Shown here piece by piece: positions 1-55,472 of a stretch of DNA of 55,472 bases (positions are counted from its first letter, which is position 1; the number at the start of each line of letters is the position of its first letter). The notes beneath the pieces were generated by a model. The model searched no databases and was not told the DNA's origin. It was given only the letters and a program-made list of their open reading frames with translations. The stretch is from a virus. The DNA is taken from the IMG/VR virus record IMGVR_UViG_3300046535_001010, positions 1 through 55,472 of that record; one strand, written 5' to 3'. Position numbers and translations under genes: made by a program.

Positions 1-80
1 CGGGGGTTACAAGGCGGTCGGGTCGGGGCGGTCGGGGCATTACAGGCGGTCGGGGCGGGTCGGGTCGGGGCATTGTACGG
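1..80. repeat. GC-rich GGTCGGG short repeats at window start
   Basis: The first 80 bases are built from near-identical units around GGTCGGG and GGCATTACA/GGCATTGTA, and related GGTCGGG units recur at about 132-146. No open frame of note crosses it. Function is unknown; it could be a phage-end or intergenic repeat, or reflect the end of an assembled contig. Confidence 0.6.
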
Positions 81-119
81 TACAAAAGAAAACCCCCGAC
101 CAGCGACGGGTCGGGGGTT
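81..119 (-). terminator. Rho-independent terminator of the leftward gene
   Basis: Bases 91-101 and 109-119 form a perfect 11-bp inverted repeat (AACCCCCGACC/GGTCGGGGGTT) with a 7-base loop. Read on the minus strand the stem is followed by a T-rich tract (complement of 81-90: TTCTTTTGTA). It lies about 30 bases past the stop codon of the leftward coiled-coil gene, as expected for its intrinsic terminator. Confidence 0.8.
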
Positions 120-148
120 GGTGGTTACGGGGTTGGTCGGGTCGGGGG

Positions 149-478
149 TTACGCGCGTTTACGCTTGGGGACGTTCAGCGCGTTAAGCCGTGCTTCGAGT
201 TCCGCGATTCGATCAGCGGCTTCCTTCGCGGCTTTGTCAGCGGCTTCCTTCGCGGCCTTTTCAGCGGCTTCCTTCGCGGCCTTTTTGGCTCGAATCGTGA
301 CCCAGGCCTTTTCAGCGGCTTCCTTACGGGCAAGGGCGAGTTGTTCAGGGGTAAGGGTAGTCTTGGCGGTTTGCAGGTTCGCTTGAAGCGCGGTGTTCTC
401 TTCGCGCAGTTTAGCCAATTCAGCCTGTAGCGCGATAAGCGCGGTTTGTTCAGGAGTGAGCTTTTTTGCTTTTGCCAT
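149..478 (-). CDS. Small Ala/Lys/Glu-rich coiled-coil protein
   Basis: A 109-residue protein, the only leftward gene in the window. It is almost entirely predicted helix: an N-terminal segment with heptad-like leucines (ALQAELAKLREENTALQ) and a central run of AAKEAAEKA/AAKEAADKA repeats, ending in a basic tail KRKRA. At DNA level the repeats are three tandem 24-base units at 213-284. It carries the motif KAWVTIRAKKA, closely resembling KAW motifs in the kinase-like protein (3450-4985), the portal and two small proteins of the opposite strand, which ties it to the phage. A good ribosome site (AAAGGAG on the minus strand, 489-495) precedes the ATG and an intrinsic terminator follows. Molecular function is unknown; DNA- or capsid-interacting coiled coil is a guess. 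Confidence 0.75.
   Translation of the reverse strand: MAKAKKLTPEQTALIALQAELAKLREENTALQANLQTAKTTLTPEQLALARKEAAEKAWVTIRAKKAAKEAAEKAAKEAADKAAKEAADRIAELEARLNALNVPKRKRA
213..284 (-). repeat. Three tandem 24-bp repeats inside the coiled-coil gene
   Basis: Units at 213-236, 237-260 and 261-284 all read TCAGCGGCTTCCTTCGCGGC followed by four variable bases on the plus strand. They encode repeated AAKEAA(D/E)K octads on the minus strand. Length is a multiple of three, so copy-number change would keep the frame. Confidence 0.8.
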
Positions 479-483
479 TTGTA

Positions 484-501
484 ACGGACTCCTTTGTCCG
501 T
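484..501 (-). promoter_or_regulatory. Hairpin with the Shine-Dalgarno in its loop
   Basis: ACGGAC (484-489) and GTCCGT (496-501) are perfect inverted repeats around a 6-base loop. On the minus strand the loop is AAAGGA, the core of the ribosome-binding site of the coiled-coil gene, whose start codon lies 11 bases further. It may present or hide the ribosome site; the stem is short, so this is suggestive only. Confidence 0.4.
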
Positions 502-652
502 GATTTCAGAGTAAAGCAAGTACGGTGCATTGGATCATTTGATGTCGAAATGTTCTAATAATGGAACGTGATCGCGTGAAACGGTCGATTGGCGTAGGGT
601 TGAGCGGTTTGGTGATTGAACGTGGAATGATGGAATCTTGTTACGGAAACGG

Positions 653-669
653 AACAAACGCGGTTTGTT
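653..669. promoter_or_regulatory. 17-bp palindrome, possible operator
   Basis: AACAAAC-GCG-GTTTGTT is a perfect 7-base inverted repeat around three bases. It sits in the divergent non-coding region, so it may be a repressor or activator site; no regulator gene is visible in the window. Confidence 0.4.
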
Positions 670-725
670 GGTTCGATCGGATGTCGAATTGAAGCACTCA
701 GGCAATCATGCCAGCGGACAAACTA

Positions 726-742
726 GCAAGCTACTAGCTTGC
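726..742. promoter_or_regulatory. 17-bp palindrome, possible operator
   Basis: GCAAGCTA-C-TAGCTTGC is a perfect 8-base inverted repeat around one base. It immediately precedes the CTAACAG repeat array. Its size equals that of the palindrome at 653-669 but the sequence differs, so the two would be sites for different proteins or one would be a hairpin. Confidence 0.4.
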
Positions 743-743
743 A

Positions 744-840
744 CACTAACAGCCTCTCTAAGTCGCGCACTAACAGGCTGACTAAGTCGCGCACTAACAG
801 GCGACTGACAAGCGTACTAACAAGCGCGCTAACAGGCTCC
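744..840. repeat. Iteron-like CTAACAG array upstream of the terminase
   Basis: Copies of CTAACAG (one is CTAACAA) start at 746, 770, 794, 817 and 829, within longer related units (AAGTCGCGCACTAACAGGC). Spacing is 24, 24, 23 and 12 bases, close to two helix turns. Such phased arrays are typical of protein-binding regions: a packaging (pac/cos) site bound by the small terminase encoded just downstream, or a replication origin. Which one cannot be told from sequence. Confidence 0.6.
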
Positions 841-1074
841 GGTGCATGCATGCATGCTCCAATTCGGCCGCGCGCCGGCGCCCGTGCCCGAATTTCCCCG
901 CGACGGTGCTTTTGCCCCGGCGGGGTCCTTCCGCATATCAGCGGAAAAAGGGCTCCAAATTTGCATACTGGCGACGCGCCATACTAGGGAGCGGCCAGGC
1001 AGGTTGGGGCCGGGGTTTTGTATTTTTTGGGGAAAAGGGCCAAAATTGGTGCCATCGAGAGGAAATTGTCGTTT

Positions 1075-1701
1075 ATGAGTGGTGAGGATTCCAATCCGGT
1101 AAAAGGGCCAAAGGTCAGAGCAAAGAGGGTTTCTACTGAGCCCAAGAAACGGTATCCGCACGGAAAGCGTAAGCCGCGGGAAGCGGCCGGGCTGAATCAC
1201 GGCGAGATCATCGATTTGGTGGCACGGTTGGATGCGGCGAAGGGATTGGGGTTGTCCCCGGTCCAGGCCAACGCGGAGATCGTCGAGCACCTGAAGCGCA
1301 TGACGCAGCGGGGCCGGGCGAAGAAGCTGATCAACACGGTTCAGTTGCAGCATCTGGCGGAGCACGGGTGGGCCATCGACGAGATCGCGGCGTTTTTCAA
1401 CGTCAGCCAGCAAACGATTGACGAGATGTTGCGCCGGGACCCCACGTTCAAGGCCATCATGGATCGTGGAAAGGCGTTAGGGCGCGGGAAGCTGCGCAGT
1501 TTTCAGTTCCAGGCGGCGGCGAAGGGGAATCCCATTATGCTGATCTGGCTGGGGAAACAGCTATTGGGTCAGCGGGACGAGCCCGGGGATCGTGCAGGCG
1601 ATCGGTTGGACGAGGTTATGAGCGTGTTGGAGCATGCCAGGACGCATCAGGATGACGTGATCGATCTTCCGCCGATTATCCCGCCAAGACAGGTTCAGTG
1701 A
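1075..1701 (+). CDS. Phage terminase small subunit-like protein
   Basis: A 208-residue protein taken from the ATG at 1075, which has GAGAGGA 10 bases upstream; the frame is open further 5' but without a ribosome site. Residues ~95-130 form a helix-turn-helix (GWAIDEIAAFFNVSQQTIDEML), and the following KGNPIMLIWLGKQLLGQRD segment is the classic end of a family of phage small terminases/HTH packaging proteins. It would recognise the packaging site and regulate the large subunit. The N-terminus (first ~45 residues) is very basic. Its stop overlaps the start of the large terminase gene (GTGA, 1698-1701), so the two are translationally coupled, which supports the call. The repeat array at 744-840 is a possible binding site. 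Confidence 0.8.
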   Translation: MSGEDSNPVKGPKVRAKRVSTEPKKRYPHGKRKPREAAGLNHGEIIDLVARLDAAKGLGLSPVQANAEIVEHLKRMTQRGRAKKLINTVQLQHLAEHGWAIDEIAAFFNVSQQTIDEMLRRDPTFKAIMDRGKALGRGKLRSFQFQAAAKGNPIMLIWLGKQLLGQRDEPGDRAGDRLDEVMSVLEHARTHQDDVIDLPPIIPPRQVQ

Positions 1702-3023
1702 GCGTCCAGATAGGACGGCAGCCCAAGCTGCTGCCGTTCGGGGTTAAGGCAAACCGGTTTATCGCGCGGCACGCGTCGGAAGATGCGCGCATCAACATCC
1801 TGGTCGGATCGGTGCGCAGTTCCAAGACGTGGGCCATGACGATGAAGATCCTGGCTCTGTGCAAGTACGACGTTGCCGGCCGGAAGGTGCTCACTGGGGT
1901 TTCCAAGCAGGCGATCTATCAGAACGTACTGACGGATTTGTTCGACCTGATCGGGCCGCAGAACTACCGCTACAACCGGCAGAGCGGCGAGCTGACTTTG
2001 TTCGGGATCGAATGGCTGGTCATTGGCGCCCACGACGAGGGGTCGGAGAAGCGGATCCGCGGGCTCACGGTGGGCGTGGCCGTGTGCGACGAGTTGATCC
2101 TGATGCCGCGCAGCTTCTTCATGATGCTGTTGTCGCGCTTGTCGCCGGCAGGCGCCAGGCTCTACGGCACAACGAACTCCGACAGCCCGCATCACTGGCT
2201 GAAGACGGAGATCATCGACAGCGACCGGCTGACCCGGGGATTGGGGAGGGATTTGTGGGTGGACACATGGCTGCTCACCGACAATCCCAATTTGAGCCAG
2301 AGCTACCGGGAGTTCGTGACGCGCAGCTATGTGGGAGTCTGGCACCGGCGGTTCGTGCTCGGAGAATGGGTGCTGGCTGAAGGCGCGATTTACCGCGACG
2401 TGCTGACGGACGAGACGTACTACAACGACAGTCAGCGGCCAGTCGGGCTGATGTCGCGATCCGGCTATGTCGAGCGTTGGGTGTCGGTGGACGCCGGGAC
2501 GGTCAACTCGCAGGTGTACGGCGACTTCTATGACGACGGCACCACGGTCTGGATGGACAACGAGTATTACTACGACTCCGTCAAAGAGGGCAAGCAGAAG
2601 ACCAACGGCGACTATGCCGACGATCTGATCAACGGCTGGGGCAACTGGCCCGGGATCGCACGCTCGCCAATGAAGGTGAACGGGCTGAGTGTCGCGCTGG
2701 ACCGGCGCAATTGGCCGGGCGTGATCGTGGATCCGAGCGCGGCCAGCTTCAAGGTCGAGTTACTGTCGCGCGGCGTCTATGTGGTCGACGCCAGCAACGA
2801 GGTGACCGACGGCCTGCGCCGGGTATCGTCGATGCTGGCCCGCAAGAAGCTGCGCATCCACGAGCGGTGCGCGAGCGTCCGTAAGGACCTGGAGACGTAC
2901 AGCTGGGATGAAGACGCCGCCAAGCGCGGCAAAGAGCAACCGATCAAGGATCATGACCATGGTGCGGACATGGTGAGATACTACGTCGAGACGCGGATCA
3001 ATGACTGGAGGCTGGTAGCATGA
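1698..3023 (+). CDS. terL: Phage terminase large subunit
   Basis: A 441-residue packaging ATPase/nuclease starting at a GTG that overlaps the small-subunit stop by 4 bases. Visible motifs: Walker A GSVRSSKT (37-44), Walker B VAVCDE (127-132, with D131-E132), coupling region YGTTNSDSPHHW (156-167), and an RNase H-like nuclease domain with acidic residues at D265 (SVDAG), D345 (IVDPSA) and the DHDHGADMVRY segment (418-428). The length and layout fit PBSX-type large terminases. It forms the motor at the portal vertex that pumps and cuts DNA. The stop TGA overlaps the ATG of a tiny downstream gene. Confidence 0.93.
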   Translation: MSVQIGRQPKLLPFGVKANRFIARHASEDARINILVGSVRSSKTWAMTMKILALCKYDVAGRKVLTGVSKQAIYQNVLTDLFDLIGPQNYRYNRQSGELTLFGIEWLVIGAHDEGSEKRIRGLTVGVAVCDELILMPRSFFMMLLSRLSPAGARLYGTTNSDSPHHWLKTEIIDSDRLTRGLGRDLWVDTWLLTDNPNLSQSYREFVTRSYVGVWHRRFVLGEWVLAEGAIYRDVLTDETYYNDSQRPVGLMSRSGYVERWVSVDAGTVNSQVYGDFYDDGTTVWMDNEYYYDSVKEGKQKTNGDYADDLINGWGNWPGIARSPMKVNGLSVALDRRNWPGVIVDPSAASFKVELLSRGVYVVDASNEVTDGLRRVSSMLARKKLRIHERCASVRKDLETYSWDEDAAKRGKEQPIKDHDHGADMVRYYVETRINDWRLVA

Positions 3024-3148
3024 TCCTGACTGCGGAGTACGGAACTTGGGACTCGGACCTGTTGCAATGGCGATGGGACCAACGAGGGTATTGTGCGCTG
3101 CTATGGCGCTGGGCGCCGGCAACGGTGATCATCCTTTCACGCAACTAA
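3020..3148 (+). CDS. Tiny hypothetical protein coupled to terminase
   Basis: A 42-residue frame starting at ATG 3020, overlapping the terminase stop by 4 bases (ATGA). It is Trp-rich (four W) and ends in a short hydrophobic stretch APATVIIL. I recognise no family. The overlap, identical to that used by other gene pairs here, is the main support for it being translated. Confidence 0.5.
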   Translation: MILTAEYGTWDSDLLQWRWDQRGYCALLWRWAPATVIILSRN

Positions 3149-3158
3149 CCTTGAGGCG

Positions 3159-3347
3159 ATGACGATGACTCTTGCATTCTGGTTCTGGCTTTTGATGTTG
3201 ACCTGGCTGTTGTTCGGGTTCTGGCGTTACTACGAGCCCACCCAGCCGTTCTACCGGATCTATGGTGGCCACCTTATCGGGTTTCTGCTGTTCGGCATCC
3301 TCGGCTGGCACGCCTTCGGCAACCCGTTCGCCGCGCTGGTAAAATGA
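3159..3347 (+). CDS. Small two-helix membrane protein
   Basis: A 62-residue protein with two hydrophobic segments: about residues 4-22 (LAFWFWLLMLTWLLFGFW) and 38-56 (GHLIGFLLFGILGWHAFG), separated by a charged/aromatic loop. GAGG at 3153-3156 precedes the ATG. It is followed by another overlapping tiny membrane gene. Holin-like or membrane-anchoring roles are possible by topology alone, but there is no endolysin next to it, so I give no function. Confidence 0.6.
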   Translation: MTMTLAFWFWLLMLTWLLFGFWRYYEPTQPFYRIYGGHLIGFLLFGILGWHAFGNPFAALVK

Positions 3348-3442
3348 CGCCGCCGAGTAAGATCACACCTTTCTTCGAAGTGCTCTGGCCGGTCTTTCTG
3401 GCCGTAGGCGGAGTCGCCCTGGTCTTCGCCTTATTCCGGTAG
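3344..3442 (+). CDS. Tiny single-helix membrane protein
   Basis: A 32-residue frame whose ATG (3344) overlaps the preceding stop (ATGA). Residues ~12-31 form one transmembrane helix (VLWPVFLAVGGVALVFALF). Together with the upstream 62-residue protein it forms a pair of small membrane proteins wedged between terminase and the kinase-like gene. Function unknown. Confidence 0.5.
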   Translation: MTPPSKITPFFEVLWPVFLAVGGVALVFALFR

Positions 3443-3449
3443 GAACCTG

Positions 3450-4985
3450 ATGACCGCCGACAAACTCAATCACGTGCTCGGTCTGTTGGACGCGTGGGTG
3501 GAGTCCAACTTCAAGCGCGTGCCGAAGGGTCGTGCCGGTGGCGGGCAGTTCGCCTTCAAGGGCGGCAAGGCAAAACCCGCGGCAGCCGCACGAGTGAAAG
3601 CCAACAAGCCCGCTACCTTCAAAGTCCAGGCGGCGAAGAAGGCCTGGGAAGGAATCCACGCGCGGCGCGCGGCAGCCAAAGGGGCGGCGGCTCCTGCAGG
3701 GAAACCTGCCACGGCGGCCCCGAAGAAAGGATTCGTTCCGCCTTCCTGGGCGAAGACAGGGGCTGCAGGGACCGCCACGCGATTCAGGAAGCGGCAACGG
3801 GCGAGACAGTTGCAGCAAGCGGCCGCGCAGCGCGAGGAGGCGTTGAAGCAGCCGGCGCGCAAGGTGCAGACCTGGCGCAAGAAGGCCGCGCTGAAGGCCT
3901 GGGAGAAGATCCGGGCGAAGCGGGAGGCGGCGAAGGCTGCAGGTGGGGTGAAGCCGGTTCCGGTAAGGCCAGCGCCCAAGCCAGCAGCAGCGCCCGCACC
4001 TGAAGCCAAGCACGTCCACGGTAAGTTCAACGCGCAGCAGCGCGAACAGATGGTCCGGGAGCACATCACCAGCCACGACGTGAAGGAGCGCAAGCACCAG
4101 GACGGCGGCATCAACAAGTTCGATTTCATCGTCTTCGACGACGGGCATCTCGGTGGCTTCAAACCAGCCGATGGGGAAGCCGAAGGCTGGGGCTGGAGAC
4201 AATGGCTGGCTATCGCAAAGGGCGGCGTGATCGAAGACCGGGAGTTGGCGAACGAGATCATGGCCATCCCGGAATCCAGACGCGACAGAGAGTTCATCAA
4301 CCGGGATCGGCCTCGCATTCCGCGCGGAATGCAGACTGAACGGGAAGCCGCCGCCTGGGAAGTCGCTAAGCTGGTGGGGATGGATGACCTGGCTACGCCC
4401 TGTGTCGCCGGTAAGATCGGTGGCGCCTACGGGGCCGCCATGGAGATCCAGCCGGGCGTCAACGCCTACAAGGCTCCTGCCGGAAAGGAATTCGACGGCG
4501 ATGAGCACGTACGCCGCGCCGCCATGTTCGATTACATCCTCGGCAATTCCGACCGTCATGGTGGAAACTGGATGATCGATGGCGATGAGATGAAGCTGAT
4601 CGATCACGGTCTGTGCCTGCCGGAAGCGACACACTTCGCCGACGGCGCCAATATGGAGCTGATGGACCACGCGCACAGGCTTGAGATGAAAGGGCAGAAG
4701 GGTTCCCCGGCGCAATACGCCAAGACCTACGCTGACAAGAAGAACGACATTAAGCAGGCGCTGGTCAAGCTCGGCTTCAACGATAAGGTGATCCACGGTG
4801 CGATGCAGCGCATCGATAGGGCGCAACATGCGAAGAGATGGGGAGATTTAAACGCCTTCGCCAAACAGCCCGGCGCGAAGGCCCAAAAGGTGGCTCTGAC
4901 GCCGCCGGGAGTTCCAGACTTTGTGCCGAAGAAGGCTGCACCTGCCAATCCTCGAGTATCCGCCATGAGGCGAGAGCTTTTATGA
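3450..4985 (+). CDS. PI3/4-kinase/HipA-fold kinase-like head-region protein
   Basis: A 511-residue protein. The N-terminal ~190 residues are basic, Ala/Lys-rich and disordered-looking, with an RVPKGRAGGGQF motif (23-34) and two KAW motifs (KKAWEGIHARR ~63; LKAWEKIRAKR ~149). Residues ~195-470 look like an atypical protein/lipid kinase of the PI3-4K/HipA/FAM20 superfamily: nucleotide-binding lysine in GGFK (K238), the helix REAAAWEVAKLVG (~298-310) with candidate salt-bridge glutamates, catalytic-loop signature GNSDRHGGN (365-373, D368), and the metal-binding aspartate in LIDHG (D385). Homologues of this fold occur in phage head clusters, but the substrate is unknown. It lies between terminase and portal, so a virion or assembly protein may be phosphorylated. 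The following gene overlaps its stop by ATGA. Confidence 0.7.
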   Translation: MTADKLNHVLGLLDAWVESNFKRVPKGRAGGGQFAFKGGKAKPAAAARVKANKPATFKVQAAKKAWEGIHARRAAAKGAAAPAGKPATAAPKKGFVPPSWAKTGAAGTATRFRKRQRARQLQQAAAQREEALKQPARKVQTWRKKAALKAWEKIRAKREAAKAAGGVKPVPVRPAPKPAAAPAPEAKHVHGKFNAQQREQMVREHITSHDVKERKHQDGGINKFDFIVFDDGHLGGFKPADGEAEGWGWRQWLAIAKGGVIEDRELANEIMAIPESRRDREFINRDRPRIPRGMQTEREAAAWEVAKLVGMDDLATPCVAGKIGGAYGAAMEIQPGVNAYKAPAGKEFDGDEHVRRAAMFDYILGNSDRHGGNWMIDGDEMKLIDHGLCLPEATHFADGANMELMDHAHRLEMKGQKGSPAQYAKTYADKKNDIKQALVKLGFNDKVIHGAMQRIDRAQHAKRWGDLNAFAKQPGAKAQKVALTPPGVPDFVPKKAAPANPRVSAMRRELL

Positions 4986-5533
4986 GAACCTGCGACTTAC
5001 TGGCATCCGACCCGAACGGCAAGCAAGAGGTTCTCGGGCAGATATCCTGGGATGGAAAGAAGCTGCATCTCAGCGACGGGCTGAACCCCGACATGCTGCT
5101 GGGGACCGTCGGGATGAGCGAGAGCGGACCTGTCAACGGTCGCGACAATCCCGGGGAATGGTTCGAACGGTTACCGAACATCTTCAATGGCAGCCGCCTG
5201 CGCGCCAAGATGCGCGGCGAAAAGGAGAGCGACATGATCTCGGACAACGACACTGCGGCGCGCCTGCATCGGGCGCTGGACCGCGTTCTGGACCGCCAGG
5301 GGGCGGCGAGCGACAATGAGAGCGGCCGGTCGAACGTAGCGCGCAAGGCCTGGGAAACCCGGCATGAGACCGGCGGCACCCAAAAGTTCAGCGGCGAGAC
5401 CGAGGGGCGGCGCGCGCCGGCGACGCGGCAGCAGACCCACAAACCCTTCGGGTGGGCCAGGAAAGCCACGCAGGTAGAAAAAAAAGAGCGCGCCGCGCCG
5501 CTGGTCAAACCAATACCGGTACAGGAGAGATAA
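4982..5533 (+). CDS. Hypothetical head-region protein with RLHxALD helix
   Basis: A 183-residue protein; start chosen at ATG 4982, which overlaps the kinase-like gene stop by 4 bases, rather than a longer upstream frame without a ribosome site. An N-terminal domain (~1-75) contains LGQISWDGKKLHLSDG and MLLGTVGMSE. Around residue 90 is the helix AARLHRALDRVLD, repeated in three neighbouring or downstream genes, followed by a KAWETRH motif and a basic, Pro-rich tail. I recognise no defined family. The shared helices suggest a virion or scaffold-associated protein. Confidence 0.65.
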   Translation: MRTCDLLASDPNGKQEVLGQISWDGKKLHLSDGLNPDMLLGTVGMSESGPVNGRDNPGEWFERLPNIFNGSRLRAKMRGEKESDMISDNDTAARLHRALDRVLDRQGAASDNESGRSNVARKAWETRHETGGTQKFSGETEGRRAPATRQQTHKPFGWARKATQVEKKERAAPLVKPIPVQER

Positions 5534-5534
5534 C

Positions 5535-6062
5535 ATGCCGAAAGCTGCTTACTTCAAGGGCCACGGGACCGAGGTGGCGCGCAAGATGCGTCAGACCTAC
5601 GGACCCGAGAAGGCCAAACGGGTGTTTTACGCCACGGCCAAGGCGCAGGGCCAGGAGCCGACTAACGACGCCGCGGCTTTCGATGCCTACGACGAGATGC
5701 ACTCGGTCTTCGACGACATCCTCAAGAGCGGCATGAAGACGGTCGACAAAGTCATGGACGCCGCGTTGACGCACCTGTCGCAGGGCGGCGCCATGAACCA
5801 GCGCATGCGTCCGGATGATCTGCACCACAAGGTGCGGACGCAACACCGCGACGACCGGCTGAACGCCGAGAAGGGTGGCGCCGCGACGCCGACGAGCCCG
5901 CAGCACTTTATGGGCATCGCCAAAAGGCAGCAGCGGCAGCCGCTGAGGCAGCAGGGCGCCGGCTCCGCTTCGCCGATGGTGCCGAAGGTGGCCGAAGACG
6001 GCGGGGACCGGGCCGCCCGATTGCACGCCGCACTCGACCGGGTGCTCGACGGGATGTGTTGA
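5535..6062 (+). CDS. Conserved phage protein with KGKRVFYAT-like N-terminus
   Basis: A 175-residue protein with a ribosome site GGAGA a few bases before the ATG. The first ~35 residues (MRQTYGPEKAKRVFYATAKAQG) resemble a motif common in phage head-region proteins, usually found in scaffold-, protease- or portal-associated genes. The middle is helical and the C-terminus carries another copy of the helix AARLHAALDRVLD (~158-170). Molecular role unknown; co-location between kinase and portal and the shared helix argue for a head-assembly role. Confidence 0.65.
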   Translation: MPKAAYFKGHGTEVARKMRQTYGPEKAKRVFYATAKAQGQEPTNDAAAFDAYDEMHSVFDDILKSGMKTVDKVMDAALTHLSQGGAMNQRMRPDDLHHKVRTQHRDDRLNAEKGGAATPTSPQHFMGIAKRQQRQPLRQQGAGSASPMVPKVAEDGGDRAARLHAALDRVLDGMC

Positions 6063-6063
6063 C

Positions 6064-6243
6064 ATGGGATACGATCGCCTGCACGCCGCGCTCGACCGCG
6101 CCTTGCGGTCCAAGAAGGCCTGGGACACTCGCCGTGGTGTCAAGGACAAAGGCAAGGACAGGGCCGTCGACAGCGACCCTCGCGCCGAACGCCTCCACAT
6201 CGCTCTGGACCGTGTGCTCGACGCGGTCAACCGACCCAAGTGA
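6064..6243 (+). CDS. Small protein with two RLHxALD helices
   Basis: A 59-residue protein starting one base after the previous stop. It consists almost only of motifs seen in its neighbours: YDRLHAALDRAL at the N-terminus, KKAWDTRRG in the middle, and AERLHIALDRVLD at the C-terminus. It is overlapped at its end by the next gene (GTGA). The arrangement suggests a minimal carrier of the helix, possibly a capsid-binding or internal head peptide; this is inference. Confidence 0.6.
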   Translation: MGYDRLHAALDRALRSKKAWDTRRGVKDKGKDRAVDSDPRAERLHIALDRVLDAVNRPK

Positions 6244-6470
6244 TCGAATTCAGGCTTCTGTGGAAAGAACGGGTACCCGGTCTGATTGTCCTTCAGACCT
6301 TCTCCGGCAAACCGACGACGGACCTGCAGACGGTCCGGGACGAGTTCGAAGCGTGCCGCGTTATGGCGCACCGGCACAGTCCATTCATCGAGTTACGACC
6401 GGCGTCGAGCGATCCCTGGCTCGCGCCGAACGAGAGTAGCATCCCACCGGTTCGAGAGAATAAACACTAA
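6240..6470 (+). CDS. Hypothetical 76-residue protein
   Basis: A GTG-started frame overlapping the preceding stop by 4 bases (GTGA) and ending just before the portal start. The N-terminus is a beta-strand pattern (MIEFRLLWKERVPGLIVLQTF), followed by a helix and a Pro-rich tail. No family recognised. Tight packing between two genes is the main evidence that it is real. Confidence 0.55.
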   Translation: MIEFRLLWKERVPGLIVLQTFSGKPTTDLQTVRDEFEACRVMAHRHSPFIELRPASSDPWLAPNESSIPPVRENKH

Positions 6471-6471
6471 A

Positions 6472-9450
6472 ATGGCTGCCCAACCAAATCCTAACCTCGG
6501 ATGCCGCGTAGGCAAGACTACAGCCAGCGGCAAAGCATTGGCGGCCGACGCGCGCGCGATGGCCAGCAAACTCGGGATCATCCCGCCGATGGACCCGGCC
6601 ACACGAATCAGCGCTTTCGATGCGTTTACCAACTCTGCCGCCCGCATGGGCTGGGGAACGCCCAACCTGGCCGAGTCCACCGAGTATTCGCTGGTCCGCA
6701 CCAGCTACGACTACTGGCTGCTGATCACGCTCTACCGGAACCACTGGATCTCGCGGCGCATCGTCGACACCCCCGCGCACGACATGGTGCGTTCGTGGCC
6801 GACCATCCGGACCGAGGCCGAACCGGGCGACCAGAAGAAGATCGACTCCCTGATCCGCAGGACCAACACCCGCAGCCAGGTCCTGACCGCATTGCGCTGG
6901 GCACGTCTGTTTGGCGGCGCGGGCGCGCTCATGATCATCGACGGCCACGAGAACAAGCTCGAAACACCGCTCAGGGTCGATGATGTGGAAACCGGCGCCT
7001 ACCGCGGGCTGATCCCGTTCGACCGCTGGACCGGGATTTCCCCAATGCTTTCCGTCTGCGGGGATATCACCCGGCCCAATGACTTCGGCCTGCCCGAGTT
7101 CTATCAGGTCACCGCGCAATCCTCGGCCAAGACCTTCAAGGTGCACGCCAGCCGCATCCTACGCTTCACGGGCCCAACGGTGCCGACGCCGGAACGCGAG
7201 GCGCAGAGCTGGTGGGGGATTTCGGCGCTCGAGCCCGCCTTCGAAGAACTCCGGAAACGGGACAACCTGTCCTGGAACCTGCTCAGCCTATCCTTCCGGG
7301 CCTCTATCATCGGCATGGTGATGCCGGATCTGGCCCAGGCACTCTCCGGTGCCGGGATGACGACCGCCGCGCTGGAGCAGTTCTATTCGCGCATGGAGGG
7401 CATCAACCACCTCTTGAGCAATCAGAGTTTGGTGATGCTGCCCAAGGACGGCACGCTGTCGAGCGTGAACTTCTCCGGCGAGGGGTGGGCCAATATCTAC
7501 CAGCAGTTCCAGCTGGACATTGCCGGCGCCAGCGAGATCCCGGTCACCCGGCTGTTTGGCCGCACCTTGACCGGTCTCGGCCAGTCCAACGAGGCCGACG
7601 AGCGCATCTACGAGGAGCGCATCGCGATGGAGCAGGACCACGGGCTGCGTCCGCAGCTGGAGAAGCTCTATCCGGTCATGTGCATGAGCGAACTTGGGGA
7701 AGTTCCCCGGGACATGGACCTGAAGTTCCCCAGCGTGCGCGTACTGGCCGAGGAGGAAAAGTCCAGGCTGGCGAGCGACACGGTCGCCTGTGTGGTTTCC
7801 CTGGCCAATGCGGGCCTGATGCCCAAGCCTACTGCTATCAAAGAGATCCGGCAGCAATCGACGGTCACCGGGTTCGGGACCAATTACACCGACGACGACA
7901 TCGACAAGGCCGAGGAACTGGAAGAGGCGATGGGCCTCGGTGGAATGGCTGGACTGTCAGGCGGCGAGCCTGGCGCGCAGCAGCAGCCAGGCATGCAGGG
8001 AGCGCCCCAGGGAGCCCCACAAGGCGCGATCCCGCCGCCTGCAACCCCTCATGTGGGCGAGCGTTCCCGCGACGATCGCGGAGGCGATGCCCGCCGCAAC
8101 GGGGAGTTTCTGGACCTGCTGGCACGGGCCGGAGTGCCGCCGCCGGAGCGCCAGAGCGCAGGAGAACTGCTGGACTTCCTGGCGCAAGAGGGCGCGCGCG
8201 CCAGAGCGGCCGACGCCGAGACCCCGATCATCTGTAAGGCAGCCGACTCGCGCGTGGTGAACCGGTACCGCTTCGCCGGCATGCCCATCTCGGTCGAGTA
8301 CCCCGCCGGCGTCCGGCGGCAGATCAAGAACAAGCACGGCAAGGTGGTCTATGAGCGGCTGATGGCCTACGACTACGGCTTCATCGACCACACCATGGGC
8401 CGCGACGGCGACGAGATCGACGTGGTGATCGGGCCGGACGAAAGCGCCGAGATGGCCTACGTGGTCGACATGGTGGACCTGGGCCCGGACGAGCGCATGC
8501 GCCAGAACGAGGACAAGGTGATGCTGGGCTTCCCGGACTTCCAGTTCGCCAAAGAGGCCTTCCTGAGCATGTACCCGATGGCCTTCTTCGGCGGAATGCT
8601 GGCGCTGCCCGTGCAGAAGGTGATCGACACCATCCGCAACCACAAAGCGGTCAGCAACAACGAGCGCGGCCTGGGATTCGACATGGAGCACGGGCGCCGG
8701 TTCACCGACGCAGCTGTCCGATTGGATCGGACAACTGACGAGATCTCCGCGAAGGGGCCGCGGAAGGGGCCAGGGCGGTTGGGGGAGTGGGCCCGGTCGC
8801 TGCGCAAGATGCGCCAGGGTCCTGAGTTCGCCGAATCGAAGCATCCGCGCGGGCAGCCGCAAAACCAGGGACAGTTCGTCGGCAAGGGCGGCAGGGGCAA
8901 GCTCCATCCCGAGAGCGGCTCGGAGACCGCAGCGAAGGCATGGGCTACGATTCACGGAGGCCGCAAGCCCGTGGCCAGCACAGTGCCTCCGCAGGCGCCG
9001 CCTCAGCGCCAGGCTCCGGTGCCCGAGATCGAGATCTCGCCGCGCGCGCTACGCGCCATGGAGAACGCCAAGGTCTGCGACCGGGCAAAACAGTTGATCG
9101 GCACGGAGGAGGAGAAGATCGTGGCCAAGGCGCTGGGCATGACGCACCTCGGCGACACTAACCCTTTCGACATCGTCAACACCGACAGCAGGGTGGCTAT
9201 CGAGATGAAGGCCATGCCGGATTCCAAGCATGGGAAGATCACCATCAACAAGCACGCGATGGCTCTCAAGCGCGACCAGATGCGCCGTTTCGGCCTACAG
9301 GTCTACACCGTCGTGGCCGACAAACGCACGGAGGGAAAGACCACGTACTACGTCAAATCGGACCTCGGCAGCTTCCACGTGACCAACATGTACGAGGTCA
9401 CCCTGGAACAGCTGCGCGACATCGTCGCCGCCAAGAAGAACATGCCATGA
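6472..9450 (+). CDS. Portal protein fused to pyrophosphatase-like and PD-(D/E)XK-like domains
   Basis: A 992-residue protein; ATG 6472 follows the preceding gene directly. Residues ~60-490 match the DUF1073 portal family (for example YSLVRTSYDYWLL, IPFDRWTGI, GASEIPVTRLFG, GLGQSNEADERIYEERI). A Gln/Pro/Gly linker follows. Residues ~590-735 resemble an inorganic-pyrophosphatase-like domain: MPISVEYPAG, YDYGFIDHTMG, and D645-G-D-E-I-D650-V, which fits the classical PPase signature, then DKVMLGFPDF. A basic linker contains the KAWATIHGGRK motif. Residues ~850-992 look like a PD-(D/E)XK nuclease fold: PFD (D900), then EMK (E911, K913). Portal C-terminal enzyme domains resemble toxin or processing domains of MuF-type head proteins. 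Normal DUF1073 portals are about half this length. The next gene overlaps by ATGA. Confidence 0.85.
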   Translation: MAAQPNPNLGCRVGKTTASGKALAADARAMASKLGIIPPMDPATRISAFDAFTNSAARMGWGTPNLAESTEYSLVRTSYDYWLLITLYRNHWISRRIVDTPAHDMVRSWPTIRTEAEPGDQKKIDSLIRRTNTRSQVLTALRWARLFGGAGALMIIDGHENKLETPLRVDDVETGAYRGLIPFDRWTGISPMLSVCGDITRPNDFGLPEFYQVTAQSSAKTFKVHASRILRFTGPTVPTPEREAQSWWGISALEPAFEELRKRDNLSWNLLSLSFRASIIGMVMPDLAQALSGAGMTTAALEQFYSRMEGINHLLSNQSLVMLPKDGTLSSVNFSGEGWANIYQQFQLDIAGASEIPVTRLFGRTLTGLGQSNEADERIYEERIAMEQDHGLRPQLEKLYPVMCMSELGEVPRDMDLKFPSVRVLAEEEKSRLASDTVACVVSLANAGLMPKPTAIKEIRQQSTVTGFGTNYTDDDIDKAEELEEAMGLGGMAGLSGGEPGAQQQPGMQGAPQGAPQGAIPPPATPHVGERSRDDRGGDARRNGEFLDLLARAGVPPPERQSAGELLDFLAQEGARARAADAETPIICKAADSRVVNRYRFAGMPISVEYPAGVRRQIKNKHGKVVYERLMAYDYGFIDHTMGRDGDEIDVVIGPDESAEMAYVVDMVDLGPDERMRQNEDKVMLGFPDFQFAKEAFLSMYPMAFFGGMLALPVQKVIDTIRNHKAVSNNERGLGFDMEHGRRFTDAAVRLDRTTDEISAKGPRKGPGRLGEWARSLRKMRQGPEFAESKHPRGQPQNQGQFVGKGGRGKLHPESGSETAAKAWATIHGGRKPVASTVPPQAPPQRQAPVPEIEISPRALRAMENAKVCDRAKQLIGTEEEKIVAKALGMTHLGDTNPFDIVNTDSRVAIEMKAMPDSKHGKITINKHAMALKRDQMRRFGLQVYTVVADKRTEGKTTYYVKSDLGSFHVTNMYEVTLEQLRDIVAAKKNMP

Positions 9451-9713
9451 GCTATTACATCGCCAACGATAAGGAGATCCTGGGCCAGTTCGCGTCGAAC
9501 ACAGGCTACGCCGATCTGATCGCCACAGCCACCGAGGATCTGGCCGCACTCAACTCCCTGATTGAACATGGGGTTTCGGAGAACGTGCCGGCCGTCGTGA
9601 CGGATCTCGACCGGCTGATGAAGCAGGTGCGCGACAAGGACGTGCGTTCGGTCATCACCAACCTGCGCGAGATGATCAAAAAACAGGATCTGATCGTGGT
9701 TACGCAAGGATGA
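9447..9713 (+). CDS. Small helical protein overlapping the portal gene
   Basis: An 88-residue, mostly helical acidic protein with N-terminus MSYYIANDKEIL. Its ATG overlaps the portal stop, and its own stop overlaps the next ATG. No defined family recognised. Because it directly follows a C-terminal nuclease-like domain, an immunity/antitoxin-like partner is one possibility; an ordinary small head protein is the other. The sequence alone does not decide. Confidence 0.6.
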   Translation: MSYYIANDKEILGQFASNTGYADLIATATEDLAALNSLIEHGVSENVPAVVTDLDRLMKQVRDKDVRSVITNLREMIKKQDLIVVTQG

Positions 9714-10096
9714 CGCCGGTCACTCAAACTCGCGTAGGGGAGAAAGTCGGCAACTGCTTCGCCGCCTGCCTGGCCTCGATCCTCAATCTGGAGATGGCGG
9801 ACATCCCGGAGTTCAGCACCGACGAGGACTTGTGGCTCAACGACATCCAGGAGTTTCTGGCCACCCACGGTCTGTACTACGTGCAGTTACCGCCGGAGGA
9901 GCCGACCTTACTGGCTGCCTTCGAACACGGCACGCTTTTCCATACGATCGAGGGCACGAGCCCGCGCGGCGGCCAGCATGCCTGCGTGGGCGAGAACGGC
10001 GAATTGGTCTGGGACCCGCATCCTGACGATGGGACCGGCCACGGCCTGGTGCACGTCGAGTGCTTCGGCCTGCTCTGCGCGAGGTGCGCAAAGTGA
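9710..10096 (+). CDS. Papain-like/C39-like cysteine peptidase-fold protein
   Basis: A 128-residue protein with the conserved phage pattern GNCFAACLASIL (C16), GGQHACVG (H90) and WDPHPD (D102), which fits a Cys-His-Asp triad of a minimal papain-like fold. Homologous small proteins are frequent near portal genes of tailed phages. Whether it is a protease, amidase or transglutaminase-like enzyme is not known. It overlaps both neighbours (ATGA upstream, GTGA downstream), so it belongs to the portal operon. Confidence 0.7.
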   Translation: MTPVTQTRVGEKVGNCFAACLASILNLEMADIPEFSTDEDLWLNDIQEFLATHGLYYVQLPPEEPTLLAAFEHGTLFHTIEGTSPRGGQHACVGENGELVWDPHPDDGTGHGLVHVECFGLLCARCAK

Positions 10097-10281
10097 TCTT
10101 CGGCGGCGCCGCCTTCGCGTCGGTCGAATACGGCGGCCTGATCGATTCCGGGACCTCCAAGGCAGTACCGCCATCACGGCTACGTACGATCAAGTTGAGC
10201 CAGGAGCTTCGCGATTTTACCGTGTCGCAGGACCGGCGTGTGACCAAGGTAAGTCCGCAGCGCAAAGAGTTTCCGCAATGA
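10093..10281 (+). CDS. Small conserved phage structural protein
   Basis: A 62-residue protein read from GTG 10093, overlapping the previous stop by 4 bases; an ATG further upstream would overlap by 37 bases and is less likely. Its second half (TIKLSQELRDFTVSQDRRVT, then KVSPQRKEF) is a strand-rich segment reminiscent of small proteins beside fibre-tail adaptors. The next gene starts in its stop (ATGA). Function unknown. Confidence 0.6.
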   Translation: MIFGGAAFASVEYGGLIDSGTSKAVPPSRLRTIKLSQELRDFTVSQDRRVTKVSPQRKEFPQ

Positions 10282-10595
10282 AGCAGACCATCCTAAAAAC
10301 ACCGTACTCGCGGCTCGATTTCACTCTCGATTGGACACCCTGGATCGGCGAGGATACCATCGACAGGGCTGAGTGGGCGGTGACCGGAGGTTTAGTCACG
10401 GATGGCGCAGGCGTCGACGCGACCCTCAAAAAGGCCATCATCTGGTTAAAGGGCGGCACGCTGGGCGTCAAAGACGCTACGGCTACCTGCCACATCTGGA
10501 CCGCGTTAGGCCGCGAGGACGAGCGCATCCTGTGGTTCTCCATCGTGAGCGAGATCCCTGTGAGCAGCAACCAGGGCGACTGCCAGCCGAACTAA
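10278..10595 (+). CDS. Fibre-tail adaptor-like protein
   Basis: A 105-residue protein with the pattern SRLDFTLDW, W-x-VTGGLV, V/I-WLxxG, GREDERILWFSIV. This fits the small beta-sandwich domain annotated in tailed phages as fibre-tail adaptor. A clearly homologous copy forms the N-terminus of the repeat fibre at 22330-25035 (roughly 60% identical by eye). It probably docks fibre proteins encoded just downstream. Overlaps the upstream gene by ATGA. Confidence 0.7.
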   Translation: MKQTILKTPYSRLDFTLDWTPWIGEDTIDRAEWAVTGGLVTDGAGVDATLKKAIIWLKGGTLGVKDATATCHIWTALGREDERILWFSIVSEIPVSSNQGDCQPN

Positions 10596-10607
10596 GGAAA
10601 CGAAGAC

Positions 10608-11690
10608 ATGAAGCTACTCCTCCTTTTGCTGCTTATCGGGTGGCCGGCCTTTCCAGTGACCGTGCTGCGGATGACGGCGGGGGGCAAGGGCGGGATCGAC
10701 GCGCAGGGGAATACCTGGATCGCTGACGCGAACTTCAAAGGCGGCGCCGCTTGGACGTCTGCCAACCAGGCCAACATGGCAACGCTGCCGCTCGAGTACC
10801 GGACTCTCCGCTATTCCGCTTATCCTTCCGGGGCGCCGTTTTCCTACGGCATTCCGATGGCGAACGGATCGTACACGCTGGTCTTGAAGTTTGCGGAGCC
10901 GAACAAGACGGCCGCCGGGCAGAGGATCTTCTCCGTCTCGGTCAATGGGACGATCGTCATCAATAACCTCGATTTGGTGGTCACCGCCGGGACGATGAAG
11001 CCCTATGACGTGATGATTCCCGTCACCGCGGTCAACGGCATGATCAACCTGGTCTTCACTCCGCTGACCAACACGATGAACGCAGTGGTGTCGGCGATCC
11101 AGATCGACAACGTACCGCTGAAGATCACCAAGCGAACGAGTTGCGAGATCCCGGTGAGCACGACCAGCGCCACAGTCTACAGCACATGGGGCTGCTGGAA
11201 CATGGAAGGCGTTCCCTACACGGTCCTCTCGCTGCGCTGCGCCAGCGACGCGCCTAACACGATCGTGGAGGTGATGCTGCCGGACTACGCCTCGACCGCT
11301 GTCCCTAAACCACTCAAACGGTTGGGCGAGGCGATGGTGTGCAATATGCCGCCTGAACCGGTCATTCCTACTCCGCTGTCGGGCGTGACGTATCCGGACG
11401 GCGACTTCCTGCAGATCTTCATCCGAGTGTCCGAACAGGCCGCTGGCGTGAGCACGGCAAGACAGGTGGTTGTGGTCGCGCAGATGGAGTTCGAAACAGG
11501 ACCTGCCGTCAACCCTGTGGGGCCAAGGTTGGTGGCGCTGGACACCTGCACGGGTAGCGGACCAACGTGGGACTGCGCGCAGATGCTTCGCGCGAGAGTG
11601 GCCAGGGTGGATGGCTCGCAGCTTGAGATGTTCGGAGTAACGCTGCCTATCTCGCCCACTGTGGGCCTGACCTGGACGCCGGTGAAGTAA
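10608..11690 (+). CDS. Secreted malectin-domain protein
   Basis: A 360-residue protein with a Sec signal peptide (MKLLLLLLLIGWPAFP, ~1-17). Residues ~20-170 read as a malectin-like carbohydrate-binding domain: NTWIADANFKGG, YTLVLKFAEP, GQRIFSVSVNGT, NLDLVVTAG. The rest is beta-rich with several Cys (TSCEIP, WGCWN, LRCAS, DTCTG, DCAQ), consistent with a disulfide-containing extracytoplasmic domain. It starts 13 bases after the adaptor gene, with AAGGAAACGAAG upstream of the ATG. Presence of a signal peptide in a virion operon is unusual; see findings. Confidence 0.7.
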   Translation: MKLLLLLLLIGWPAFPVTVLRMTAGGKGGIDAQGNTWIADANFKGGAAWTSANQANMATLPLEYRTLRYSAYPSGAPFSYGIPMANGSYTLVLKFAEPNKTAAGQRIFSVSVNGTIVINNLDLVVTAGTMKPYDVMIPVTAVNGMINLVFTPLTNTMNAVVSAIQIDNVPLKITKRTSCEIPVSTTSATVYSTWGCWNMEGVPYTVLSLRCASDAPNTIVEVMLPDYASTAVPKPLKRLGEAMVCNMPPEPVIPTPLSGVTYPDGDFLQIFIRVSEQAAGVSTARQVVVVAQMEFETGPAVNPVGPRLVALDTCTGSGPTWDCAQMLRARVARVDGSQLEMFGVTLPISPTVGLTWTPVK

Positions 11691-11694
11691 TCAC

Positions 11695-14184
11695 ATGCCA
11701 ATCGACAACATCAAAAATTTCGCCAAGGGCCGAGTACTAGGGAGTGCCAGCGCTCAAGCCGATAGCGTAACTTTGGTGTCTGGCGACGGCGCGCGCTTTC
11801 CGGCAGCGCCTTTCAATGCGGTTTGGTGGAACGCAAAGGCCTTCCCGGACCCGTCTGACGATCCCAGCCGCGAGATCGTGCGGGTAACGGCGATCAACGG
11901 CGACGTATTCAGTATCCTGCGTGCCCAGGAAGGCACCGCCGCGACCGCCAAGGACTCGCCTGGAGCGTCCTACAGGCTGATCGCCGGCCTGACCACCAAG
12001 ACGGTCTACGACCTGGTGGCAGAAGGATCGTCCGGGACATCAGGTTCGTCTGGAACATCAGGCATAGGCCAGTCGGGCACTTCCGGAACCAGCGGACTGG
12101 CCGGATCTTCCGGCACGTCAGGCTCCGGAACGGGCGGAAGCGGTTCGTCGGGGACTAGTGGAACGTCTGGGATAGGTCAGCCGGGCACCTCTGGCACCAG
12201 CGGCGTGTCGGGCTCCGGAACGGGTGGGAGCGGCTCGTCGGGCACGAGTGGGACTTCCGGCCTCGGATCGAGTGGTTCATCCGGCACCTCGGGCACAACC
12301 GGAACGTCTGGCACGTCGGCCTCCGGATCGGCAGGTACAAGCGGGACGTCTGGCGCGGCTGGCAGCAGTGGCGTCAACGGGACGAACGGCAGTGCGGGCA
12401 CTCACGGAAGCAATGGGACTTCCGGAGTCAACGGCACCTCGGGCGTCAACGGTACGTCAGGGACGTCCGCGACGAACGGATCCAGCGGGACCAGCGGCAA
12501 CGGCACATCGGGAACCAGCGGAGTTGGCACCTCGGGCACTAGTGGCTTAACGGGAACCTCGGGAACCAATGCCGCTGGCTTCACCTCGGGCACGAGCGGT
12601 ACCAGCGGGCAAACCGGAAGCTCGGGACAGACTGGAACCTCGGGAACTTCCGGGACTAACGCGGCAGGCTTCTCTTCTGGGACCTCGGGGACCTCGGGCA
12701 TCAGCGGCACGAGCGGCACCTCTGGCATTAATGGGACTTCGGGCATCAACGGAACGAGCGGCGTCAACGGCACATCGGGCACTTCCGGCATCAATGGAAC
12801 GTCAGGGGTCAACGGGACCAGTGGCACGGCTGGAACCAGCGGAGTTGGGACCAGCGGGACTTCGGGAGTAAACGGGAGTTCGGGCACCAGCGGCATCAAC
12901 GGCACTTCAGGGGTCAATGGCACCAGCGGCACCAATGGCTCGGCGGGAACCAGCGGGGTGGGCACTAACGGCACCTCGGGCGTAAACGGCACGTCGGGCG
13001 TCAACGGCACCAGCGGGACCGCTGGAACTTCCGGCGTCGGCACCTCGGGCGTAAACGGCACGTCGGGCACGAGCGGTGTCAACGGAACCTCAGGAATCAA
13101 CGGCACGAACGGCAGCGCTGGGACGCATGGCAGTAACGGCACGAGCGGCGTTAATGGAACCTCGGGCGTCAATGGGACCTCGGGCACTTCCGGCGTTGGA
13201 TCCAGTGGCTCATCCGGCACCTCCGGGGTCGGCGGCGGGACCGGGGGGACCTCTGGAACCTCGGGAGTAACGGGCACCTCCGGGACCGCTGGAACGACAG
13301 GAACGTTATACCCATGGAAGGGGCAATGGGGGACGTCTGCCTATGTCGTCAATGACTGCGTTGGCCGTTCAGGTTCTGGCTATGTGTGCATCACACCGAA
13401 CACTGGTGGGGCACAAGATCCTGCGGTAGCTCCTACTTATTGGAGTCTGCTTGTACAAAGTGGCTCCTCGGGCACCTCTGGGGCCAGTGGCAGCTCTGGA
13501 GCAGCTGGGACAAGTGGAACGTCTGCGGCCGGCACGAACGGCACTTCGGGTACGTCGGGCATTGGAACCAACGGGACCAGCGGCGCGGCCGGGACTTCTG
13601 GAACGACGGGCACGTCCGGAGTCAATGGCACGTCTGGAGTCAATGGGACTTCTGGCGTCAATGGCACGTCTGGAACGACTGGCACGAGCGGGACGACCGG
13701 GACCTCGGGAACGACCGGCAATGGCACCAGCGGGACGGCCGGGACCTCCGGGACCTCCGCCAACGCCACTATGACGCTCAACCCGTCTCCTGGATCCGAT
13801 AACACCGTATCCGGGCTCGCTGGAGCGTTCACCTCCGCACAGGCGCAGGCGATCGGTGACGTCTGCCGCATCGACGCCGCCTCTAAGATGACGCTGGCAA
13901 AGGCTGACGCAATCGCCAACGCCTGGGGCCTGGCGATCGTGGCCGACGCATCGATCAGCAGCGGGGCTTCCGGGAATTACCTGTTCCTTGGCATGATTCG
14001 CCACGATGCCTGGAACTGGACCTTGAATACGCCGATCTACCTGTCGGCTACCGGAACGACCGGGAACACCTTGACGCAGACATCTCCGTCTGGAGCAAAC
14101 AATGTGATTCAGATTGTAGGCTGGCCCGTCACCGCGGATGTCATGATGTTCACTCCACAGCTGGTCCAGGTGGAGCACGTATAA
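11695..14184 (+). CDS. Collagen-like Gly-Thr-Ser repeat tail fibre
   Basis: An 829-residue protein without signal peptide. Residues ~1-110 are a phage-fibre N-terminal domain ([39 protein letters not shown]). Residues ~111-535 and ~590-690 are Gly-X-Y triplets dominated by GTS, GSS, GVN and GIN with almost no proline. Between them (~538-588) sits a carbohydrate-binding-like module ([26 protein letters not shown]) resembling CBM5/12. Residues ~692-829 form a C-terminal head domain ending in [10 protein letters not shown]. Such repeats form trimeric shafts in other phages. I count about 27 Asn-Gly-Thr sequons. It may be the substrate of the glycosyltransferase at 27420. Confidence 0.85.
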
Positions 14185-14187
14185 CAA

Positions 14188-14958
14188 ATGGCGCTCGCTT
14201 ACACGTTCAGGGCAGCAATCTTCAGTACGACCGCTGCGACTGCCTACGCGACGACTTCCACCTATCAGCCTGCGGCTAACTCTCTGTTGATCGCCTTCGT
14301 GGTGGGGTGCTCCACGACCGTGGTGGACCCGGACGGTGCAACGCCGTTCGCCGGGCACGGATTGACATGGACCAAGGTGACGTTGACGGCCAATGACCTT
14401 TCTACCACCCATGCCACGTCTGTTTGGGTAGCTAATTCCGGCGGGTCTTCCTCAACAGCAGCGTGCACGGCCACCTGGGGATCAAGCCGTACCGGCGGCG
14501 TGGTGGTTGAATTTGAAGTTACGGGATGGGATACCAACTTGACTGCTGCGCAGGCAATTCTGCAGAATCCCACGGCGACCGGAACGGGAACCAGTAGCAG
14601 CATCACCGCTTTGGTGCAGAAGAAGGCAGGGTCTAGAGTAATTGCCTTCAACCTGCACTTGGCGAATGAAGCGACTACCCCGAAGGCCTCTCCTGCCTGG
14701 ACGGAGACGGCAGGGGCAGACGGCAACTTCAACTCTCCTACAACCGGAGCTGAAGTGGAGTTTTTAAACAGTGCTTTCGATGGCTCCCCTACGGCCTCCT
14801 GGAGCACTAGTTCTCTATGGAGGATGGTCGCTTTGGAAGTTGCTGCTGCCAACGTAGCGATGAGCAAGGTGGCAGGGCTGACGCGCAACCTGATGGACGA
14901 CACCGCGCGCGTCCAGAACGCGGCAATCGCGAAGATCAGCGGGGTGACGAATCCGTGA
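14188..14958 (+). CDS. Hypothetical beta-rich fibre-associated protein
   Basis: A 256-residue, Thr/Ser/Ala-rich protein starting directly after the repeat fibre. The pattern of alternating strands (SLLIAFVVGC, GGVVVEFEVTGW, SRVIAFNLHLAN, WRMVALEV) suggests a jelly-roll or Ig-like sandwich. A similar strand pattern occurs in the secreted protein at 15957. No signal peptide. Probably an accessory fibre or surface protein; family not recognised. Confidence 0.6.
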   Translation: MALAYTFRAAIFSTTAATAYATTSTYQPAANSLLIAFVVGCSTTVVDPDGATPFAGHGLTWTKVTLTANDLSTTHATSVWVANSGGSSSTAACTATWGSSRTGGVVVEFEVTGWDTNLTAAQAILQNPTATGTGTSSSITALVQKKAGSRVIAFNLHLANEATTPKASPAWTETAGADGNFNSPTTGAEVEFLNSAFDGSPTASWSTSSLWRMVALEVAAANVAMSKVAGLTRNLMDDTARVQNAAIAKISGVTNP

Positions 14959-14968
14959 GGAGATCCAT

Positions 14969-15955
14969 ATGAAATATGTAGTCTGTTTACTCGCAGTAAC
15001 GGCCATCTTTGGGCAATCCAAGTTAGACATGACCAGGGGAGCTACCCCTGCCAATCCTTCCGGTTCCGTAACGCGATTACACGTCAACTCGACAACAGGG
15101 AAACTGACCTGCCAGGATTCCACAGGAGTCGTCCCGTGCGTGGGAACGGTAGTTACCACGGGATCTCCAACAACGGGAGCCTTGGTCACCGTATCCGGGG
15201 CTACCTCAATCCAAACACCGTCCTCAACCGCTGTGATGGATAGCAGCGGGAACGTCAGTACCCCGGGCAGCATCACAACGGGATCGGGTGGATCGACCGC
15301 AGGGTATCTACAGCTGGGTCAAGGAACTGCCCCCACGGCTGGAACGACGGCAGTCACCATTTACAGCAGTACCTCGGTCACCTCGTACATCATGAGATTG
15401 CCGGCCACAGCGACCACAGGATTTTATTTAGGCACGAACACTTCAGGTGACGTCGTGATGTCGCAGGTCGGATCAACCGGCAGCGGGAATGTGGTGCTGG
15501 CCACAGGACCCACGCTGTCGGCTCCGATACTCGGCACGCCCGCCAGTGGAGACGCCACAAACCTAACCAATATTCCGGTAGCTAATGCGAAAGCAGGGTC
15601 ACTCCTTCCGGTGGTGAATATGGCGCCTTCCACTCTGGGTTCGGGGACCAGCGTATCCTTGACCGCGCCGAGGCAATATTACGTCTGCACCAACACGTGC
15701 ACCGTGACTCCACCGGTTCCGGCCGCCGGATACGAATTCTGCGTACGCAATGGAAACAACACAGCGACCGTTATTACGCTGGCCGCGCTCGGATCATCCG
15801 CACGTTACGAGAACACGGCCAATACTGCATATGGAACAACGGGGACTGGCACGCTAGTATCCGCAGGCGCGGTCGGAGACAAGATTTGCATCGTTGGACT
15901 CGATGGGACGCACTACCTGACCCTCTCCTACGTAGGAACCTGGACGGCGAATTGA
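14969..15955 (+). CDS. Secreted fibre-like protein
   Basis: A 328-residue protein with a signal peptide (MKYVVCLLAVTAIFG-QS) and a good ribosome site (GAGGAG) before ATG 14969. Residues ~165-200 hold the motif GNVVLATGPTLSAPILGTPASG with DATNLTNIP, a signature of phage tail-fibre repeats. The C-terminal part has paired Cys (CTNTC, CVRN, KICIVG) and a strand-rich fold. The mix of a fibre motif and an export signal is odd. Function: probably surface attachment, by motif only. Confidence 0.65.
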   Translation: MKYVVCLLAVTAIFGQSKLDMTRGATPANPSGSVTRLHVNSTTGKLTCQDSTGVVPCVGTVVTTGSPTTGALVTVSGATSIQTPSSTAVMDSSGNVSTPGSITTGSGGSTAGYLQLGQGTAPTAGTTAVTIYSSTSVTSYIMRLPATATTGFYLGTNTSGDVVMSQVGSTGSGNVVLATGPTLSAPILGTPASGDATNLTNIPVANAKAGSLLPVVNMAPSTLGSGTSVSLTAPRQYYVCTNTCTVTPPVPAAGYEFCVRNGNNTATVITLAALGSSARYENTANTAYGTTGTGTLVSAGAVGDKICIVGLDGTHYLTLSYVGTWTAN

Positions 15956-15956
15956 G

Positions 15957-16691
15957 ATGAAACTGGCAATCCTATTTCTTATTCCGTTGGCTGTTTGGTC
16001 CCAGGGACTACTCGGGATCGTCGGCGACGCGCGGCATGGAGGACCGGTATTTGTTTCTCCAGTCGTCAGCCAGACGTTTATGAACGTGAGCGATCTCATT
16101 TTCCCAGCAGTCACAACGACCACTGGGAACACTCTGGTCGTTGTCATCGGGATCAACAGCGGTTGCGCTGGATTTACGCCATTGACCGTAGTCAGCACGA
16201 TCGGAGGTTCGGCCAGCGGTGACTCGTTCGTCCAAATTGGATCTTGGGTAACCCAAGCCTTTTCCTGCGTCGGAGCTTTTAGAGCGGATAACGTTCATGC
16301 CGGTGCCGGAAACTATGTGGTAACTGCCACGGTGACGGCGGGGTCGATCATGGGGATGGTGCTGCAGTTCTCTGGTTTGTCAGCGTCCTCCCTCGATCAG
16401 ACTTGCTCTGGCTCGGCCGCATCGGGCAGCCCTGGCACCTGTAGCTCGGCAATGACGCCCACCTCATCCCCACAAATCATCGTGGGAGGCCTGTTGAACT
16501 ACTACGAGGCCGACACTATTACGGCGGGATCGGGGTACATCCTGCCAACCGGAGCGACCGTAATACCCGGAGGAGAGGGCAAACTTGTAGCGATTTATCA
16601 GATTGCCAATCCGGCCAGTGGGACCTACAACCCGGCGTTCACAATCGTGGGTACTCAGTACTGGAGCATGATCGGATTCACGCTGAAATAA
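15957..16691 (+). CDS. Secreted beta-sandwich protein
   Basis: A 244-residue protein with signal peptide MKLAILFLIPLAVWS-QG. The mature part is strand-rich (NTLVVVIGINSGC, VGAFRADNV, YVVTATVTAG, GMVLQFSGLS, QIIVGGLLNYYE, YWSMIGFTLK), resembling bacterial jelly-roll proteins with unknown ligands and similar in layout to the protein at 14188. It begins two bases after the previous stop. No catalytic motif seen. Confidence 0.6.
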   Translation: MKLAILFLIPLAVWSQGLLGIVGDARHGGPVFVSPVVSQTFMNVSDLIFPAVTTTTGNTLVVVIGINSGCAGFTPLTVVSTIGGSASGDSFVQIGSWVTQAFSCVGAFRADNVHAGAGNYVVTATVTAGSIMGMVLQFSGLSASSLDQTCSGSAASGSPGTCSSAMTPTSSPQIIVGGLLNYYEADTITAGSGYILPTGATVIPGGEGKLVAIYQIANPASGTYNPAFTIVGTQYWSMIGFTLK

Positions 16692-16695
16692 GCCT

Positions 16696-19170
16696 ATGAA
16701 ACTCACCTTAGCCCTGCTCATCTCCTGCTCCGCATTCGCAGCGATTGGGGATCACGCGCCGCCTGTTCCGGCAACCTACGTAGCCTCGCATCCTCGCCTT
16801 GGATCGCCGTCGACCACGTACCTCGATGCGATCTGGGCGGCCCGGCCTACGGCATATGGTGGAACGAATGGTGCCGCCCGCATTTGGACATCAGCAGACG
16901 CCTTCAATGGGGCCTCGCCGGCGGCTAACAAGACCGGCGCAGTAGATGCCCGATACCTCCTAATGGCTTACTTGTCGGAAGCGCGGAACAGCGGTCCGCG
17001 CGCGTCAACGTACCTCGGCAAGATCCAGACACTGGCCACCCACGTCGATTCGATGGGCACGTGGTGGGGTGGATGGACCGCGGCGCTGGCTTACGATTGG
17101 ACCTATTCCACGATAGGCGCCACGGCGCAGGGCAATTACCGCTCACGCATGTACACCATGATGACCGCGTTTGAGTCCGCGGAAACTGGATTCTCGCCCT
17201 ACAACGACCAGTTCTACATTACCGGCTCGGTTCAGACTCCACATCTGATTCTGGCCCTCGCGATCTACCCGGATGACGCGGCGACATCCAGACCCCACTG
17301 GAACTGGTCAGCGGACATGTTTCTAAACTACATGCTCCCGGTGTGGCGCCAAGTGATCGGGGGCGGCGGAGGCTGCTCCATAGGAGATTCCGATACCAAT
17401 CACGGCGGCGGCTGGCACGAGGAATGGGTCTATCAAAATAATTTGAACACTGACCTCGGCATGATCCACTGGTTCGCGCCGTATGGCCTGGCTTGGATGA
17501 ATGCAATCGGCGACAGCGCCTTCTTCACCCGGGAATGCTGGTTCAAAAATTATTCCTATTACACGATGTACATGGTGCGTCCTGACTGGAGGATGGACCT
17601 GATCGGCCAGACCGCCTTCGGGCTGCCTGATGGGGAGTTCGGGACCAGCGGGCTGCAGACCCCTGCCTCACTTTCTTTATTGGGTGAGATCTACGATGAT
17701 CCGACGATTCGGGGCTGGGCCCGCACTTTCAACCGGACGGGGACTCCGGATGGATTTGAGCCTTCCGGATGGCCTTGGTACGCGCCAGACACGAATTCTA
17801 AGAGCACCAATACAAGAAGCTCGCTTTCTAAGGTACGTAACTTTCCGGGTTGGGGAACCATCTTTTTCCGAAACGGGTGGGGAGAAGACAACGCCTTCTG
17901 CTGGCTGCGCTACGGCGATAATTTCTGGAGTCATCCAGTTCAGGACGCAGGAACGTGGGCCTGCTTTAATCGCGGGGAACTGGCCCTCCGATCCGGATCG
18001 TACCGCGTGGGGACCGGGGCCGACCACCAAAAGATCTGGCTCAACAGCGTGATCTCAGGCAACGCTCTAACGGTTACGGACAGCGCGGACACTTTCACCG
18101 AGGAGACGGTGCAGACTAACGACCCGGTGAATGGGCTGCGCGATCTCGTTCTACCGAATGAGGGAGGCCAGCGGCGTGTGGGATCCGACGTGTCGAACCT
18201 GGGCGGCGAGATGCAACAAGCCACCAACGTCCCCTTAGACCTTGCTATGTGGAATCGTAGCCACGAGCTGTATCAGGGCGGAACGCTGATCGCCTTCGTA
18301 TCAAAAACAGCTTACACGTACGCAGCAGTGGACATCACGAGAACCTACAATAACCCCTACAGCGCAGGAGCGCATACAACCAGCCGAGCACTGCGCGAAT
18401 CCAACTCGATCAACCGAACGATGCGCGTCTCGAAAGTGATCAGGCACTTATTTTTCATCCCTAGGCCGCAGGGCGTATGGGTGGTGATCTACGATCAGGT
18501 GACCTCGGTCAACACGGCGTTCACCAAAAAGAATATCGTTCACTTTGTGAATTCTCCGACCGTCTCTTCCTATTCCGGAGGTACGAAGTGGACGGCAACC
18601 AGAACCGAAACCGTCACTGGAATTTCAAACGGAACGGACTGGCCGTACCCTTTCATCTCTGGCAATCTCGGATACATCACGCATAACTCAGGCAATTTTC
18701 AGTATGTTTACGACGGGAAAACTTACGGCTGGATGACCTTGCCGGTGAGCGGGACGATCACCACGATTGGGGGATCGGGGAGCGAATTCAAAATCGGTTC
18801 GACCAACTACAACAACTGTTTGAGCACCACCTATTGCGCCTCCCCGGAAATGTCGGATGCGCTAATCGTACCGAATGCGGCGAACTGGACCAGCGGATTT
18901 GGGTCTTACCGATTTGAGCAGGCGCCGGCCTCGGCCGCTTTGGAAGATTGGTTTTTGAACCTGATGCTGTTTACCAATTCCAGCGACACCAACGTTCCGA
19001 GCACCGAGCCTGCGACAACCTTAACCAGCGGCAACTTTGTCACAGTGTTCAAGGAAAACGCCAATAAGTGCACCACGACGATTTCGTTACCTAAATACGG
19101 GTTGGGTCCGGTCATCACCAGAACCGAAACCACTGGCGGCGATTGTACGGCGTCGGGCGGCGTGATATGA
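16696..19170 (+). CDS. Secreted heparinase II/III-like polysaccharide lyase
   Basis: An 824-residue protein with signal peptide MKLTLALLISCSAFA. The N-terminal half (~60-340) is helical and Trp-rich (WWGGWTAALAYDW, GWHEEWVYQNN, GLAWMNAIGD), as in alpha/alpha-toroid lyases. Residues ~385-450 carry the heparinase II/III-like pattern: FFRNGWGEDNAFCWLRYGD, WSHPVQDAG, RGELALRSGSY, DHQ. The C-terminal half is a beta-sandwich. It would cleave acidic polysaccharide outside the cytoplasm, a depolymerase role that fits phage entry or release. The lyase call rests on motifs and architecture; substrate unknown. The next gene overlaps by ATGA. Confidence 0.65.
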   Translation: MKLTLALLISCSAFAAIGDHAPPVPATYVASHPRLGSPSTTYLDAIWAARPTAYGGTNGAARIWTSADAFNGASPAANKTGAVDARYLLMAYLSEARNSGPRASTYLGKIQTLATHVDSMGTWWGGWTAALAYDWTYSTIGATAQGNYRSRMYTMMTAFESAETGFSPYNDQFYITGSVQTPHLILALAIYPDDAATSRPHWNWSADMFLNYMLPVWRQVIGGGGGCSIGDSDTNHGGGWHEEWVYQNNLNTDLGMIHWFAPYGLAWMNAIGDSAFFTRECWFKNYSYYTMYMVRPDWRMDLIGQTAFGLPDGEFGTSGLQTPASLSLLGEIYDDPTIRGWARTFNRTGTPDGFEPSGWPWYAPDTNSKSTNTRSSLSKVRNFPGWGTIFFRNGWGEDNAFCWLRYGDNFWSHPVQDAGTWACFNRGELALRSGSYRVGTGADHQKIWLNSVISGNALTVTDSADTFTEETVQTNDPVNGLRDLVLPNEGGQRRVGSDVSNLGGEMQQATNVPLDLAMWNRSHELYQGGTLIAFVSKTAYTYAAVDITRTYNNPYSAGAHTTSRALRESNSINRTMRVSKVIRHLFFIPRPQGVWVVIYDQVTSVNTAFTKKNIVHFVNSPTVSSYSGGTKWTATRTETVTGISNGTDWPYPFISGNLGYITHNSGNFQYVYDGKTYGWMTLPVSGTITTIGGSGSEFKIGSTNYNNCLSTTYCASPEMSDALIVPNAANWTSGFGSYRFEQAPASAALEDWFLNLMLFTNSSDTNVPSTEPATTLTSGNFVTVFKENANKCTTTISLPKYGLGPVITRTETTGGDCTASGGVI

Positions 19171-22010
19171 GATCGCTGGTTGTCCTTCTCGCGGCGTTCC
19201 TGCTGGTGGCGCGCGCGGAGGACGTGATCGTCGCCAACCAGGCAGGCACGGCGATTACTCCGAATACCTGGACAACGATCACATTCGCCGGGGCCACGAT
19301 CGACGTGCCTGGGTGGGAGTTCTTACACTACGTTCCTGCCCTAAAAAAGCATTGCGTGTTGGGCAACTACCAGGAAGTCAGCGGCGAACCAAACCGCGCG
19401 TGGATCTGCTATGACGCGGCCCGAAACTTTATGACCGTTTATGACATCAGCGGCTACTGGCACTCGGAGCACTGGCCGGATGCAGGTCACCCTGTGGGCG
19501 GCTACGCTGTAGATCCGACCACCTCGATTGCGATGGGCTTGTGTTGCAATTCGGGATCTCAGGTGTCCGAAGGCAACCAACGCCGATGGACTTGGCAGTA
19601 CGACTTCATCTCCCAAGCAGGGCGCGCTAAAAAATCCAACGCCACACTGGATAACGCCATGCAAATGGGAGGGACGTTCGACCCTCTAAACAACAAGCTG
19701 GTCGTGGAAGGCGGCGATTCGGGATTCATTGGAACGTCTGAGTACGATCCTGCCGCGAACACGTGGAACGTGGGCGTTTCATGCACAGCTACCGCTTCGA
19801 ACTGCCCGACTCCAGGCGCAATTAATCCGCGTATGGCCTATCGCACAGTGGACGCCAAAACCTATTTATTTGGTGGAGCCAACGACGATTCAGTTTACGT
19901 CTATACGGCCTCGTCGCACGCCTGGGTTAAGAAGACGACAGCATCCGGCTCCAGGCCGACTACCCGGCAGGCGCAGGGGTGGGTCTACCTTCCAGCCGAC
20001 GACAAGTTTTTCCTGTACGGGGGCGCGGCGGCAGTGAGCGGCGACGGCCTGAACGACGCATGGCTCTACGATCCTGTGGCGGATATCTGGACATCGCTAT
20101 CACTCTCCAGTCCGCCCTCCGTGTCCGCGGGCGCCAATCCGTGGGATCGCGTCAGCTACGACCCGGATATGGATTTGATCGTCAACATGCGAAACACGCG
20201 CGGGATTACCACAGTCAGCGTGGTTCGCCTACGTGCCGGCGTCAATGTAGGATACCTTGGGACGCCCACCTACACTCCGACTTCAGGAGGCGTCAACCGA
20301 AACTCCGGCACATACGCTAGATCTCCCGGCATGGCCGTAAGCGGATCCACCGTATATCAGGGCTGGGCCGAGACGACCACAACCGTGGGTAACAAGTACG
20401 AGCACATTTTCGCGCGATCGGTCACGGGTGGGACGCCTACCAATCTCGGATCAACCATCACAGCGATCTCAAACAACACGTTGAATAACGATGGTGTGTC
20501 CATGGCTGTTATCGCTACCGTGCCCTGGGTGTGCTGGGAGGAAGTCGGTTCCGGCGGCGCCACGACCGTTTGGGCGAAGGGCTTTTCCGGTGGCTCATGG
20601 TCACTCGGCGGGCAGGTCGATAGCGGAATTTCGGGCGCATGCTCGATCGTCTCAGTCGGAGGCGTGCCCCATGTAGCCTACACGCTTAGAAGCGCGTCAA
20701 CCGGAGAGATCGAACTGTGGGTGAAGAAATACGTCGCCAGTTCTTGGTCAGCGGTCGGATCCAGACTCAATGTGAATTCCACAAACTCCAGAGCAGGAAC
20801 ACCATCCATAGTCAGCGATGGGACCAATCCATGTGTAGCGTGGGATGAGTATCAATCCACCTCCCTTTCGACCAGTTTGGTCTACGTGTATTGCTGGAAT
20901 GGCTCGTCGGCGTGGGTCGCAAAAGGCACCAGCGTGACCAGTGCCAGCTACGCGATGTTCCCCTCGCTGACCTACGCGGGCGCGCTGTTTGTAGGCTATA
21001 TCGACCGCTCTGCTTCAGGGCATGCCCAGCTCATCGTGAAAACATGGGGCGGGTCTTCTTGGGGAGCAGTGGGAAGCGCCCTCAACCGCGACACCAACAC
21101 GGGGTGGGCATTCCGGCCGAAACTTGCCACGGATGGCACGAACGTCTATGCCGCGTGGGTGGAGCAGAGCAACACGCAGTCGCAAGGATCGTTGGCCGGG
21201 TACAGTAGCTTCGGCCAGCGGCCCCAGGTCTACGTGTCGAAGTGGAACACGAGCAGCTGGTCCAATCTCGGAGCGAGCCTCAATGCTGATACCGCCCTCG
21301 GGTCCGCCTCCCAGCCAGTGATCGATCTGGTCTCCGGAGCTCCTGTGGTGGTTTGGGGAGAAGTGGTGGAAGGCGCGCCGCGCAATATCTATTCCGCGCA
21401 ATGGGATGGTTCGAATTGGGGCGCGCTCAGCGTTCCAACCTGCGTGATCACCACGGTCAGTTTCCCGAACGCAACATCAGGTTCATCCTATTCGCAGACT
21501 GCCACACAGTCGGGTTGCGGCTCCAGTTCATGGGCCGTAGCCTCTGGATCTTTACCCTCGTGGGCAAGCCTCAACTCGAGCACCGGCGCTATAACCGGGA
21601 CGGCCAGCGGCAGCGGAACGGCGACGTTCACGTTATCCTACGACACTGCCACTTCAGGAAGCCTGACGATCACGACAACCTCTTCCTCCATGACTATTAC
21701 AACGAGTAGTCCGCTTCCACAGGGATTGGTCAGCATCGCCTACTCGCAAACCATGGCGGCCTCCGGCGGGGCTGCTCCTTTAGTCTGGAGTGTCTCGGCG
21801 GGAAGCGTTCCTACGGGATTGTCGCTATCCAGCGGAGGGGTTCTTTCAGGGACGCCCACGACGAGCGTTGGAAGCCCATTCAGTTTTACTGCCCTTGTCA
21901 CGGACAATAATTCGATCACCGACAGTAAGGCCTTTTCGTTGACCATTGTGCCAGGTACGGTCAAATCGGGAGGAAGCTCCAAGTCCGGCGGTAATTCGAA
22001 AAAGAAGTAG
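19167..22010 (+). CDS. Secreted Kelch-like propeller protein with Ig repeats
   Basis: A 947-residue protein; ATG 19167 overlaps the preceding stop and opens a signal peptide (MRSLVVLLAAFLLVARA). Residues ~95-330 contain Kelch-type blades (KTYLFGGANDDSVYVY, KFFLYGGAAAVSGDGLNDAW, YDPVADIWTSL). Residues ~370-760 form further WTVG-type blades (for example SWSAVGSRLNV, WSNLGASLN). Then come two putative-Ig (He_PIG-like) domains (SFPNATSGSSYSQ and ISSG-like YSQTMAASGGAAPLVW). The tail is basic (GGNSKKK). No catalytic residues are obvious. Likely a surface-binding protein; the family mix recalls Acidobacteriota secreted proteins. Confidence 0.65.
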   Translation: MRSLVVLLAAFLLVARAEDVIVANQAGTAITPNTWTTITFAGATIDVPGWEFLHYVPALKKHCVLGNYQEVSGEPNRAWICYDAARNFMTVYDISGYWHSEHWPDAGHPVGGYAVDPTTSIAMGLCCNSGSQVSEGNQRRWTWQYDFISQAGRAKKSNATLDNAMQMGGTFDPLNNKLVVEGGDSGFIGTSEYDPAANTWNVGVSCTATASNCPTPGAINPRMAYRTVDAKTYLFGGANDDSVYVYTASSHAWVKKTTASGSRPTTRQAQGWVYLPADDKFFLYGGAAAVSGDGLNDAWLYDPVADIWTSLSLSSPPSVSAGANPWDRVSYDPDMDLIVNMRNTRGITTVSVVRLRAGVNVGYLGTPTYTPTSGGVNRNSGTYARSPGMAVSGSTVYQGWAETTTTVGNKYEHIFARSVTGGTPTNLGSTITAISNNTLNNDGVSMAVIATVPWVCWEEVGSGGATTVWAKGFSGGSWSLGGQVDSGISGACSIVSVGGVPHVAYTLRSASTGEIELWVKKYVASSWSAVGSRLNVNSTNSRAGTPSIVSDGTNPCVAWDEYQSTSLSTSLVYVYCWNGSSAWVAKGTSVTSASYAMFPSLTYAGALFVGYIDRSASGHAQLIVKTWGGSSWGAVGSALNRDTNTGWAFRPKLATDGTNVYAAWVEQSNTQSQGSLAGYSSFGQRPQVYVSKWNTSSWSNLGASLNADTALGSASQPVIDLVSGAPVVVWGEVVEGAPRNIYSAQWDGSNWGALSVPTCVITTVSFPNATSGSSYSQTATQSGCGSSSWAVASGSLPSWASLNSSTGAITGTASGSGTATFTLSYDTATSGSLTITTTSSSMTITTSSPLPQGLVSIAYSQTMAASGGAAPLVWSVSAGSVPTGLSLSSGGVLSGTPTTSVGSPFSFTALVTDNNSITDSKAFSLTIVPGTVKSGGSSKSGGNSKKK

Positions 22011-22012
22011 AG

Positions 22013-22333
22013 ATGATCTTTACATCCAAAGCCGACGGGAACTGGAATGCATCAGGGCAGACCACCTGGAATGAAGTTGGGACCCCAGGGGATGGCGACA
22101 CCGTCTCTATTTCTCATGCCGTGACCGTAACGGCGGATGCCACTGTCGGGACAGGCTTTGGCTTTGGTGTCACCGTCCTATCCGCTGGAACGTTGGCCAT
22201 AAATGCCGGCATTGTGTTGACCGTGAACGGCAGTGTGGACAATCAAGGCTCGATCGTCATCGGCGACGGCGGCGATTTGGTAATCAACGAACTCGCTTTC
22301 GTTAGCCCGTTACCGACCTTCTTCTTACAATGA
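22013..22333 (+). CDS. G8-like beta-helix protein
   Basis: A 106-residue protein with the pattern GNWNASGQTTWNEVGTPGDGDTV, then stacked short strands (VTVTADATVG, TLAINAGIVLTVNG, NQGSIVIGDGGDLVI). This is typical of G8-type or single-stranded beta-helix domains. No signal peptide. It starts three bases after the Kelch gene and overlaps the next gene by ATGA, so it is probably a fibre-associated module. Confidence 0.6.
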   Translation: MIFTSKADGNWNASGQTTWNEVGTPGDGDTVSISHAVTVTADATVGTGFGFGVTVLSAGTLAINAGIVLTVNGSVDNQGSIVIGDGGDLVINELAFVSPLPTFFLQ

Positions 22334-25035
22334 CGCCCATCCTGAAGACGCCGTACTCGCGGCTCGACTTCACCCTTGACTGGACGTCATGGATGGCGGC
22401 CGGCGACGCCATCGTGCAGGTGGCTTGGACAGTGACGGGCGGCCTGGTCAACGACGGTGAGGAGATCGACGCGAGCGGCAAAAAGGCAACGGTCTGGCTC
22501 ACGGCCGGAGCGTTGGGAGTGAAGGACGCTACGGCGACCTGTCATATCTGGACGGCACTCGGCCGCGAGGACGAACGTATTCTATGGTTCTCCATCGTCA
22601 GTAAGTTGCCTGTGACGGTGGTGGGCAAGGAAGGGATCTGCGGCAACGTGCTCGCCACGAGTTCCGGCGAGGGCAGTTCCGGCACCGGATCTGGCTCCAG
22701 CGGGACCTCGGGCACGAGCGGTATTGGGACGTCGGGATTAAGGGGCAGTTCCGGCACTTCAGGTTCGTCTGGCAAGTCTCTCGGGACCAGTGGCACCTCG
22801 GGGTTCACTGGAACGAGCGGCACCGCTGGAACCTCGGGCAGTTCGAGCACCTCCGGCACCTCGGGAAGCTCTGGCGTGGGGACCCACGGAACGTCGGGCA
22901 GCAGTGGGAGTTCGGGCAGCAGTGGAACGTCTGGAATCAATGGGACGTCGGGAACGGCCGGAACCAGCGGAAGCTCTGGCTCCAGTGGAACTTCGGGCAT
23001 CCACGGGACCTCGGGGACCTCTGGATCGAGCGGGACCTCGGGCAGCACAGGCGCCGGCCTCGCCCCGGGCGGTTCGTCCGGGTACATGCTGGTCAAGAAT
23101 TCCGACACCAGCTACGACACGATCTGGCAGCTTCAACCGATCGTAGTCCCGCCGCCAACGGATACGATCCTGATCGCGGGAGGCATCGTCGTTTGGGTTA
23201 CCGGGTACACCTTCTCGGTTTCGACCACGACCTACCGCATTCTGGGCACGCTTTATAATTCGGACCTGACCAGCGTCACCCTGGCCGCGCCGGATGCCAC
23301 CCTGGACCGGATCGACGTGATCGCCGTCGACGACACGGGACATGTGATCGTGGTTCAGGGCACTCTGAATGCGACGCCGGTGCGGCCCGCGGTCGATCCC
23401 GCGCATCAGCTGGCCCTGACCTTCGTCCTGGTCACACACGCGACCACCCAGCCGGTCGGTACTTCCAGCGCCCTGATTTACGATGAGGGCGTCGAGTGGA
23501 CGGCGAGTTCTTCGGGATCCGGGTGGACGCTCAACTCGACCAACAACCCCTACCAGGGGACCAAGGACGTCGAGGCTACAGCGGTGGCCAAGGGCGCCTT
23601 CGTGCAGTTCCAGGCCGGCGCGCCGGTGAATCTGGCGCTGTACGCCAACCTGGTCTTCTACATCCGCTCGAAGGCGGCGTGGGCGAACCAGCGCTACCTG
23701 ACGCTGACCTGGCAGAATGCCGGCACTCCTCTTGGGACCTCGGTCACCCTGAAGGATGGAAACTTCACGTTCAGCAGCTCGCAGACGGCGACCTATCAGC
23801 AGATCGTCATTCAGCTTTCGCAGTTCGCTCCAATCGTTGGGACCGTCAATCAACTGCGCGTCGCCGTTGGCGGCGGCGGCGGGTCAGCCACCATCGGCTT
23901 CTACCTGGACAATATCCTGCTCCAGACCGGTGTGGCGCCACCGCCTGTCTCGGGGAGTTCGGGAACCTCCGGGACTTCGGGGGCGGCCGGGACCTCGGGC
24001 ACGACCGGAAGCTCTGGAACGACTGCCATCGGAAGCTCCGGGACGTCAGGCACCTCGGCTGCCGGAAGCTCTGGTTCTGCAGGAACCAGCGGGACGTCGG
24101 GCATTGGGACGTCTGGCATTAATGGCACCTCGGGGCTGAATGGAAGCAGTGGAACCAGCGGCCTCACTGGGAGCTCAGGAACCAGCGGCCAGTCGGGCAC
24201 ATCTGGCACGTCTGGAGTTGGTAGCAGCGGCACATCCGGGATCAACGGCACGTCGGGAACCTCCGGAACGCGAGGCAGCAATGGCACGAGCGGCGTCAAC
24301 GGGACGTCCGGCATCAACGGAACCTCGGGGACATCGGGCAGTGGCACTTCCGGCGTAAGCGGTAGTTCCGGCGTAAGCGGCAGTTCGGGAACCTCCAGTG
24401 TGGGTACTTCGGGAACCTCTGGAACTTCGGGCGTAAACGGCACCTCAGGCATCAATGGGACCAGCGGACTGAATGGCTCGTCTGGCAGCAGCGGACTAAG
24501 TGGAAGTTCGGGCACTTCCGGGATTGACGGATCATCGGGCACGAGCGGCAACGGCACGAGCGGCACTTCCGGAGTCAACGGCACAAGCGGGGTCAACGGC
24601 AGTTCGGGCACCAGTGGAACGTCTGGCGGTCCGGGCACCAGTGGAACATCGGGCGGCGGGACTAGCGGAACGTCAGGGATAGGTGTAGTTCACGGCTTTG
24701 GAACGTCCTTCGACGGCGGTGGTGTCGCGTTGGCCTCTGGGCTTACTGGGTATGTCAAGGTCCCTTCAGGCGGCACGATACAAGCCTGGAGCATCCTGGT
24801 CGATACCGGGACCTGTACTATCAAGGTGTGGAAGATCGCAGCCGGCACAGCGATTCCCACGGCGTCTAACTCGATCAACACGAGCGGGGTTTCCATCAGC
24901 ACCGGCACGGCGATCCGCAGCACTACATTGACCGACTTCACGACGACAACCATTGCCAATGGAGACATTGTGGGAATTCATATTCAGGCGGTGTCGGGGG
25001 CAACACAGATCAATTTCCAGGTAGAGGTGGCGTAA
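22330..25035 (+). CDS. Adaptor-fused Gly-Thr-Ser repeat tail fibre
   Basis: A 901-residue protein. Residues ~1-100 are a second copy of the fibre-tail adaptor domain found alone at 10278-10595. Residues ~112-245 and ~538-785 are GTS/GSS/GVN triplet repeats (about ten Asn-Gly-Thr sequons). Between them is a ~290-residue beta-rich region with two parts (IDVIAVDDTGHVIVVQG; NPYQGTKDVEATAVAKGAF to FYLDNILLQ, a carbohydrate-binding jelly-roll pattern). The C-terminal ~115 residues are a strand-rich knob (TCTIKVWKIAAGTAIPT). The architecture suggests a side fibre that carries its own docking domain. Confidence 0.8.
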   Translation: MTPILKTPYSRLDFTLDWTSWMAAGDAIVQVAWTVTGGLVNDGEEIDASGKKATVWLTAGALGVKDATATCHIWTALGREDERILWFSIVSKLPVTVVGKEGICGNVLATSSGEGSSGTGSGSSGTSGTSGIGTSGLRGSSGTSGSSGKSLGTSGTSGFTGTSGTAGTSGSSSTSGTSGSSGVGTHGTSGSSGSSGSSGTSGINGTSGTAGTSGSSGSSGTSGIHGTSGTSGSSGTSGSTGAGLAPGGSSGYMLVKNSDTSYDTIWQLQPIVVPPPTDTILIAGGIVVWVTGYTFSVSTTTYRILGTLYNSDLTSVTLAAPDATLDRIDVIAVDDTGHVIVVQGTLNATPVRPAVDPAHQLALTFVLVTHATTQPVGTSSALIYDEGVEWTASSSGSGWTLNSTNNPYQGTKDVEATAVAKGAFVQFQAGAPVNLALYANLVFYIRSKAAWANQRYLTLTWQNAGTPLGTSVTLKDGNFTFSSSQTATYQQIVIQLSQFAPIVGTVNQLRVAVGGGGGSATIGFYLDNILLQTGVAPPPVSGSSGTSGTSGAAGTSGTTGSSGTTAIGSSGTSGTSAAGSSGSAGTSGTSGIGTSGINGTSGLNGSSGTSGLTGSSGTSGQSGTSGTSGVGSSGTSGINGTSGTSGTRGSNGTSGVNGTSGINGTSGTSGSGTSGVSGSSGVSGSSGTSSVGTSGTSGTSGVNGTSGINGTSGLNGSSGSSGLSGSSGTSGIDGSSGTSGNGTSGTSGVNGTSGVNGSSGTSGTSGGPGTSGTSGGGTSGTSGIGVVHGFGTSFDGGGVALASGLTGYVKVPSGGTIQAWSILVDTGTCTIKVWKIAAGTAIPTASNSINTSGVSISTGTAIRSTTLTDFTTTTIANGDIVGIHIQAVSGATQINFQVEVA

Positions 25036-26037
25036 ATGGCGATTCTTTGGGCAGGCGGCGAGGACTTTGATTTTCCCAATGGAGTAGTAGCATGGCATGT
25101 CCTTCAGTCCGGCACGTTTCGATCAGCATACGCCCGATGCGCGGTTTGGACATCTTCTCCGGTAGGCGCGTTCGTCAAATCCACCGTTTTCCCTGGCGGG
25201 GGAGTTACTTCTGCCTGGTTGTCCTGCATCGTAGGCAAAGGCGGTATCAACAATACAGAGCTTGCGAACACCTTTCTGATCGGTCTTGGAAAGTCCGGGA
25301 CCAATAAAGGCATTTTCATCGGCTACACAGCGTTCGGACAATTGACCATCTATTCGTATAACGGTTCTACCTCCACTTCGCTTGCTGCCGAGGGCTCGCT
25401 CACTGGATACATGCTCGGCAACTCGTTCAATAGGTTGGACGTTCAAATATCCAACTTCAATGGAACCGGGTCAGTCAGTGTCTATTGGAATGGCGCGTTC
25501 GTTGTGACCTATTCCGGCAGTCTGACGATCTCAGGCATCACAGATCTGGATAGCGTGTTCTTTTCCGCTACCAACGGTACTGGTTATCAGCAGTTCTCGG
25601 AAATCATTGTTGCGGATGAGGACACGCGCGCCTTCACGGGTCTCATGACGATGGTCCCCACGGGCGCAGGCACTACGGATGACTGGATCGGCGCCTATAC
25701 GGATGTGAATGAACGCGAGATCGACAACTCCACCTCCGTTTATACGGACACGGTTTCGCAAGATGAGCAGTTCAATCTAACGGATCTTCCATCGGGCTCA
25801 TTTGGCATTCGAGCCGTCGTGGCCACAGCAAAGGTTACCAGCACGGCAGGAGCTACGGCTACCAAGGTCGCGCTGGGCTTCAAATCTGGAGGTTCAGTTG
25901 CGGTCGGCACCTCACAGTCTACGACTACTGCTTGGGAAACCAAGCATCAGATCTTCGCGCAAAATCCGGTGACCAGTGCGGATTGGGCGCAATCCGATAT
26001 GAACGCCCTTCAGATCGATTTGAGATCGGGATCTTAA
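25036..26037 (+). CDS. LamG/concanavalin-like fibre protein, copy 1
   Basis: A 333-residue protein starting at the base after the fibre stop. It shares the start ILWAGGEDFDFPNG, a lectin-like sandwich (SVSVYWNGAFVVTYSGS), the block IIVADEDTRAF, GAGTTDDW and SQDEQFNLTDLPSG with the next gene, so the two are tandem paralogues of equal length. Concanavalin/LamG-like domains bind sugars. No signal peptide; probably a virion surface protein. Confidence 0.65.
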   Translation: MAILWAGGEDFDFPNGVVAWHVLQSGTFRSAYARCAVWTSSPVGAFVKSTVFPGGGVTSAWLSCIVGKGGINNTELANTFLIGLGKSGTNKGIFIGYTAFGQLTIYSYNGSTSTSLAAEGSLTGYMLGNSFNRLDVQISNFNGTGSVSVYWNGAFVVTYSGSLTISGITDLDSVFFSATNGTGYQQFSEIIVADEDTRAFTGLMTMVPTGAGTTDDWIGAYTDVNEREIDNSTSVYTDTVSQDEQFNLTDLPSGSFGIRAVVATAKVTSTAGATATKVALGFKSGGSVAVGTSQSTTTAWETKHQIFAQNPVTSADWAQSDMNALQIDLRSGS

Positions 26038-26041
26038 CGTA

Positions 26042-27043
26042 ATGAGCATACTTTGGTGCGGCGGCGAGGACATTGACTTTCCCAATGGAAACCCTCCGAT
26101 CGTAACTTCTACCGGTGGCGGGTTCCGGGCTGGCTACGCCCGCTGTGGTCTGATCCCCAATATCAGCGCGTCGCAATCGGCCACATTCGCAGGCGGTGCC
26201 GTAACCTCCTGCTGGCTTTCGTTTCGTGAATGGTGGGAAGTCAACGGCAGCAACCTTGGCGCATCCACGAAAATCATTGGGCTTACCAAAAGCGGGACTT
26301 CCGGTTCCGGGATCTGGCTTTCCAGCCCTGCGGCCGGAGGTAACCGTCTTGCGATCTGCAAGTACGACGGCTCAACCCGTACGGAACTCGTCGTGGAATC
26401 CGGCTTCAGCTATCCTCATGGGACACTCCTCCGCTTCGATATCCAGGTGATCAGTTACGGTGCCTCAGGCACGGTCAATGTGTACCTGAATGGCGTTTTG
26501 GTTGTCACCTACACCGGGAACATTGCTGTATCCGGCGTTTCCGATTTGGATAGGATTTGGCTTTTAGGAGGTCACGATCCTGCTTATGGAGGCGGCTTTT
26601 CTGAAATCATCGTCGCAGATGAAGACACCCGCGCCTTCCCCGGATTGGTCACCTTGGCTTTAACGGGCGCCGGCACTACAGACGATTGGACGGGAGCTTA
26701 TACGCAGATCAACGGAACGGTGATCAGCGACGCCAGCCCCGTTTACGTCAACACCAACAATAAGGATGAGCAATTCAACGTGACCGATCTGCCTTCCGGC
26801 GCCTTTCGGATAAAGGCCGTCAAACTGGCCGCCCGCGCGGCCGTCTCTTCCTCGGGCGCGACGCCTACCAAGATCGCTCTTGGGTACAATTCAGGCGGCA
26901 CGGTAGCGGTTGAAGCGGATCAGACGCTGACCACGGCTTACGACACCTACGAATCTATAAGTCAGGTGAATCCCGTCACCAGCGCGGAGTTTGTACAGAG
27001 CGACATGAACGCCTTGCAGATCAATGTGAGATCCAAGGCGTAA
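26042..27043 (+). CDS. LamG/concanavalin-like fibre protein, copy 2
   Basis: A 333-residue paralogue of the preceding protein, starting ILWCGGEDIDFPNG and keeping IIVADEDTRAF, GAGTTDDWTGAY, DEQFNVTDLPSG and the ending QSDMNALQI. The N-terminal ~120 residues differ most, which is where ligand contacts would be expected if this is a receptor-binding sandwich. It may give the virion two related binding specificities. Confidence 0.65.
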   Translation: MSILWCGGEDIDFPNGNPPIVTSTGGGFRAGYARCGLIPNISASQSATFAGGAVTSCWLSFREWWEVNGSNLGASTKIIGLTKSGTSGSGIWLSSPAAGGNRLAICKYDGSTRTELVVESGFSYPHGTLLRFDIQVISYGASGTVNVYLNGVLVVTYTGNIAVSGVSDLDRIWLLGGHDPAYGGGFSEIIVADEDTRAFPGLVTLALTGAGTTDDWTGAYTQINGTVISDASPVYVNTNNKDEQFNVTDLPSGAFRIKAVKLAARAAVSSSGATPTKIALGYNSGGTVAVEADQTLTTAYDTYESISQVNPVTSAEFVQSDMNALQINVRSKA

Positions 27044-27049
27044 GCCTCC

Positions 27050-27412
27050 ATGATTCAGACGGGCGTCAATATAACAAAGGCAGTAGCCTACGCAGTTCTC
27101 GCCCCACTGAAGGGAGTCGATGCCACAAAGGTTGTCGGCTACGCTGCACTCGCCCCTCTTCCAGGCGTCAACGTCATAAAGGCTGTCGGCTACGCTGTCC
27201 TGTGGCGGCCTGGCATCTTTGTTTCAAAGGTCAACGCGTACGCGGTACTCACACCGAAACTTGGAGTGGATGTTTCCAAGGTGAACGTCTATGCCGTGCT
27301 GATCCCTAAGCCCGGCGTGAGCGTTTCCAAGGTGAACGTGTACACGGTGCTCGGTACGGGATCGGCTAGAATTCGCTCCTATCTATTCGGTGATGGTTGG
27401 AACTACAAATAG
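27050..27412 (+). CDS. Six-repeat KxxxYAVL fibre protein
   Basis: A 120-residue protein made of six ~17-18-residue repeats with consensus GV-x-V-SK-V-x-x-YAVL-x-P-x, for example GVDVSKVNVYAVLIPKP. It ends in RIRSYLFGDGWNYK. Similar KVxxYAVL units occur in phage fibre proteins. The stop lies 7 bases before the start chosen for the glycosyltransferase gene, so they are probably one transcript. Confidence 0.65.
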   Translation: MIQTGVNITKAVAYAVLAPLKGVDATKVVGYAALAPLPGVNVIKAVGYAVLWRPGIFVSKVNAYAVLTPKLGVDVSKVNVYAVLIPKPGVSVSKVNVYTVLGTGSARIRSYLFGDGWNYK

Positions 27413-27419
27413 GTTTACA

Positions 27420-30400
27420 ATGAGCGGGATGGTACACAATCAGATCAGACTCAGCTTCTTCGATGGCGTACGCGTGGACATCGTGCCGGTTGCGGCCTCT
27501 GGTCTGCATGGCAACGCGTTGAAGCATGCCCGGGAAGCAACCTACCTCGTGCGTTTCCTGAATGCGGAGAACGATCTGCTGGTCTATTCCACCACGGTAG
27601 CCCCTGGATGCTTCGCCGCTCCGTTTCCCAAGTACTTCATCAAATGGCGGGTGATCGTCGAGGAGAACGGTGTCGTCGTATTCGACGAAACTCTCGATTT
27701 GGCAGGCAAAAAGGTCTACATCCAGTTGGACTCCAAGGCGCTGGGCGACACGATCGCCTGGTTCCCTTACGCCGAGGAGTTCCGCAAGAAGCACCAATGC
27801 GAGGTTCACGTCGGCACGTTCCACCAGGAGCTGTTCGCGTCGACCTACCCGAACCTGACCGTGCGCGGCCCGGGCGCCGCCGAGGCCGAAGGCTTCTATG
27901 CGGCCTACATCGTCGGGACGTGCGACAACGACTACAACCGGAACAAAAATAACTGGCGGCTGATCCCGCTGCAGCAGACAGCAACGGATATTCTCGGTCT
28001 TCCCATGACGGAGATCCGCGCCCGGATCGCGCGCCCGACAGATCCGGCGCCCGTGGCCGATAAGTACGTGGCCATCGCGGAGTTCTCTACCTTCGACGCC
28101 AAGGAGTGGCTGCATCCCGGCGGCTGGCAGGCGGTGCTCGAGTACCTCAAGAGCAAGGGCTACGCCATCGTGTCGGTCAGCAAGGAACAGACCCGCCTTG
28201 CCAATCTGTTCCCCCTGGGGATCATCTCCCGGAATGACCGGAGCCTGAGCGAGACGATCAACAATATCCAGCACGCCGAATTCTTCATTGGCGTCGCGTC
28301 GGGATGCTCCTGGCTGGCCTGGGCCCTGGAAGTCCCCACCGTGATCATCTCCGGGTTCACCGAGCCATACAGCGAGATGACGGACTGCTACCGCGTCATC
28401 AACAAGAGCGTCTGTACAGGCTGCTACAACGACAAGGAACTGGCCTTCGACCGCGGCAACCGAAAATGGTGCCCGCGCAACAAGAACATGGAGTGCTCAA
28501 CGTCGATCACCCCGGCGATGGTCACCAGCGCGATCGACCGGCTGCTGCGCGACAGGAGCGAGGGCAAGAAGGCCGTCACACCGTCCGGACACAACAAAGT
28601 CCTCTTCCTGCTGCCGCACTGCTCGACTGGCGGGATGCCGGAATACGCCTACCAGTGCGTCAAAGGCCTGGTAGACGCCGGCGTCGCCGTCGCGGTGGCC
28701 GAGTGGCAGGACGTCGCGCCGATGTTCGACGTGCAGAAACGGCGTATCCGGAGCATCGCGCCCGTCCATACGCTCAACGGGGATTGGCGCAACCTGCAGC
28801 GACTGATCGAGGACTTCGCTCCCGACGTGGTGCACCTGCAGGAGTTCGCCGAGACCTTCCTGCCGGACGAAGCGGCCGTGTGGCTGTTCCGGAACCACCG
28901 CCCTTACCGTCTCATCGAGACGACCCACGGGCGTGAGGTGATCCAGCCTAACAGCAAGCGCTGGCTTCCGAACGCCTTCGCTTTCGCTAACCAATACCAC
29001 GTCGAGCAGTACAATCACCTGCCGATTCCGGCGTACGTGGTCGACATCCAACTGCCTAAGCGGGTGCGGCCGGACCGCGTCGAGGCGTTGGGCAGGCTGG
29101 GACTGGATCCCGGGCGCCGGCACGTACTCAATGTCGGCCTGTTCACTCCCGGCAAGAACCAGAAGCAGATCTTCGAGATCGCGCGAAAGCTTTCGGACCT
29201 GACCTTCCATTTCGTCGGCAACCAGGCCGGCAACTTCGCCGCCTACTGGGAGCCGCTGATGGCCCAAAAGCCGGACAACTGCATCGTGTGGGGCGAGCGC
29301 AGCGACGTGGACCAGTTCTATGCGTCGATGGACCTGTTCCTGTTCACTTCGACCCTGGAGTTTAACCCGATCGTGATCAAAGAGGCGCTGTCCTGGCAGA
29401 TGCCGGTGATCATGCGCGATCTGGAGACGTATTGCGGCGCCTACGAGTTGAACCCTCTGGTGACGTTCTTCGACGACGATGACGATCTGGCCGGGCTGGT
29501 GCGAGATCTCTTGCCGACCGTAGGAAGCCAACTGGAGGAGGCTTATTGCTTCAGTACGGAGCCGCCGCAGGAGCCTGTCGAGCGTGTGGTCATCACCGAC
29601 CGCAAAGACATCGGCGGCTGGTTCGACGAGGCCAACCGCAGGGTCTTGGATGAGCTGATCAAGCGCCATAACATCAAGAGCGTAATCGAGATCGGCTCCT
29701 TCCTTGGGCAGTCGGCCGCCTGGTTTGCCGAGCGTGTTGACAAGGTTACCTGCGTCGACACCTGGTTTGAGGCTGCCGAGCGCGGCGACCGCAACAACCT
29801 GGTTGATTCGCTCAGCTACTTCGGAGTGGGCCGCGACTTCTTCGCCAAGTTCGTCGAGAACATGAAGGGCTGCGGCGCCTGGCCCAAGATCACGGTCGTG
29901 CGCGGCGATTCCCAGGAAGTCGCTCACAAGGTCGGTGAGGCTGATCTGGTCTACGTCGACGCGAACCACACCAAGGAAGGCTGCGCCGGCGACGTCAAGC
30001 TGTACCTGCCCAAGGCCCGCAAGATCATCTGCGGCGACGATTACACGGTTCGGCCTGAGTTCGGTGTGATCGAGGCGGTCAGCGAACTGCTGCCGCGCCA
30101 CAAGTTCGACGGGCCTTTCTGGTGGGACTACGCGCCACGCGTGGCGGTCGTGATCCCCAACAAGAACTACGGGAAGTGGCTGGGACGGGCGATCCGGTCC
30201 GCGCAGGTCCAGACGATTCCTCCGGTCGCCGTGATCGTGGTCGACGGCATGTCCACGGACAATTCTGAGCAGGTGGCGCGGCGGATGGGAGCCACATGGC
30301 TGGAGTATGCCACCGGGAGAATGGGCGCTGCCAAAAACATAGGCATCGATTACGCCGAAGGCGAGGCCGACTTCATCGTCACGCTGGACGCCGACGATTG

Positions 30401-30788
30401 GATCGAGCCCAGCTTCATCGAACGCTCGATCGAGCAGATGCAGGGCAAGGATATCGTAGCCACCCAGATGCGCCTGCAGAACGGGGATATCTGGATGCCG
30501 GCGCCGCCGTTCACCATTGAGCGGTTTGTCGACCGCAATCTGATCTTCACGACTTCCATGTTCCGGATGTCCTTGTGGGGCAAGCTCGGCGGCTTCTGCG
30601 AGGACCCGGAATGCTACGAGGACTGGGACTTCTGGCTGCGCGCGGTGCTTGGCGGCGCAGCGATCGGACTCGTCAACGAGCCGCTATTCAACCACATGGA
30701 GCATGACGCTTCCAGTTGCGCGACCATGACCGCGGAGATGGACAGCCTCTACCGCGAGAAGATTCGAGCAGTCGGCGCCAGGGGATAA
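27420..30788 (+). CDS. Four-domain heptosyltransferase-GT4-methyltransferase-GT2 fusion
   Basis: A 1122-residue protein from ATG 27420; an in-frame ATG at 27390 would add 10 residues inside the previous gene. Domain 1 (~1-380) resembles TibC/BAHT autotransporter heptosyltransferases: VYIQLDSKALGDTIAWFPYAEEF, ATDILGLP, and four cysteines C332-x2-C335-x15-C351-x7-C359 like the metal-binding finger of that family. Domain 2 (~390-705) is GT4-like (STGGMPEYAYQC, NVGLFTPGKNQ, VWGERSDVDQFYASMDLFLF, ALSWQMPV). Domain 3 (~740-885) is a class I methyltransferase (VIEIGSFLGQSAAWFAE, VTCVDTW, ADLVYVDANHT). Domain 4 (~905-1122) is GT2/GT-A (VAVVIPNKNYGKWL, VVDGMSTDNS, TLDADDW). It likely builds a methylated glycan on a phage protein; the Thr/Ser fibres upstream are candidates. 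Confidence 0.8.
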   Translation: MSGMVHNQIRLSFFDGVRVDIVPVAASGLHGNALKHAREATYLVRFLNAENDLLVYSTTVAPGCFAAPFPKYFIKWRVIVEENGVVVFDETLDLAGKKVYIQLDSKALGDTIAWFPYAEEFRKKHQCEVHVGTFHQELFASTYPNLTVRGPGAAEAEGFYAAYIVGTCDNDYNRNKNNWRLIPLQQTATDILGLPMTEIRARIARPTDPAPVADKYVAIAEFSTFDAKEWLHPGGWQAVLEYLKSKGYAIVSVSKEQTRLANLFPLGIISRNDRSLSETINNIQHAEFFIGVASGCSWLAWALEVPTVIISGFTEPYSEMTDCYRVINKSVCTGCYNDKELAFDRGNRKWCPRNKNMECSTSITPAMVTSAIDRLLRDRSEGKKAVTPSGHNKVLFLLPHCSTGGMPEYAYQCVKGLVDAGVAVAVAEWQDVAPMFDVQKRRIRSIAPVHTLNGDWRNLQRLIEDFAPDVVHLQEFAETFLPDEAAVWLFRNHRPYRLIETTHGREVIQPNSKRWLPNAFAFANQYHVEQYNHLPIPAYVVDIQLPKRVRPDRVEALGRLGLDPGRRHVLNVGLFTPGKNQKQIFEIARKLSDLTFHFVGNQAGNFAAYWEPLMAQKPDNCIVWGERSDVDQFYASMDLFLFTSTLEFNPIVIKEALSWQMPVIMRDLETYCGAYELNPLVTFFDDDDDLAGLVRDLLPTVGSQLEEAYCFSTEPPQEPVERVVITDRKDIGGWFDEANRRVLDELIKRHNIKSVIEIGSFLGQSAAWFAERVDKVTCVDTWFEAAERGDRNNLVDSLSYFGVGRDFFAKFVENMKGCGAWPKITVVRGDSQEVAHKVGEADLVYVDANHTKEGCAGDVKLYLPKARKIICGDDYTVRPEFGVIEAVSELLPRHKFDGPFWWDYAPRVAVVIPNKNYGKWLGRAIRSAQVQTIPPVAVIVVDGMSTDNSEQVARRMGATWLEYATGRMGAAKNIGIDYAEGEADFIVTLDADDWIEPSFIERSIEQMQGKDIVATQMRLQNGDIWMPAPPFTIERFVDRNLIFTTSMFRMSLWGKLGGFCEDPECYEDWDFWLRAVLGGAAIGLVNEPLFNHMEHDASSCATMTAEMDSLYREKIRAVGARG

Positions 30789-31046
30789 GTGGTCAAAAAT
30801 CGTCGGATCGTCGCTGCGGCCGTTCGGCTGAATGGACAGGCCTACAGTGGGTTGCGCCATGGCGTGATCATGCAGGAGATCTGGGCCAAAGAGGGCGATA
30901 ACCCTTCAAAAATTACCCAGGAACAGATAGGGTTTCTAACCAACACTGGGGAGTTCCTGTCTCGGTTCGACGCAGGGCTAGTAGCTTACTGTGCCGAACA
31001 AACCACCGACCGAAAGAGCCATTTATTCTCGGAGGACCTCTGGTAA
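30789..31046 (+). CDS. Conserved small phage protein ending LFSEDLW
   Basis: An 85-residue protein from GTG 30789, directly after the glycosyltransferase stop. It has the pattern RIVAAAVRLNGQAYSGLRHG, EQIGFLTNTGEFLSR and the terminal LFSEDLW, a widespread small phage family of unknown function. It sits at the junction between the accessory block and the head-assembly block. Confidence 0.7.
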   Translation: MVKNRRIVAAAVRLNGQAYSGLRHGVIMQEIWAKEGDNPSKITQEQIGFLTNTGEFLSRFDAGLVAYCAEQTTDRKSHLFSEDLW

Positions 31047-31055
31047 AGGAGCATT

Positions 31056-32789
31056 ATGATTTCTTACTTTGCGTCACGTTTGTCGGACAAGATCGCCAAA
31101 ACGCCCGAAGGCTACCTGATCTGTTCCGACGCGGTGATCGCCCGAACTGGGTTTCAGCGGTATCCAATCAGCGAACTTCCGCAAGACGCAGCCCGCGATT
31201 TAGGCCTGGATGTTAGCGACAAGAGCGCTATGATTGACCTATACCGGAGCCCAGAGGAGGTCTTTGATCCAGCCGCGATCGCTTCCTTTGAGGCGAAGAG
31301 CATCACCGATAACCACCCACCGGCCGCTAAGTTTGTCGACCCCAGCAATGTAAATGAATATGAAATGGGACACCTCCAGAACGTCCGTAAGGGCGCCGAA
31401 CCTCTGGATAACGGTGAGTGGCCGCTGATGGCCGACATTGTGATCAAGCGGCAGCCGCTCATCCAGAAAGTCGAAGACGAGAAGCTACGCGAGCTTTCTT
31501 GCGGCTACGATTACACTCTCGCCCGCGATGGCGACCGGTTCTTACAGACCGCCATTCGCGGCAATCATGTTGCAGTTGTACCGAAGGGCCGAGCAGGAGC
31601 CGAGGCCCGGATAAACGATTCTGCACCGGAACCTGTGTTGCCGGAACCGATCCAGAGAAGCACGCCGGAGGCGACTCCACCGGCAATCAGAAAGGAGAAA
31701 CTAGTTGTGCCTAAACCAGTGAGCATGTTGAAGCACATACTTGGGCTCGGCCTGAAAGCCTTTGCGGCTGATGCTGATCCCGAGAGTGTGGCTGACGCAG
31801 TCGAGGCGGTAACCGACAAGAAACCCGCCGAAGACAAACTCGCCGATGACCGGAGGGCTGACGACCGTCGAACTGACGACCGTCGTTCCGATGATCGTCG
31901 CGCGGATGACAGCCGTAGCGATGACCGGAGGGCAGATGATCGCCGTTCCGATGATCGCAAGGCGGATGACCGGGCCGATGACCGGGCGAACGATAAGGTC
32001 ACGAACCGGTATGCCGGGAAGAACCCCACCGGCAAGGACAGCGCGACCGACAAGGTGTCTAACCGGTATGCCGGGAAGAATCCCACCGGGAAAGACGCCG
32101 CCGCCGACGCCAACGACAGCGCCGACGATAGCGCTGACGCGCAGGCCGATGATTATCGCGCCAGGATGCACGCTGCCCTGGACGAGATGATCGAACGCGC
32201 TGCAGCCCGGGGCGGAGGCGGCGAAGAAGAGCCGGCACCTGTGGGAGGCGGCGGCGCACCGGCTCCTGTTGCGGGAGGCGCGCCTGAGACGCCGCTGCCT
32301 GCCGAGGATGTGGACCTGGAAGAGCTGGCCAGCTTACTCCAGGAATACTTCGAGGAAGAAGCGGCCGAGCCGGAACATGAAGGTGGCGGCGAGCCCCTGC
32401 CCGAGGGCGAAGGTGAACCCTTGCCCGAAGAAGAGCCTGCTCCTGCCCGGGCCGCCGACGGAAAGTCCCGTGCTCGCGACGGGTTCATCGAACCGGTGCC
32501 GATCAACGCCAGCGCCGCCGGCAACAACGATGACGACCTGATGGCCCTGCGACCTTTCGTTGCACGGTCTAACGACGCCGCGCTCAAGCGTGCGTTTAAC
32601 AGCCGTTTGGCGCGACGTACCCGTTCCGCGGGCGCGTCCAACGGCAGCTACGCCGGATTCGTCACAGCCTCGCGCACGCGAGCGGCGGATGTCGCCGAAC
32701 CCGGCAATGGTGCTAGCGACAGAGATCGCAAGCTCCAGGCAGCCTACGATGCACAGCGGAGCGGAAAACCCCTTCAGGAGGTGAAGTAA
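31056..32789 (+). CDS. DUF2213-type prohead protease with scaffold domain
   Basis: A 577-residue protein with GGAG before ATG 31056. Residues ~1-200 fit DUF2213-type head proteins (EEVFDPAAIASFEAK, SITDNHPPAAKFVD, LRELSCGYDY, IRGNHVAVVPKGRAGAEARI), with H85 (DNHPP) and S157 (ELSCGY) as possible catalytic residues. The rest is scaffold-like: charged DDRR repeats (~265-315), a double NRYAGKNPTGKD repeat, a helix RARMHAALDEMIE like that of three upstream proteins, and acidic Gly/Pro/Glu-rich tail. A strong internal start (GTG 31707) would yield the scaffold alone. It precedes cement and capsid genes, as expected. Confidence 0.8.
   Translation: MISYFASRLSDKIAKTPEGYLICSDAVIARTGFQRYPISELPQDAARDLGLDVSDKSAMIDLYRSPEEVFDPAAIASFEAKSITDNHPPAAKFVDPSNVNEYEMGHLQNVRKGAEPLDNGEWPLMADIVIKRQPLIQKVEDEKLRELSCGYDYTLARDGDRFLQTAIRGNHVAVVPKGRAGAEARINDSAPEPVLPEPIQRSTPEATPPAIRKEKLVVPKPVSMLKHILGLGLKAFAADADPESVADAVEAVTDKKPAEDKLADDRRADDRRTDDRRSDDRRADDSRSDDRRADDRRSDDRKADDRADDRANDKVTNRYAGKNPTGKDSATDKVSNRYAGKNPTGKDAAADANDSADDSADAQADDYRARMHAALDEMIERAAARGGGGEEEPAPVGGGGAPAPVAGGAPETPLPAEDVDLEELASLLQEYFEEEAAEPEHEGGGEPLPEGEGEPLPEEEPAPARAADGKSRARDGFIEPVPINASAAGNNDDDLMALRPFVARSNDAALKRAFNSRLARRTRSAGASNGSYAGFVTASRTRAADVAEPGNGASDRDRKLQAAYDAQRSGKPLQEVK
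31707..32789 (+). CDS. Predicted nested scaffold protein (internal start)
   Basis: In-frame GTG 31707 lies 9 bases after a near-perfect Shine-Dalgarno AAAGGAG (31691-31697), inside the protease gene and exactly where the protease-like domain ends. It would give a 360-residue protein beginning VPKPVSML, followed by the charged repeats and acidic tail. Nested scaffolds inside protease genes are known in other tailed phages (for example lambda C/Nu3). This one is predicted, not shown. Confidence 0.55.
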   Translation: MPKPVSMLKHILGLGLKAFAADADPESVADAVEAVTDKKPAEDKLADDRRADDRRTDDRRSDDRRADDSRSDDRRADDRRSDDRKADDRADDRANDKVTNRYAGKNPTGKDSATDKVSNRYAGKNPTGKDAAADANDSADDSADAQADDYRARMHAALDEMIERAAARGGGGEEEPAPVGGGGAPAPVAGGAPETPLPAEDVDLEELASLLQEYFEEEAAEPEHEGGGEPLPEGEGEPLPEEEPAPARAADGKSRARDGFIEPVPINASAAGNNDDDLMALRPFVARSNDAALKRAFNSRLARRTRSAGASNGSYAGFVTASRTRAADVAEPGNGASDRDRKLQAAYDAQRSGKPLQEVK

Positions 32790-32790
32790 C

Positions 32791-33378
32791 ATGGGCGGCT
32801 TTACGAGTTTTGGACAAGTTATTCCGGTCACCGGCCCGAACGTCGGTTTTCCGGGAGCCGTGTCGCGGGTCGGTTCGCCGATCATCGTGGCGCGTCAGAG
32901 CGATCCCACCAATCTAACCAATCTGAGCTTCGGCGAACCCGCGGTTCTGATCGGGGACTCGGCGGGTGGCATGTGGAAATCGGTGGCTGAATACGTCGCT
33001 GACGGTGGCGTCGCGGCGGACATCACCTCCAAATTCGCGGGCATCGCTGTCCGCGAGGTCAAGACCAACCTGACTTACCCCATCGGCGTACCTGGGGCGA
33101 GTCAGAACATCGGCTACTATGCGCCCGGAGAAATTGCCGAGGTACTCGAACTCGGCAGCATCACCGTTCACATCGCCCACGGCACCCCGGTGGCCGACGC
33201 GCCGGTCTACATTCGGCTCACGGTCAACCCGGCCATCCCGAATGCCCCGGTGGGCGGTATCGAAGCGGCTGCGGACGGTGGTAACACCGTGCTCATGCCG
33301 AACGCGAGGTTCCGCACGGGCTACCTCGACGCAAACAGCGTGGCGGAAATCACGCTGCTGGCCAGGAACGCGGCCTAA
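32791..33378 (+). CDS. Capsid cement/decoration protein
   Basis: A 195-residue protein with strong AGGAGG (32776-32781) before ATG 32791. Patterns FAGIAVREVKT, YYAPGEIAEVLELGSITV, GTPVADAPVYIRL and FRTGYLDANSVAEITLL match the family called structural cement protein Gp24-like, found between protease/scaffold and major capsid. It likely trimerises on the outside of the capsid and stabilises it. Confidence 0.75.
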   Translation: MGGFTSFGQVIPVTGPNVGFPGAVSRVGSPIIVARQSDPTNLTNLSFGEPAVLIGDSAGGMWKSVAEYVADGGVAADITSKFAGIAVREVKTNLTYPIGVPGASQNIGYYAPGEIAEVLELGSITVHIAHGTPVADAPVYIRLTVNPAIPNAPVGGIEAAADGGNTVLMPNARFRTGYLDANSVAEITLLARNAA

Positions 33379-33410
33379 CGGCCTTGAAAGGAAAGGAGAA
33401 AACTACAACA

Positions 33411-34502
33411 ATGTTTCGCAACCCCACTCTCGTCCGCAAGGCCAACAGTGCTGAAACGAGCCGCTATGGCAACGCACGAGCCACCGACCAACAGACCGGT
33501 CGTGGCTTCGATGCCGCAGGCGCGTCCGGCCTTGCTTTCCTCCAGTCCCAATTGGAACTGGTTGACACTGACCTGGTGCGTCCGCTCCAGGCCGTAACCC
33601 ACCCGCGCGACATCACCGTGGAAGTCGGCGGTGGATTCCCCGAGTTCATCTCGGCCTTCGCCAGCAACTACGCCAGCACCGGCACCAAGTATTTCGGGAT
33701 TCAAGGTACCAACAACACCGAGATTCCCGAACTGCAGGCCGACATCCAGAAGGGCCTCTGGAAAGTGCTGGACTGGGCCGCTGCCATGACGATCACGTAC
33801 TTCGATCTCAAGCGCTTGGAGACCGCCCAGCGCACCGGCATCGCCCCGCCATTCAGCCTCCAGGAGCTCTATGAGGACTCCTGCGAGACCGTCTGGAACA
33901 AGGCGCTCGACCTGATCGTCTACAACGGCGTCTTCGGCATGCCTGGCTTGATCAACAACCCGGCCGTTCCCGAGACCGCGGTGCTGACCAGCCCGACGGG
34001 CAAGGTCCGCTGGGCCGACAAAACCCCGGTCGACATCCTCAACGACGTGAACTATCTGCTGAACACCTGCATGGCGAACAGCGGATACGACGCCAGCGAG
34101 GGCATGCCCGACCGCCTGCTCGTGCCGTATACGCAGTACGCTCTGCTCACCCAGCCGATGACGCTGGGCGCCGGGCCCGGAATCGGCAGCGGCCTCACTT
34201 CCACTCTCGAGTACATCGAGAAGCAGTGCGTCGCGGCCCACCACGGCGTGCCCTTCAAGATCAACTTCCTGCCCAACGACTGGATCTCCAGCAAGGGATC
34301 CGGGTCGCCCGCCACCGACCGCTGCGTGGCGTACAAGAACAGCAAGAAGAACCTGTACCTGAAGGTCCCGCAACCCATGACCAAGGGCATGATCGTGCCC
34401 ACCATGCAGCGCGGCGGCGCCTACGAGACAGCCTTCGTCGGATGCTTCAGCCAGGTTATCTTCAAACGCACCACCACGATGTGCTACGGCGACGGCATTT
34501 AG
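33411..34502 (+). CDS. Major capsid protein (DUF2184-type)
   Basis: A 363-residue protein; ATG 33411 has AAAGGAG 12 bases upstream (33392-33398), and the in-frame upstream start has no ribosome site. Features: LELVDTDLVRPLQAVTHPRDI, TGTKYFGIQGTNNTEIPELQ, FDLKRLETAQRTG, NGVFGMPGLINNP, MPDRLLVPYTQYALL and a C-terminal strand region, which fit the DUF2184 major capsid family with HK97-like fold. Position after scaffold and cement genes supports it. Strong ribosome site fits high expression. Confidence 0.85.
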   Translation: MFRNPTLVRKANSAETSRYGNARATDQQTGRGFDAAGASGLAFLQSQLELVDTDLVRPLQAVTHPRDITVEVGGGFPEFISAFASNYASTGTKYFGIQGTNNTEIPELQADIQKGLWKVLDWAAAMTITYFDLKRLETAQRTGIAPPFSLQELYEDSCETVWNKALDLIVYNGVFGMPGLINNPAVPETAVLTSPTGKVRWADKTPVDILNDVNYLLNTCMANSGYDASEGMPDRLLVPYTQYALLTQPMTLGAGPGIGSGLTSTLEYIEKQCVAAHHGVPFKINFLPNDWISSKGSGSPATDRCVAYKNSKKNLYLKVPQPMTKGMIVPTMQRGGAYETAFVGCFSQVIFKRTTTMCYGDGI

Positions 34503-34516
34503 CCCTCGCATTGCAA

Positions 34517-34556
34517 AACGACGCAACGTTACGTTAGTCTCAGTAACGAGGTCGTT
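34517..34556 (+). promoter_or_regulatory. Two-tier hairpin after the capsid gene
   Basis: AACGAC (34517-34522) pairs with GTCGTT (34551-34556), and inside it CGTTAC (34527-34532) pairs with GTAACG (34543-34548). No T-tract follows, so it is not a standard terminator; it could stabilise the capsid mRNA 3' end, be an RNA processing site or act as a weak attenuator before the next gene. Confidence 0.4.
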
Positions 34557-34563
34557 CAAACAA

Positions 34564-34812
34564 ATGGTGATCATCGTAACAAAAGCAAAGGCGTTCTCGC
34601 AGTCCGGCGTCAGTGGTGAGGTGAAGACCGTTGCACCCAGCGCTACGCCGGTAACTGTCCCCGATTGGGTGCGCGACACCGCGACATTCAAACTCGGGGC
34701 ACAGGACGGAAGCTGCGTGGAAGTCCAGATCCAACCGCCTGCGGCCGAATCCGCCGACGCCCCGATCCCGGCCGCACCGTCGGCCATGCGTAAGCGTCGC
34801 AAAATCGCATAA
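34564..34812 (+). CDS. Small head-tail region protein
   Basis: An 82-residue protein between major capsid and connector genes. It has a Thr/Val-rich N-terminus (KAFSQSGVSGEVKTV), a strand VPDWVRDTATFKLG and a basic end RKRRKIA. No family recognised; position suggests a capsid-associated or head-completion role. Confidence 0.55.
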   Translation: MVIIVTKAKAFSQSGVSGEVKTVAPSATPVTVPDWVRDTATFKLGAQDGSCVEVQIQPPAAESADAPIPAAPSAMRKRRKIA

Positions 34813-34819
34813 CAAACCT

Positions 34820-35554
34820 ATGATTCCCAACTACAACTTGCTGCTCGCTAATGCCTGGGGAGGGTGGCCCGACATGATCGGTCCATCCATCATGGGCGCG
34901 TCTGGAATTGTACTTGGGACCAACCCGCCGTATTCGCTGGCGGACTTCCTCAGCTTCTATCCGAAGTTTGGAGGTCCGCCAGTCACGGTCCCGGCCACTC
35001 TTGTGGACGGATCGCCAATCATAAACCTACCCGACGGCTCGCCTCCGATCAATGAGTACGATCCGCCATTGACCGTGGGGCAACTGATCCTTGGGCACGG
35101 TATCCCCTTTCGAAGCGTGGTCGTATCTCTCGACGCGCCGCTCCAGTTCACGATCTCCGAGAATGCCGTCTACGACGGCGACGTGCAGCTCTACTTCTAC
35201 GCCAACGCTCTCCTGCCGCTGGGCGTGATCATGGTCTACATCGCGCTAGCCTCGGCCTCGCTCGTCTATACCCGCTGGCAGGAAGCCTGGCCCGTGGCTA
35301 TGAGCCTTTATGTGGCCCACTTCTGCACGCTCTGGCTGCGCTCCGATGGCCAGCAAGCGTGTCAGGCCGGCTCTGCGGCGGCCTCCGGCCTGGCGCAAGG
35401 GATTACCGTCTCCCGGACCGCAGGACCGGTCACCAAGGGCTCGCAACCGACCCCTGGGCTGGAAGCCTGGGCTTCGTGGAACGAGACGACTTATGGTCAG
35501 CAGTTTGTCACGATGGCCAAGGTTGTCGGCGCCGGACCGCTGTTGATTTGGTAG
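34820..35554 (+). CDS. DUF4054-type head-tail connector protein
   Basis: A 244-residue protein with the DUF4054 pattern: N-terminal YSLADFLSFYPKFGG, then after a strand-rich insertion ALASASLVYTRWQEAWPVAMSLYVAHFCTLWL, QGITVSRTAGPVTKG, WNETTYGQQFVTMA and GPLLIW. These proteins form a head-completion ring. The extra ~70 residues between the first and second block (TVGQLILGHGIPFRSVVVSL) are unusual for the family. Confidence 0.75.
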   Translation: MIPNYNLLLANAWGGWPDMIGPSIMGASGIVLGTNPPYSLADFLSFYPKFGGPPVTVPATLVDGSPIINLPDGSPPINEYDPPLTVGQLILGHGIPFRSVVVSLDAPLQFTISENAVYDGDVQLYFYANALLPLGVIMVYIALASASLVYTRWQEAWPVAMSLYVAHFCTLWLRSDGQQACQAGSAAASGLAQGITVSRTAGPVTKGSQPTPGLEAWASWNETTYGQQFVTMAKVVGAGPLLIW

Positions 35555-35560
35555 CGGATT

Positions 35561-36157
35561 ATGCCCGCACCTCCCGCAATCGTCGTCGCCAAAGGCCCAG
35601 GGTTAAAAGACCTCGCCAGGGATATTGAGCGGATCCGCAAGAGCGAGGTGTTAATAGGCATCCCTGAATCCGGAAACGTCCGCGTGAGCAAGGCCGAAGC
35701 CATCAAGCGTTTGGTCGCCTTGGCCGCCCGCAAGCCCGGCGGGCGTCAGAAAGGCATCACCCCGGCGCAGATCAAAAAAGATTTGCGGTTGCGCAATTCA
35801 GGGTCGGAGATGAACAACGCGAGCTTGCTGCGGATGCACGCAACGGGAAGTCCGCTGCGCGGATTACCGCCGCGGCCTGTGCTGGGGCCATCCATCGAGC
35901 GCAATCTGGAGCAGATCACGACCCATCTGGATGTTGCGATGGGACATCTGTTGAGCAACGAGCCTATCGCAGCGGAACGGGAGCTGCATCGCATCGGCGA
36001 CATTGCTGCCAGCGCCGCCAGGGAGTACGTCATGGAGGGCACGAACTTAGCGCCGAACGCGCCCTCCGTCATCGAGCGGAAGCACAGCAACACACCGTTG
36101 ATCGAAACCGGATCAATGGTCTCAGCGATCACCCATGTCGTCCGGGTTGGAGACTGA
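35561..36157 (+). CDS. Tail completion/virion morphogenesis protein
   Basis: A 198-residue protein with the pattern EVLIGIPESGN, NNASLLRMHATGSPLRGLPPRPVLGPSIE and APSVIERKHSNTPLIETGSMVSAITHVVR. This resembles gpS/virion-morphogenesis-like proteins that complete the tail top or neck. It follows the connector gene as in other myophages. Confidence 0.75.
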   Translation: MPAPPAIVVAKGPGLKDLARDIERIRKSEVLIGIPESGNVRVSKAEAIKRLVALAARKPGGRQKGITPAQIKKDLRLRNSGSEMNNASLLRMHATGSPLRGLPPRPVLGPSIERNLEQITTHLDVAMGHLLSNEPIAAERELHRIGDIAASAAREYVMEGTNLAPNAPSVIERKHSNTPLIETGSMVSAITHVVRVGD

Positions 36158-36159
36158 CA

Positions 36160-36276
36160 ATGAAACCAGCAATATCGATGTCGGAGCGCCTGCGCCAGAT
36201 GCGCGAGGCCAACGCCAAAGGAAAAAGTGAAGGCGCCGAAGCGCAAGAAGGTCCGCTAACATGCCGTTCAATCTAG
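36160..36276 (+). CDS. Possible tiny basic helical protein
   Basis: A 38-residue frame from ATG 36160 (SERLRQMREANAKGKSEG), overlapping the following gene by 16 bases. It fills the 103-base gap between two neck genes exactly, but has no good ribosome site or recognised family. Marginal. Confidence 0.35.
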   Translation: MKPAISMSERLRQMREANAKGKSEGAEAQEGPLTCRSI

Positions 36277-36623
36277 GCGACGTCACGCAGGACCCGGAGA
36301 TGGCCAGGTGCTTCACGATCAAGCGCACCACCGGCATCTTCGCTGCCGGGGGATGGGAGAAGCGCGCCGAGACAGAGATCAACGCCTTCGGCGTGGTCGC
36401 TATCGCCGACGATGAGGCGCTGTCGCAAGTGCCTGAAGGCGACCGGGTGACGGGCTCCCTGCAGATCCTGACTGACCAGCCGATCTACGAAACCCTCATA
36501 CAGAACTCCGGAATTAGCGACAAGGTGTTCTGGCACGGTAATATGTACCGCGTGATCAGCTGTCAGCCCTGGGGGGATTTCGGGTTTTGGAGCGTGATCG
36601 CCGCCAGGATGACCGGCGGCTAA
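36261..36623 (+). CDS. Head-tail joining/minor structural protein
   Basis: A 120-residue protein with FTIKRTTGIFAAGGWEK, LSQVPEGDRVTGSLQI, SDKVFWHGNMYRVISCQPWGDFG and VIAARMTGG. This matches a common small phage protein in the neck region (stopper/joining type, beta-barrel). It lies between tail completion and neck terminator genes. Confidence 0.65.
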   Translation: MPFNLGDVTQDPEMARCFTIKRTTGIFAAGGWEKRAETEINAFGVVAIADDEALSQVPEGDRVTGSLQILTDQPIYETLIQNSGISDKVFWHGNMYRVISCQPWGDFGFWSVIAARMTGG

Positions 36624-36651
36624 CAAGTTCGTGCAAAGGAGGTGGTAGAGA

Positions 36652-36906
36652 GTGAAGCCAGGCGATACGGTGATTTACACGGATGAGATCCGGAACGACC
36701 ATCAGGCGCTCGTGACCGCAGTATGGGGTCCCGACTGCATCAACGTGGTGTTCGCGTCCCCGGATGAGTCCAAGACCGATTCCTATGGCCGTCAGATCGA
36801 GCGCAGTACCTCGGTCGCGCGGTACTCGGAGTCGAACAACTACGGTCGGTGCTTCCGCGAAGTTGGAGTGGAAGCGACGTTCGTACATCACCCGATGGCC
36901 AAGTAA
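36652..36906 (+). CDS. Conserved small phage protein (KTDxYGRQIERSTS)
   Basis: An 84-residue protein from GTG 36652 with strong AAAGGAGG (36635-36642). Pattern MKPGDTVIYTDE, QALVTAVWG, INVVFASPDESKTDSYGRQIERSTSV is typical of a small phage family near tail genes, of unknown function. An 82-base gap with no visible signal follows. Confidence 0.65.
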   Translation: MKPGDTVIYTDEIRNDHQALVTAVWGPDCINVVFASPDESKTDSYGRQIERSTSVARYSESNNYGRCFREVGVEATFVHHPMAK

Positions 36907-36988
36907 TTGGCCGATGCTCGTGGGTACCGATGAGGCGCCACAAACACGGGCATCTTCGTAGACATTCTCACCACTTCTAAGAACCAAC

Positions 36989-37735
36989 ATGCGGACATTT
37001 ACCTTCGCTAATGGCCAACAACTCGTTTCGTCTGCGTTCACGCCTGACGAGTTCCATGTGCTGGTGCAGAGCATCGTGGCGCAGGTCCTGGGCTACGACC
37101 CGACGCAGCCGGATACCGATGAGGCCGACAAGGCTTTCTGCAAGGTCAGGGTAGGCTGGCAACCGGAAGGGCAGCCTGCCTGGAAGATCTGTCAGGATGT
37201 CTGCATCTTACGCGCGACGCTCGAAAACGAGCCGTTCGCCAAGACGCGCGACGAACTCTACGAAGACATGGGCGCGCCGACGACGTTCGGTCGCCACATG
37301 GGATACACGCAGGTCTGGCGCCTGTACCTGGTCTTTTATGGGCCTAACAGTGACGCCAACGGGCGGTTAGTTCTGTCGTCCATGGTGCTCGACTGGGTGC
37401 GTGAACTGTTTGGCGCCCGGCACATTTACGTCGTGCCTGACTGGGAGCCGCCATCGCACGCGCCGGAACTGTTCCAGGGCCAATGGTGGCAGCGTACCGA
37501 CCTGGAGATCAGATTCAACGAGTTGGCGGAAGAATCCCTCGTGATCCCGATAGCGGAGGGAGTAGACGTTACCGTAATCAAGGAAGACGGGCTATTAGGC
37601 CGAGGCCCGACTGCGCTCGCCGAGTTACGACGAGTGGCGGAGGCCGGCCCCGTCCCCATCCCGGGCGATAAGACGATGGACGATGTCATAAACATGGATG
37701 ACGTGACCGACATGGACACGCTTGAGGAGGTTTAG
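36989..37735 (+). CDS. Phage neck terminator-like protein
   Basis: A 248-residue protein: MGYTQVWRLYLVFYGPNSDANGR, LFGARHIYVVPDWEPP, HAPELFQGQWWQRTDLEIRFNE. This pattern is that of neck/tail terminator proteins found between connector and sheath genes. The C-terminal ~40 residues are acidic (DDVINMDDVTDMDTLEEV). Its last codons hold the AGGAGG ribosome site of the next gene. Confidence 0.7.
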   Translation: MRTFTFANGQQLVSSAFTPDEFHVLVQSIVAQVLGYDPTQPDTDEADKAFCKVRVGWQPEGQPAWKICQDVCILRATLENEPFAKTRDELYEDMGAPTTFGRHMGYTQVWRLYLVFYGPNSDANGRLVLSSMVLDWVRELFGARHIYVVPDWEPPSHAPELFQGQWWQRTDLEIRFNELAEESLVIPIAEGVDVTVIKEDGLLGRGPTALAELRRVAEAGPVPIPGDKTMDDVINMDDVTDMDTLEEV

Positions 37736-37736
37736 T

Positions 37737-39092
37737 TTGCGACTAATAGCATTGTTTCTTCTGTGTGGGCTCGCCTATGCGCAGCCGCCGGCGCCGATTC
37801 CGACCGGGCTATCCGGTCCGAATTATCAGGTGGCGGTGAATGACTGGCTTGCATGGTTGAACGCAGGCAAAGCGCCGACCGCAAGTCCGAACTTTACAGG
37901 TACGGTTGATGCCCACAGCGCGACCTGGGTTCCGCCTACCGCCACCTTTGCTTCACCGCCGACGACCGTGACGGGCGCGGTATTCATCTTTATTGACGCG
38001 TCTGCGGCTGGCACATGCACAGGAGGCGGGTCCTCCCATGTTACCTGCCGATGGAACGGATCGGTATGGGAAGCGACGAATCCGACGCCTGGAACGATAG
38101 CGAGCACCACATCGACCCTGAGAGGCAATGGTTCAGGCGGAGCCGTTCCGGTAACCGGCACAGGCACGGACTGCGTCCGGGTAGACGGAACGAGTACGAC
38201 CTGTGGGGCTGCCGGTGCACTTCCTTGGGCTGTCGGCTACAGCACTGCATCCTTCTCCAGCTCACCGACAAACGCGATTATTAACTTCGACTCCAATGAG
38301 ACAGGGAGTTCGACTTCGATCCACTCAACGACCTCGAACACGTCTAAATACTTTGCCCCCGTAACCGCTCTGTACCACGCCAGATGTCAGTTGGCCTTCT
38401 CAGCTGGCGGCGGGACCAGCCTATGGGGCGGGGTGATGGTAATGAACGGAACTCTTGGAGTCAGCACCCTCATTAATGATTTCGCTATCAACATCAGCAG
38501 CAACACAGAATACGAATTATCGTGGGTGGGAAGGATGGCTGCGGGTGACTACCTGGAGTGTTACCCGTTGACAATCGGCACCAACAACACACTCCGCAAC
38601 GGTCAGTACGGGACCAGATTCGCACTGGTGCAACAGGCCGTTGGTGGCGGCGGCGGCGGAGGTGGGTCTGCTTCCAATATCGGCACCGGCGGAAGCCAAG
38701 TCTTCAACACTCCAACCTGCGCCTCTGGGACGGTCAGCTACACGGCCTTAAGCGCTGCATCTTCTAACCAGGAGATTACGGTGCTGACAGGCGTTCCTGG
38801 GAATGTTCGGTGGGACCAGGTCGTGGTATCCGAGACCGTTCAGTTCGCCGGCACGACTGGCCTGGGCGTGTCGATGGGAAGGCCTGGAGTGAACAACTCA
38901 GAGATGACCGGCGCCCCGGTGGCGCTGATGGTATCGAGCGGAGACACGAACTTCTGGAGTGCTCACCCAAGCCCGCCTCAGTTGACATCCACCTACACGG
39001 TCGTTCTCAACTTCACGGTCACCTCGGGCAACGTCAATGCCGCCTCGGCGGGCTCACTCACTTGGGAGGCCTGTGGATATGCGGCTCGTTAG
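37737..39092 (+). CDS. Secreted fibre-like protein with C1q-like region
   Basis: A 451-residue protein. Start set at TTG 37737, 7 bases after AGGAGG (37725-37730); an in-frame TTG at 37722 lies before the ribosome site. It opens with a signal peptide (MRLIALFLLCGLAYA-QPP). Residues ~47-60 carry the fibre motif ASPNFTGTVDA. Residues ~165-305 have a C1q/TNF-like strand pattern (IINFDSNETG, FAPVTALYHARCQLAFSA, GTRFALVQQ). A Gly-run linker precedes a C-terminal sandwich. It sits between neck and sheath genes, an odd place for a secreted protein. Confidence 0.6.
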   Translation: MRLIALFLLCGLAYAQPPAPIPTGLSGPNYQVAVNDWLAWLNAGKAPTASPNFTGTVDAHSATWVPPTATFASPPTTVTGAVFIFIDASAAGTCTGGGSSHVTCRWNGSVWEATNPTPGTIASTTSTLRGNGSGGAVPVTGTGTDCVRVDGTSTTCGAAGALPWAVGYSTASFSSSPTNAIINFDSNETGSSTSIHSTTSNTSKYFAPVTALYHARCQLAFSAGGGTSLWGGVMVMNGTLGVSTLINDFAINISSNTEYELSWVGRMAAGDYLECYPLTIGTNNTLRNGQYGTRFALVQQAVGGGGGGGGSASNIGTGGSQVFNTPTCASGTVSYTALSAASSNQEITVLTGVPGNVRWDQVVVSETVQFAGTTGLGVSMGRPGVNNSEMTGAPVALMVSSGDTNFWSAHPSPPQLTSTYTVVLNFTVTSGNVNAASAGSLTWEACGYAAR

Positions 39093-42000
39093 TCTCGCGC
39101 TGCTGGGTGCGGCCGCCTGGGGCCAAGTTCCTATCTCGATCGGCCCGGCGCATGACAGCACCACTCCCAACGACGGCATCATTAAGATGTTTCACTGGTA
39201 CGATGGGACCCCACAAGGCTGCGTAGCCGGAAGCGGATTCTGCGTTGGCCACACACCGCAGGGCGATTTCTACTACTGGTCGGCCTGGCTGCCGAACGCC
39301 TCTGGCTTACCTGTGACTACGGGTCTTCCCATCGTTGGGACGTTTAATGATGGCCATGCGGGGTCGTGCGCGGGAAATATCGGCGTGCTTCAGCTTGACG
39401 CCTGGAGTTTCGACGCCCCCAACGCCTCTCACATCAGCGTAGTCAATTGCATGGCGTCGTATAGCGAGGCCGAGAACTCAGCCACGCGTCTCTGGCAGTG
39501 GAATAATTACTCCAGCGATCCAAATGCGTCGGTAGGCAATAATAGCTGGAAAAGCCGAGCACCATTCTCCAAAGGTGGGCTGCTCTACTTACCTGTGGAG
39601 CGGCAAATTCACGCCGGTGGCCCGTCGATCCACGATGCCACGATCATCGTCTCTCCGGACTCAGGGGCGCACTGGTGCAATCCCTATACTCTGTACCGCG
39701 TCGGAACCAGCCCTGGAACTTGCAATTCCAGTAAGTGGCAAGCTAATGGAGACGCTCCGATTTGCGGAGCAGCGGCTCCCTCAGGGGCTTGCACGAGCGT
39801 TCAGTACACCGACAGCACGCACTCCGCCATGATGTGGCAACAATTTGCCGCTGGAGTCGGTGGCGAGAATTGGGCCTTTATCAATCCGGGCAACCAGGAT
39901 GGGACGGCTTACCCTGCTGGAATGACAGGGATGTTTGACCCTGCCACCAACACCTGTTTTATGCTGATGCCGGGAGACGGCGCCGTCGGTTGCGCGCCAA
40001 ATGCCAGCGTGCTGGACATCTCGACGTGGAAATACTACAGTTGCCCAACCTACACGCAGTCCACTCGTTGCGATCCGGCGGATTCAGCTAATTGGTCGTC
40101 CACGTTTGCAAACCGCACTCCTGCGTTGTTTCTGAGCTACACAGGAATCTCCATCGGCGGGTGGGTCATGAACCCTTACACGCTCATGTTTGTTAAGGAG
40201 TTCAATTCCTACTTCATGGTCGGCGTCAACAACAGCGCAGCCTGGGCGCCAACTCCTATTGGGCCGTGGACTCAGATGTACCTGTCGATGGACTCAACTT
40301 TCGGCGCGAACATGCTGGCTCCTGCGCTTGGATACACCGTGATCAGCACGAATCCACCTCATGTGCAGATCGGTGCAGTCGCCAATACTTACGCTGGCGG
40401 CGAGGGCTCTCCCACGTTCGGTCTTTGGGATCTTGTGGTAGGTCGGCAATTCAACGGAGAAGCCATCCAACAGAACCGAGGATGGCAGTTCATCAGCGGA
40501 CACGGGTGGCAGTTCAGCGACGGCCACATGCCGGGAAGCTTCCCGCGGCGCGGCCTGGTCCACACGTTCGATCTCTCTGAGCTGGGCGCAACGGTATTTG
40601 GAGATTGGCCGTCGTTTCGGGACGTTTCGAACCACGCTGCGGTGCTGACTCCTTGCGATGGGCTGGCCTCAGTAGGAGTGCCCTGCGGCGGGGTCAATAA
40701 CGCGCACGGGACGTCCTTCGATCTCCCCGCTGGAATTAAGGTGGCCGATACCAACGAGAACTACAGCGGGCACTTTAAGATATCGCCAGCAGATACCAAG
40801 CTCGGGCAGAACGTCTCTCTGCCGGGCCTGGAGGGGAATTCCTCCTACTCCGTGGTTGGCGTCTTCAGGCTGGACGGTTTCACGGCCTTCGACCGCCCCG
40901 GAGGGATTTGGATGTACGGAACCGTCAGCGGGTCCGACAATACCAGCATTGGCTTGGACCAAGTTAACGGCCACGTGCTAGTGAACTGGAATGGCCTAGG
41001 AAACCCGCACTACCAGTTCATCAGCAACTTCACCTTCACCCCCGGCCAGTGGTATTTCATGGCTCTGACAATCACAGCGCAGACAGGCTGTGGGTCAAAC
41101 TGCACTCCGACGGCGCATCTCTGGGTCGGAGGAGTGAGCACGGGAGGGCTCCTGGTGGATGCCCTGGCGGGAGTAACTTACACGAACACTCCCTCCCACA
41201 ACGCGGCCACCAAAACCCCAGCAGTCAGCGCGGGTCCGTTCTTAATCGGCATCAATCAGAACTTCACCAACGGGTGGCAGTCTTCGATGACCTACGGGCC
41301 ATTGATGATCTATAGCCGGGCACTGAACTATAGCGAGATCCAGTTGGTGTACCGCAGCATGAACGCGAAGATGATTTCCCGAGGGGTGACTCTATCGGCA
41401 AGAGCGGATCTGCCGGCCACCACCACCAACACGCAGGCCGTCGTGAGCTATACGGCGCCCGATGCCGGCGCCTGTACCTGGGTAGTGAGCGAGTCCCCGT
41501 CTTACTCGCCTCTTGTTCACGATGTGGACTCCTCGCTATTTGCGGGGGCCAACAGCGATGGCGGAGGCGCGGTGTCCAGGAACTTTGTGATCGGGAAGCG
41601 ACTCTATGGAACGGCCCTGGACGGTAAGATCTACTCGCGAGCTCTCCAGGCAGACACCACGCACTATTATCAGAGAACCTGCGGCGCCCAGGTCACCAGC
41701 GGATCGGCCGTTACGAAAAACATCCCGGTCAATGCGACCTATCAGGACATCCCGCAACTGGATCCGTCAACCCCTGGATCGACCGTTACCCCGACGATCT
41801 CAGCCACCGACCGCACGCAAACGATAATCGATCCGCACACCGGGGCACTGCTGAAGCGTGTCACCTTGCCGAGCGACACGAACTACTACGAGTCCGGAGG
41901 GAACGCGCAGCGGTCCGGATCATTCTTGAACTTCTCCGGAGCGCCAAGGGTTTGCGGCACCAATCCGGTCGGTCCAGCTAACGGATACCTGTGCTCCTTC

Positions 42001-44022
42001 CCGCAGGGCGACGGTGGTCCTGACGTCTTCTACTACATCATCCCCTCGACCGGAGAGAGCCGCTTCCTGGGATGGGGCGGGGTGGGGCCAATGAACGCCG
42101 GCGACAGCAAGTTCTATTCCCAGTCCGGCGACAACCTTTCCGTCGTGACCTACACTGGCAATTACGCCAACAAAACGCCGGAATATTCATTCAACGGCGA
42201 CACGGCGTCGAGCACGTTGCTCACCGGCCTTACGGCCGCGATATCGGCGTTCGACCCAACCTACGACACCCAGTTTCCGTGCTTCCTGCAGACCGCGGTC
42301 GGAGATTTTATCCATCTGCTCTGCCCTCGCGGAGCGCAAGACAGTAACGCTTACATCGGATCCCTGCGGATCTCCACGGCATCAGTGGTTGCCCTGACGC
42401 GGGTTGATTCCAACGCTAGAACCAGAGGGTGTGCGGTCCACCAGATCGTGCCCATGGGCTTCACCGAGCCCATGATGCAAATGATCCCCCACGGCTACAC
42501 GGGCACGGGAGTCGGCCAGGGTCCATACGTCACCAGCCTCACGGCGACGATCAGCCCAACCGATACTACGGTGCACGTGTCAGGCGAACCAGCTTGCGTT
42601 TCCTGTGGACCTGATACCTCCGTGCCGCCGGCGCGTGTAGGAGATTGGTTCCAGATCGGCAGTGAGGTCGTCCAAATCACGGTCAAAGTCAGCCCCACTC
42701 AATGGACCATTACGCGCGCCCAAAAAGGCTCAATAGCCGCCTCTCACACTTCAGGAGCGACACCGACCATATACTGCGATGGGACGTTGATCTTTTGGAA
42801 ATTCCTGGATGATCCGCACGGCACGGACGCGACCAACACGTCATGGGTTCAGGATTTTGAGTGGAACGCAGTAGCCGGGCATAACGATGCCACCCTTGGC
42901 CAGATGGCCAGCGAGGCTGGCGACGGCTGGGTCACCCGGGCCGGAGATCTCCTGACGCAGGTTGGACAACCGCCTACGGCATTGATCACCTCGGCGGCTG
43001 GATTTGCTGGAGCGGCGGCTAATTGCTATGGCAATGCCTGTCGGAAGCATCCTTCCGTGGGGCCGCCGAGTTCTGGCTGGATGAGCGATTTCCAGCTGTG
43101 GGATTTCGCCGGGACAAAAAATGGGTTGCCAACGATGACCAATATCTCCGGGCAACTCTACCGGCTCATCGACACGGTCGGCAGCGGGTTAAACCCAAAG
43201 CAGCTTGCCATCGCCGCTGCGGTCGGAGCCAACTACCAGGGGAGCGGAAACCCCCACGCACTTCTCGACGTTAGCGGACCGAGCTGCTCAATCGGGACAA
43301 CATCCGCGGATAACTACAAGGTCGGCATCGTCAACGCGGCCAACGAGTGCCGCGCCGGTTCCGTCAAAGGCGAGGTCTACCTGAATGTGCCGGGCAGCCC
43401 GGGCCTCACCTGCGATGGAGGGACTCAGGTCTGCGTGGCCAACTTCAGCTCTCTCGCGAACGGAGCAGTCCAGTTATCGGTCGACGGGACGAAGCGCCGC
43501 GTGATCACCGGCGGCCTGACAGGGCTCCGAAAAACGAATGACTACCCGACCGCGAAGACTCTGGCCGATGGGTCCTATCTCCTGTTCGCCTACGGGGACA
43601 TCCAGCGCTACCCGCCTTCCCAGATCCTGATGGCCAAACTCCCGCGGTTTACGGTGGATGATGCGGTGGACCGGACCACCTTCGCGCGCGCTCCGGTCTT
43701 GGTCACGGCCCCAGCCGGTCTCGGCATTCAGACCGCCGCAATCGAATTTGGTTATCTGGAGTTCGGCGCTGTCGCTCAGCACTATTGCACCAGCAGGGCG
43801 GAAGCCTGCGTGGCCACTTCCAGCACGGTTACCGACTCCGACCCGTTCCACTTCCAAACCACCGACACATACACCCGAGCCGCCTGCGCCGCCAGCTGTA
43901 CCATCACCCTTCCAGTGCTGCCGGGACACATCGCCTATTATCAAGTGAAATTCTACGGCGCTGGCGGCGCATTCGTTCAAAACGGCGCGGCCGGGCTCGC
44001 GGTCGAGGGAGCCGTAAAGTGA
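39079..44022 (+). CDS. Giant secreted beta-propeller/LamG protein
   Basis: A 1647-residue protein, the largest in the window; ATG 39079 has GGGAGG 9 bases upstream and overlaps the previous gene by 14 bases. It starts with a signal peptide (MRLVSLALLGAAAWG-QVP). Residues ~20-480 look like a glycosidase/sialidase-type propeller (WSAWLPNASGLPV, SPDSGAHWCNPYTLY, PIGPWTQMY). Residues ~585-755 are LamG-like (YSVVGVFRLDGF, LMIYSRALNYSEIQLVYR). Residues ~780-885 are Fn3-like. The rest (~897-1647) is another propeller-like Cys-rich region. No lyase or hydrolase signature is clear. Many Cys pairs fit an extracytoplasmic location. Role in host-surface contact is inferred. Confidence 0.65.
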   Translation: MRLVSLALLGAAAWGQVPISIGPAHDSTTPNDGIIKMFHWYDGTPQGCVAGSGFCVGHTPQGDFYYWSAWLPNASGLPVTTGLPIVGTFNDGHAGSCAGNIGVLQLDAWSFDAPNASHISVVNCMASYSEAENSATRLWQWNNYSSDPNASVGNNSWKSRAPFSKGGLLYLPVERQIHAGGPSIHDATIIVSPDSGAHWCNPYTLYRVGTSPGTCNSSKWQANGDAPICGAAAPSGACTSVQYTDSTHSAMMWQQFAAGVGGENWAFINPGNQDGTAYPAGMTGMFDPATNTCFMLMPGDGAVGCAPNASVLDISTWKYYSCPTYTQSTRCDPADSANWSSTFANRTPALFLSYTGISIGGWVMNPYTLMFVKEFNSYFMVGVNNSAAWAPTPIGPWTQMYLSMDSTFGANMLAPALGYTVISTNPPHVQIGAVANTYAGGEGSPTFGLWDLVVGRQFNGEAIQQNRGWQFISGHGWQFSDGHMPGSFPRRGLVHTFDLSELGATVFGDWPSFRDVSNHAAVLTPCDGLASVGVPCGGVNNAHGTSFDLPAGIKVADTNENYSGHFKISPADTKLGQNVSLPGLEGNSSYSVVGVFRLDGFTAFDRPGGIWMYGTVSGSDNTSIGLDQVNGHVLVNWNGLGNPHYQFISNFTFTPGQWYFMALTITAQTGCGSNCTPTAHLWVGGVSTGGLLVDALAGVTYTNTPSHNAATKTPAVSAGPFLIGINQNFTNGWQSSMTYGPLMIYSRALNYSEIQLVYRSMNAKMISRGVTLSARADLPATTTNTQAVVSYTAPDAGACTWVVSESPSYSPLVHDVDSSLFAGANSDGGGAVSRNFVIGKRLYGTALDGKIYSRALQADTTHYYQRTCGAQVTSGSAVTKNIPVNATYQDIPQLDPSTPGSTVTPTISATDRTQTIIDPHTGALLKRVTLPSDTNYYESGGNAQRSGSFLNFSGAPRVCGTNPVGPANGYLCSFPQGDGGPDVFYYIIPSTGESRFLGWGGVGPMNAGDSKFYSQSGDNLSVVTYTGNYANKTPEYSFNGDTASSTLLTGLTAAISAFDPTYDTQFPCFLQTAVGDFIHLLCPRGAQDSNAYIGSLRISTASVVALTRVDSNARTRGCAVHQIVPMGFTEPMMQMIPHGYTGTGVGQGPYVTSLTATISPTDTTVHVSGEPACVSCGPDTSVPPARVGDWFQIGSEVVQITVKVSPTQWTITRAQKGSIAASHTSGATPTIYCDGTLIFWKFLDDPHGTDATNTSWVQDFEWNAVAGHNDATLGQMASEAGDGWVTRAGDLLTQVGQPPTALITSAAGFAGAAANCYGNACRKHPSVGPPSSGWMSDFQLWDFAGTKNGLPTMTNISGQLYRLIDTVGSGLNPKQLAIAAAVGANYQGSGNPHALLDVSGPSCSIGTTSADNYKVGIVNAANECRAGSVKGEVYLNVPGSPGLTCDGGTQVCVANFSSLANGAVQLSVDGTKRRVITGGLTGLRKTNDYPTAKTLADGSYLLFAYGDIQRYPPSQILMAKLPRFTVDDAVDRTTFARAPVLVTAPAGLGIQTAAIEFGYLEFGAVAQHYCTSRAEACVATSSTVTDSDPFHFQTTDTYTRAACAASCTITLPVLPGHIAYYQVKFYGAGGAFVQNGAAGLAVEGAVK

Positions 44023-44059
44023 CTGTCAGTAAATCTCTGGTTTCAAAAAGGACCATACT

Positions 44060-45256
44060 ATGAACGCAACTGCGCTTCCTCTTTCGCAAATCCTGAACGT
44101 CACGGTCATCGTTACGCCAACTGGCGTGCCGGGGCTAACTTACAACCAGGCCTTGATTGTCGGGCCTAGCGCGGTCATTCCGTCGACCGGGACCCGGGCG
44201 CGGCTGCGCCAGTACGGGACACTGGACGATATGCTGGCGGACAACTTCAATGCCAGCATGCCGGAGTATAAAGCCGCCGCGCTCTACTTCCAGCAGTTTC
44301 CGACCCCGGCGTACGTGTGGATCGGGCGCCAGGACCTGGTAGCCGGCGAGACGCCGCTGGAAGCCTTTACCGCCTGCCGCGAGGCCGATCTGACTTGGTA
44401 CGCTGGCATGTTCGTAGGCACAGCCACGGTCAACGACCACCTCGCAATCGCCGATTACGTCGAGCACGTTACGCCGCCCTCGATGTACTTCCTGACCTGG
44501 GGCGACCTGGTCACCGCAGGAGGCTCACCGCCCGCGCCGCTGTTCGAAGCATTGATGGCCGCCAAGTACAAGCGGACCTTCTCGGTCTACTCGACCACGC
44601 AAACCAACGCCTGGCCCGACAATATCTACGCGTCGGCGGCGGTGCTGGGTGTGGCGATGGGCCGCAACAACGGCCTGCCCGGGTCCTACTTCGACATCAT
44701 GTTCAAGCCGATCACCGGAGTCGGACCGGAACCGCTGACGATCCAGGCGGCCGCGGCGATCTGCGGCACAGTGGACCGCACCAACCCCGGCGTGAACGCC
44801 AACGTCATCGTGCAGTACCAGAACGGCGATATCTGGACGCAGATGGGCATCATGGCTTCCGGAAACTGGTTCGACCAGATTCTGTTCCTCGACATGCTCG
44901 TCAACCAGATCCAGGTCGACGGCGTGCACCTGCTGACGACCACGCCTTCCGTGCCGATCACCGATGGCGGATCGCTGGCAATGCAGAACGCGATCGCCGC
45001 TGCCTGCCAGACCTCCCAGGACATCGGCTTCATCGCGCCGTCGGGGACTTGGCACGGGCCTGCGGTGCCCACCTACGGCGTCCCCGCGATCAAGGATGGC
45101 AGCGCGTTGCCGAAGGGCTACTACCTGTGGTCGCAGCCCGTGTCCACTCTGACGCCGGACCAGCGCGCCAAGCGCATCCTGCCGTCGATCACCGTGGCTC
45201 TCATCGAGTCCGAGTCCGGCCATTCCTTGAGCGTGACCGTGTTGGTGCAGCAGTAA
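44060..45256 (+). CDS. Tail sheath protein (DUF3383-type)
   Basis: A 398-residue protein with AAAAGGA (44046-44052) before ATG 44060. Pattern: SQILNVTVIVTP, NQALIVGPS, LRQYGTLDDMLADNF, ALYFQQFPTPAYVWIGRQD, SVYSTTQTNAWPDNIYASAAVLGVAMG and FKPITGVGPEPLT fit DUF3383-type sheath proteins of contractile tails. This identifies the phage as a myovirus type. The tube gene follows. Confidence 0.85.
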   Translation: MNATALPLSQILNVTVIVTPTGVPGLTYNQALIVGPSAVIPSTGTRARLRQYGTLDDMLADNFNASMPEYKAAALYFQQFPTPAYVWIGRQDLVAGETPLEAFTACREADLTWYAGMFVGTATVNDHLAIADYVEHVTPPSMYFLTWGDLVTAGGSPPAPLFEALMAAKYKRTFSVYSTTQTNAWPDNIYASAAVLGVAMGRNNGLPGSYFDIMFKPITGVGPEPLTIQAAAAICGTVDRTNPGVNANVIVQYQNGDIWTQMGIMASGNWFDQILFLDMLVNQIQVDGVHLLTTTPSVPITDGGSLAMQNAIAAACQTSQDIGFIAPSGTWHGPAVPTYGVPAIKDGSALPKGYYLWSQPVSTLTPDQRAKRILPSITVALIESESGHSLSVTVLVQQ

Positions 45257-45284
45257 CGTACAGGTAGCTAAGAGAGGATAAATA

Positions 45285-45743
45285 ATGTCGAAACAATTGT
45301 CCACCTACTCCGGCCTCGCGGTTAACTTTTCGATGGCCCATCCCTTCATCGGCGTGATTCAGGCCTCGGGCGTCGCACAAAAGGGCATCAAAACGGTGTC
45401 GATCAGGATGGCGGTCGACCAAGCAAACATCCAGGTGGGTATGGACGGAGCCGTTGTGCCCAGCGTCCTGCCCGGCGACCAGGGCGAGATCGAGCTTGCC
45501 GTCTGGCAGACCAGCACACTGCATCACGAGTTCCTGGCCTGGTATAACTCGTTGAAGTCCGCGCGCGATGCCGGTGACGTAACGCAGTGGTTCAGCGCCA
45601 CGATGTTGATCGCCCACAGCATTGACGGAACCATTCATACTTGTTCCGGAGTCGGGCCTTCCAAGGTGCCAGACAAGCCGTACTCTGAACAGGCGCAAAC
45701 TGTCACCTGGGTTCTAAAAGCGTGTAACATCACCACGGAATAA
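45285..45743 (+). CDS. Tail tube protein
   Basis: A 152-residue protein with AGAGAGGATAAATA upstream of ATG 45285. Strand-rich core KTVSIRMAVDQANIQVGMDGAV, GEIELAVWQTSTLHHEFLAWY and QTVTWVLKACNI. Size, position directly after the sheath and before the chaperones fit the tube subunit of contractile tails. Confidence 0.75.
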   Translation: MSKQLSTYSGLAVNFSMAHPFIGVIQASGVAQKGIKTVSIRMAVDQANIQVGMDGAVVPSVLPGDQGEIELAVWQTSTLHHEFLAWYNSLKSARDAGDVTQWFSATMLIAHSIDGTIHTCSGVGPSKVPDKPYSEQAQTVTWVLKACNITTE

Positions 45744-45753
45744 GGTGCTAAGC

Positions 45754-45815
45754 TCCAGGCAAGCCGGGCGGTACACCCGTAACGCGGTACTCCAGCGCGT
45801 TTTTGCTTGCCTGGA
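45754..45815 (+). promoter_or_regulatory. Three-way-junction RNA leader before the chaperone gene
   Basis: A perfect 11-bp stem (TCCAGGCAAGC 45754-45764 with GCTTGCCTGGA 45805-45815) encloses two hairpins: CGGG/CCCG (45765-45768, 45776-45779) and ACGCG/CGCGT (45782-45786, 45796-45800), the second followed by TTTTT (45800-45804). It occupies the gap between tube and chaperone genes. It may be an attenuator or partial terminator that lowers chaperone expression relative to the tube, or an RNA stability element. Confidence 0.5.
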
Positions 45816-45845
45816 TTCACTCTCTGGAGAAACTGGAGACTTGCC

Positions 45846-46211
45846 GTGCCCAAAGACCGCTTCAAAGACTTCACCCTCAAAGACCAAACCTACCGCCTCG
45901 GCCTGGTTCCTGCCGACATCGGCAACTGGGTGATTACCCAGATCACTACAGGCAAATCCGCCGACTTCGAAACATTCCAGAAGATCCAAGCCTTCCTGTT
46001 TGAGCGGATCTCCGTCTACAAAGGCGAGGGGGATACCCACCTTCCTCTCAAAATATTCGATGGCGGCCGTTGGCTGGTGCCGGACCTGGATCTCGAATTC
46101 GATACCGACGCCGTCAGCTCGCTTTTTGAAGCCGCCATGGAGTTCAACTTCGACCCTTTTTTTCAGCGATTGCAGAAGACGATGAGCGAGGCTTCCAAGG
46201 TCCAGACCTAA
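45846..46211 (+). CDS. Tail assembly chaperone (zero-frame product)
   Basis: A 121-residue protein from GTG 45846 with GGAG 7 bases upstream; an in-frame TTG at 45807 lies inside the leader stem and has no ribosome site. Pattern FKDFTLKDQTYRLGLVPADIGNWV, FLFERISVYKGEG and LFEAAMEFNFDPFF. Position between tube and tape measure is that of gpG-like chaperones that coat the tape measure during tail assembly. Near its end it contains the T7 slippery run used for the frameshift described separately. Confidence 0.7.
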   Translation: MPKDRFKDFTLKDQTYRLGLVPADIGNWVITQITTGKSADFETFQKIQAFLFERISVYKGEGDTHLPLKIFDGGRWLVPDLDLEFDTDAVSSLFEAAMEFNFDPFFQRLQKTMSEASKVQT

Positions 46212-46402
46212 ACTACCAACCTGTAGTCTATCCTGACGATATCCCCCCTTACCTGTGGAGACCGGTCCTGGCGGGACTGTGGAGGCATCACGAAATGTTC
46301 GACGGCACTTACGACATCCATGACCTGGTGCGGGTGAACCGGGCGCTCGACTGCCGCGACGAGAACCAGCGGCGCGCGAACGCTGCTATGGAAAGAGACT
46401 AG
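45846..46402 (+). CDS. Frameshifted tail assembly chaperone (GT-like fusion)
   Basis: If ribosomes slip -1 at 46157-46163, the chaperone N-terminus (~106 residues) is joined to 79 further residues read from 46163 to the TAG at 46400-46402, with no stop between. The extension contains DDIPPYLWRPVLAGLWRHHE and FDGTYDIHDLVRVNRALD, a pattern found in second chaperone frames of other myophages. A separate small protein could instead start at ATG 46295, but it would lack the PYLWR block. Such fusions are a conserved feature of tailed-phage chaperones (lambda G/GT). Confidence 0.65.
46157..46163 (+). other. Predicted -1 frameshift site (T TTT TTT)
   Basis: Seven T residues in the phase T-TTT-TTT of the zero frame, 46 bases before the chaperone stop. 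This is a canonical -1 slippery heptamer. The -1 frame is open on both sides and encodes a chaperone-like extension to 46402. Confidence 0.7.
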
Positions 46403-46405
46403 CCG

Positions 46406-48289
46406 ATGCCGAATTACGTCAAAGAGTATCTCGTAAGGTTGGGCTTCGAGCCTGACCAGACGGCCTTCCGGCAACTCGACTCGGTCATGGTGCAGGCCGA
46501 GGCCACGGTTAACCGGCACACCTGGGGGATGACGGGGAATATCCTCAAGGCGCAGGTGGCGATCGTCACCTCCTTCGCTACGGTCTCGACCGCGATCCTC
46601 GCCATGGCCGACAAGATCGCCATGACCGATCAGAAATACCGTCTGATGGGCCAGCGGATGATGATGACGACCGAGTCGGCCCGCAAGCTGGATATGATCT
46701 CCAAGGCCTTGGGTACGACGCTCGAGGAGGCGTCCTGGGACCCGGAAGTCCACGCATCCTGGTTGGAGATGGCGGCGCGGATCGACAAAGTAACCGAGTC
46801 GCTAGGCCTGTTCAGCGGCGGCAAGGGCGAGGCGAACCTGAAGGCGATCCGCGGCGTCCACAACGCGTTCGCCCAGATTGGTGTGGACCTGAAGCTCCTG
46901 GGAATAGGCTTTGTGTCCAACCTGTTCGATAAGCTGTTCCCCAAAGGCGACGCGACCGATAGGATCAAGACCTGGCTCGACTGGTTCGAATCGAGCATCC
47001 CGCGCTGGAGCAACAAGCTGGCCACGCACGCCGCGCCGATCCTGAAGACTACCTGGCTGATCTTCAAAGACCTCGGCGAGGTGATCAAGACCGGCGCACT
47101 GGCCTTCACCAACCTGGTTGGCCTGTTCTCGGGCGACAACGACATTCAGGGTGCCACCTTTAATTTCGACAAGCTCGCGAAGGCGCTGCAGCATGTGGCT
47201 GATTTCATGAAGCGCGTCGAGGATGTCTTCATCGATGCCGAGGGCGCGATCGCTCACACCGCGGCCGCGCTGTCCATGTTCCTGCACGGCGACCTGGAAG
47301 GGGCCAGTAAACACATGGACCTGGCCGGCGAGGCGCTCGCTGGAGGCGCGCAAAAGCGCACGGCGCAGGCTAAGGGGGACGCCGCCCTGAAGGAGGAGGA
47401 AGGCGCTACCCACTGGGGAGCCACCGCGCTGCTTGGATATGGCGGGCTCAGACTCGGCAAAGGTCTGTTTAGCAAAGGAACCACTGGCCTCGCCGCGCTG
47501 CGTGGGATGATGGGCGCCGGCACGGTGGCCGAGGGCGCCGAGGGCGGCAGTATGCTGGGGATGCTGGGGCCGCTGGGTGCTCTGCTAGGCCTGGGTGGCG
47601 TAGCGGCAAACGTGGGGCATTCCGCCGACTGGATCGCCCACTACACCTTGGATCAGCTGTTCCCTGGCAACGTGGGCGAGTACAACAAGCGTAAGTACGG
47701 CGCTCCGTCCGCAGCCGCAGCCCCAGGCGTGGCAGAAGGCCTTCCTGGCGCGCTCGCGGCGGCGATTGCACAGGTCGAGTCCGGCGGCAACCCCAACGCG
47801 CTCAACTTCCGCAACAACAATCCAGGCAACCTGCGCAGTTGGGGGGATACGCCGATGGGCGAAGGCGGCTTCGCTAAGTTCTCGACGATGGAGGCTGGCG
47901 AGCAAGCCATGATCCACCAGATCGAGAAGAATATCGGCAGAGGCCTGACGCTGCGTGAGATGATGTCCGGCAAGAAGGGCGTCTATGGCGGCTGGGCCCC
48001 AAAAGGCGACAAGAACGATCCGGACGCCTACGCCAACACCTTGGCAAAGTGGCTGAACATCGATCCGGACGTCCCGCTCAGTCAGCTGCAGAAGTCAGGG
48101 ACGGAAGTCGGACGGCCTGCCACCAGTTCGACGAAGCAGGACGTGAGCATCTCGCTGGGCGGCATCTACATCACGCGGCCGGGCGCGGAGCCGCACGAGA
48201 TCCAGACGGCGGTAGCCAACGGCGTGCGCGACGGCCTGCGCGGCCAGGCGCAGTTCGACATGGCGCAGGTCGCGCCGGCCTGGGGATAA
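46406..48289 (+). CDS. Tape measure protein with muramidase-like domain
   Basis: A 627-residue protein starting three bases after the frameshift product stops. The N-terminal ~330 residues are helical with hydrophobic stretches (QVAIVTSFATVSTAILAMA, LLGIGFVSNLF). A Gly-rich hydrophobic region follows (~345-415). Residues ~445-565 hold a lysozyme/peptidoglycan-active pattern seen in phage tails: AQVESGGNPNALNFRNNNPGNLR, GGFAKFSTMEAGEQAM, YGGWAPKGDKNDPDAY. By the usual 0.15 nm per residue the tail would be about 90 nm, short to medium for a myophage. It sets tail length and helps wall penetration. Confidence 0.75.
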   Translation: MPNYVKEYLVRLGFEPDQTAFRQLDSVMVQAEATVNRHTWGMTGNILKAQVAIVTSFATVSTAILAMADKIAMTDQKYRLMGQRMMMTTESARKLDMISKALGTTLEEASWDPEVHASWLEMAARIDKVTESLGLFSGGKGEANLKAIRGVHNAFAQIGVDLKLLGIGFVSNLFDKLFPKGDATDRIKTWLDWFESSIPRWSNKLATHAAPILKTTWLIFKDLGEVIKTGALAFTNLVGLFSGDNDIQGATFNFDKLAKALQHVADFMKRVEDVFIDAEGAIAHTAAALSMFLHGDLEGASKHMDLAGEALAGGAQKRTAQAKGDAALKEEEGATHWGATALLGYGGLRLGKGLFSKGTTGLAALRGMMGAGTVAEGAEGGSMLGMLGPLGALLGLGGVAANVGHSADWIAHYTLDQLFPGNVGEYNKRKYGAPSAAAAPGVAEGLPGALAAAIAQVESGGNPNALNFRNNNPGNLRSWGDTPMGEGGFAKFSTMEAGEQAMIHQIEKNIGRGLTLREMMSGKKGVYGGWAPKGDKNDPDAYANTLAKWLNIDPDVPLSQLQKSGTEVGRPATSSTKQDVSISLGGIYITRPGAEPHEIQTAVANGVRDGLRGQAQFDMAQVAPAWG

Positions 48290-48290
48290 T

Positions 48291-49184
48291 ATGGCCGACT
48301 TCGAAACTTACGCAGTCAAAATTGCCTCCGCGCTGTCGCAGGTCTACTGGGCGCTGGGCGCTACCAGGAACGCCTTGGTCCCGCCTCGTGGCGGTCCTTA
48401 CCGCCCTCCGCAGTGGGTCAAACAGAAGCCGGCGCTGACCCTGATCCCGCATCCGCTCCGGCCTCCGCAGAACTCTGCCGCGGAGCAGGGATTTACCGAC
48501 CAATTCGGCCAATTCATACCCAATCCTAGTTTCGACCCCACGGCGGCAGCGAGGGAGGAGGCGCGGCTGAAACCGCCTACCTACGTGTTCGACAGCGTGA
48601 TCCGCGCCGATCACGAGACGCAGTCCATCATCACCCTCAACCCCGTGCAAAACGGTTCTCCCATCGCGGATCATGCCTACGTGCTGCCGCCGCGGCTTAC
48701 TGTCGAGATCGCGATGAGCGATGCCATGCAGGAGTACACCGTGGGGCAGTGGTCCGGCGGGCCATCCAAAAGCGTCAATGCCTATCTGACCTTAGTCGGC
48801 TTCCAGCGGCAGCGGATGCGGTTGTCGGTCGCCACCCGCATGAACCAGTACGACGACATGCTGATCAGCGATATCCGCTGCGAGGAAACCAGAGAGACCC
48901 GGTACGCCGGGAAGTTCGTTGTCACCTTCACAAAAATCCAATTTGCGCAGATCGAGTTAATCCAATCGACCGTCAATTACGCCACCATGGGTGACGGCCT
49001 GGATTCCTCGCGGGCCGATGCGACCGCCGCGACGACCGGAGGTCCGGTGCAGCCGGGGCCGATCCCGGCAGCGATCCAATCGCAGAACTCCGCGCCCGGG
49101 ACGATAGCCGCAGTCGTGCCGATCATCGCGCGACGCTATTCCGTTCCAGGGGCCGGACATTTCGGCAGCCTGCCCATCTTCTAA
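48291..49184 (+). CDS. Dit-like baseplate/distal tail protein
   Basis: A 297-residue protein one base after the tape measure stop. Residues ~100-240 fit Dit-like tail proteins: FDSVIRADHETQSIITLNPVQNGSPIADHAYVLPPRLTVEIAMSD in pieces (PVQNGSPIADH, LPPRLTVEI), then MNQYDDMLISDIRCEETRETRYAGKFVVTFTKI in pieces (YDDMLISDI, GKFVVTF). N-terminal ~95 residues are Pro-rich and unusual. It would form the hub ring at the tube end. The tail is followed by a small CxC gene. Confidence 0.7.
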   Translation: MADFETYAVKIASALSQVYWALGATRNALVPPRGGPYRPPQWVKQKPALTLIPHPLRPPQNSAAEQGFTDQFGQFIPNPSFDPTAAAREEARLKPPTYVFDSVIRADHETQSIITLNPVQNGSPIADHAYVLPPRLTVEIAMSDAMQEYTVGQWSGGPSKSVNAYLTLVGFQRQRMRLSVATRMNQYDDMLISDIRCEETRETRYAGKFVVTFTKIQFAQIELIQSTVNYATMGDGLDSSRADATAATTGGPVQPGPIPAAIQSQNSAPGTIAAVVPIIARRYSVPGAGHFGSLPIF

Positions 49185-49188
49185 CATT

Positions 49189-49359
49189 ATGGAAATCCCA
49201 ATCCCCATCATCAGGAAACCGATAGGTTCCGGCAATCTGGTAAAGGCCGCGCTGTCTAGCGTCGGCGTCCATCAGAAACCCGGCAACTGTAAGTGCGCCA
49301 AGAGGCAGGCGGCGATGAACCGGACGGTGACGTTCGTGCCAGCCAAGGCAGGGAAATAA
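49189..49359 (+). CDS. Small CxC-motif protein
   Basis: A 56-residue frame from ATG 49189. It has the pattern GVHQKPGNCKCAKRQAAMNR, resembling a small phage family with CxxC/CxC and xRxxxLNR motifs, often near tail genes. The start lies 4 bases after the Dit-like stop and its stop is 1 base before the next ATG. Function unknown; metal binding by the Cys pair is possible. Confidence 0.6.
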   Translation: MEIPIPIIRKPIGSGNLVKAALSSVGVHQKPGNCKCAKRQAAMNRTVTFVPAKAGK

Positions 49360-49360
49360 C

Positions 49361-51172
49361 ATGGCGATCGTGATTCCGCCCGGGACATTGTTCGGCGACT
49401 CCGTCTCGCAGAACGCATACGGGTTTGAGTATCTAGGCAACTTATACCTGTTCACCTGGCGGGGCGACAGCGATGTCTTAACGATTGACAACCAGTTCAG
49501 GTGCCTAAAATCGGCCGATGGCGGGGCAACGTGGACGGAAATTGTCGGCCCGCAGTGGCCGTTTACCCTTGGGGGCACTCTCAACGCCGGGTGGGATATT
49601 GCCTTCACCGTTGCCCGCGACGGCGCTAGTGTGATTCTGTTGTGGGTCAATGCGACCAAGGATGTTACCCATTTCTTCTGGAGTGGCTTCACTATTTCCA
49701 AGGTGGTCTTTGATCTGGTCGGCGGTTCGTGGGGAAGCGTCAGCACGACAGCCGCGCCATTCATCGACATGATGGATACGACTGATTCCGGCGGCACGGG
49801 CGTGGGCGACCACTCCAACCGCTGCACGATTCACTTGATCGTGCGCGGCCCCGGAGACTATCTGGTCTATGTCCCTGGCGCGATGAGCGGGACACTCCCG
49901 GCGCAGCGGGGAACCGCTACGGTAGTGACGTATAACGGTTCAACCTTCGGCAGCGCGATGCCCATTCCAGGGCAGGTGGGCGGCAGGTGGTACCAGCCAT
50001 GCGGTTCCGTATACGATCCGGCATCGGGCAACACGCACTTTCTGATGGTAAGCGGCGGATCACAGTCCAGCCTGCACCATGTGGCGATGGATTCCGGCAA
50101 CAGCTATGGGACGACTTCCCTGGTGATCGATTCCAGCGTCTCTCCAGGCGATATGAATGCCGGTCAGAACACCGGGCCGGACGGAGTCTCGCAGCCGATT
50201 ATCTACCTGGACGGCGCAACCCGGAAGGTGGCGTTCGTAAGCAGCGTGTTCGGCGTAGCTCCCTACCCGATCTTTGTGCGGTTCTTCAGCGCCACCGAAA
50301 CACTGAATCCTACCTTTACGCAGTCGGATATCAGTACAGATCAAGCCGTTGTTCCGCTTGACATTCCACACTTTGCCTCGCATGCCGAGATGTTCTCTTT
50401 GGCGGCGAACAGCAATACTCTCATCGTCACATGGGTGTCGTTCACCGGATCCTTCTCCTATGACGCAGTGTCAGATGTCTACTCCACGACGAGTCCGGCC
50501 ACCGGAACTCCCGTCTGGACAACGCCGGTCTCCGTGATCCCGACGCCGGCTCCTATCACGACGATTAGCGGCCTTTCAGCCTATGTTAATGTGCAGGGGC
50601 TGGCGTTCCCCATGGCGGGCGGGTTTGGTGTAGTGGGGCACGCTCAACAGCTCAGCAACTTTCCGCCTTTCCTTGTTACCCAATTCAGCTTCGTCTCGGC
50701 TCCATCGCCGCCTACGATAGAATGCGGCGATCCTCCGGATGGCGCGGTCGGCACTCCTTACGATCACACCCTGCCCACCACCCACGGCGGTACGTTCACG
50801 GTGGCCATAACAGGCGGAGCGCTTCCGGACGGGCTGACGATGAGCTCTTCCGGGGAGATCACCGGCACGCCCGCTTTAGCTGGCGACTTCGATTTCACCG
50901 CCGAGATTACCACGCCCGGATCGCCGCCCGAGACCGCCTCGGTCGCTTGCGCGATCACCATCACCGGGACGGGTCCAGTCATCGAGTGCGACAGCCCTCC
51001 TGATGGGGACGTGGGCGAGCCTTACTCGCATCACATGCTGGTGTCCGCCGGTACGGTGACGCTCACCGGAGGGGCCCTGCCGCCCGGCCTGTCGATCAGT
51101 TCCTCAGGGCTGATAACCGGCGTTCCGACGCTGCCCGGAACATTCTCTTTTACAGTGAAGACAACAGTATGA
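49361..51172 (+). CDS. Beta-propeller plus two Ig-repeat tail protein
   Basis: A 603-residue protein without signal peptide. Residues ~15-440 contain sialidase-type blades (FRCLKSADGGATWTEIVG, GGRWYQPCGSVYDPASG, TQSDISTDQ). Then two putative-Ig domains (ECGDPPDGAVGTPYDHTL, ~450-535; ECDSPPDGDVGEPYSHHM, ~540-603). Each has the A-x-G-x-P-Y-x-H start and ends in GDF/GTF-SFTV-like strand. It overlaps the next gene by ATGA. Probably a tail spike or receptor-binding protein; ligand unknown. Confidence 0.65.
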   Translation: MAIVIPPGTLFGDSVSQNAYGFEYLGNLYLFTWRGDSDVLTIDNQFRCLKSADGGATWTEIVGPQWPFTLGGTLNAGWDIAFTVARDGASVILLWVNATKDVTHFFWSGFTISKVVFDLVGGSWGSVSTTAAPFIDMMDTTDSGGTGVGDHSNRCTIHLIVRGPGDYLVYVPGAMSGTLPAQRGTATVVTYNGSTFGSAMPIPGQVGGRWYQPCGSVYDPASGNTHFLMVSGGSQSSLHHVAMDSGNSYGTTSLVIDSSVSPGDMNAGQNTGPDGVSQPIIYLDGATRKVAFVSSVFGVAPYPIFVRFFSATETLNPTFTQSDISTDQAVVPLDIPHFASHAEMFSLAANSNTLIVTWVSFTGSFSYDAVSDVYSTTSPATGTPVWTTPVSVIPTPAPITTISGLSAYVNVQGLAFPMAGGFGVVGHAQQLSNFPPFLVTQFSFVSAPSPPTIECGDPPDGAVGTPYDHTLPTTHGGTFTVAITGGALPDGLTMSSSGEITGTPALAGDFDFTAEITTPGSPPETASVACAITITGTGPVIECDSPPDGDVGEPYSHHMLVSAGTVTLTGGALPPGLSISSSGLITGVPTLPGTFSFTVKTTV

Positions 51173-53130
51173 GCGTAAGTACAGTTGGAACCACTCCCGA
51201 CGGGTACGACTTCAGATACTCGCCGCACGGAATTACCGGGCTAGAGCACGGCGGGAATCAATATGTTTTCGCCGCCGAAGGCGCAGAGAGCGGCGTTGGC
51301 GATTTACAGCTTCACGTCATCAAAAGTACGGACAATGGCGCTACCTGGAACGATGTCGGCAGCGTCATGATCGGACCTGTTCCATCGGTAACCGTCTGTC
51401 AGGACGGCGACACGGTATATGTCCTTTCCACGGACACTCATAACGGTGGGACGAGTGACCTTTGCGCGGCCTTGGCGGGATGGACGTTCAATCTAACCAG
51501 CGATACCTTCTCCACGATCGCCCTCTCTGGTGCTCCTCAGGTCTATAAGTTCTGGCATGGGCCTACGCCATCTGCCTATCAAATCAACAAGTGCGTCGGG
51601 TTGAGCCTGGTTCGACGTGCAGCCGGTTCGTTTTGGTTCGTTTATCAGGGTACGCCGGAAGCCATCGCCGGATCGCAGTTTGCCAGACTTTGGGTAGCGA
51701 GTTTTGATGGCTCGTCGTTTTCTGGGGCAACCGTAGTCGGTGGGCAAACTGGCAGCCTAGCGTTCAGCCAAGGCGGCGCGGCCCTCGATCCGAGCGGTAA
51801 CCTGCATCTCATCCTTGGCTCGACTTCCGGCCGCAAATATTACCACATCGGGATGGACTCCGCCGGCGCATTCGGCACCTTCCAGACGATTGAAACTGAC
51901 GGGTTCTTTGTCCACCTCGACCCACCGGAAGAGGTTAGCAACGTCGTTAACTTCAACCTGTCCGGGGACAAAATCGGCTTCATCGGGGTGAACAATTCAG
52001 CTTCGTCCAATGGGGATATCGTTCTCTACTACGGCGATGCCAGCCTTACTCCAACCTGGAGCACCGCGGTGGTCCATCCGGACGGCGATGTTCCGGTCGT
52101 CATCGATCCTTCCATGGGGTCTGCGCTGAGTACGGCGATTGCGTTCACGGCGGCCACCAGTTCGTTGCACGTGTTTTGGGCAGTTTCCGGATCGACGCCC
52201 ACTTGGAGTCTCTCTGGCGGGCTAGGGAGGATCTGCCACTCGTTCGCAAGCCTGGCAGCCCTGTCTTCCTGGTCCACGCCGGATGTGAACATAATGGCCC
52301 CAACGGTTGGGGATTTCTGGACAGCGGCTGTCGTCAATACCTGGCTCGGAGAATCGGTGGGGCTGGCGATTCTCGGCTGTTTCAGCGAGAACAATCTGCG
52401 CCACGAGTTGGCTTTATTTAACGCCATCACGCTACCACACCCTCCCGCGATCGACTGCGCCTCTCCTCCCGTAGGCACGCGGGGCATCGCTTACTCCCAC
52501 CAGATGACGCTCTCCGGAGGGACGGGACCCTACACGGTAACCGTGACAGCCGGCTCCCTCCCTGCCGGCCTTGCGATCAGCAATACGGCGCTGATTACCG
52601 GCACGCCGATGTTTGCCGGGACCGACCACTTCACGATCCACGTTACCGACTCCTTAGGCGATACCGCCTCGGTGGATTGTGCGATCAGTGTCGGCGCTGT
52701 ACCCATCTTTCTCGCTTGCGCCGATCCGCCCAACGGCGCGGTAGGCGTGGATTACGTGCATCAGATGCTCTTGCTGGGCGGCTCCGGGCCGTTCTTTGTC
52801 CAGGTCTATATGGGCAGCCTGCCGCCTGGTCTGGAAATCGACTCGGTGGTCATGATCACGGGCGTTCCGACCACGGCCGGGACTTACCCGTTCCGGGTGA
52901 AAGTAACCGAGCTGGGCGCCTTGGGCCGGGCCACGGAAGTGGACTGCTCGATCACTATCAGGCTGATTTCCGACCAGGTGACGTGCGAGATCACGATTCA
53001 CGGTCCGCTGCAGGCCGACTGCAATAATCCGCCGCTTGCTGCCATGGGCGTGGATTACACCCACCAGTTCGACATCCGTGGCGGCGAGGGGCCGTACACT
53101 GTGGAAGTCGTGAGGGCCCTGAGTAACTAA
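51169..53130 (+). CDS. Beta-propeller plus three Ig-repeat tail protein
   Basis: A 653-residue protein coupled by ATGA to the preceding one and of the same design: propeller blades at ~1-420 (VIKSTDNGATWNDVGSVM, ARLWVASFDGSSF, GRKYYHIGMDSAG), then Ig domains starting DCASPPVGTRGIAYSHQM, ACADPPNGAVGVDYVHQM and DCNNPPLAAMGVDYTHQF. The last Ig repeat is cut short by the stop, giving an unfinished domain. Probably a second receptor-binding protein related to its neighbours. Confidence 0.65.
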   Translation: MSVSTVGTTPDGYDFRYSPHGITGLEHGGNQYVFAAEGAESGVGDLQLHVIKSTDNGATWNDVGSVMIGPVPSVTVCQDGDTVYVLSTDTHNGGTSDLCAALAGWTFNLTSDTFSTIALSGAPQVYKFWHGPTPSAYQINKCVGLSLVRRAAGSFWFVYQGTPEAIAGSQFARLWVASFDGSSFSGATVVGGQTGSLAFSQGGAALDPSGNLHLILGSTSGRKYYHIGMDSAGAFGTFQTIETDGFFVHLDPPEEVSNVVNFNLSGDKIGFIGVNNSASSNGDIVLYYGDASLTPTWSTAVVHPDGDVPVVIDPSMGSALSTAIAFTAATSSLHVFWAVSGSTPTWSLSGGLGRICHSFASLAALSSWSTPDVNIMAPTVGDFWTAAVVNTWLGESVGLAILGCFSENNLRHELALFNAITLPHPPAIDCASPPVGTRGIAYSHQMTLSGGTGPYTVTVTAGSLPAGLAISNTALITGTPMFAGTDHFTIHVTDSLGDTASVDCAISVGAVPIFLACADPPNGAVGVDYVHQMLLLGGSGPFFVQVYMGSLPPGLEIDSVVMITGVPTTAGTYPFRVKVTELGALGRATEVDCSITIRLISDQVTCEITIHGPLQADCNNPPLAAMGVDYTHQFDIRGGEGPYTVEVVRALSN

Positions 53131-53131
53131 C

Positions 53132-55472
53132 ATGCCGACCATCATCAACGACTGGATACAGCCGTTCGTTCCCGGCCAGGATCTGCCGCATTCGCTGATC
53201 TGGGCTGTGGGCTATCTCTGGATCGGGACCGAAACCATTCCAGGCAAGCTCATCCGGATGGACCCGGATAACCCCGGGGCTTACCAGACGATCACGTTTC
53301 CGAACGACGGCACCCACCAATGGCTGATGGACATCGTCTATATCCCAGCCAAGGGTAAGATCTATTGCCTGTTCGGCCATCCGTTTGACGACTCGGCCAA
53401 GGCCATCACGGTCGTCGAAGTCGATCCGACCACGCTGGCCTGGACCGACGTCATCCATGATCTGGGAGGCTATAACCCGGAACAGGGGTCGATGTGTTTC
53501 GACGAGAACCACATATACATCGCCTGCCGTCTGAGCGACGTACTGCTCAGGTTCCAGCTTTCCGACTGGCTCTATAACGGCGTCATCCCGATGGACATGG
53601 GCCAGGGGCCCCACTGCTGCCGCTACGACTTCCAGACGAACCGGATCTTCGTAACCAGCACGCAGACCTTCGGCAACACCATCGCCAAGGTGGACCCCGT
53701 TACCTGGACGGTGGAGCAGTATGGTGCCGGCCTGGAGGGCCACCTGCTGTTCACCGACGACCTGGCGATCGGGCCGGATTACATCTATCTCGGTTCGGAG
53801 CTATCCGGCTACGTCACGCGGGTCTCAAAATTCGATCTCAACGACTGCACCCTGATCCCTATCCCGCACACCGGAACCAGGGCCAACTATTGCGTCTATT
53901 ACGACAACACCTGGGTCTGGACCAGCTTGCAAGGCAGTCCCGGCCTGCTCGCGCGCATCAACCCGCTCACGCTCGAGGTGCAGACGTACGACTTCCCGGA
54001 CTCCCGGCAGACGTCGCCTAACGAGATCTGGCATCGCTTCGATCTGCCCGGCGACCGGCGGCTGTGGTTCACGTTCTATACGGTACCCGGTCTGGCGTCG
54101 CAGACGAATAACATGGCCGGCGCGCCTGCGGGCCTGGCCATCGCCGCACCTTCCGTCGACGGGACGGTTGGGGTGCCTCTGGCGCGCGCCTTCACCGCCA
54201 GCGGAGGCGATCCGCCGTATACCTTCATCCATGTCGGCGTCGACACTGGGCCGCTGCCTCCGGGCCTGACTCTGGCCTCGAACGGCGTCTACAGCGGCAC
54301 GCCTACCACGGCGGGAACCTACCACTTCTTCGTAACTGTCACGGACGGGATCCCCGGCAACAGCGCGACGGCGGAGGTGACTGCCACCATCGTGTCGCCG
54401 CCGCCGCCGCCGGTGGTCATCTCCGCGCCTTCCTGCGATGGGACGGTAGGAGTTTCCTTCAGCCGCCAGTTCACCGCCACCGGCGGGGTCGGGCCGTATG
54501 CCTTCAGCGTTACGGCGGGAACCCTGCCCTTGGGCCTGACTCTCGACGCAAGCGGTCTGTTGAGCGGAGTTCCTGGCGCTTTCATCCTGTTCCAGCCGAC
54601 CGTCTACCATTTCACCGTCAGGGTGACGGACTCCGGCAGCGGCAGCGACTCCGTGGCCGTGACGTCCATCATCGCTCCGGCGTCGTCGGTAGCGCTGGTA
54701 TTGCTTACGCCGGCGCTGGGCGGCCGCGTCGGAGTCTCTTACAGCGCCCAGTTCACCGCGGACTCCGGCACCCAGCCGTACTCGTTCGCGATCACCGCCG
54801 GAACCGCACCTGACGGCCTGACGTTCGTCAACGGCCTCCTGAGCGGAGTGCCTACCTTAGCGGGAACCTTCTCGTTCACGGTAACGGTCACGGATGCGGT
54901 TTCAGCCTCGGATTCGCGCGCAGTTACAGCGATCATCGAGGCAGCGTCGACAGCGCCGCCGCCGACCCTGGCCATGGCACCGCCGACATCGCTTGCCGGA
55001 CGTGTGGGCGTGGTCTTTCGCGCGACGTTCGGCGCTACCGGAGGCGCGCCGCCGTATTCTTTCAGCGTGACGGGAGGCAGCCTGCCTCCAGGACTGGCCC
55101 TGATGCCGGACGGGGTTCTCGACGGAGTGCCTTCCACCGCCGGGACCTTCAACTTTACCGTCACCGTCACTGACATCGACTTCGCAACCGCTTCCGGGTC
55201 GTTTCAGTCTCTGATCCAGCCTGCCGGGGGAGCCGGCGGAGGAGGCGGTACCGGGGGCCTGCCGCCCGGGCTGACCATCGACAACACCGGCAAAGTCACC
55301 GGAGTTCCTACCGAACCCGGTAAGTACGTCTTCACGGTCCGGGGCTGCGACAATGCCTCCCCGCCGAACTGCATAGACCTCGAATGTTCGATCACGGTAT
55401 TCGCCATCGACTGCGACAACCCTCCTGGCGCTTCGCTGGGAGCCCAGTACGTGCACAAGATCAAGGTCAACG
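53132..55472 (+). CDS. Propeller plus multiple Ig-repeat tail protein (3' truncated by window)
   Basis: A frame open from ATG 53132 to the window end (780 residues, incomplete). Residues ~1-330 are a propeller of the vgb/NHL type (GYLWIGTETIPGKLIRMDPDN in pieces: GYLWIGTE, LIRMDPDN; IYIACRLSDVLLRF; IFVTSTQTFGNTIAKVDP). Then at least four full Ig domains (DGTVGVPLARAF, DGTVGVSFSRQF, GGRVGVSYSAQF, AGRVGVVFRATF), a Gly-rich linker, a partial repeat (GLPPGLTID) and a fresh start DCDNPPGASLGAQYVHKI. The Gly-rich linker suggests a deletion or fusion inside an Ig repeat. No signal peptide. Confidence 0.7.
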   Translation, partial: MPTIINDWIQPFVPGQDLPHSLIWAVGYLWIGTETIPGKLIRMDPDNPGAYQTITFPNDGTHQWLMDIVYIPAKGKIYCLFGHPFDDSAKAITVVEVDPTTLAWTDVIHDLGGYNPEQGSMCFDENHIYIACRLSDVLLRFQLSDWLYNGVIPMDMGQGPHCCRYDFQTNRIFVTSTQTFGNTIAKVDPVTWTVEQYGAGLEGHLLFTDDLAIGPDYIYLGSELSGYVTRVSKFDLNDCTLIPIPHTGTRANYCVYYDNTWVWTSLQGSPGLLARINPLTLEVQTYDFPDSRQTSPNEIWHRFDLPGDRRLWFTFYTVPGLASQTNNMAGAPAGLAIAAPSVDGTVGVPLARAFTASGGDPPYTFIHVGVDTGPLPPGLTLASNGVYSGTPTTAGTYHFFVTVTDGIPGNSATAEVTATIVSPPPPPVVISAPSCDGTVGVSFSRQFTATGGVGPYAFSVTAGTLPLGLTLDASGLLSGVPGAFILFQPTVYHFTVRVTDSGSGSDSVAVTSIIAPASSVALVLLTPALGGRVGVSYSAQFTADSGTQPYSFAITAGTAPDGLTFVNGLLSGVPTLAGTFSFTVTVTDAVSASDSRAVTAIIEAASTAPPPTLAMAPPTSLAGRVGVVFRATFGATGGAPPYSFSVTGGSLPPGLALMPDGVLDGVPSTAGTFNFTVTVTDIDFATASGSFQSLIQPAGGAGGGGGTGGLPPGLTIDNTGKVTGVPTEPGKYVFTVRGCDNASPPNCIDLECSITVFAIDCDNPPGASLGAQYVHKIKVN

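What the first reader, a model, noticed from the sequence alone, without database searches (positions are those of the whole stretch)
11695..30788. Candidate fibre glycosylation system: Thr/Ser and Asn-Gly-Thr repeat fibres next to the transferase
Two fibres (11695-14184, 22330-25035) carry long GTS/GSS/GVN repeats, roughly 27 and 10 Asn-Gly-Thr sequons by my count, with very little proline. The transferase fusion closes the same gene block. This places dense hydroxyl and sequon acceptors beside a modifying enzyme, as in serine-rich-repeat adhesin loci. Glycan masking could protect from host receptors, proteases or antibodies, or mimic host sugars.
Basis: inference. Interest (0 to 1): 0.82.

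Follow-up and report, generated by a model that had tools for sequence, protein, structure and literature searches.

The report
Phage collagen-like fibres beside protein glycosyltransferase
A bacterial virus carries two collagen-like tail fibres beside a four-domain enzyme whose first domain is related to enzymes that put heptose sugars on bacterial surface proteins; the same enzyme pair sits beside fibre genes in many unrelated aquatic phages, which suggests (not yet shown by experiment) that these phages sugar-coat their own fibres.

Summary
In detail: 27 and 10 Asn-Gly-Thr, almost no Pro. Its first domain is TIGR04414/BAHT, the protein O-heptosyltransferase family of autotransporters (TibC, Aah), with catalytic base and iron-finger cysteines intact, fused to GT4, methyltransferase and GT2 domains. 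Across phages the BAHT is paired with one GT4 type (79 of 80 loci), forms a phage-only branch of the family, and in many lineages lies directly beside Ser-rich collagen-like fibres; none of 30 bacterial BAHT loci has them. One lineage also carries HldE-like (ADP-heptose-making) genes next to BAHT. Best reading: a virion-fibre O-glycosylation module, Ser-heptose first, then extended. N-linked sequon use and kinship to serine-rich-repeat adhesin loci are not supported. Against exclusivity: a large phage lineage has the enzyme pair with a giant non-collagen fibre, and many Ser/Thr-rich collagen contigs lack BAHT. No glycan has been observed; donor and acceptor remain inferred.

The parts
11695..14184 (+). 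Fibre 1, 829 aa collagen-like tail fibre (proposed acceptor)
   Evidence: Pfam PF01391 E=3.7e-41; PHROG tail fibre 5073 E=1e-45; near-identical copy in L052
12025..13725 (+). Gly-X-Y region of fibre 1 (GTS 68, GVN 16, GSS 14 of 142 triplets), broken by a non-collagen insert at residues 538-588
   Evidence: insert
22330..25035 (+). Fibre 2, 901 aa: N-terminal fibre-tail adaptor, two Gly-X-Y blocks, C-terminal domain (proposed acceptor)
   Evidence: PF23148 Gp77 residues 6-84 E=1.3e-16 and PF01391 E=1.3e-30
22726..23058 (+). First Gly-X-Y block of fibre 2
23953..24660 (+). Second Gly-X-Y block of fibre 2
27390..30788 (+). Four-domain transferase fusion, 1132 aa (GTG at 27390 overlaps the upstream gene; in-frame ATG at 27393, 27420 and 27429 are alternatives)
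27534..28541 (+). BAHT domain (TIGR04414 hepto_Aah_TibC, residues 49-384)
   Evidence: 282.4 bits, cut-off 200; TibC 4rap E=7e-59; base Asp120, Thr234, Lys238, Trp308 conserved
28413..28496 (+). Iron-finger cysteines C342, C345, C361, C369
   Evidence: aligned with TibC C339/C342/C358/C370
28629..29513 (+). GT4 domain, the conserved phage partner of BAHT (PHxSTGGxPQ type)
   Evidence: PF00534/PF13439; alignment A4; 79 of 80 relatives carry BAHT
29685..30023 (+). Methyltransferase domain (Methyltransf_24)
   Evidence: PF13578 E=4.9e-11
30132..30644 (+). GT2 domain
   Evidence: PF00535 E=4.8e-19

Best explanation
The block encodes two collagen-like tail fibres and a dedicated fibre-glycosylating enzyme. 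The BAHT domain puts an activated heptose (probably ADP-heptose from the host) on Ser of the Gly-X-Y repeats in the cytoplasm before virion assembly; the fused GT4 and GT2 domains extend it, and the methyltransferase may cap it. The finished virion would carry sugar-coated, proline-free collagen-like stalks; the glycans may stiffen the stalks, protect them from proteases or tune adsorption. Shown: repeat type, enzyme family, conserved active-site residues, recurrent neighbourhood. Inferred: the acceptor, the donor, the order of steps, and any effect on the virion.
For: Enzyme: TIGR04414 282 bits against 28 for the best LPS heptosyltransferase model; TibC E=7e-59; catalytic and iron-finger residues kept in the window and in 40-41 of 41 phage homologues. 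Neighbourhood: fibre, GT4a, GT4b, BAHT, tail sheath on one strand in many contigs, also in a sheath-anchored sample chosen without reference to BAHT. A sample chosen only for Thr/Ser-rich Gly-X-Y: 19 of 46 contigs of at least 30 kb carry BAHT; in contigs over 80 kb BAHT lies within 10 kb of the selected fibre in 6 of 9 (8 of 9 if circular; expected 1.6; P=1e-3 / 4e-6). Ser fraction of X/Y: 24-81% in most BAHT+ fibres, 1-10% in all but one of the Gly-X-Y genes taken as BAHT-less (P=2e-5, lineage-collapsed 1e-3). Bacterial BAHT loci: 0 of 30 with Gly-X-Y. Phage BAHTs form one branch, 100/100. Donor: HldE-like genes beside BAHT in one lineage. Precedent: C. difficile SgtA glycosylates the Gly-Pro-Thr repeats of its neighbour BclA3 (PMC7157674).
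Against: Most GT4a-BAHT loci sampled (56 of 79) have no Gly-X-Y gene in reach, so the substrate cannot always be collagen-like. Many Ser/Thr-rich Gly-X-Y contigs lack BAHT, and L202 is a Ser-rich case with no BAHT between fibre and sheath. In the gp23-anchored sample collagen was no commoner with BAHT than without (3/8 v 16/37), though those contigs often break inside the repeats. The donor contact Arg286 is Thr in the window. No heptose-activation gene was seen in the window, and none over cut-off in 35 BAHT+ records. L044-L046 have BAHT with Ser-poor, Gln-rich collagen.
Confidence: 0.6

Rival explanations
1. The enzymes form a virion-protein glycosylation module, but the true acceptor is another protein (a giant fibre, a poly-Thr protein or a baseplate protein); the collagen-like fibres are mere neighbours in a fibre island.
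For: A large lineage has GT4a-BAHT beside a 2000-2800 aa fibre without Gly-X-Y, some with poly-Thr neighbours. Two other 333-aa proteins lie between fibre 2 and the fusion in the window.
Against: Ser-rich Gly-X-Y genes sit directly beside the module in several separate lineages, and fibres from BAHT-less genomes are mostly Ser-poor.
Confidence: 0.2
2. The transferases remodel host LPS or O-antigen during infection to exclude competing phages, as proposed for glycosyltransferases in the host-recognition islands of pelagimyophages.
For: That is the published reading for similar islands (PMC7029224); GT4 and GT2 domains are common in LPS pathways.
Against: The first domain scores 282 bits to the protein-modifying family and 28 or less to LPS heptosyltransferases, and keeps the TibC iron finger; the module lies among late structural genes next to fibres.
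Confidence: 0.12
3. N-glycosylation of the Asn-Gly-Thr sequons by a phage or host enzyme.
For: 27 and 10 NGT; fibre 1 modestly exceeds a triplet shuffle.
Against: The fusion has no N-glycosyltransferase domain; NGT follows from a Y-position Asn before the fixed Gly; Asn content of the repeats varies from 1 to 26% among BAHT+ fibres.
Confidence: 0.03
4. Ordinary unglycosylated collagen-like fibres beside an unrelated cargo transferase in a variable island.
For: Collagen-like phage fibres are common, including without BAHT; the block lies where a relative has only about 6 kb between portal and protease.
Against: Proximity well above chance in large contigs and repeated gene order.
Confidence: 0.1

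Closest known systems
TibC/Aah (BAHT, TIGR04414) autotransporter heptosyltransferases of E. coli
   Same: Same family by curated HMM and by PDB match; catalytic Asp, Thr, Lys, Trp and four iron-finger Cys conserved; bacterial members also lie next to surface-protein genes.
   Different: Phage-only branch, fused to GT4, methyltransferase and GT2; neighbour is a collagen-like fibre, not an autotransporter beta-helix; Arg286 replaced by Thr.
Clostridioides difficile sgtA-bclA3 (PMC7157674)
   Same: A glycosyltransferase gene directly beside a collagen-like surface protein whose Gly-X-Y repeats it glycosylates.
   Different: SgtA is a GT-A O-GlcNAc transferase acting mainly on Thr of Gly-Pro-Thr repeats of a spore protein; a different enzyme family.
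Mycobacteriophage virion glycosylation (Freeman et al. 2023, known here only through PMC12619734)
   Same: Sugars on phage virion proteins.
   Different: Glycans there are at the C-termini of capsid and tail-tube subunits; no BAHT and no collagen fibres are described in the passage read.
Mimivirus collagens and their viral collagen glucosyltransferase (PMC9546862, title and abstract only)
   Same: A virus encoding both collagen-like proteins and an enzyme that glycosylates collagen.
   Different: Hydroxylysine-linked glucose in a giant virus of amoebae; unrelated enzyme (from general knowledge and the title).
Host-recognition islands of pelagimyophages (PMC7029224)
   Same: Tail fibres and glycosyltransferases clustered in a variable region; collagen repeats noted among structural proteins.
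   Different: Authors infer host O-antigen change; the passages read propose no protein glycosyltransferase.

Membership tests
BAHT / TIGR04414 (protein O-heptosyltransferase) | Score above the curated equivalog cut-off | tested here: met
   282.4 bits, cut-off 200; seven other phage members 274-336 bits
BAHT / TIGR04414 (protein O-heptosyltransferase) | Catalytic base Asp110 and sugar-site Thr226, Lys230, Trp305 | tested here: met
   Asp120, Thr234, Lys238, Trp308; Asp, Lys and Trp in 41 of 41 phage homologues
BAHT / TIGR04414 (protein O-heptosyltransferase) | Four iron-finger cysteines | tested here: met
   C342, C345, C361, C369; 40 of 41 phage homologues
BAHT / TIGR04414 (protein O-heptosyltransferase) | Adenine contact Arg286 (a donor contact, not taken as family-defining here) | tested here: not met
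   Thr in the window; Arg in 25 of 41 phage homologues. Weakens the donor assignment
BAHT / TIGR04414 (protein O-heptosyltransferase) | Autotransporter beta-helix neighbour or substrate (known members) | tested here: not met
   The window neighbours are collagen-like fibres and other fibre-block proteins; so 'autotransporter heptosyltransferase' is not claimed as its role
BAHT / TIGR04414 (protein O-heptosyltransferase) | Heptosyltransferase activity and dodecamer | not testable with these tools
   needs biochemistry
Collagen-like proteins (PF01391) | Gly at every third position over long runs | tested here: met
   142 and 98 triplets in runs of four or more, far above shuffles; above the gathering score
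Collagen-like proteins (PF01391) | Triple helix in the virion | not testable with these tools
   needs circular dichroism or a structure; Pro almost absent from the triplets
Serine-rich-repeat adhesin loci | GtfA/GtfB-type glycosyltransferase pair | tested here: not met
   no such model among the NCBIfam or Pfam hits of the fusion
Serine-rich-repeat adhesin loci | Accessory SecA2/SecY2 export genes | not tested
   no direct search was made
N-glycosylation system (GT41 type or oligosaccharyltransferase) | Matching catalytic domain in the fusion | tested here: not met
   only GT9/BAHT, GT4, GT2 and methyltransferase domains found

The most novel reading that the evidence does not exclude
A phage-only branch of the autotransporter heptosyltransferase family, obligately paired with one GT4 type, is a widespread virion-fibre O-glycosylation module in aquatic phages, including huge ones; some phages add HldE-like genes for the sugar donor, and in this window the whole path is fused into one polypeptide.
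Probability: 0.5. Interest if true: 0.85.

Novelty: new variant of a known kind. Interest (0 to 1): 0.7.

Why it matters
If true, many aquatic phages make glycoprotein tail fibres with an enzyme family so far known for bacterial virulence autotransporters. Receptor-binding fibres would then carry a phage-directed sugar coat that sequence-based host prediction cannot see, and the role of the glycosyltransferases in phage host-recognition islands, now read as LPS modification, could be tested directly. Proline-poor collagen stalks stabilised by sugars would also be of structural interest.

Tried and rejected
N-sequon use: no matching enzyme domain in the fusion, and sequons largely follow from triplet grammar. 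Contig-level control with gp23-bearing phages showed no association (3/8 v 16/37), set aside because many of those contigs end inside the collagen gene. A GT2-domain scan found nothing. One collagen scan was wasted on a wrong frame. Heptose-activation gene search with TIGR02199: 0 of 35 over cut-off; later found beside BAHT in one lineage as diverged HldE-like genes. LPS heptosyltransferase reading rejected on score. Serine-rich-repeat adhesin comparison rejected. Structure prediction was not run: the TibC match by sequence is already clear. A paper search for phage O-heptosyltransferases found one paper, which by its title and abstract concerns Cronobacter under amino-acid deficiency; it was not read (open-access library only).

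Full report
The window is a 55,472-base virus record of a myovirus: tail sheath, terminase, portal, head protease. The fibre block lies between portal and head protease. In relative L060 that interval is about 6 kb, here about 21 kb, so the block is probably a variable island; one relative only was compared.

Fibres. Both ORFs are collagen-like and match phage tail-fibre families. In a Gly-X-Y chain an Asn at Y followed by X=Thr gives NGT automatically; fibre 1 has a modest excess over triplet shuffles (28 v 19.7), attributable to repeated GVN-GTS units. Fibre 2 starts with a fibre-tail adaptor domain (Gp77), which fits a virion role.

Transferase. The 1132-aa fusion has BAHT (49-384), GT4 (414-708), methyltransferase (766-878) and GT2 (915-1085) domains. 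The BAHT assignment is strong: 282 bits, with LPS heptosyltransferase models at 28 bits or less; TibC is the best solved relative. The base, three sugar-site residues and the four iron-finger cysteines are kept, but Arg286, which contacts adenine in TibC, is Thr (residue roles from PMC4358343). TibC and Aah were mapped to Ser, not Thr, in the same paper.

Distribution. BAHT relatives were found in 50 IMG/VR contigs and 4 of 50,697 INPHARED phages, one of them cultured. Gene order is repeatedly collagen-like fibre, one or two small genes, GT4a, GT4b, BAHT, a short fibre-like gene, an 83-aa gene, tail sheath. A sheath-anchored sample, chosen without reference to BAHT or collagen, shows the same order. 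In a sample chosen only for Thr/Ser-rich Gly-X-Y, 19 of 46 contigs carry BAHT, and in contigs over 80 kb BAHT is near the chosen fibre far more often than expected. Among 30 bacterial BAHT loci none has Gly-X-Y; L153 is a phage contig in a bacterial assembly.

Ser content. Fibres beside BAHT are mostly Ser-rich (24-81% of X/Y); in phages taken as BAHT-less, Gly-X-Y genes are mostly Ser-poor (1-10%), with L202 (46%) the exception and L044-L046 the reverse exception. The rank test gives P=2e-5, or 1e-3 after collapsing by lineage by hand; relatedness is not otherwise corrected. The BAHT-less status of short contigs rests on the collagen-sheath interval, not on a whole genome. The larger Thr/Ser-selected sample cannot be used for this comparison, because it was chosen for composition, and it does contain many Ser-rich genes in contigs without BAHT.

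Complete or large genomes: collagen in 9 of 10 BAHT+ against 2 of 16 BAHT-less (P=1.6e-4; 8 of 10 on a conservative count, P=1e-3). The two sets were gathered differently and differ in hosts, so this is indicative.

Partner and branch. 79 of 80 GT4a loci carry BAHT, 77 of them fused or within 19 bases. The 53 phage BAHTs sampled fall on one side of a 100/100 branch from 29 bacterial ones including TibC. The bacterial sample was drawn by similarity to the window, so wider sampling could change this.

Limits. Only 23 of the 80 GT4a loci have a Gly-X-Y gene in reach. The rest, mostly one freshwater lineage, have a giant fibre, sometimes a poly-Thr neighbour. There the BAHT is often followed by genes whose best family is rfaE domain II or I, well under the curated cut-offs, in 20 loci both. 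This supports heptose as donor in that lineage, not directly in the window. Many Ser/Thr-rich fibres lack BAHT, and neighbours of such genes include other glycosyltransferases.

Conclusion. The idea of fibre glycosylation gains a named enzyme family, a conserved partner and a testable acceptor residue (Ser), and loses the N-sequon and serine-rich-repeat parts. That the collagen-like fibres themselves are the acceptors is likely but unproven.

Noticed in passing
L429:13308-14439, L442, L460, L424 (same position): Diverged HldE-like genes (heptose-1-P adenylyltransferase and heptose-7-P kinase) directly after BAHT in a freshwater T4-like lineage; a possible phage-borne sugar-donor pathway.
   Followed up: partly
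L462:5949-7268, L475:211-897, L471:5770-7875: Poly-Thr or Thr-Pro rich, mucin-like proteins near GT4a-BAHT where no collagen gene is present.
   Followed up: no
neighbours of Gly-X-Y genes in BAHT-less contigs (alignment A3): Two proteins match PF11397 (GlcNAc), four GT2 and two FkbM methyltransferase: possible alternative fibre-modifying enzymes.
   Followed up: no
L068 1-3052 (Microcystis phage Mel-JY01, PP395634): The collagen-like ORF on + is annotated as an antisense CDS at 739-2298 plus a C-terminal piece at 2519-3052 and runs off the record start; the fibre was missed in annotation.
   Followed up: partly
window 16696-19170 and 10608-11690: A protein with weak similarity to heparin lyase HepB and a malectin-domain protein in the same block: possible depolymerase and sugar-binding virion parts.
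   Followed up: no
window 12402-13277 (-), 13437-13919 (-), 23901-24638 (-): Antisense ORFs of PEVPLVP type are mirror images of the Gly-Thr-Ser repeats, not genes.
   Followed up: no
window 9978-10595: A second Gp77-type adaptor-like domain, 69% identical to the start of fibre 2.
   Followed up: no
L075, L076, L086, L088, L104 and others: Metagenome contigs often end inside collagen-like genes, which biases co-occurrence tests on fragments.
   Followed up: yes
L034, L035: Fibre upstream of the cassette with GGGxNTASG repeats resembling YadA head motifs; in L035's contig the same long frame also holds Gly-X-Y.
   Followed up: partly

Follow-up and report, generated by a model that had tools for sequence, protein, structure and literature searches.

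Why should a phage encode, among the genes for its virion, one polypeptide that combines three glycosyltransferases with a methyltransferase, and what would such an enzyme modify? The question is raised by an IMG/VR virus contig (IMGVR_UViG_3300046535_001010), analysed here over its whole length of 55,472 nt (the window). Its genes include those for a terminase, portal, head protease, major head protein, tail sheath and tape measure, all on the + strand, a set that marks the virus as a contractile-tailed phage. Among named phages, the head protein and the portal have distant relatives only. The head maturation protease (31056-32789) carries an inserted run of Asp-Asp-Arg-Arg-type repeats.

Domains of the fusion and their recurrence

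The reading frame of the fusion (Table 1) begins with ATG, with alternative starts at GTG 27390 and ATG 27429, and contains no internal stop. It follows directly on a pair of 333-aa proteins and a 120-aa protein; the latter (27050-27412) is composed of repeats of ~17 aa (GVDVSKVNVYAVL-like) and has no family match.

Table 1. Positions of the fusion, its domains and the candidate acceptor proteins (window coordinates, except for the bacterial loci in the last row).
Feature	Position	Strand	Evidence
BAHT-GT4-methyltransferase-GT2 fusion, 1122 aa	27420-30788	+	Profiles, TibC sequence match, predicted structure, recurrence
Domain 1, TibC/BAHT-like glycosyltransferase (clade 2), aa 1-378	27420-28553	+	TIGR04414 282 bits; 4rap phmmer; tree
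Iron-finger motif C332-x2-C335-x15-C351-x7-C359	28413-28496	+	Alignment with TibC
Domain 2, GT4 (GT-B fold), E-x7-E motif, aa 391-735	28590-29624	+	PF00534; VIA-align
Domain 3, class-I SAM methyltransferase (Methyltransf_24), aa 736-903	29625-30128	+	PF13578; motif I
Domain 4, GT2 (GT-A fold), aa 904-1122	30129-30785	+	PF00535; VIA-align; DxSxD, DxD and ED motifs
Fibre A, 829 aa, collagen-like (Gly-Thr-Ser/Asn)n, almost proline-free, candidate acceptor	11695-14184	+	PF01391 3.7e-41
Fibre B, 901 aa, Gp77-like N-terminus, two (Gly-Thr-Ser)n stalk segments, candidate acceptor	22330-25035	+	PF01391 1.3e-30; PF23148
Bacterial secreted or lipoprotein-like (GTS/GSS)n proteins beside clade-2 BAHT	L222 11148-11849; L214 8957-9928; L212 7724-8404 and 8503-8931

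The first domain is matched by the TIGR04414 profile (hepto_Aah_TibC) over aa 39-374, at 5.6e-84 and 282.2 bits against a curated cut-off of 200, and by the sequence of the TibC crystal structure, 4rap (phmmer 6.8e-59). Its Cys332, 335, 351 and 359 align with the iron-finger Cys339, 342, 358 and 370 of TibC, and D110, T224, K228 and W298 with the catalytic Asp110, Thr226, Lys230 and Trp305. In the same alignment, Arg286, which contacts the adenine in TibC, is replaced by Thr. The GT4 domain exceeds the Pfam cut-off for PF00534 (2.8e-11, aa 560-698) and contains its E-x7-E motif at aa 647-655 (E647, E655), while the match of its N-terminal half to PF13439 (aa 404-516) is sub-threshold. The methyltransferase (PF13578 at 5e-11 and 43.9 bits, cut-off 26.3, aa 756-868) includes the SAM motif I EIGSFLGQS at aa 757-765 together with VDANH, and the GT2 domain (PF00535 at 4.7e-19, aa 910-1023, above the Pfam cut-off) has DGMSTD at 942-947, DAD at 990-992 and ED at 1067-1068. 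As read from these alignments and motifs, the catalytic motifs are intact in all four domains.

The AlphaFold model of the fusion has a mean pLDDT of 76.5 and a pTM of 0.41, and the relative arrangement of the domains is not readable from it. Compared separately, aa 1-385 superimpose on TibC (Z 32.6, 351 residues, rmsd 2.8), aa 391-704 on GT-B enzymes of the GT4 family (VIA-align Z 20-22) and aa 905-1122 on GT-A enzymes of the GT2 family (VIA-align Z ~24). The 50 matches listed for the whole model include no methyltransferase, in a kind of search that the other domains dominate. The initial annotation had read from motifs a single polypeptide with four enzyme domains, set in a phage virion operon, the first domain being of the TibC type with a four-Cys finger. 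All of this is borne out: profiles place the four domains, structural matches are found for the three glycosyltransferases, the positions of the Cys residues are exact, and neither fewer than three enzyme folds nor a loss of catalytic residues was seen.

Scans with a single sequence as query returned no relatives, and a profile was needed. One built from four phage BAHT domains identified 413 stretches of IMG/VR that encode such a domain; the analysis took in the closest 80 of the 413, to which the percentages given below refer. A diverged phage contig (IMGVR 3300047509, L005) encodes the same BAHT-GT4-MT-GT2 order in 1180 aa, ~55% identical over the aligned length. In six further contigs (L006-L009, L123 and L125) the protein continues beyond BAHT-GT4-GT2, ending in L006 with an FkbM methyltransferase. 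Other orders are GT4-MT-BAHT (L010, L016, L022, L025 and L047), MT-GT4-BAHT (L011), GT4-MT-BAHT-MT-GT2 (L021, 1625 aa), GT2-BAHT-GT4 (L134, 1649 aa) and GT4-BAHT-FkbM (L057). The combination, which the initial annotation did not know from any described phage virion operon, is one of many BAHT-centred fusions in phages, in which the partner modules are reshuffled around a constant TibC-like domain, and the occurrence of the same order in L005, together with the related fusions on further contigs, rules out an artefact of assembly or frameshift.

At other loci the BAHT stands alone (~400 aa), and in some phages the GT4 is a separate ORF adjoining it; the GT4 domain of the window shares 40% identity with one such ORF, beside the BAHT of a 735-kb megaphage. 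Enzymes that are fused in some genomes and encoded side by side in others usually work one after the other, and by this reasoning we infer that the GT4, the BAHT and the domains joined to them do so.

Collagen-like fibres and their pairing with the enzyme

Two fibre genes in the window encode Gly-X-Y repeats that exceed the Pfam cut-off of PF01391 (Table 1), and fibre B lies on the same strand as the fusion, 2.4 kb upstream; in the interval between them, terminator- and promoter-like sites are not above the number expected by chance. Fibre A comprises 139 triplets, with mostly Thr at X and mostly Ser at Y. Across the BAHT loci (5004 triplets), X is Thr in 56% and Ser in 25%, Y is Ser in 63% and Asn in 20%, and proline accounts for ~0.5%. 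Rods with so little proline would have to draw their stability from elsewhere. The 75 GTS units of fibre A are written in 39 different nine-base codings and use both serine codon families, which rules out low-complexity DNA as their origin and indicates that it is the protein sequence that is maintained. N-x-S/T sequons, mostly Asn-Gly-Thr/Ser, number 34 in fibre A and 17 in fibre B.

A protein with a carbohydrate-binding Malectin domain (10608-11690, 1.2e-19) is encoded immediately ahead of fibre A. A gene located between those of fibres A and B specifies a 955-aa protein with Kelch and putative Ig domains and a signal-peptide-like start (19143-22010). An 824-aa protein with a signal-peptide-like N-terminus (16696-19170) distantly resembles the heparin lyase HepB (3e-13, sub-threshold for the family) and is possibly a phage polysaccharide lyase.

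The association between enzyme and fibre extends to other viruses and is seen from both directions. After clustering at 90% identity, and with fetched flanks of up to 10 kb, a (GTS)n ORF is found beside 27 of 49 viral BAHT loci, against 1 among 46 clusters formed from phage loci with a GT2 but no BAHT (Fisher p 2.5e-9), the controls being matched by type and rough length rather than by phage taxonomy and related phages not being fully independent. Restricting the comparison to loci of at least 15 kb gives 18/27 against 1/28. In the reverse test, contigs with GTSGTSGTS, picked by a protein pattern of 12 letters, contain a BAHT in 19 of 29 cases (18 of the 19 over the family cut-off), compared with 0 of 20 contigs with GATGATGAT, that is (GAT)3 (p 1e-6). 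Several BAHT and (GTS)n ORFs are only 4-30 bp apart, and pairs of this kind turn up on many branches of the BAHT-domain tree. The isolated Microcystis phage Mel-JY01 encodes a GT4-BAHT fusion, with genes for GTS-rich fibres in the vicinity. The ~45% of viral BAHT loci that have no (GTS)n ORF include many incomplete ones, and a fibre gene can be separated from the enzyme by more than 10 kb. Relatives of the tail sheath, used as another control, gave 0/35; this control was set aside as weak, because in the window the sheath gene itself is more than 10 kb from the fibre genes. The coupling of BAHT to (GTS)n is well supported.

Bacterial pairs, two clades and the sugar donor

The BAHT profile also matches bacterial genomes, and there the pairing recurs. 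In Methylomicrobium sp. RS1 (L222, BAHT at 9779-11038), in Methylococcaceae (L214, L235) and in Acidiferrobacterales (L212), the neighbouring gene encodes a small (GTS/GSS)n protein with a signal-peptide-like or lipobox-like start, and no phage genes are present in the stretches read of L222, L214 and L212. All six gammaproteobacterial genomes with a clade-2 BAHT (see below) have a collagen-profile (GTS/GSS)n ORF within ~2 kb of the single BAHT that exceeds the curated cut-off; two of them (G032 and G034) contain no collagen matches besides these ORFs. Collagen-profile matches are far more numerous in one Methylococcaceae genome (G036), which has one full BAHT.

A tree of 88 BAHT domains, from a short search without bootstrap, separates TibC and the sequences of Negativicutes and Paraburkholderia (clade 1) from all viral and these gammaproteobacterial sequences (clade 2) with an SH-aLRT of 100. 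The autotransporter target repeat, TIGR04415, is present in 5 of 9 clade-1 genomes and in none of 25 clade-2 genomes or records (p 5e-4). Since it is absent from the window and from the 24 other members of this set, the first domain of the fusion is described here as a BAHT homologue from a clade of its own, and not as an autotransporter heptosyltransferase. We believe clade 2 to be a previously unrecognised BAHT clade.

TibC adds heptose to Ser residues of autotransporter repeats, for which it needs Asp110, Lys230, Trp305, Arg286 and the iron finger (PMC4358343). In the numbering of TibC, phage-type domains retain D110, W305 and all four Cys in 53/53 and K230 in 50/53, while position 286 is Arg in only 23/53. 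As Arg286 reads the adenine and is Thr in the fusion, the nucleotide of the donor, and hence the sugar, may differ from ADP-heptose. The analogy with autotransporter O-heptosyltransferases drawn in the initial annotation consequently stands for the type of domain, while the use of ADP-heptose is uncertain. Heptose synthesis encoded by the phages themselves was considered as support for this donor, and almost none was found: among 31 phage records with BAHT, rfaE domain II and a GmhA-type SIS_2 domain each occur in one. The rfaE domain II (ADP-heptose synthesis) is above the family cut-off and lies at 13632-14054 of its record (L054, G023).

Proposed role and comparison with known systems

The fusion is quite probably a multienzyme for virion glycosylation that acts on the phage's own (GTS)n fibres. 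Its clade-2 TibC-like domain would attach the first sugar to Ser or Thr of the (Gly-Thr-Ser)n repeats, the fused GT4 and GT2 would then presumably add further sugars, and the methyltransferase would cap the glycan, presumably by O-methylation of a sugar. The long and almost proline-free stalk would in this way become densely glycosylated before or during virion assembly, and the glycan could serve to stabilise it, to shield it from proteases or antibodies, or to bind a receptor. Of the earlier proposal, virion glycosylation stays probable, with the (Gly-Thr-Ser)n fibres as the likely acceptors in place of an autotransporter-type repeat, TIGR04415 being absent from the window.

Glycosyltransferases encoded beside tail-fibre genes have been assigned another task in pelagimyophages, whose authors propose that they modify the host surface (PMC7029224). 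Applied to the fusion, this would mean a change of O-antigen or capsule in infection, for example excluding other phages. GT4 and GT2 enzymes are indeed typical of polysaccharide synthesis, but TibC belongs to a type of protein O-glycosyltransferases, and no membrane-anchoring or flippase-like partner was found among the window proteins scanned. As such a role also predicts neither the two-way association with (GTS)n nor the two-gene pairs of bacteria, we consider it unlikely. The same two observations bear on the idea that another virion protein (the capsid, the tube or the 333-aa neighbours) is glycosylated and the fibres are bystanders. The position of the fusion, which comes next after these neighbours and the repeat protein of 120 aa, would suit it, and the capsid and tail-tube subunits of mycobacteriophages are glycosylated (Freeman 2023, as cited in PMC12619734); yet it leaves unexplained both the enrichment of (GTS)n neighbours and the bacterial BAHT/(GTS)n pairs that have no phage structural gene nearby, and must be rated rather improbable. 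Glycosylation of phage DNA bases, for which glycosyltransferases of DNA-hypermodifying phages offer a precedent (cited in PMC12619734), is barely credible for a fusion that has no base-modification domain, lies in a structural operon with fibre neighbours and begins with a domain of a protein-modifying family.

Glycosylation of the (GTS)n fibres, if it takes place, opens a broader and more doubtful possibility. Proline-free (Gly-Thr/Ser-Ser/Asn)n proteins might represent a new kind of collagen in which dense glycans, instead of proline or hydroxyproline, hold or stiffen the rod, with the distinct TibC branch as its glycosylation system. It would occur in many phages, as fibres, and in gammaproteobacteria such as methanotrophs, as secreted proteins, and phages would have packaged the system into single polypeptides that make a complete, methyl-capped glycan. 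The proposal of fibre glycosylation as a whole suggests a route to stability for proline-free collagen-like rods. It offers an acceptor for a BAHT branch that databases label as autotransporter heptosyltransferase, and ties a common, unexplained type of phage fibre to the enzyme that probably modifies it. One-polypeptide glycan builders could be of use in glycoprotein work, glycosylated fibres are relevant to how stable phages are and how the immune system recognises them, and the idea is directly testable, since in methanotroph genomes enzyme and substrate are neighbouring small genes.

BAHT homology in phages is not new as such, because automated annotation in databases already gives the name Aah/TibC to some phage proteins, among them an uncultured phage protein with a predicted structure. 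The (GTS)n partner and the clade are what we believe to be new. The openly licensed literature yielded nothing relevant that links phages with TibC, BAHT or strand-loop-strand heptosyltransferases, or heptosyltransferases with collagen-like proteins. Of the described systems, TibC/Aah (BAHT, TIGR04414; eLife 2014, PMC4358343) shares with the first domain its similarity over the whole length, the catalytic residues and the four iron-finger Cys. The fusion differs in its separate clade, in the replacement of Arg286 by Thr, in the absence of TIGR04415, in the (Gly-Thr-Ser)n collagen-like protein as partner and in the fused GT4, methyltransferase and GT2. TibC is a dodecamer; the fusion is characterised here by its sequence and predicted structure.

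Mycobacteriophages also decorate virion proteins with glycans, which, as far as the citing paper allows comparison, are located at the C-termini of capsid and tail-tube proteins (Freeman 2023, via PMC12619734), whereas here collagen-like fibres and an initiating enzyme of the TibC type would be involved. The BclA-type collagens of Bacillus and C. difficile are likewise glycosylated Gly-X-Y proteins, in which glycosylation is thought to help through hydration; bacterial collagens are rich in proline at X (19-31%) and carry Thr at Y (PMC8968730), in contrast to the ~0.5% proline, Thr/Ser at X and Ser/Asn at Y found here. Mimivirus, a virus of amoebae, provides a parallel in that its genome encodes both a collagen and a fused enzyme for glycosylating this collagen; the enzyme is a bifunctional lysyl hydroxylase/glycosyltransferase (as cited in PMC8968730), of other enzyme classes than those joined in the fusion of the window.
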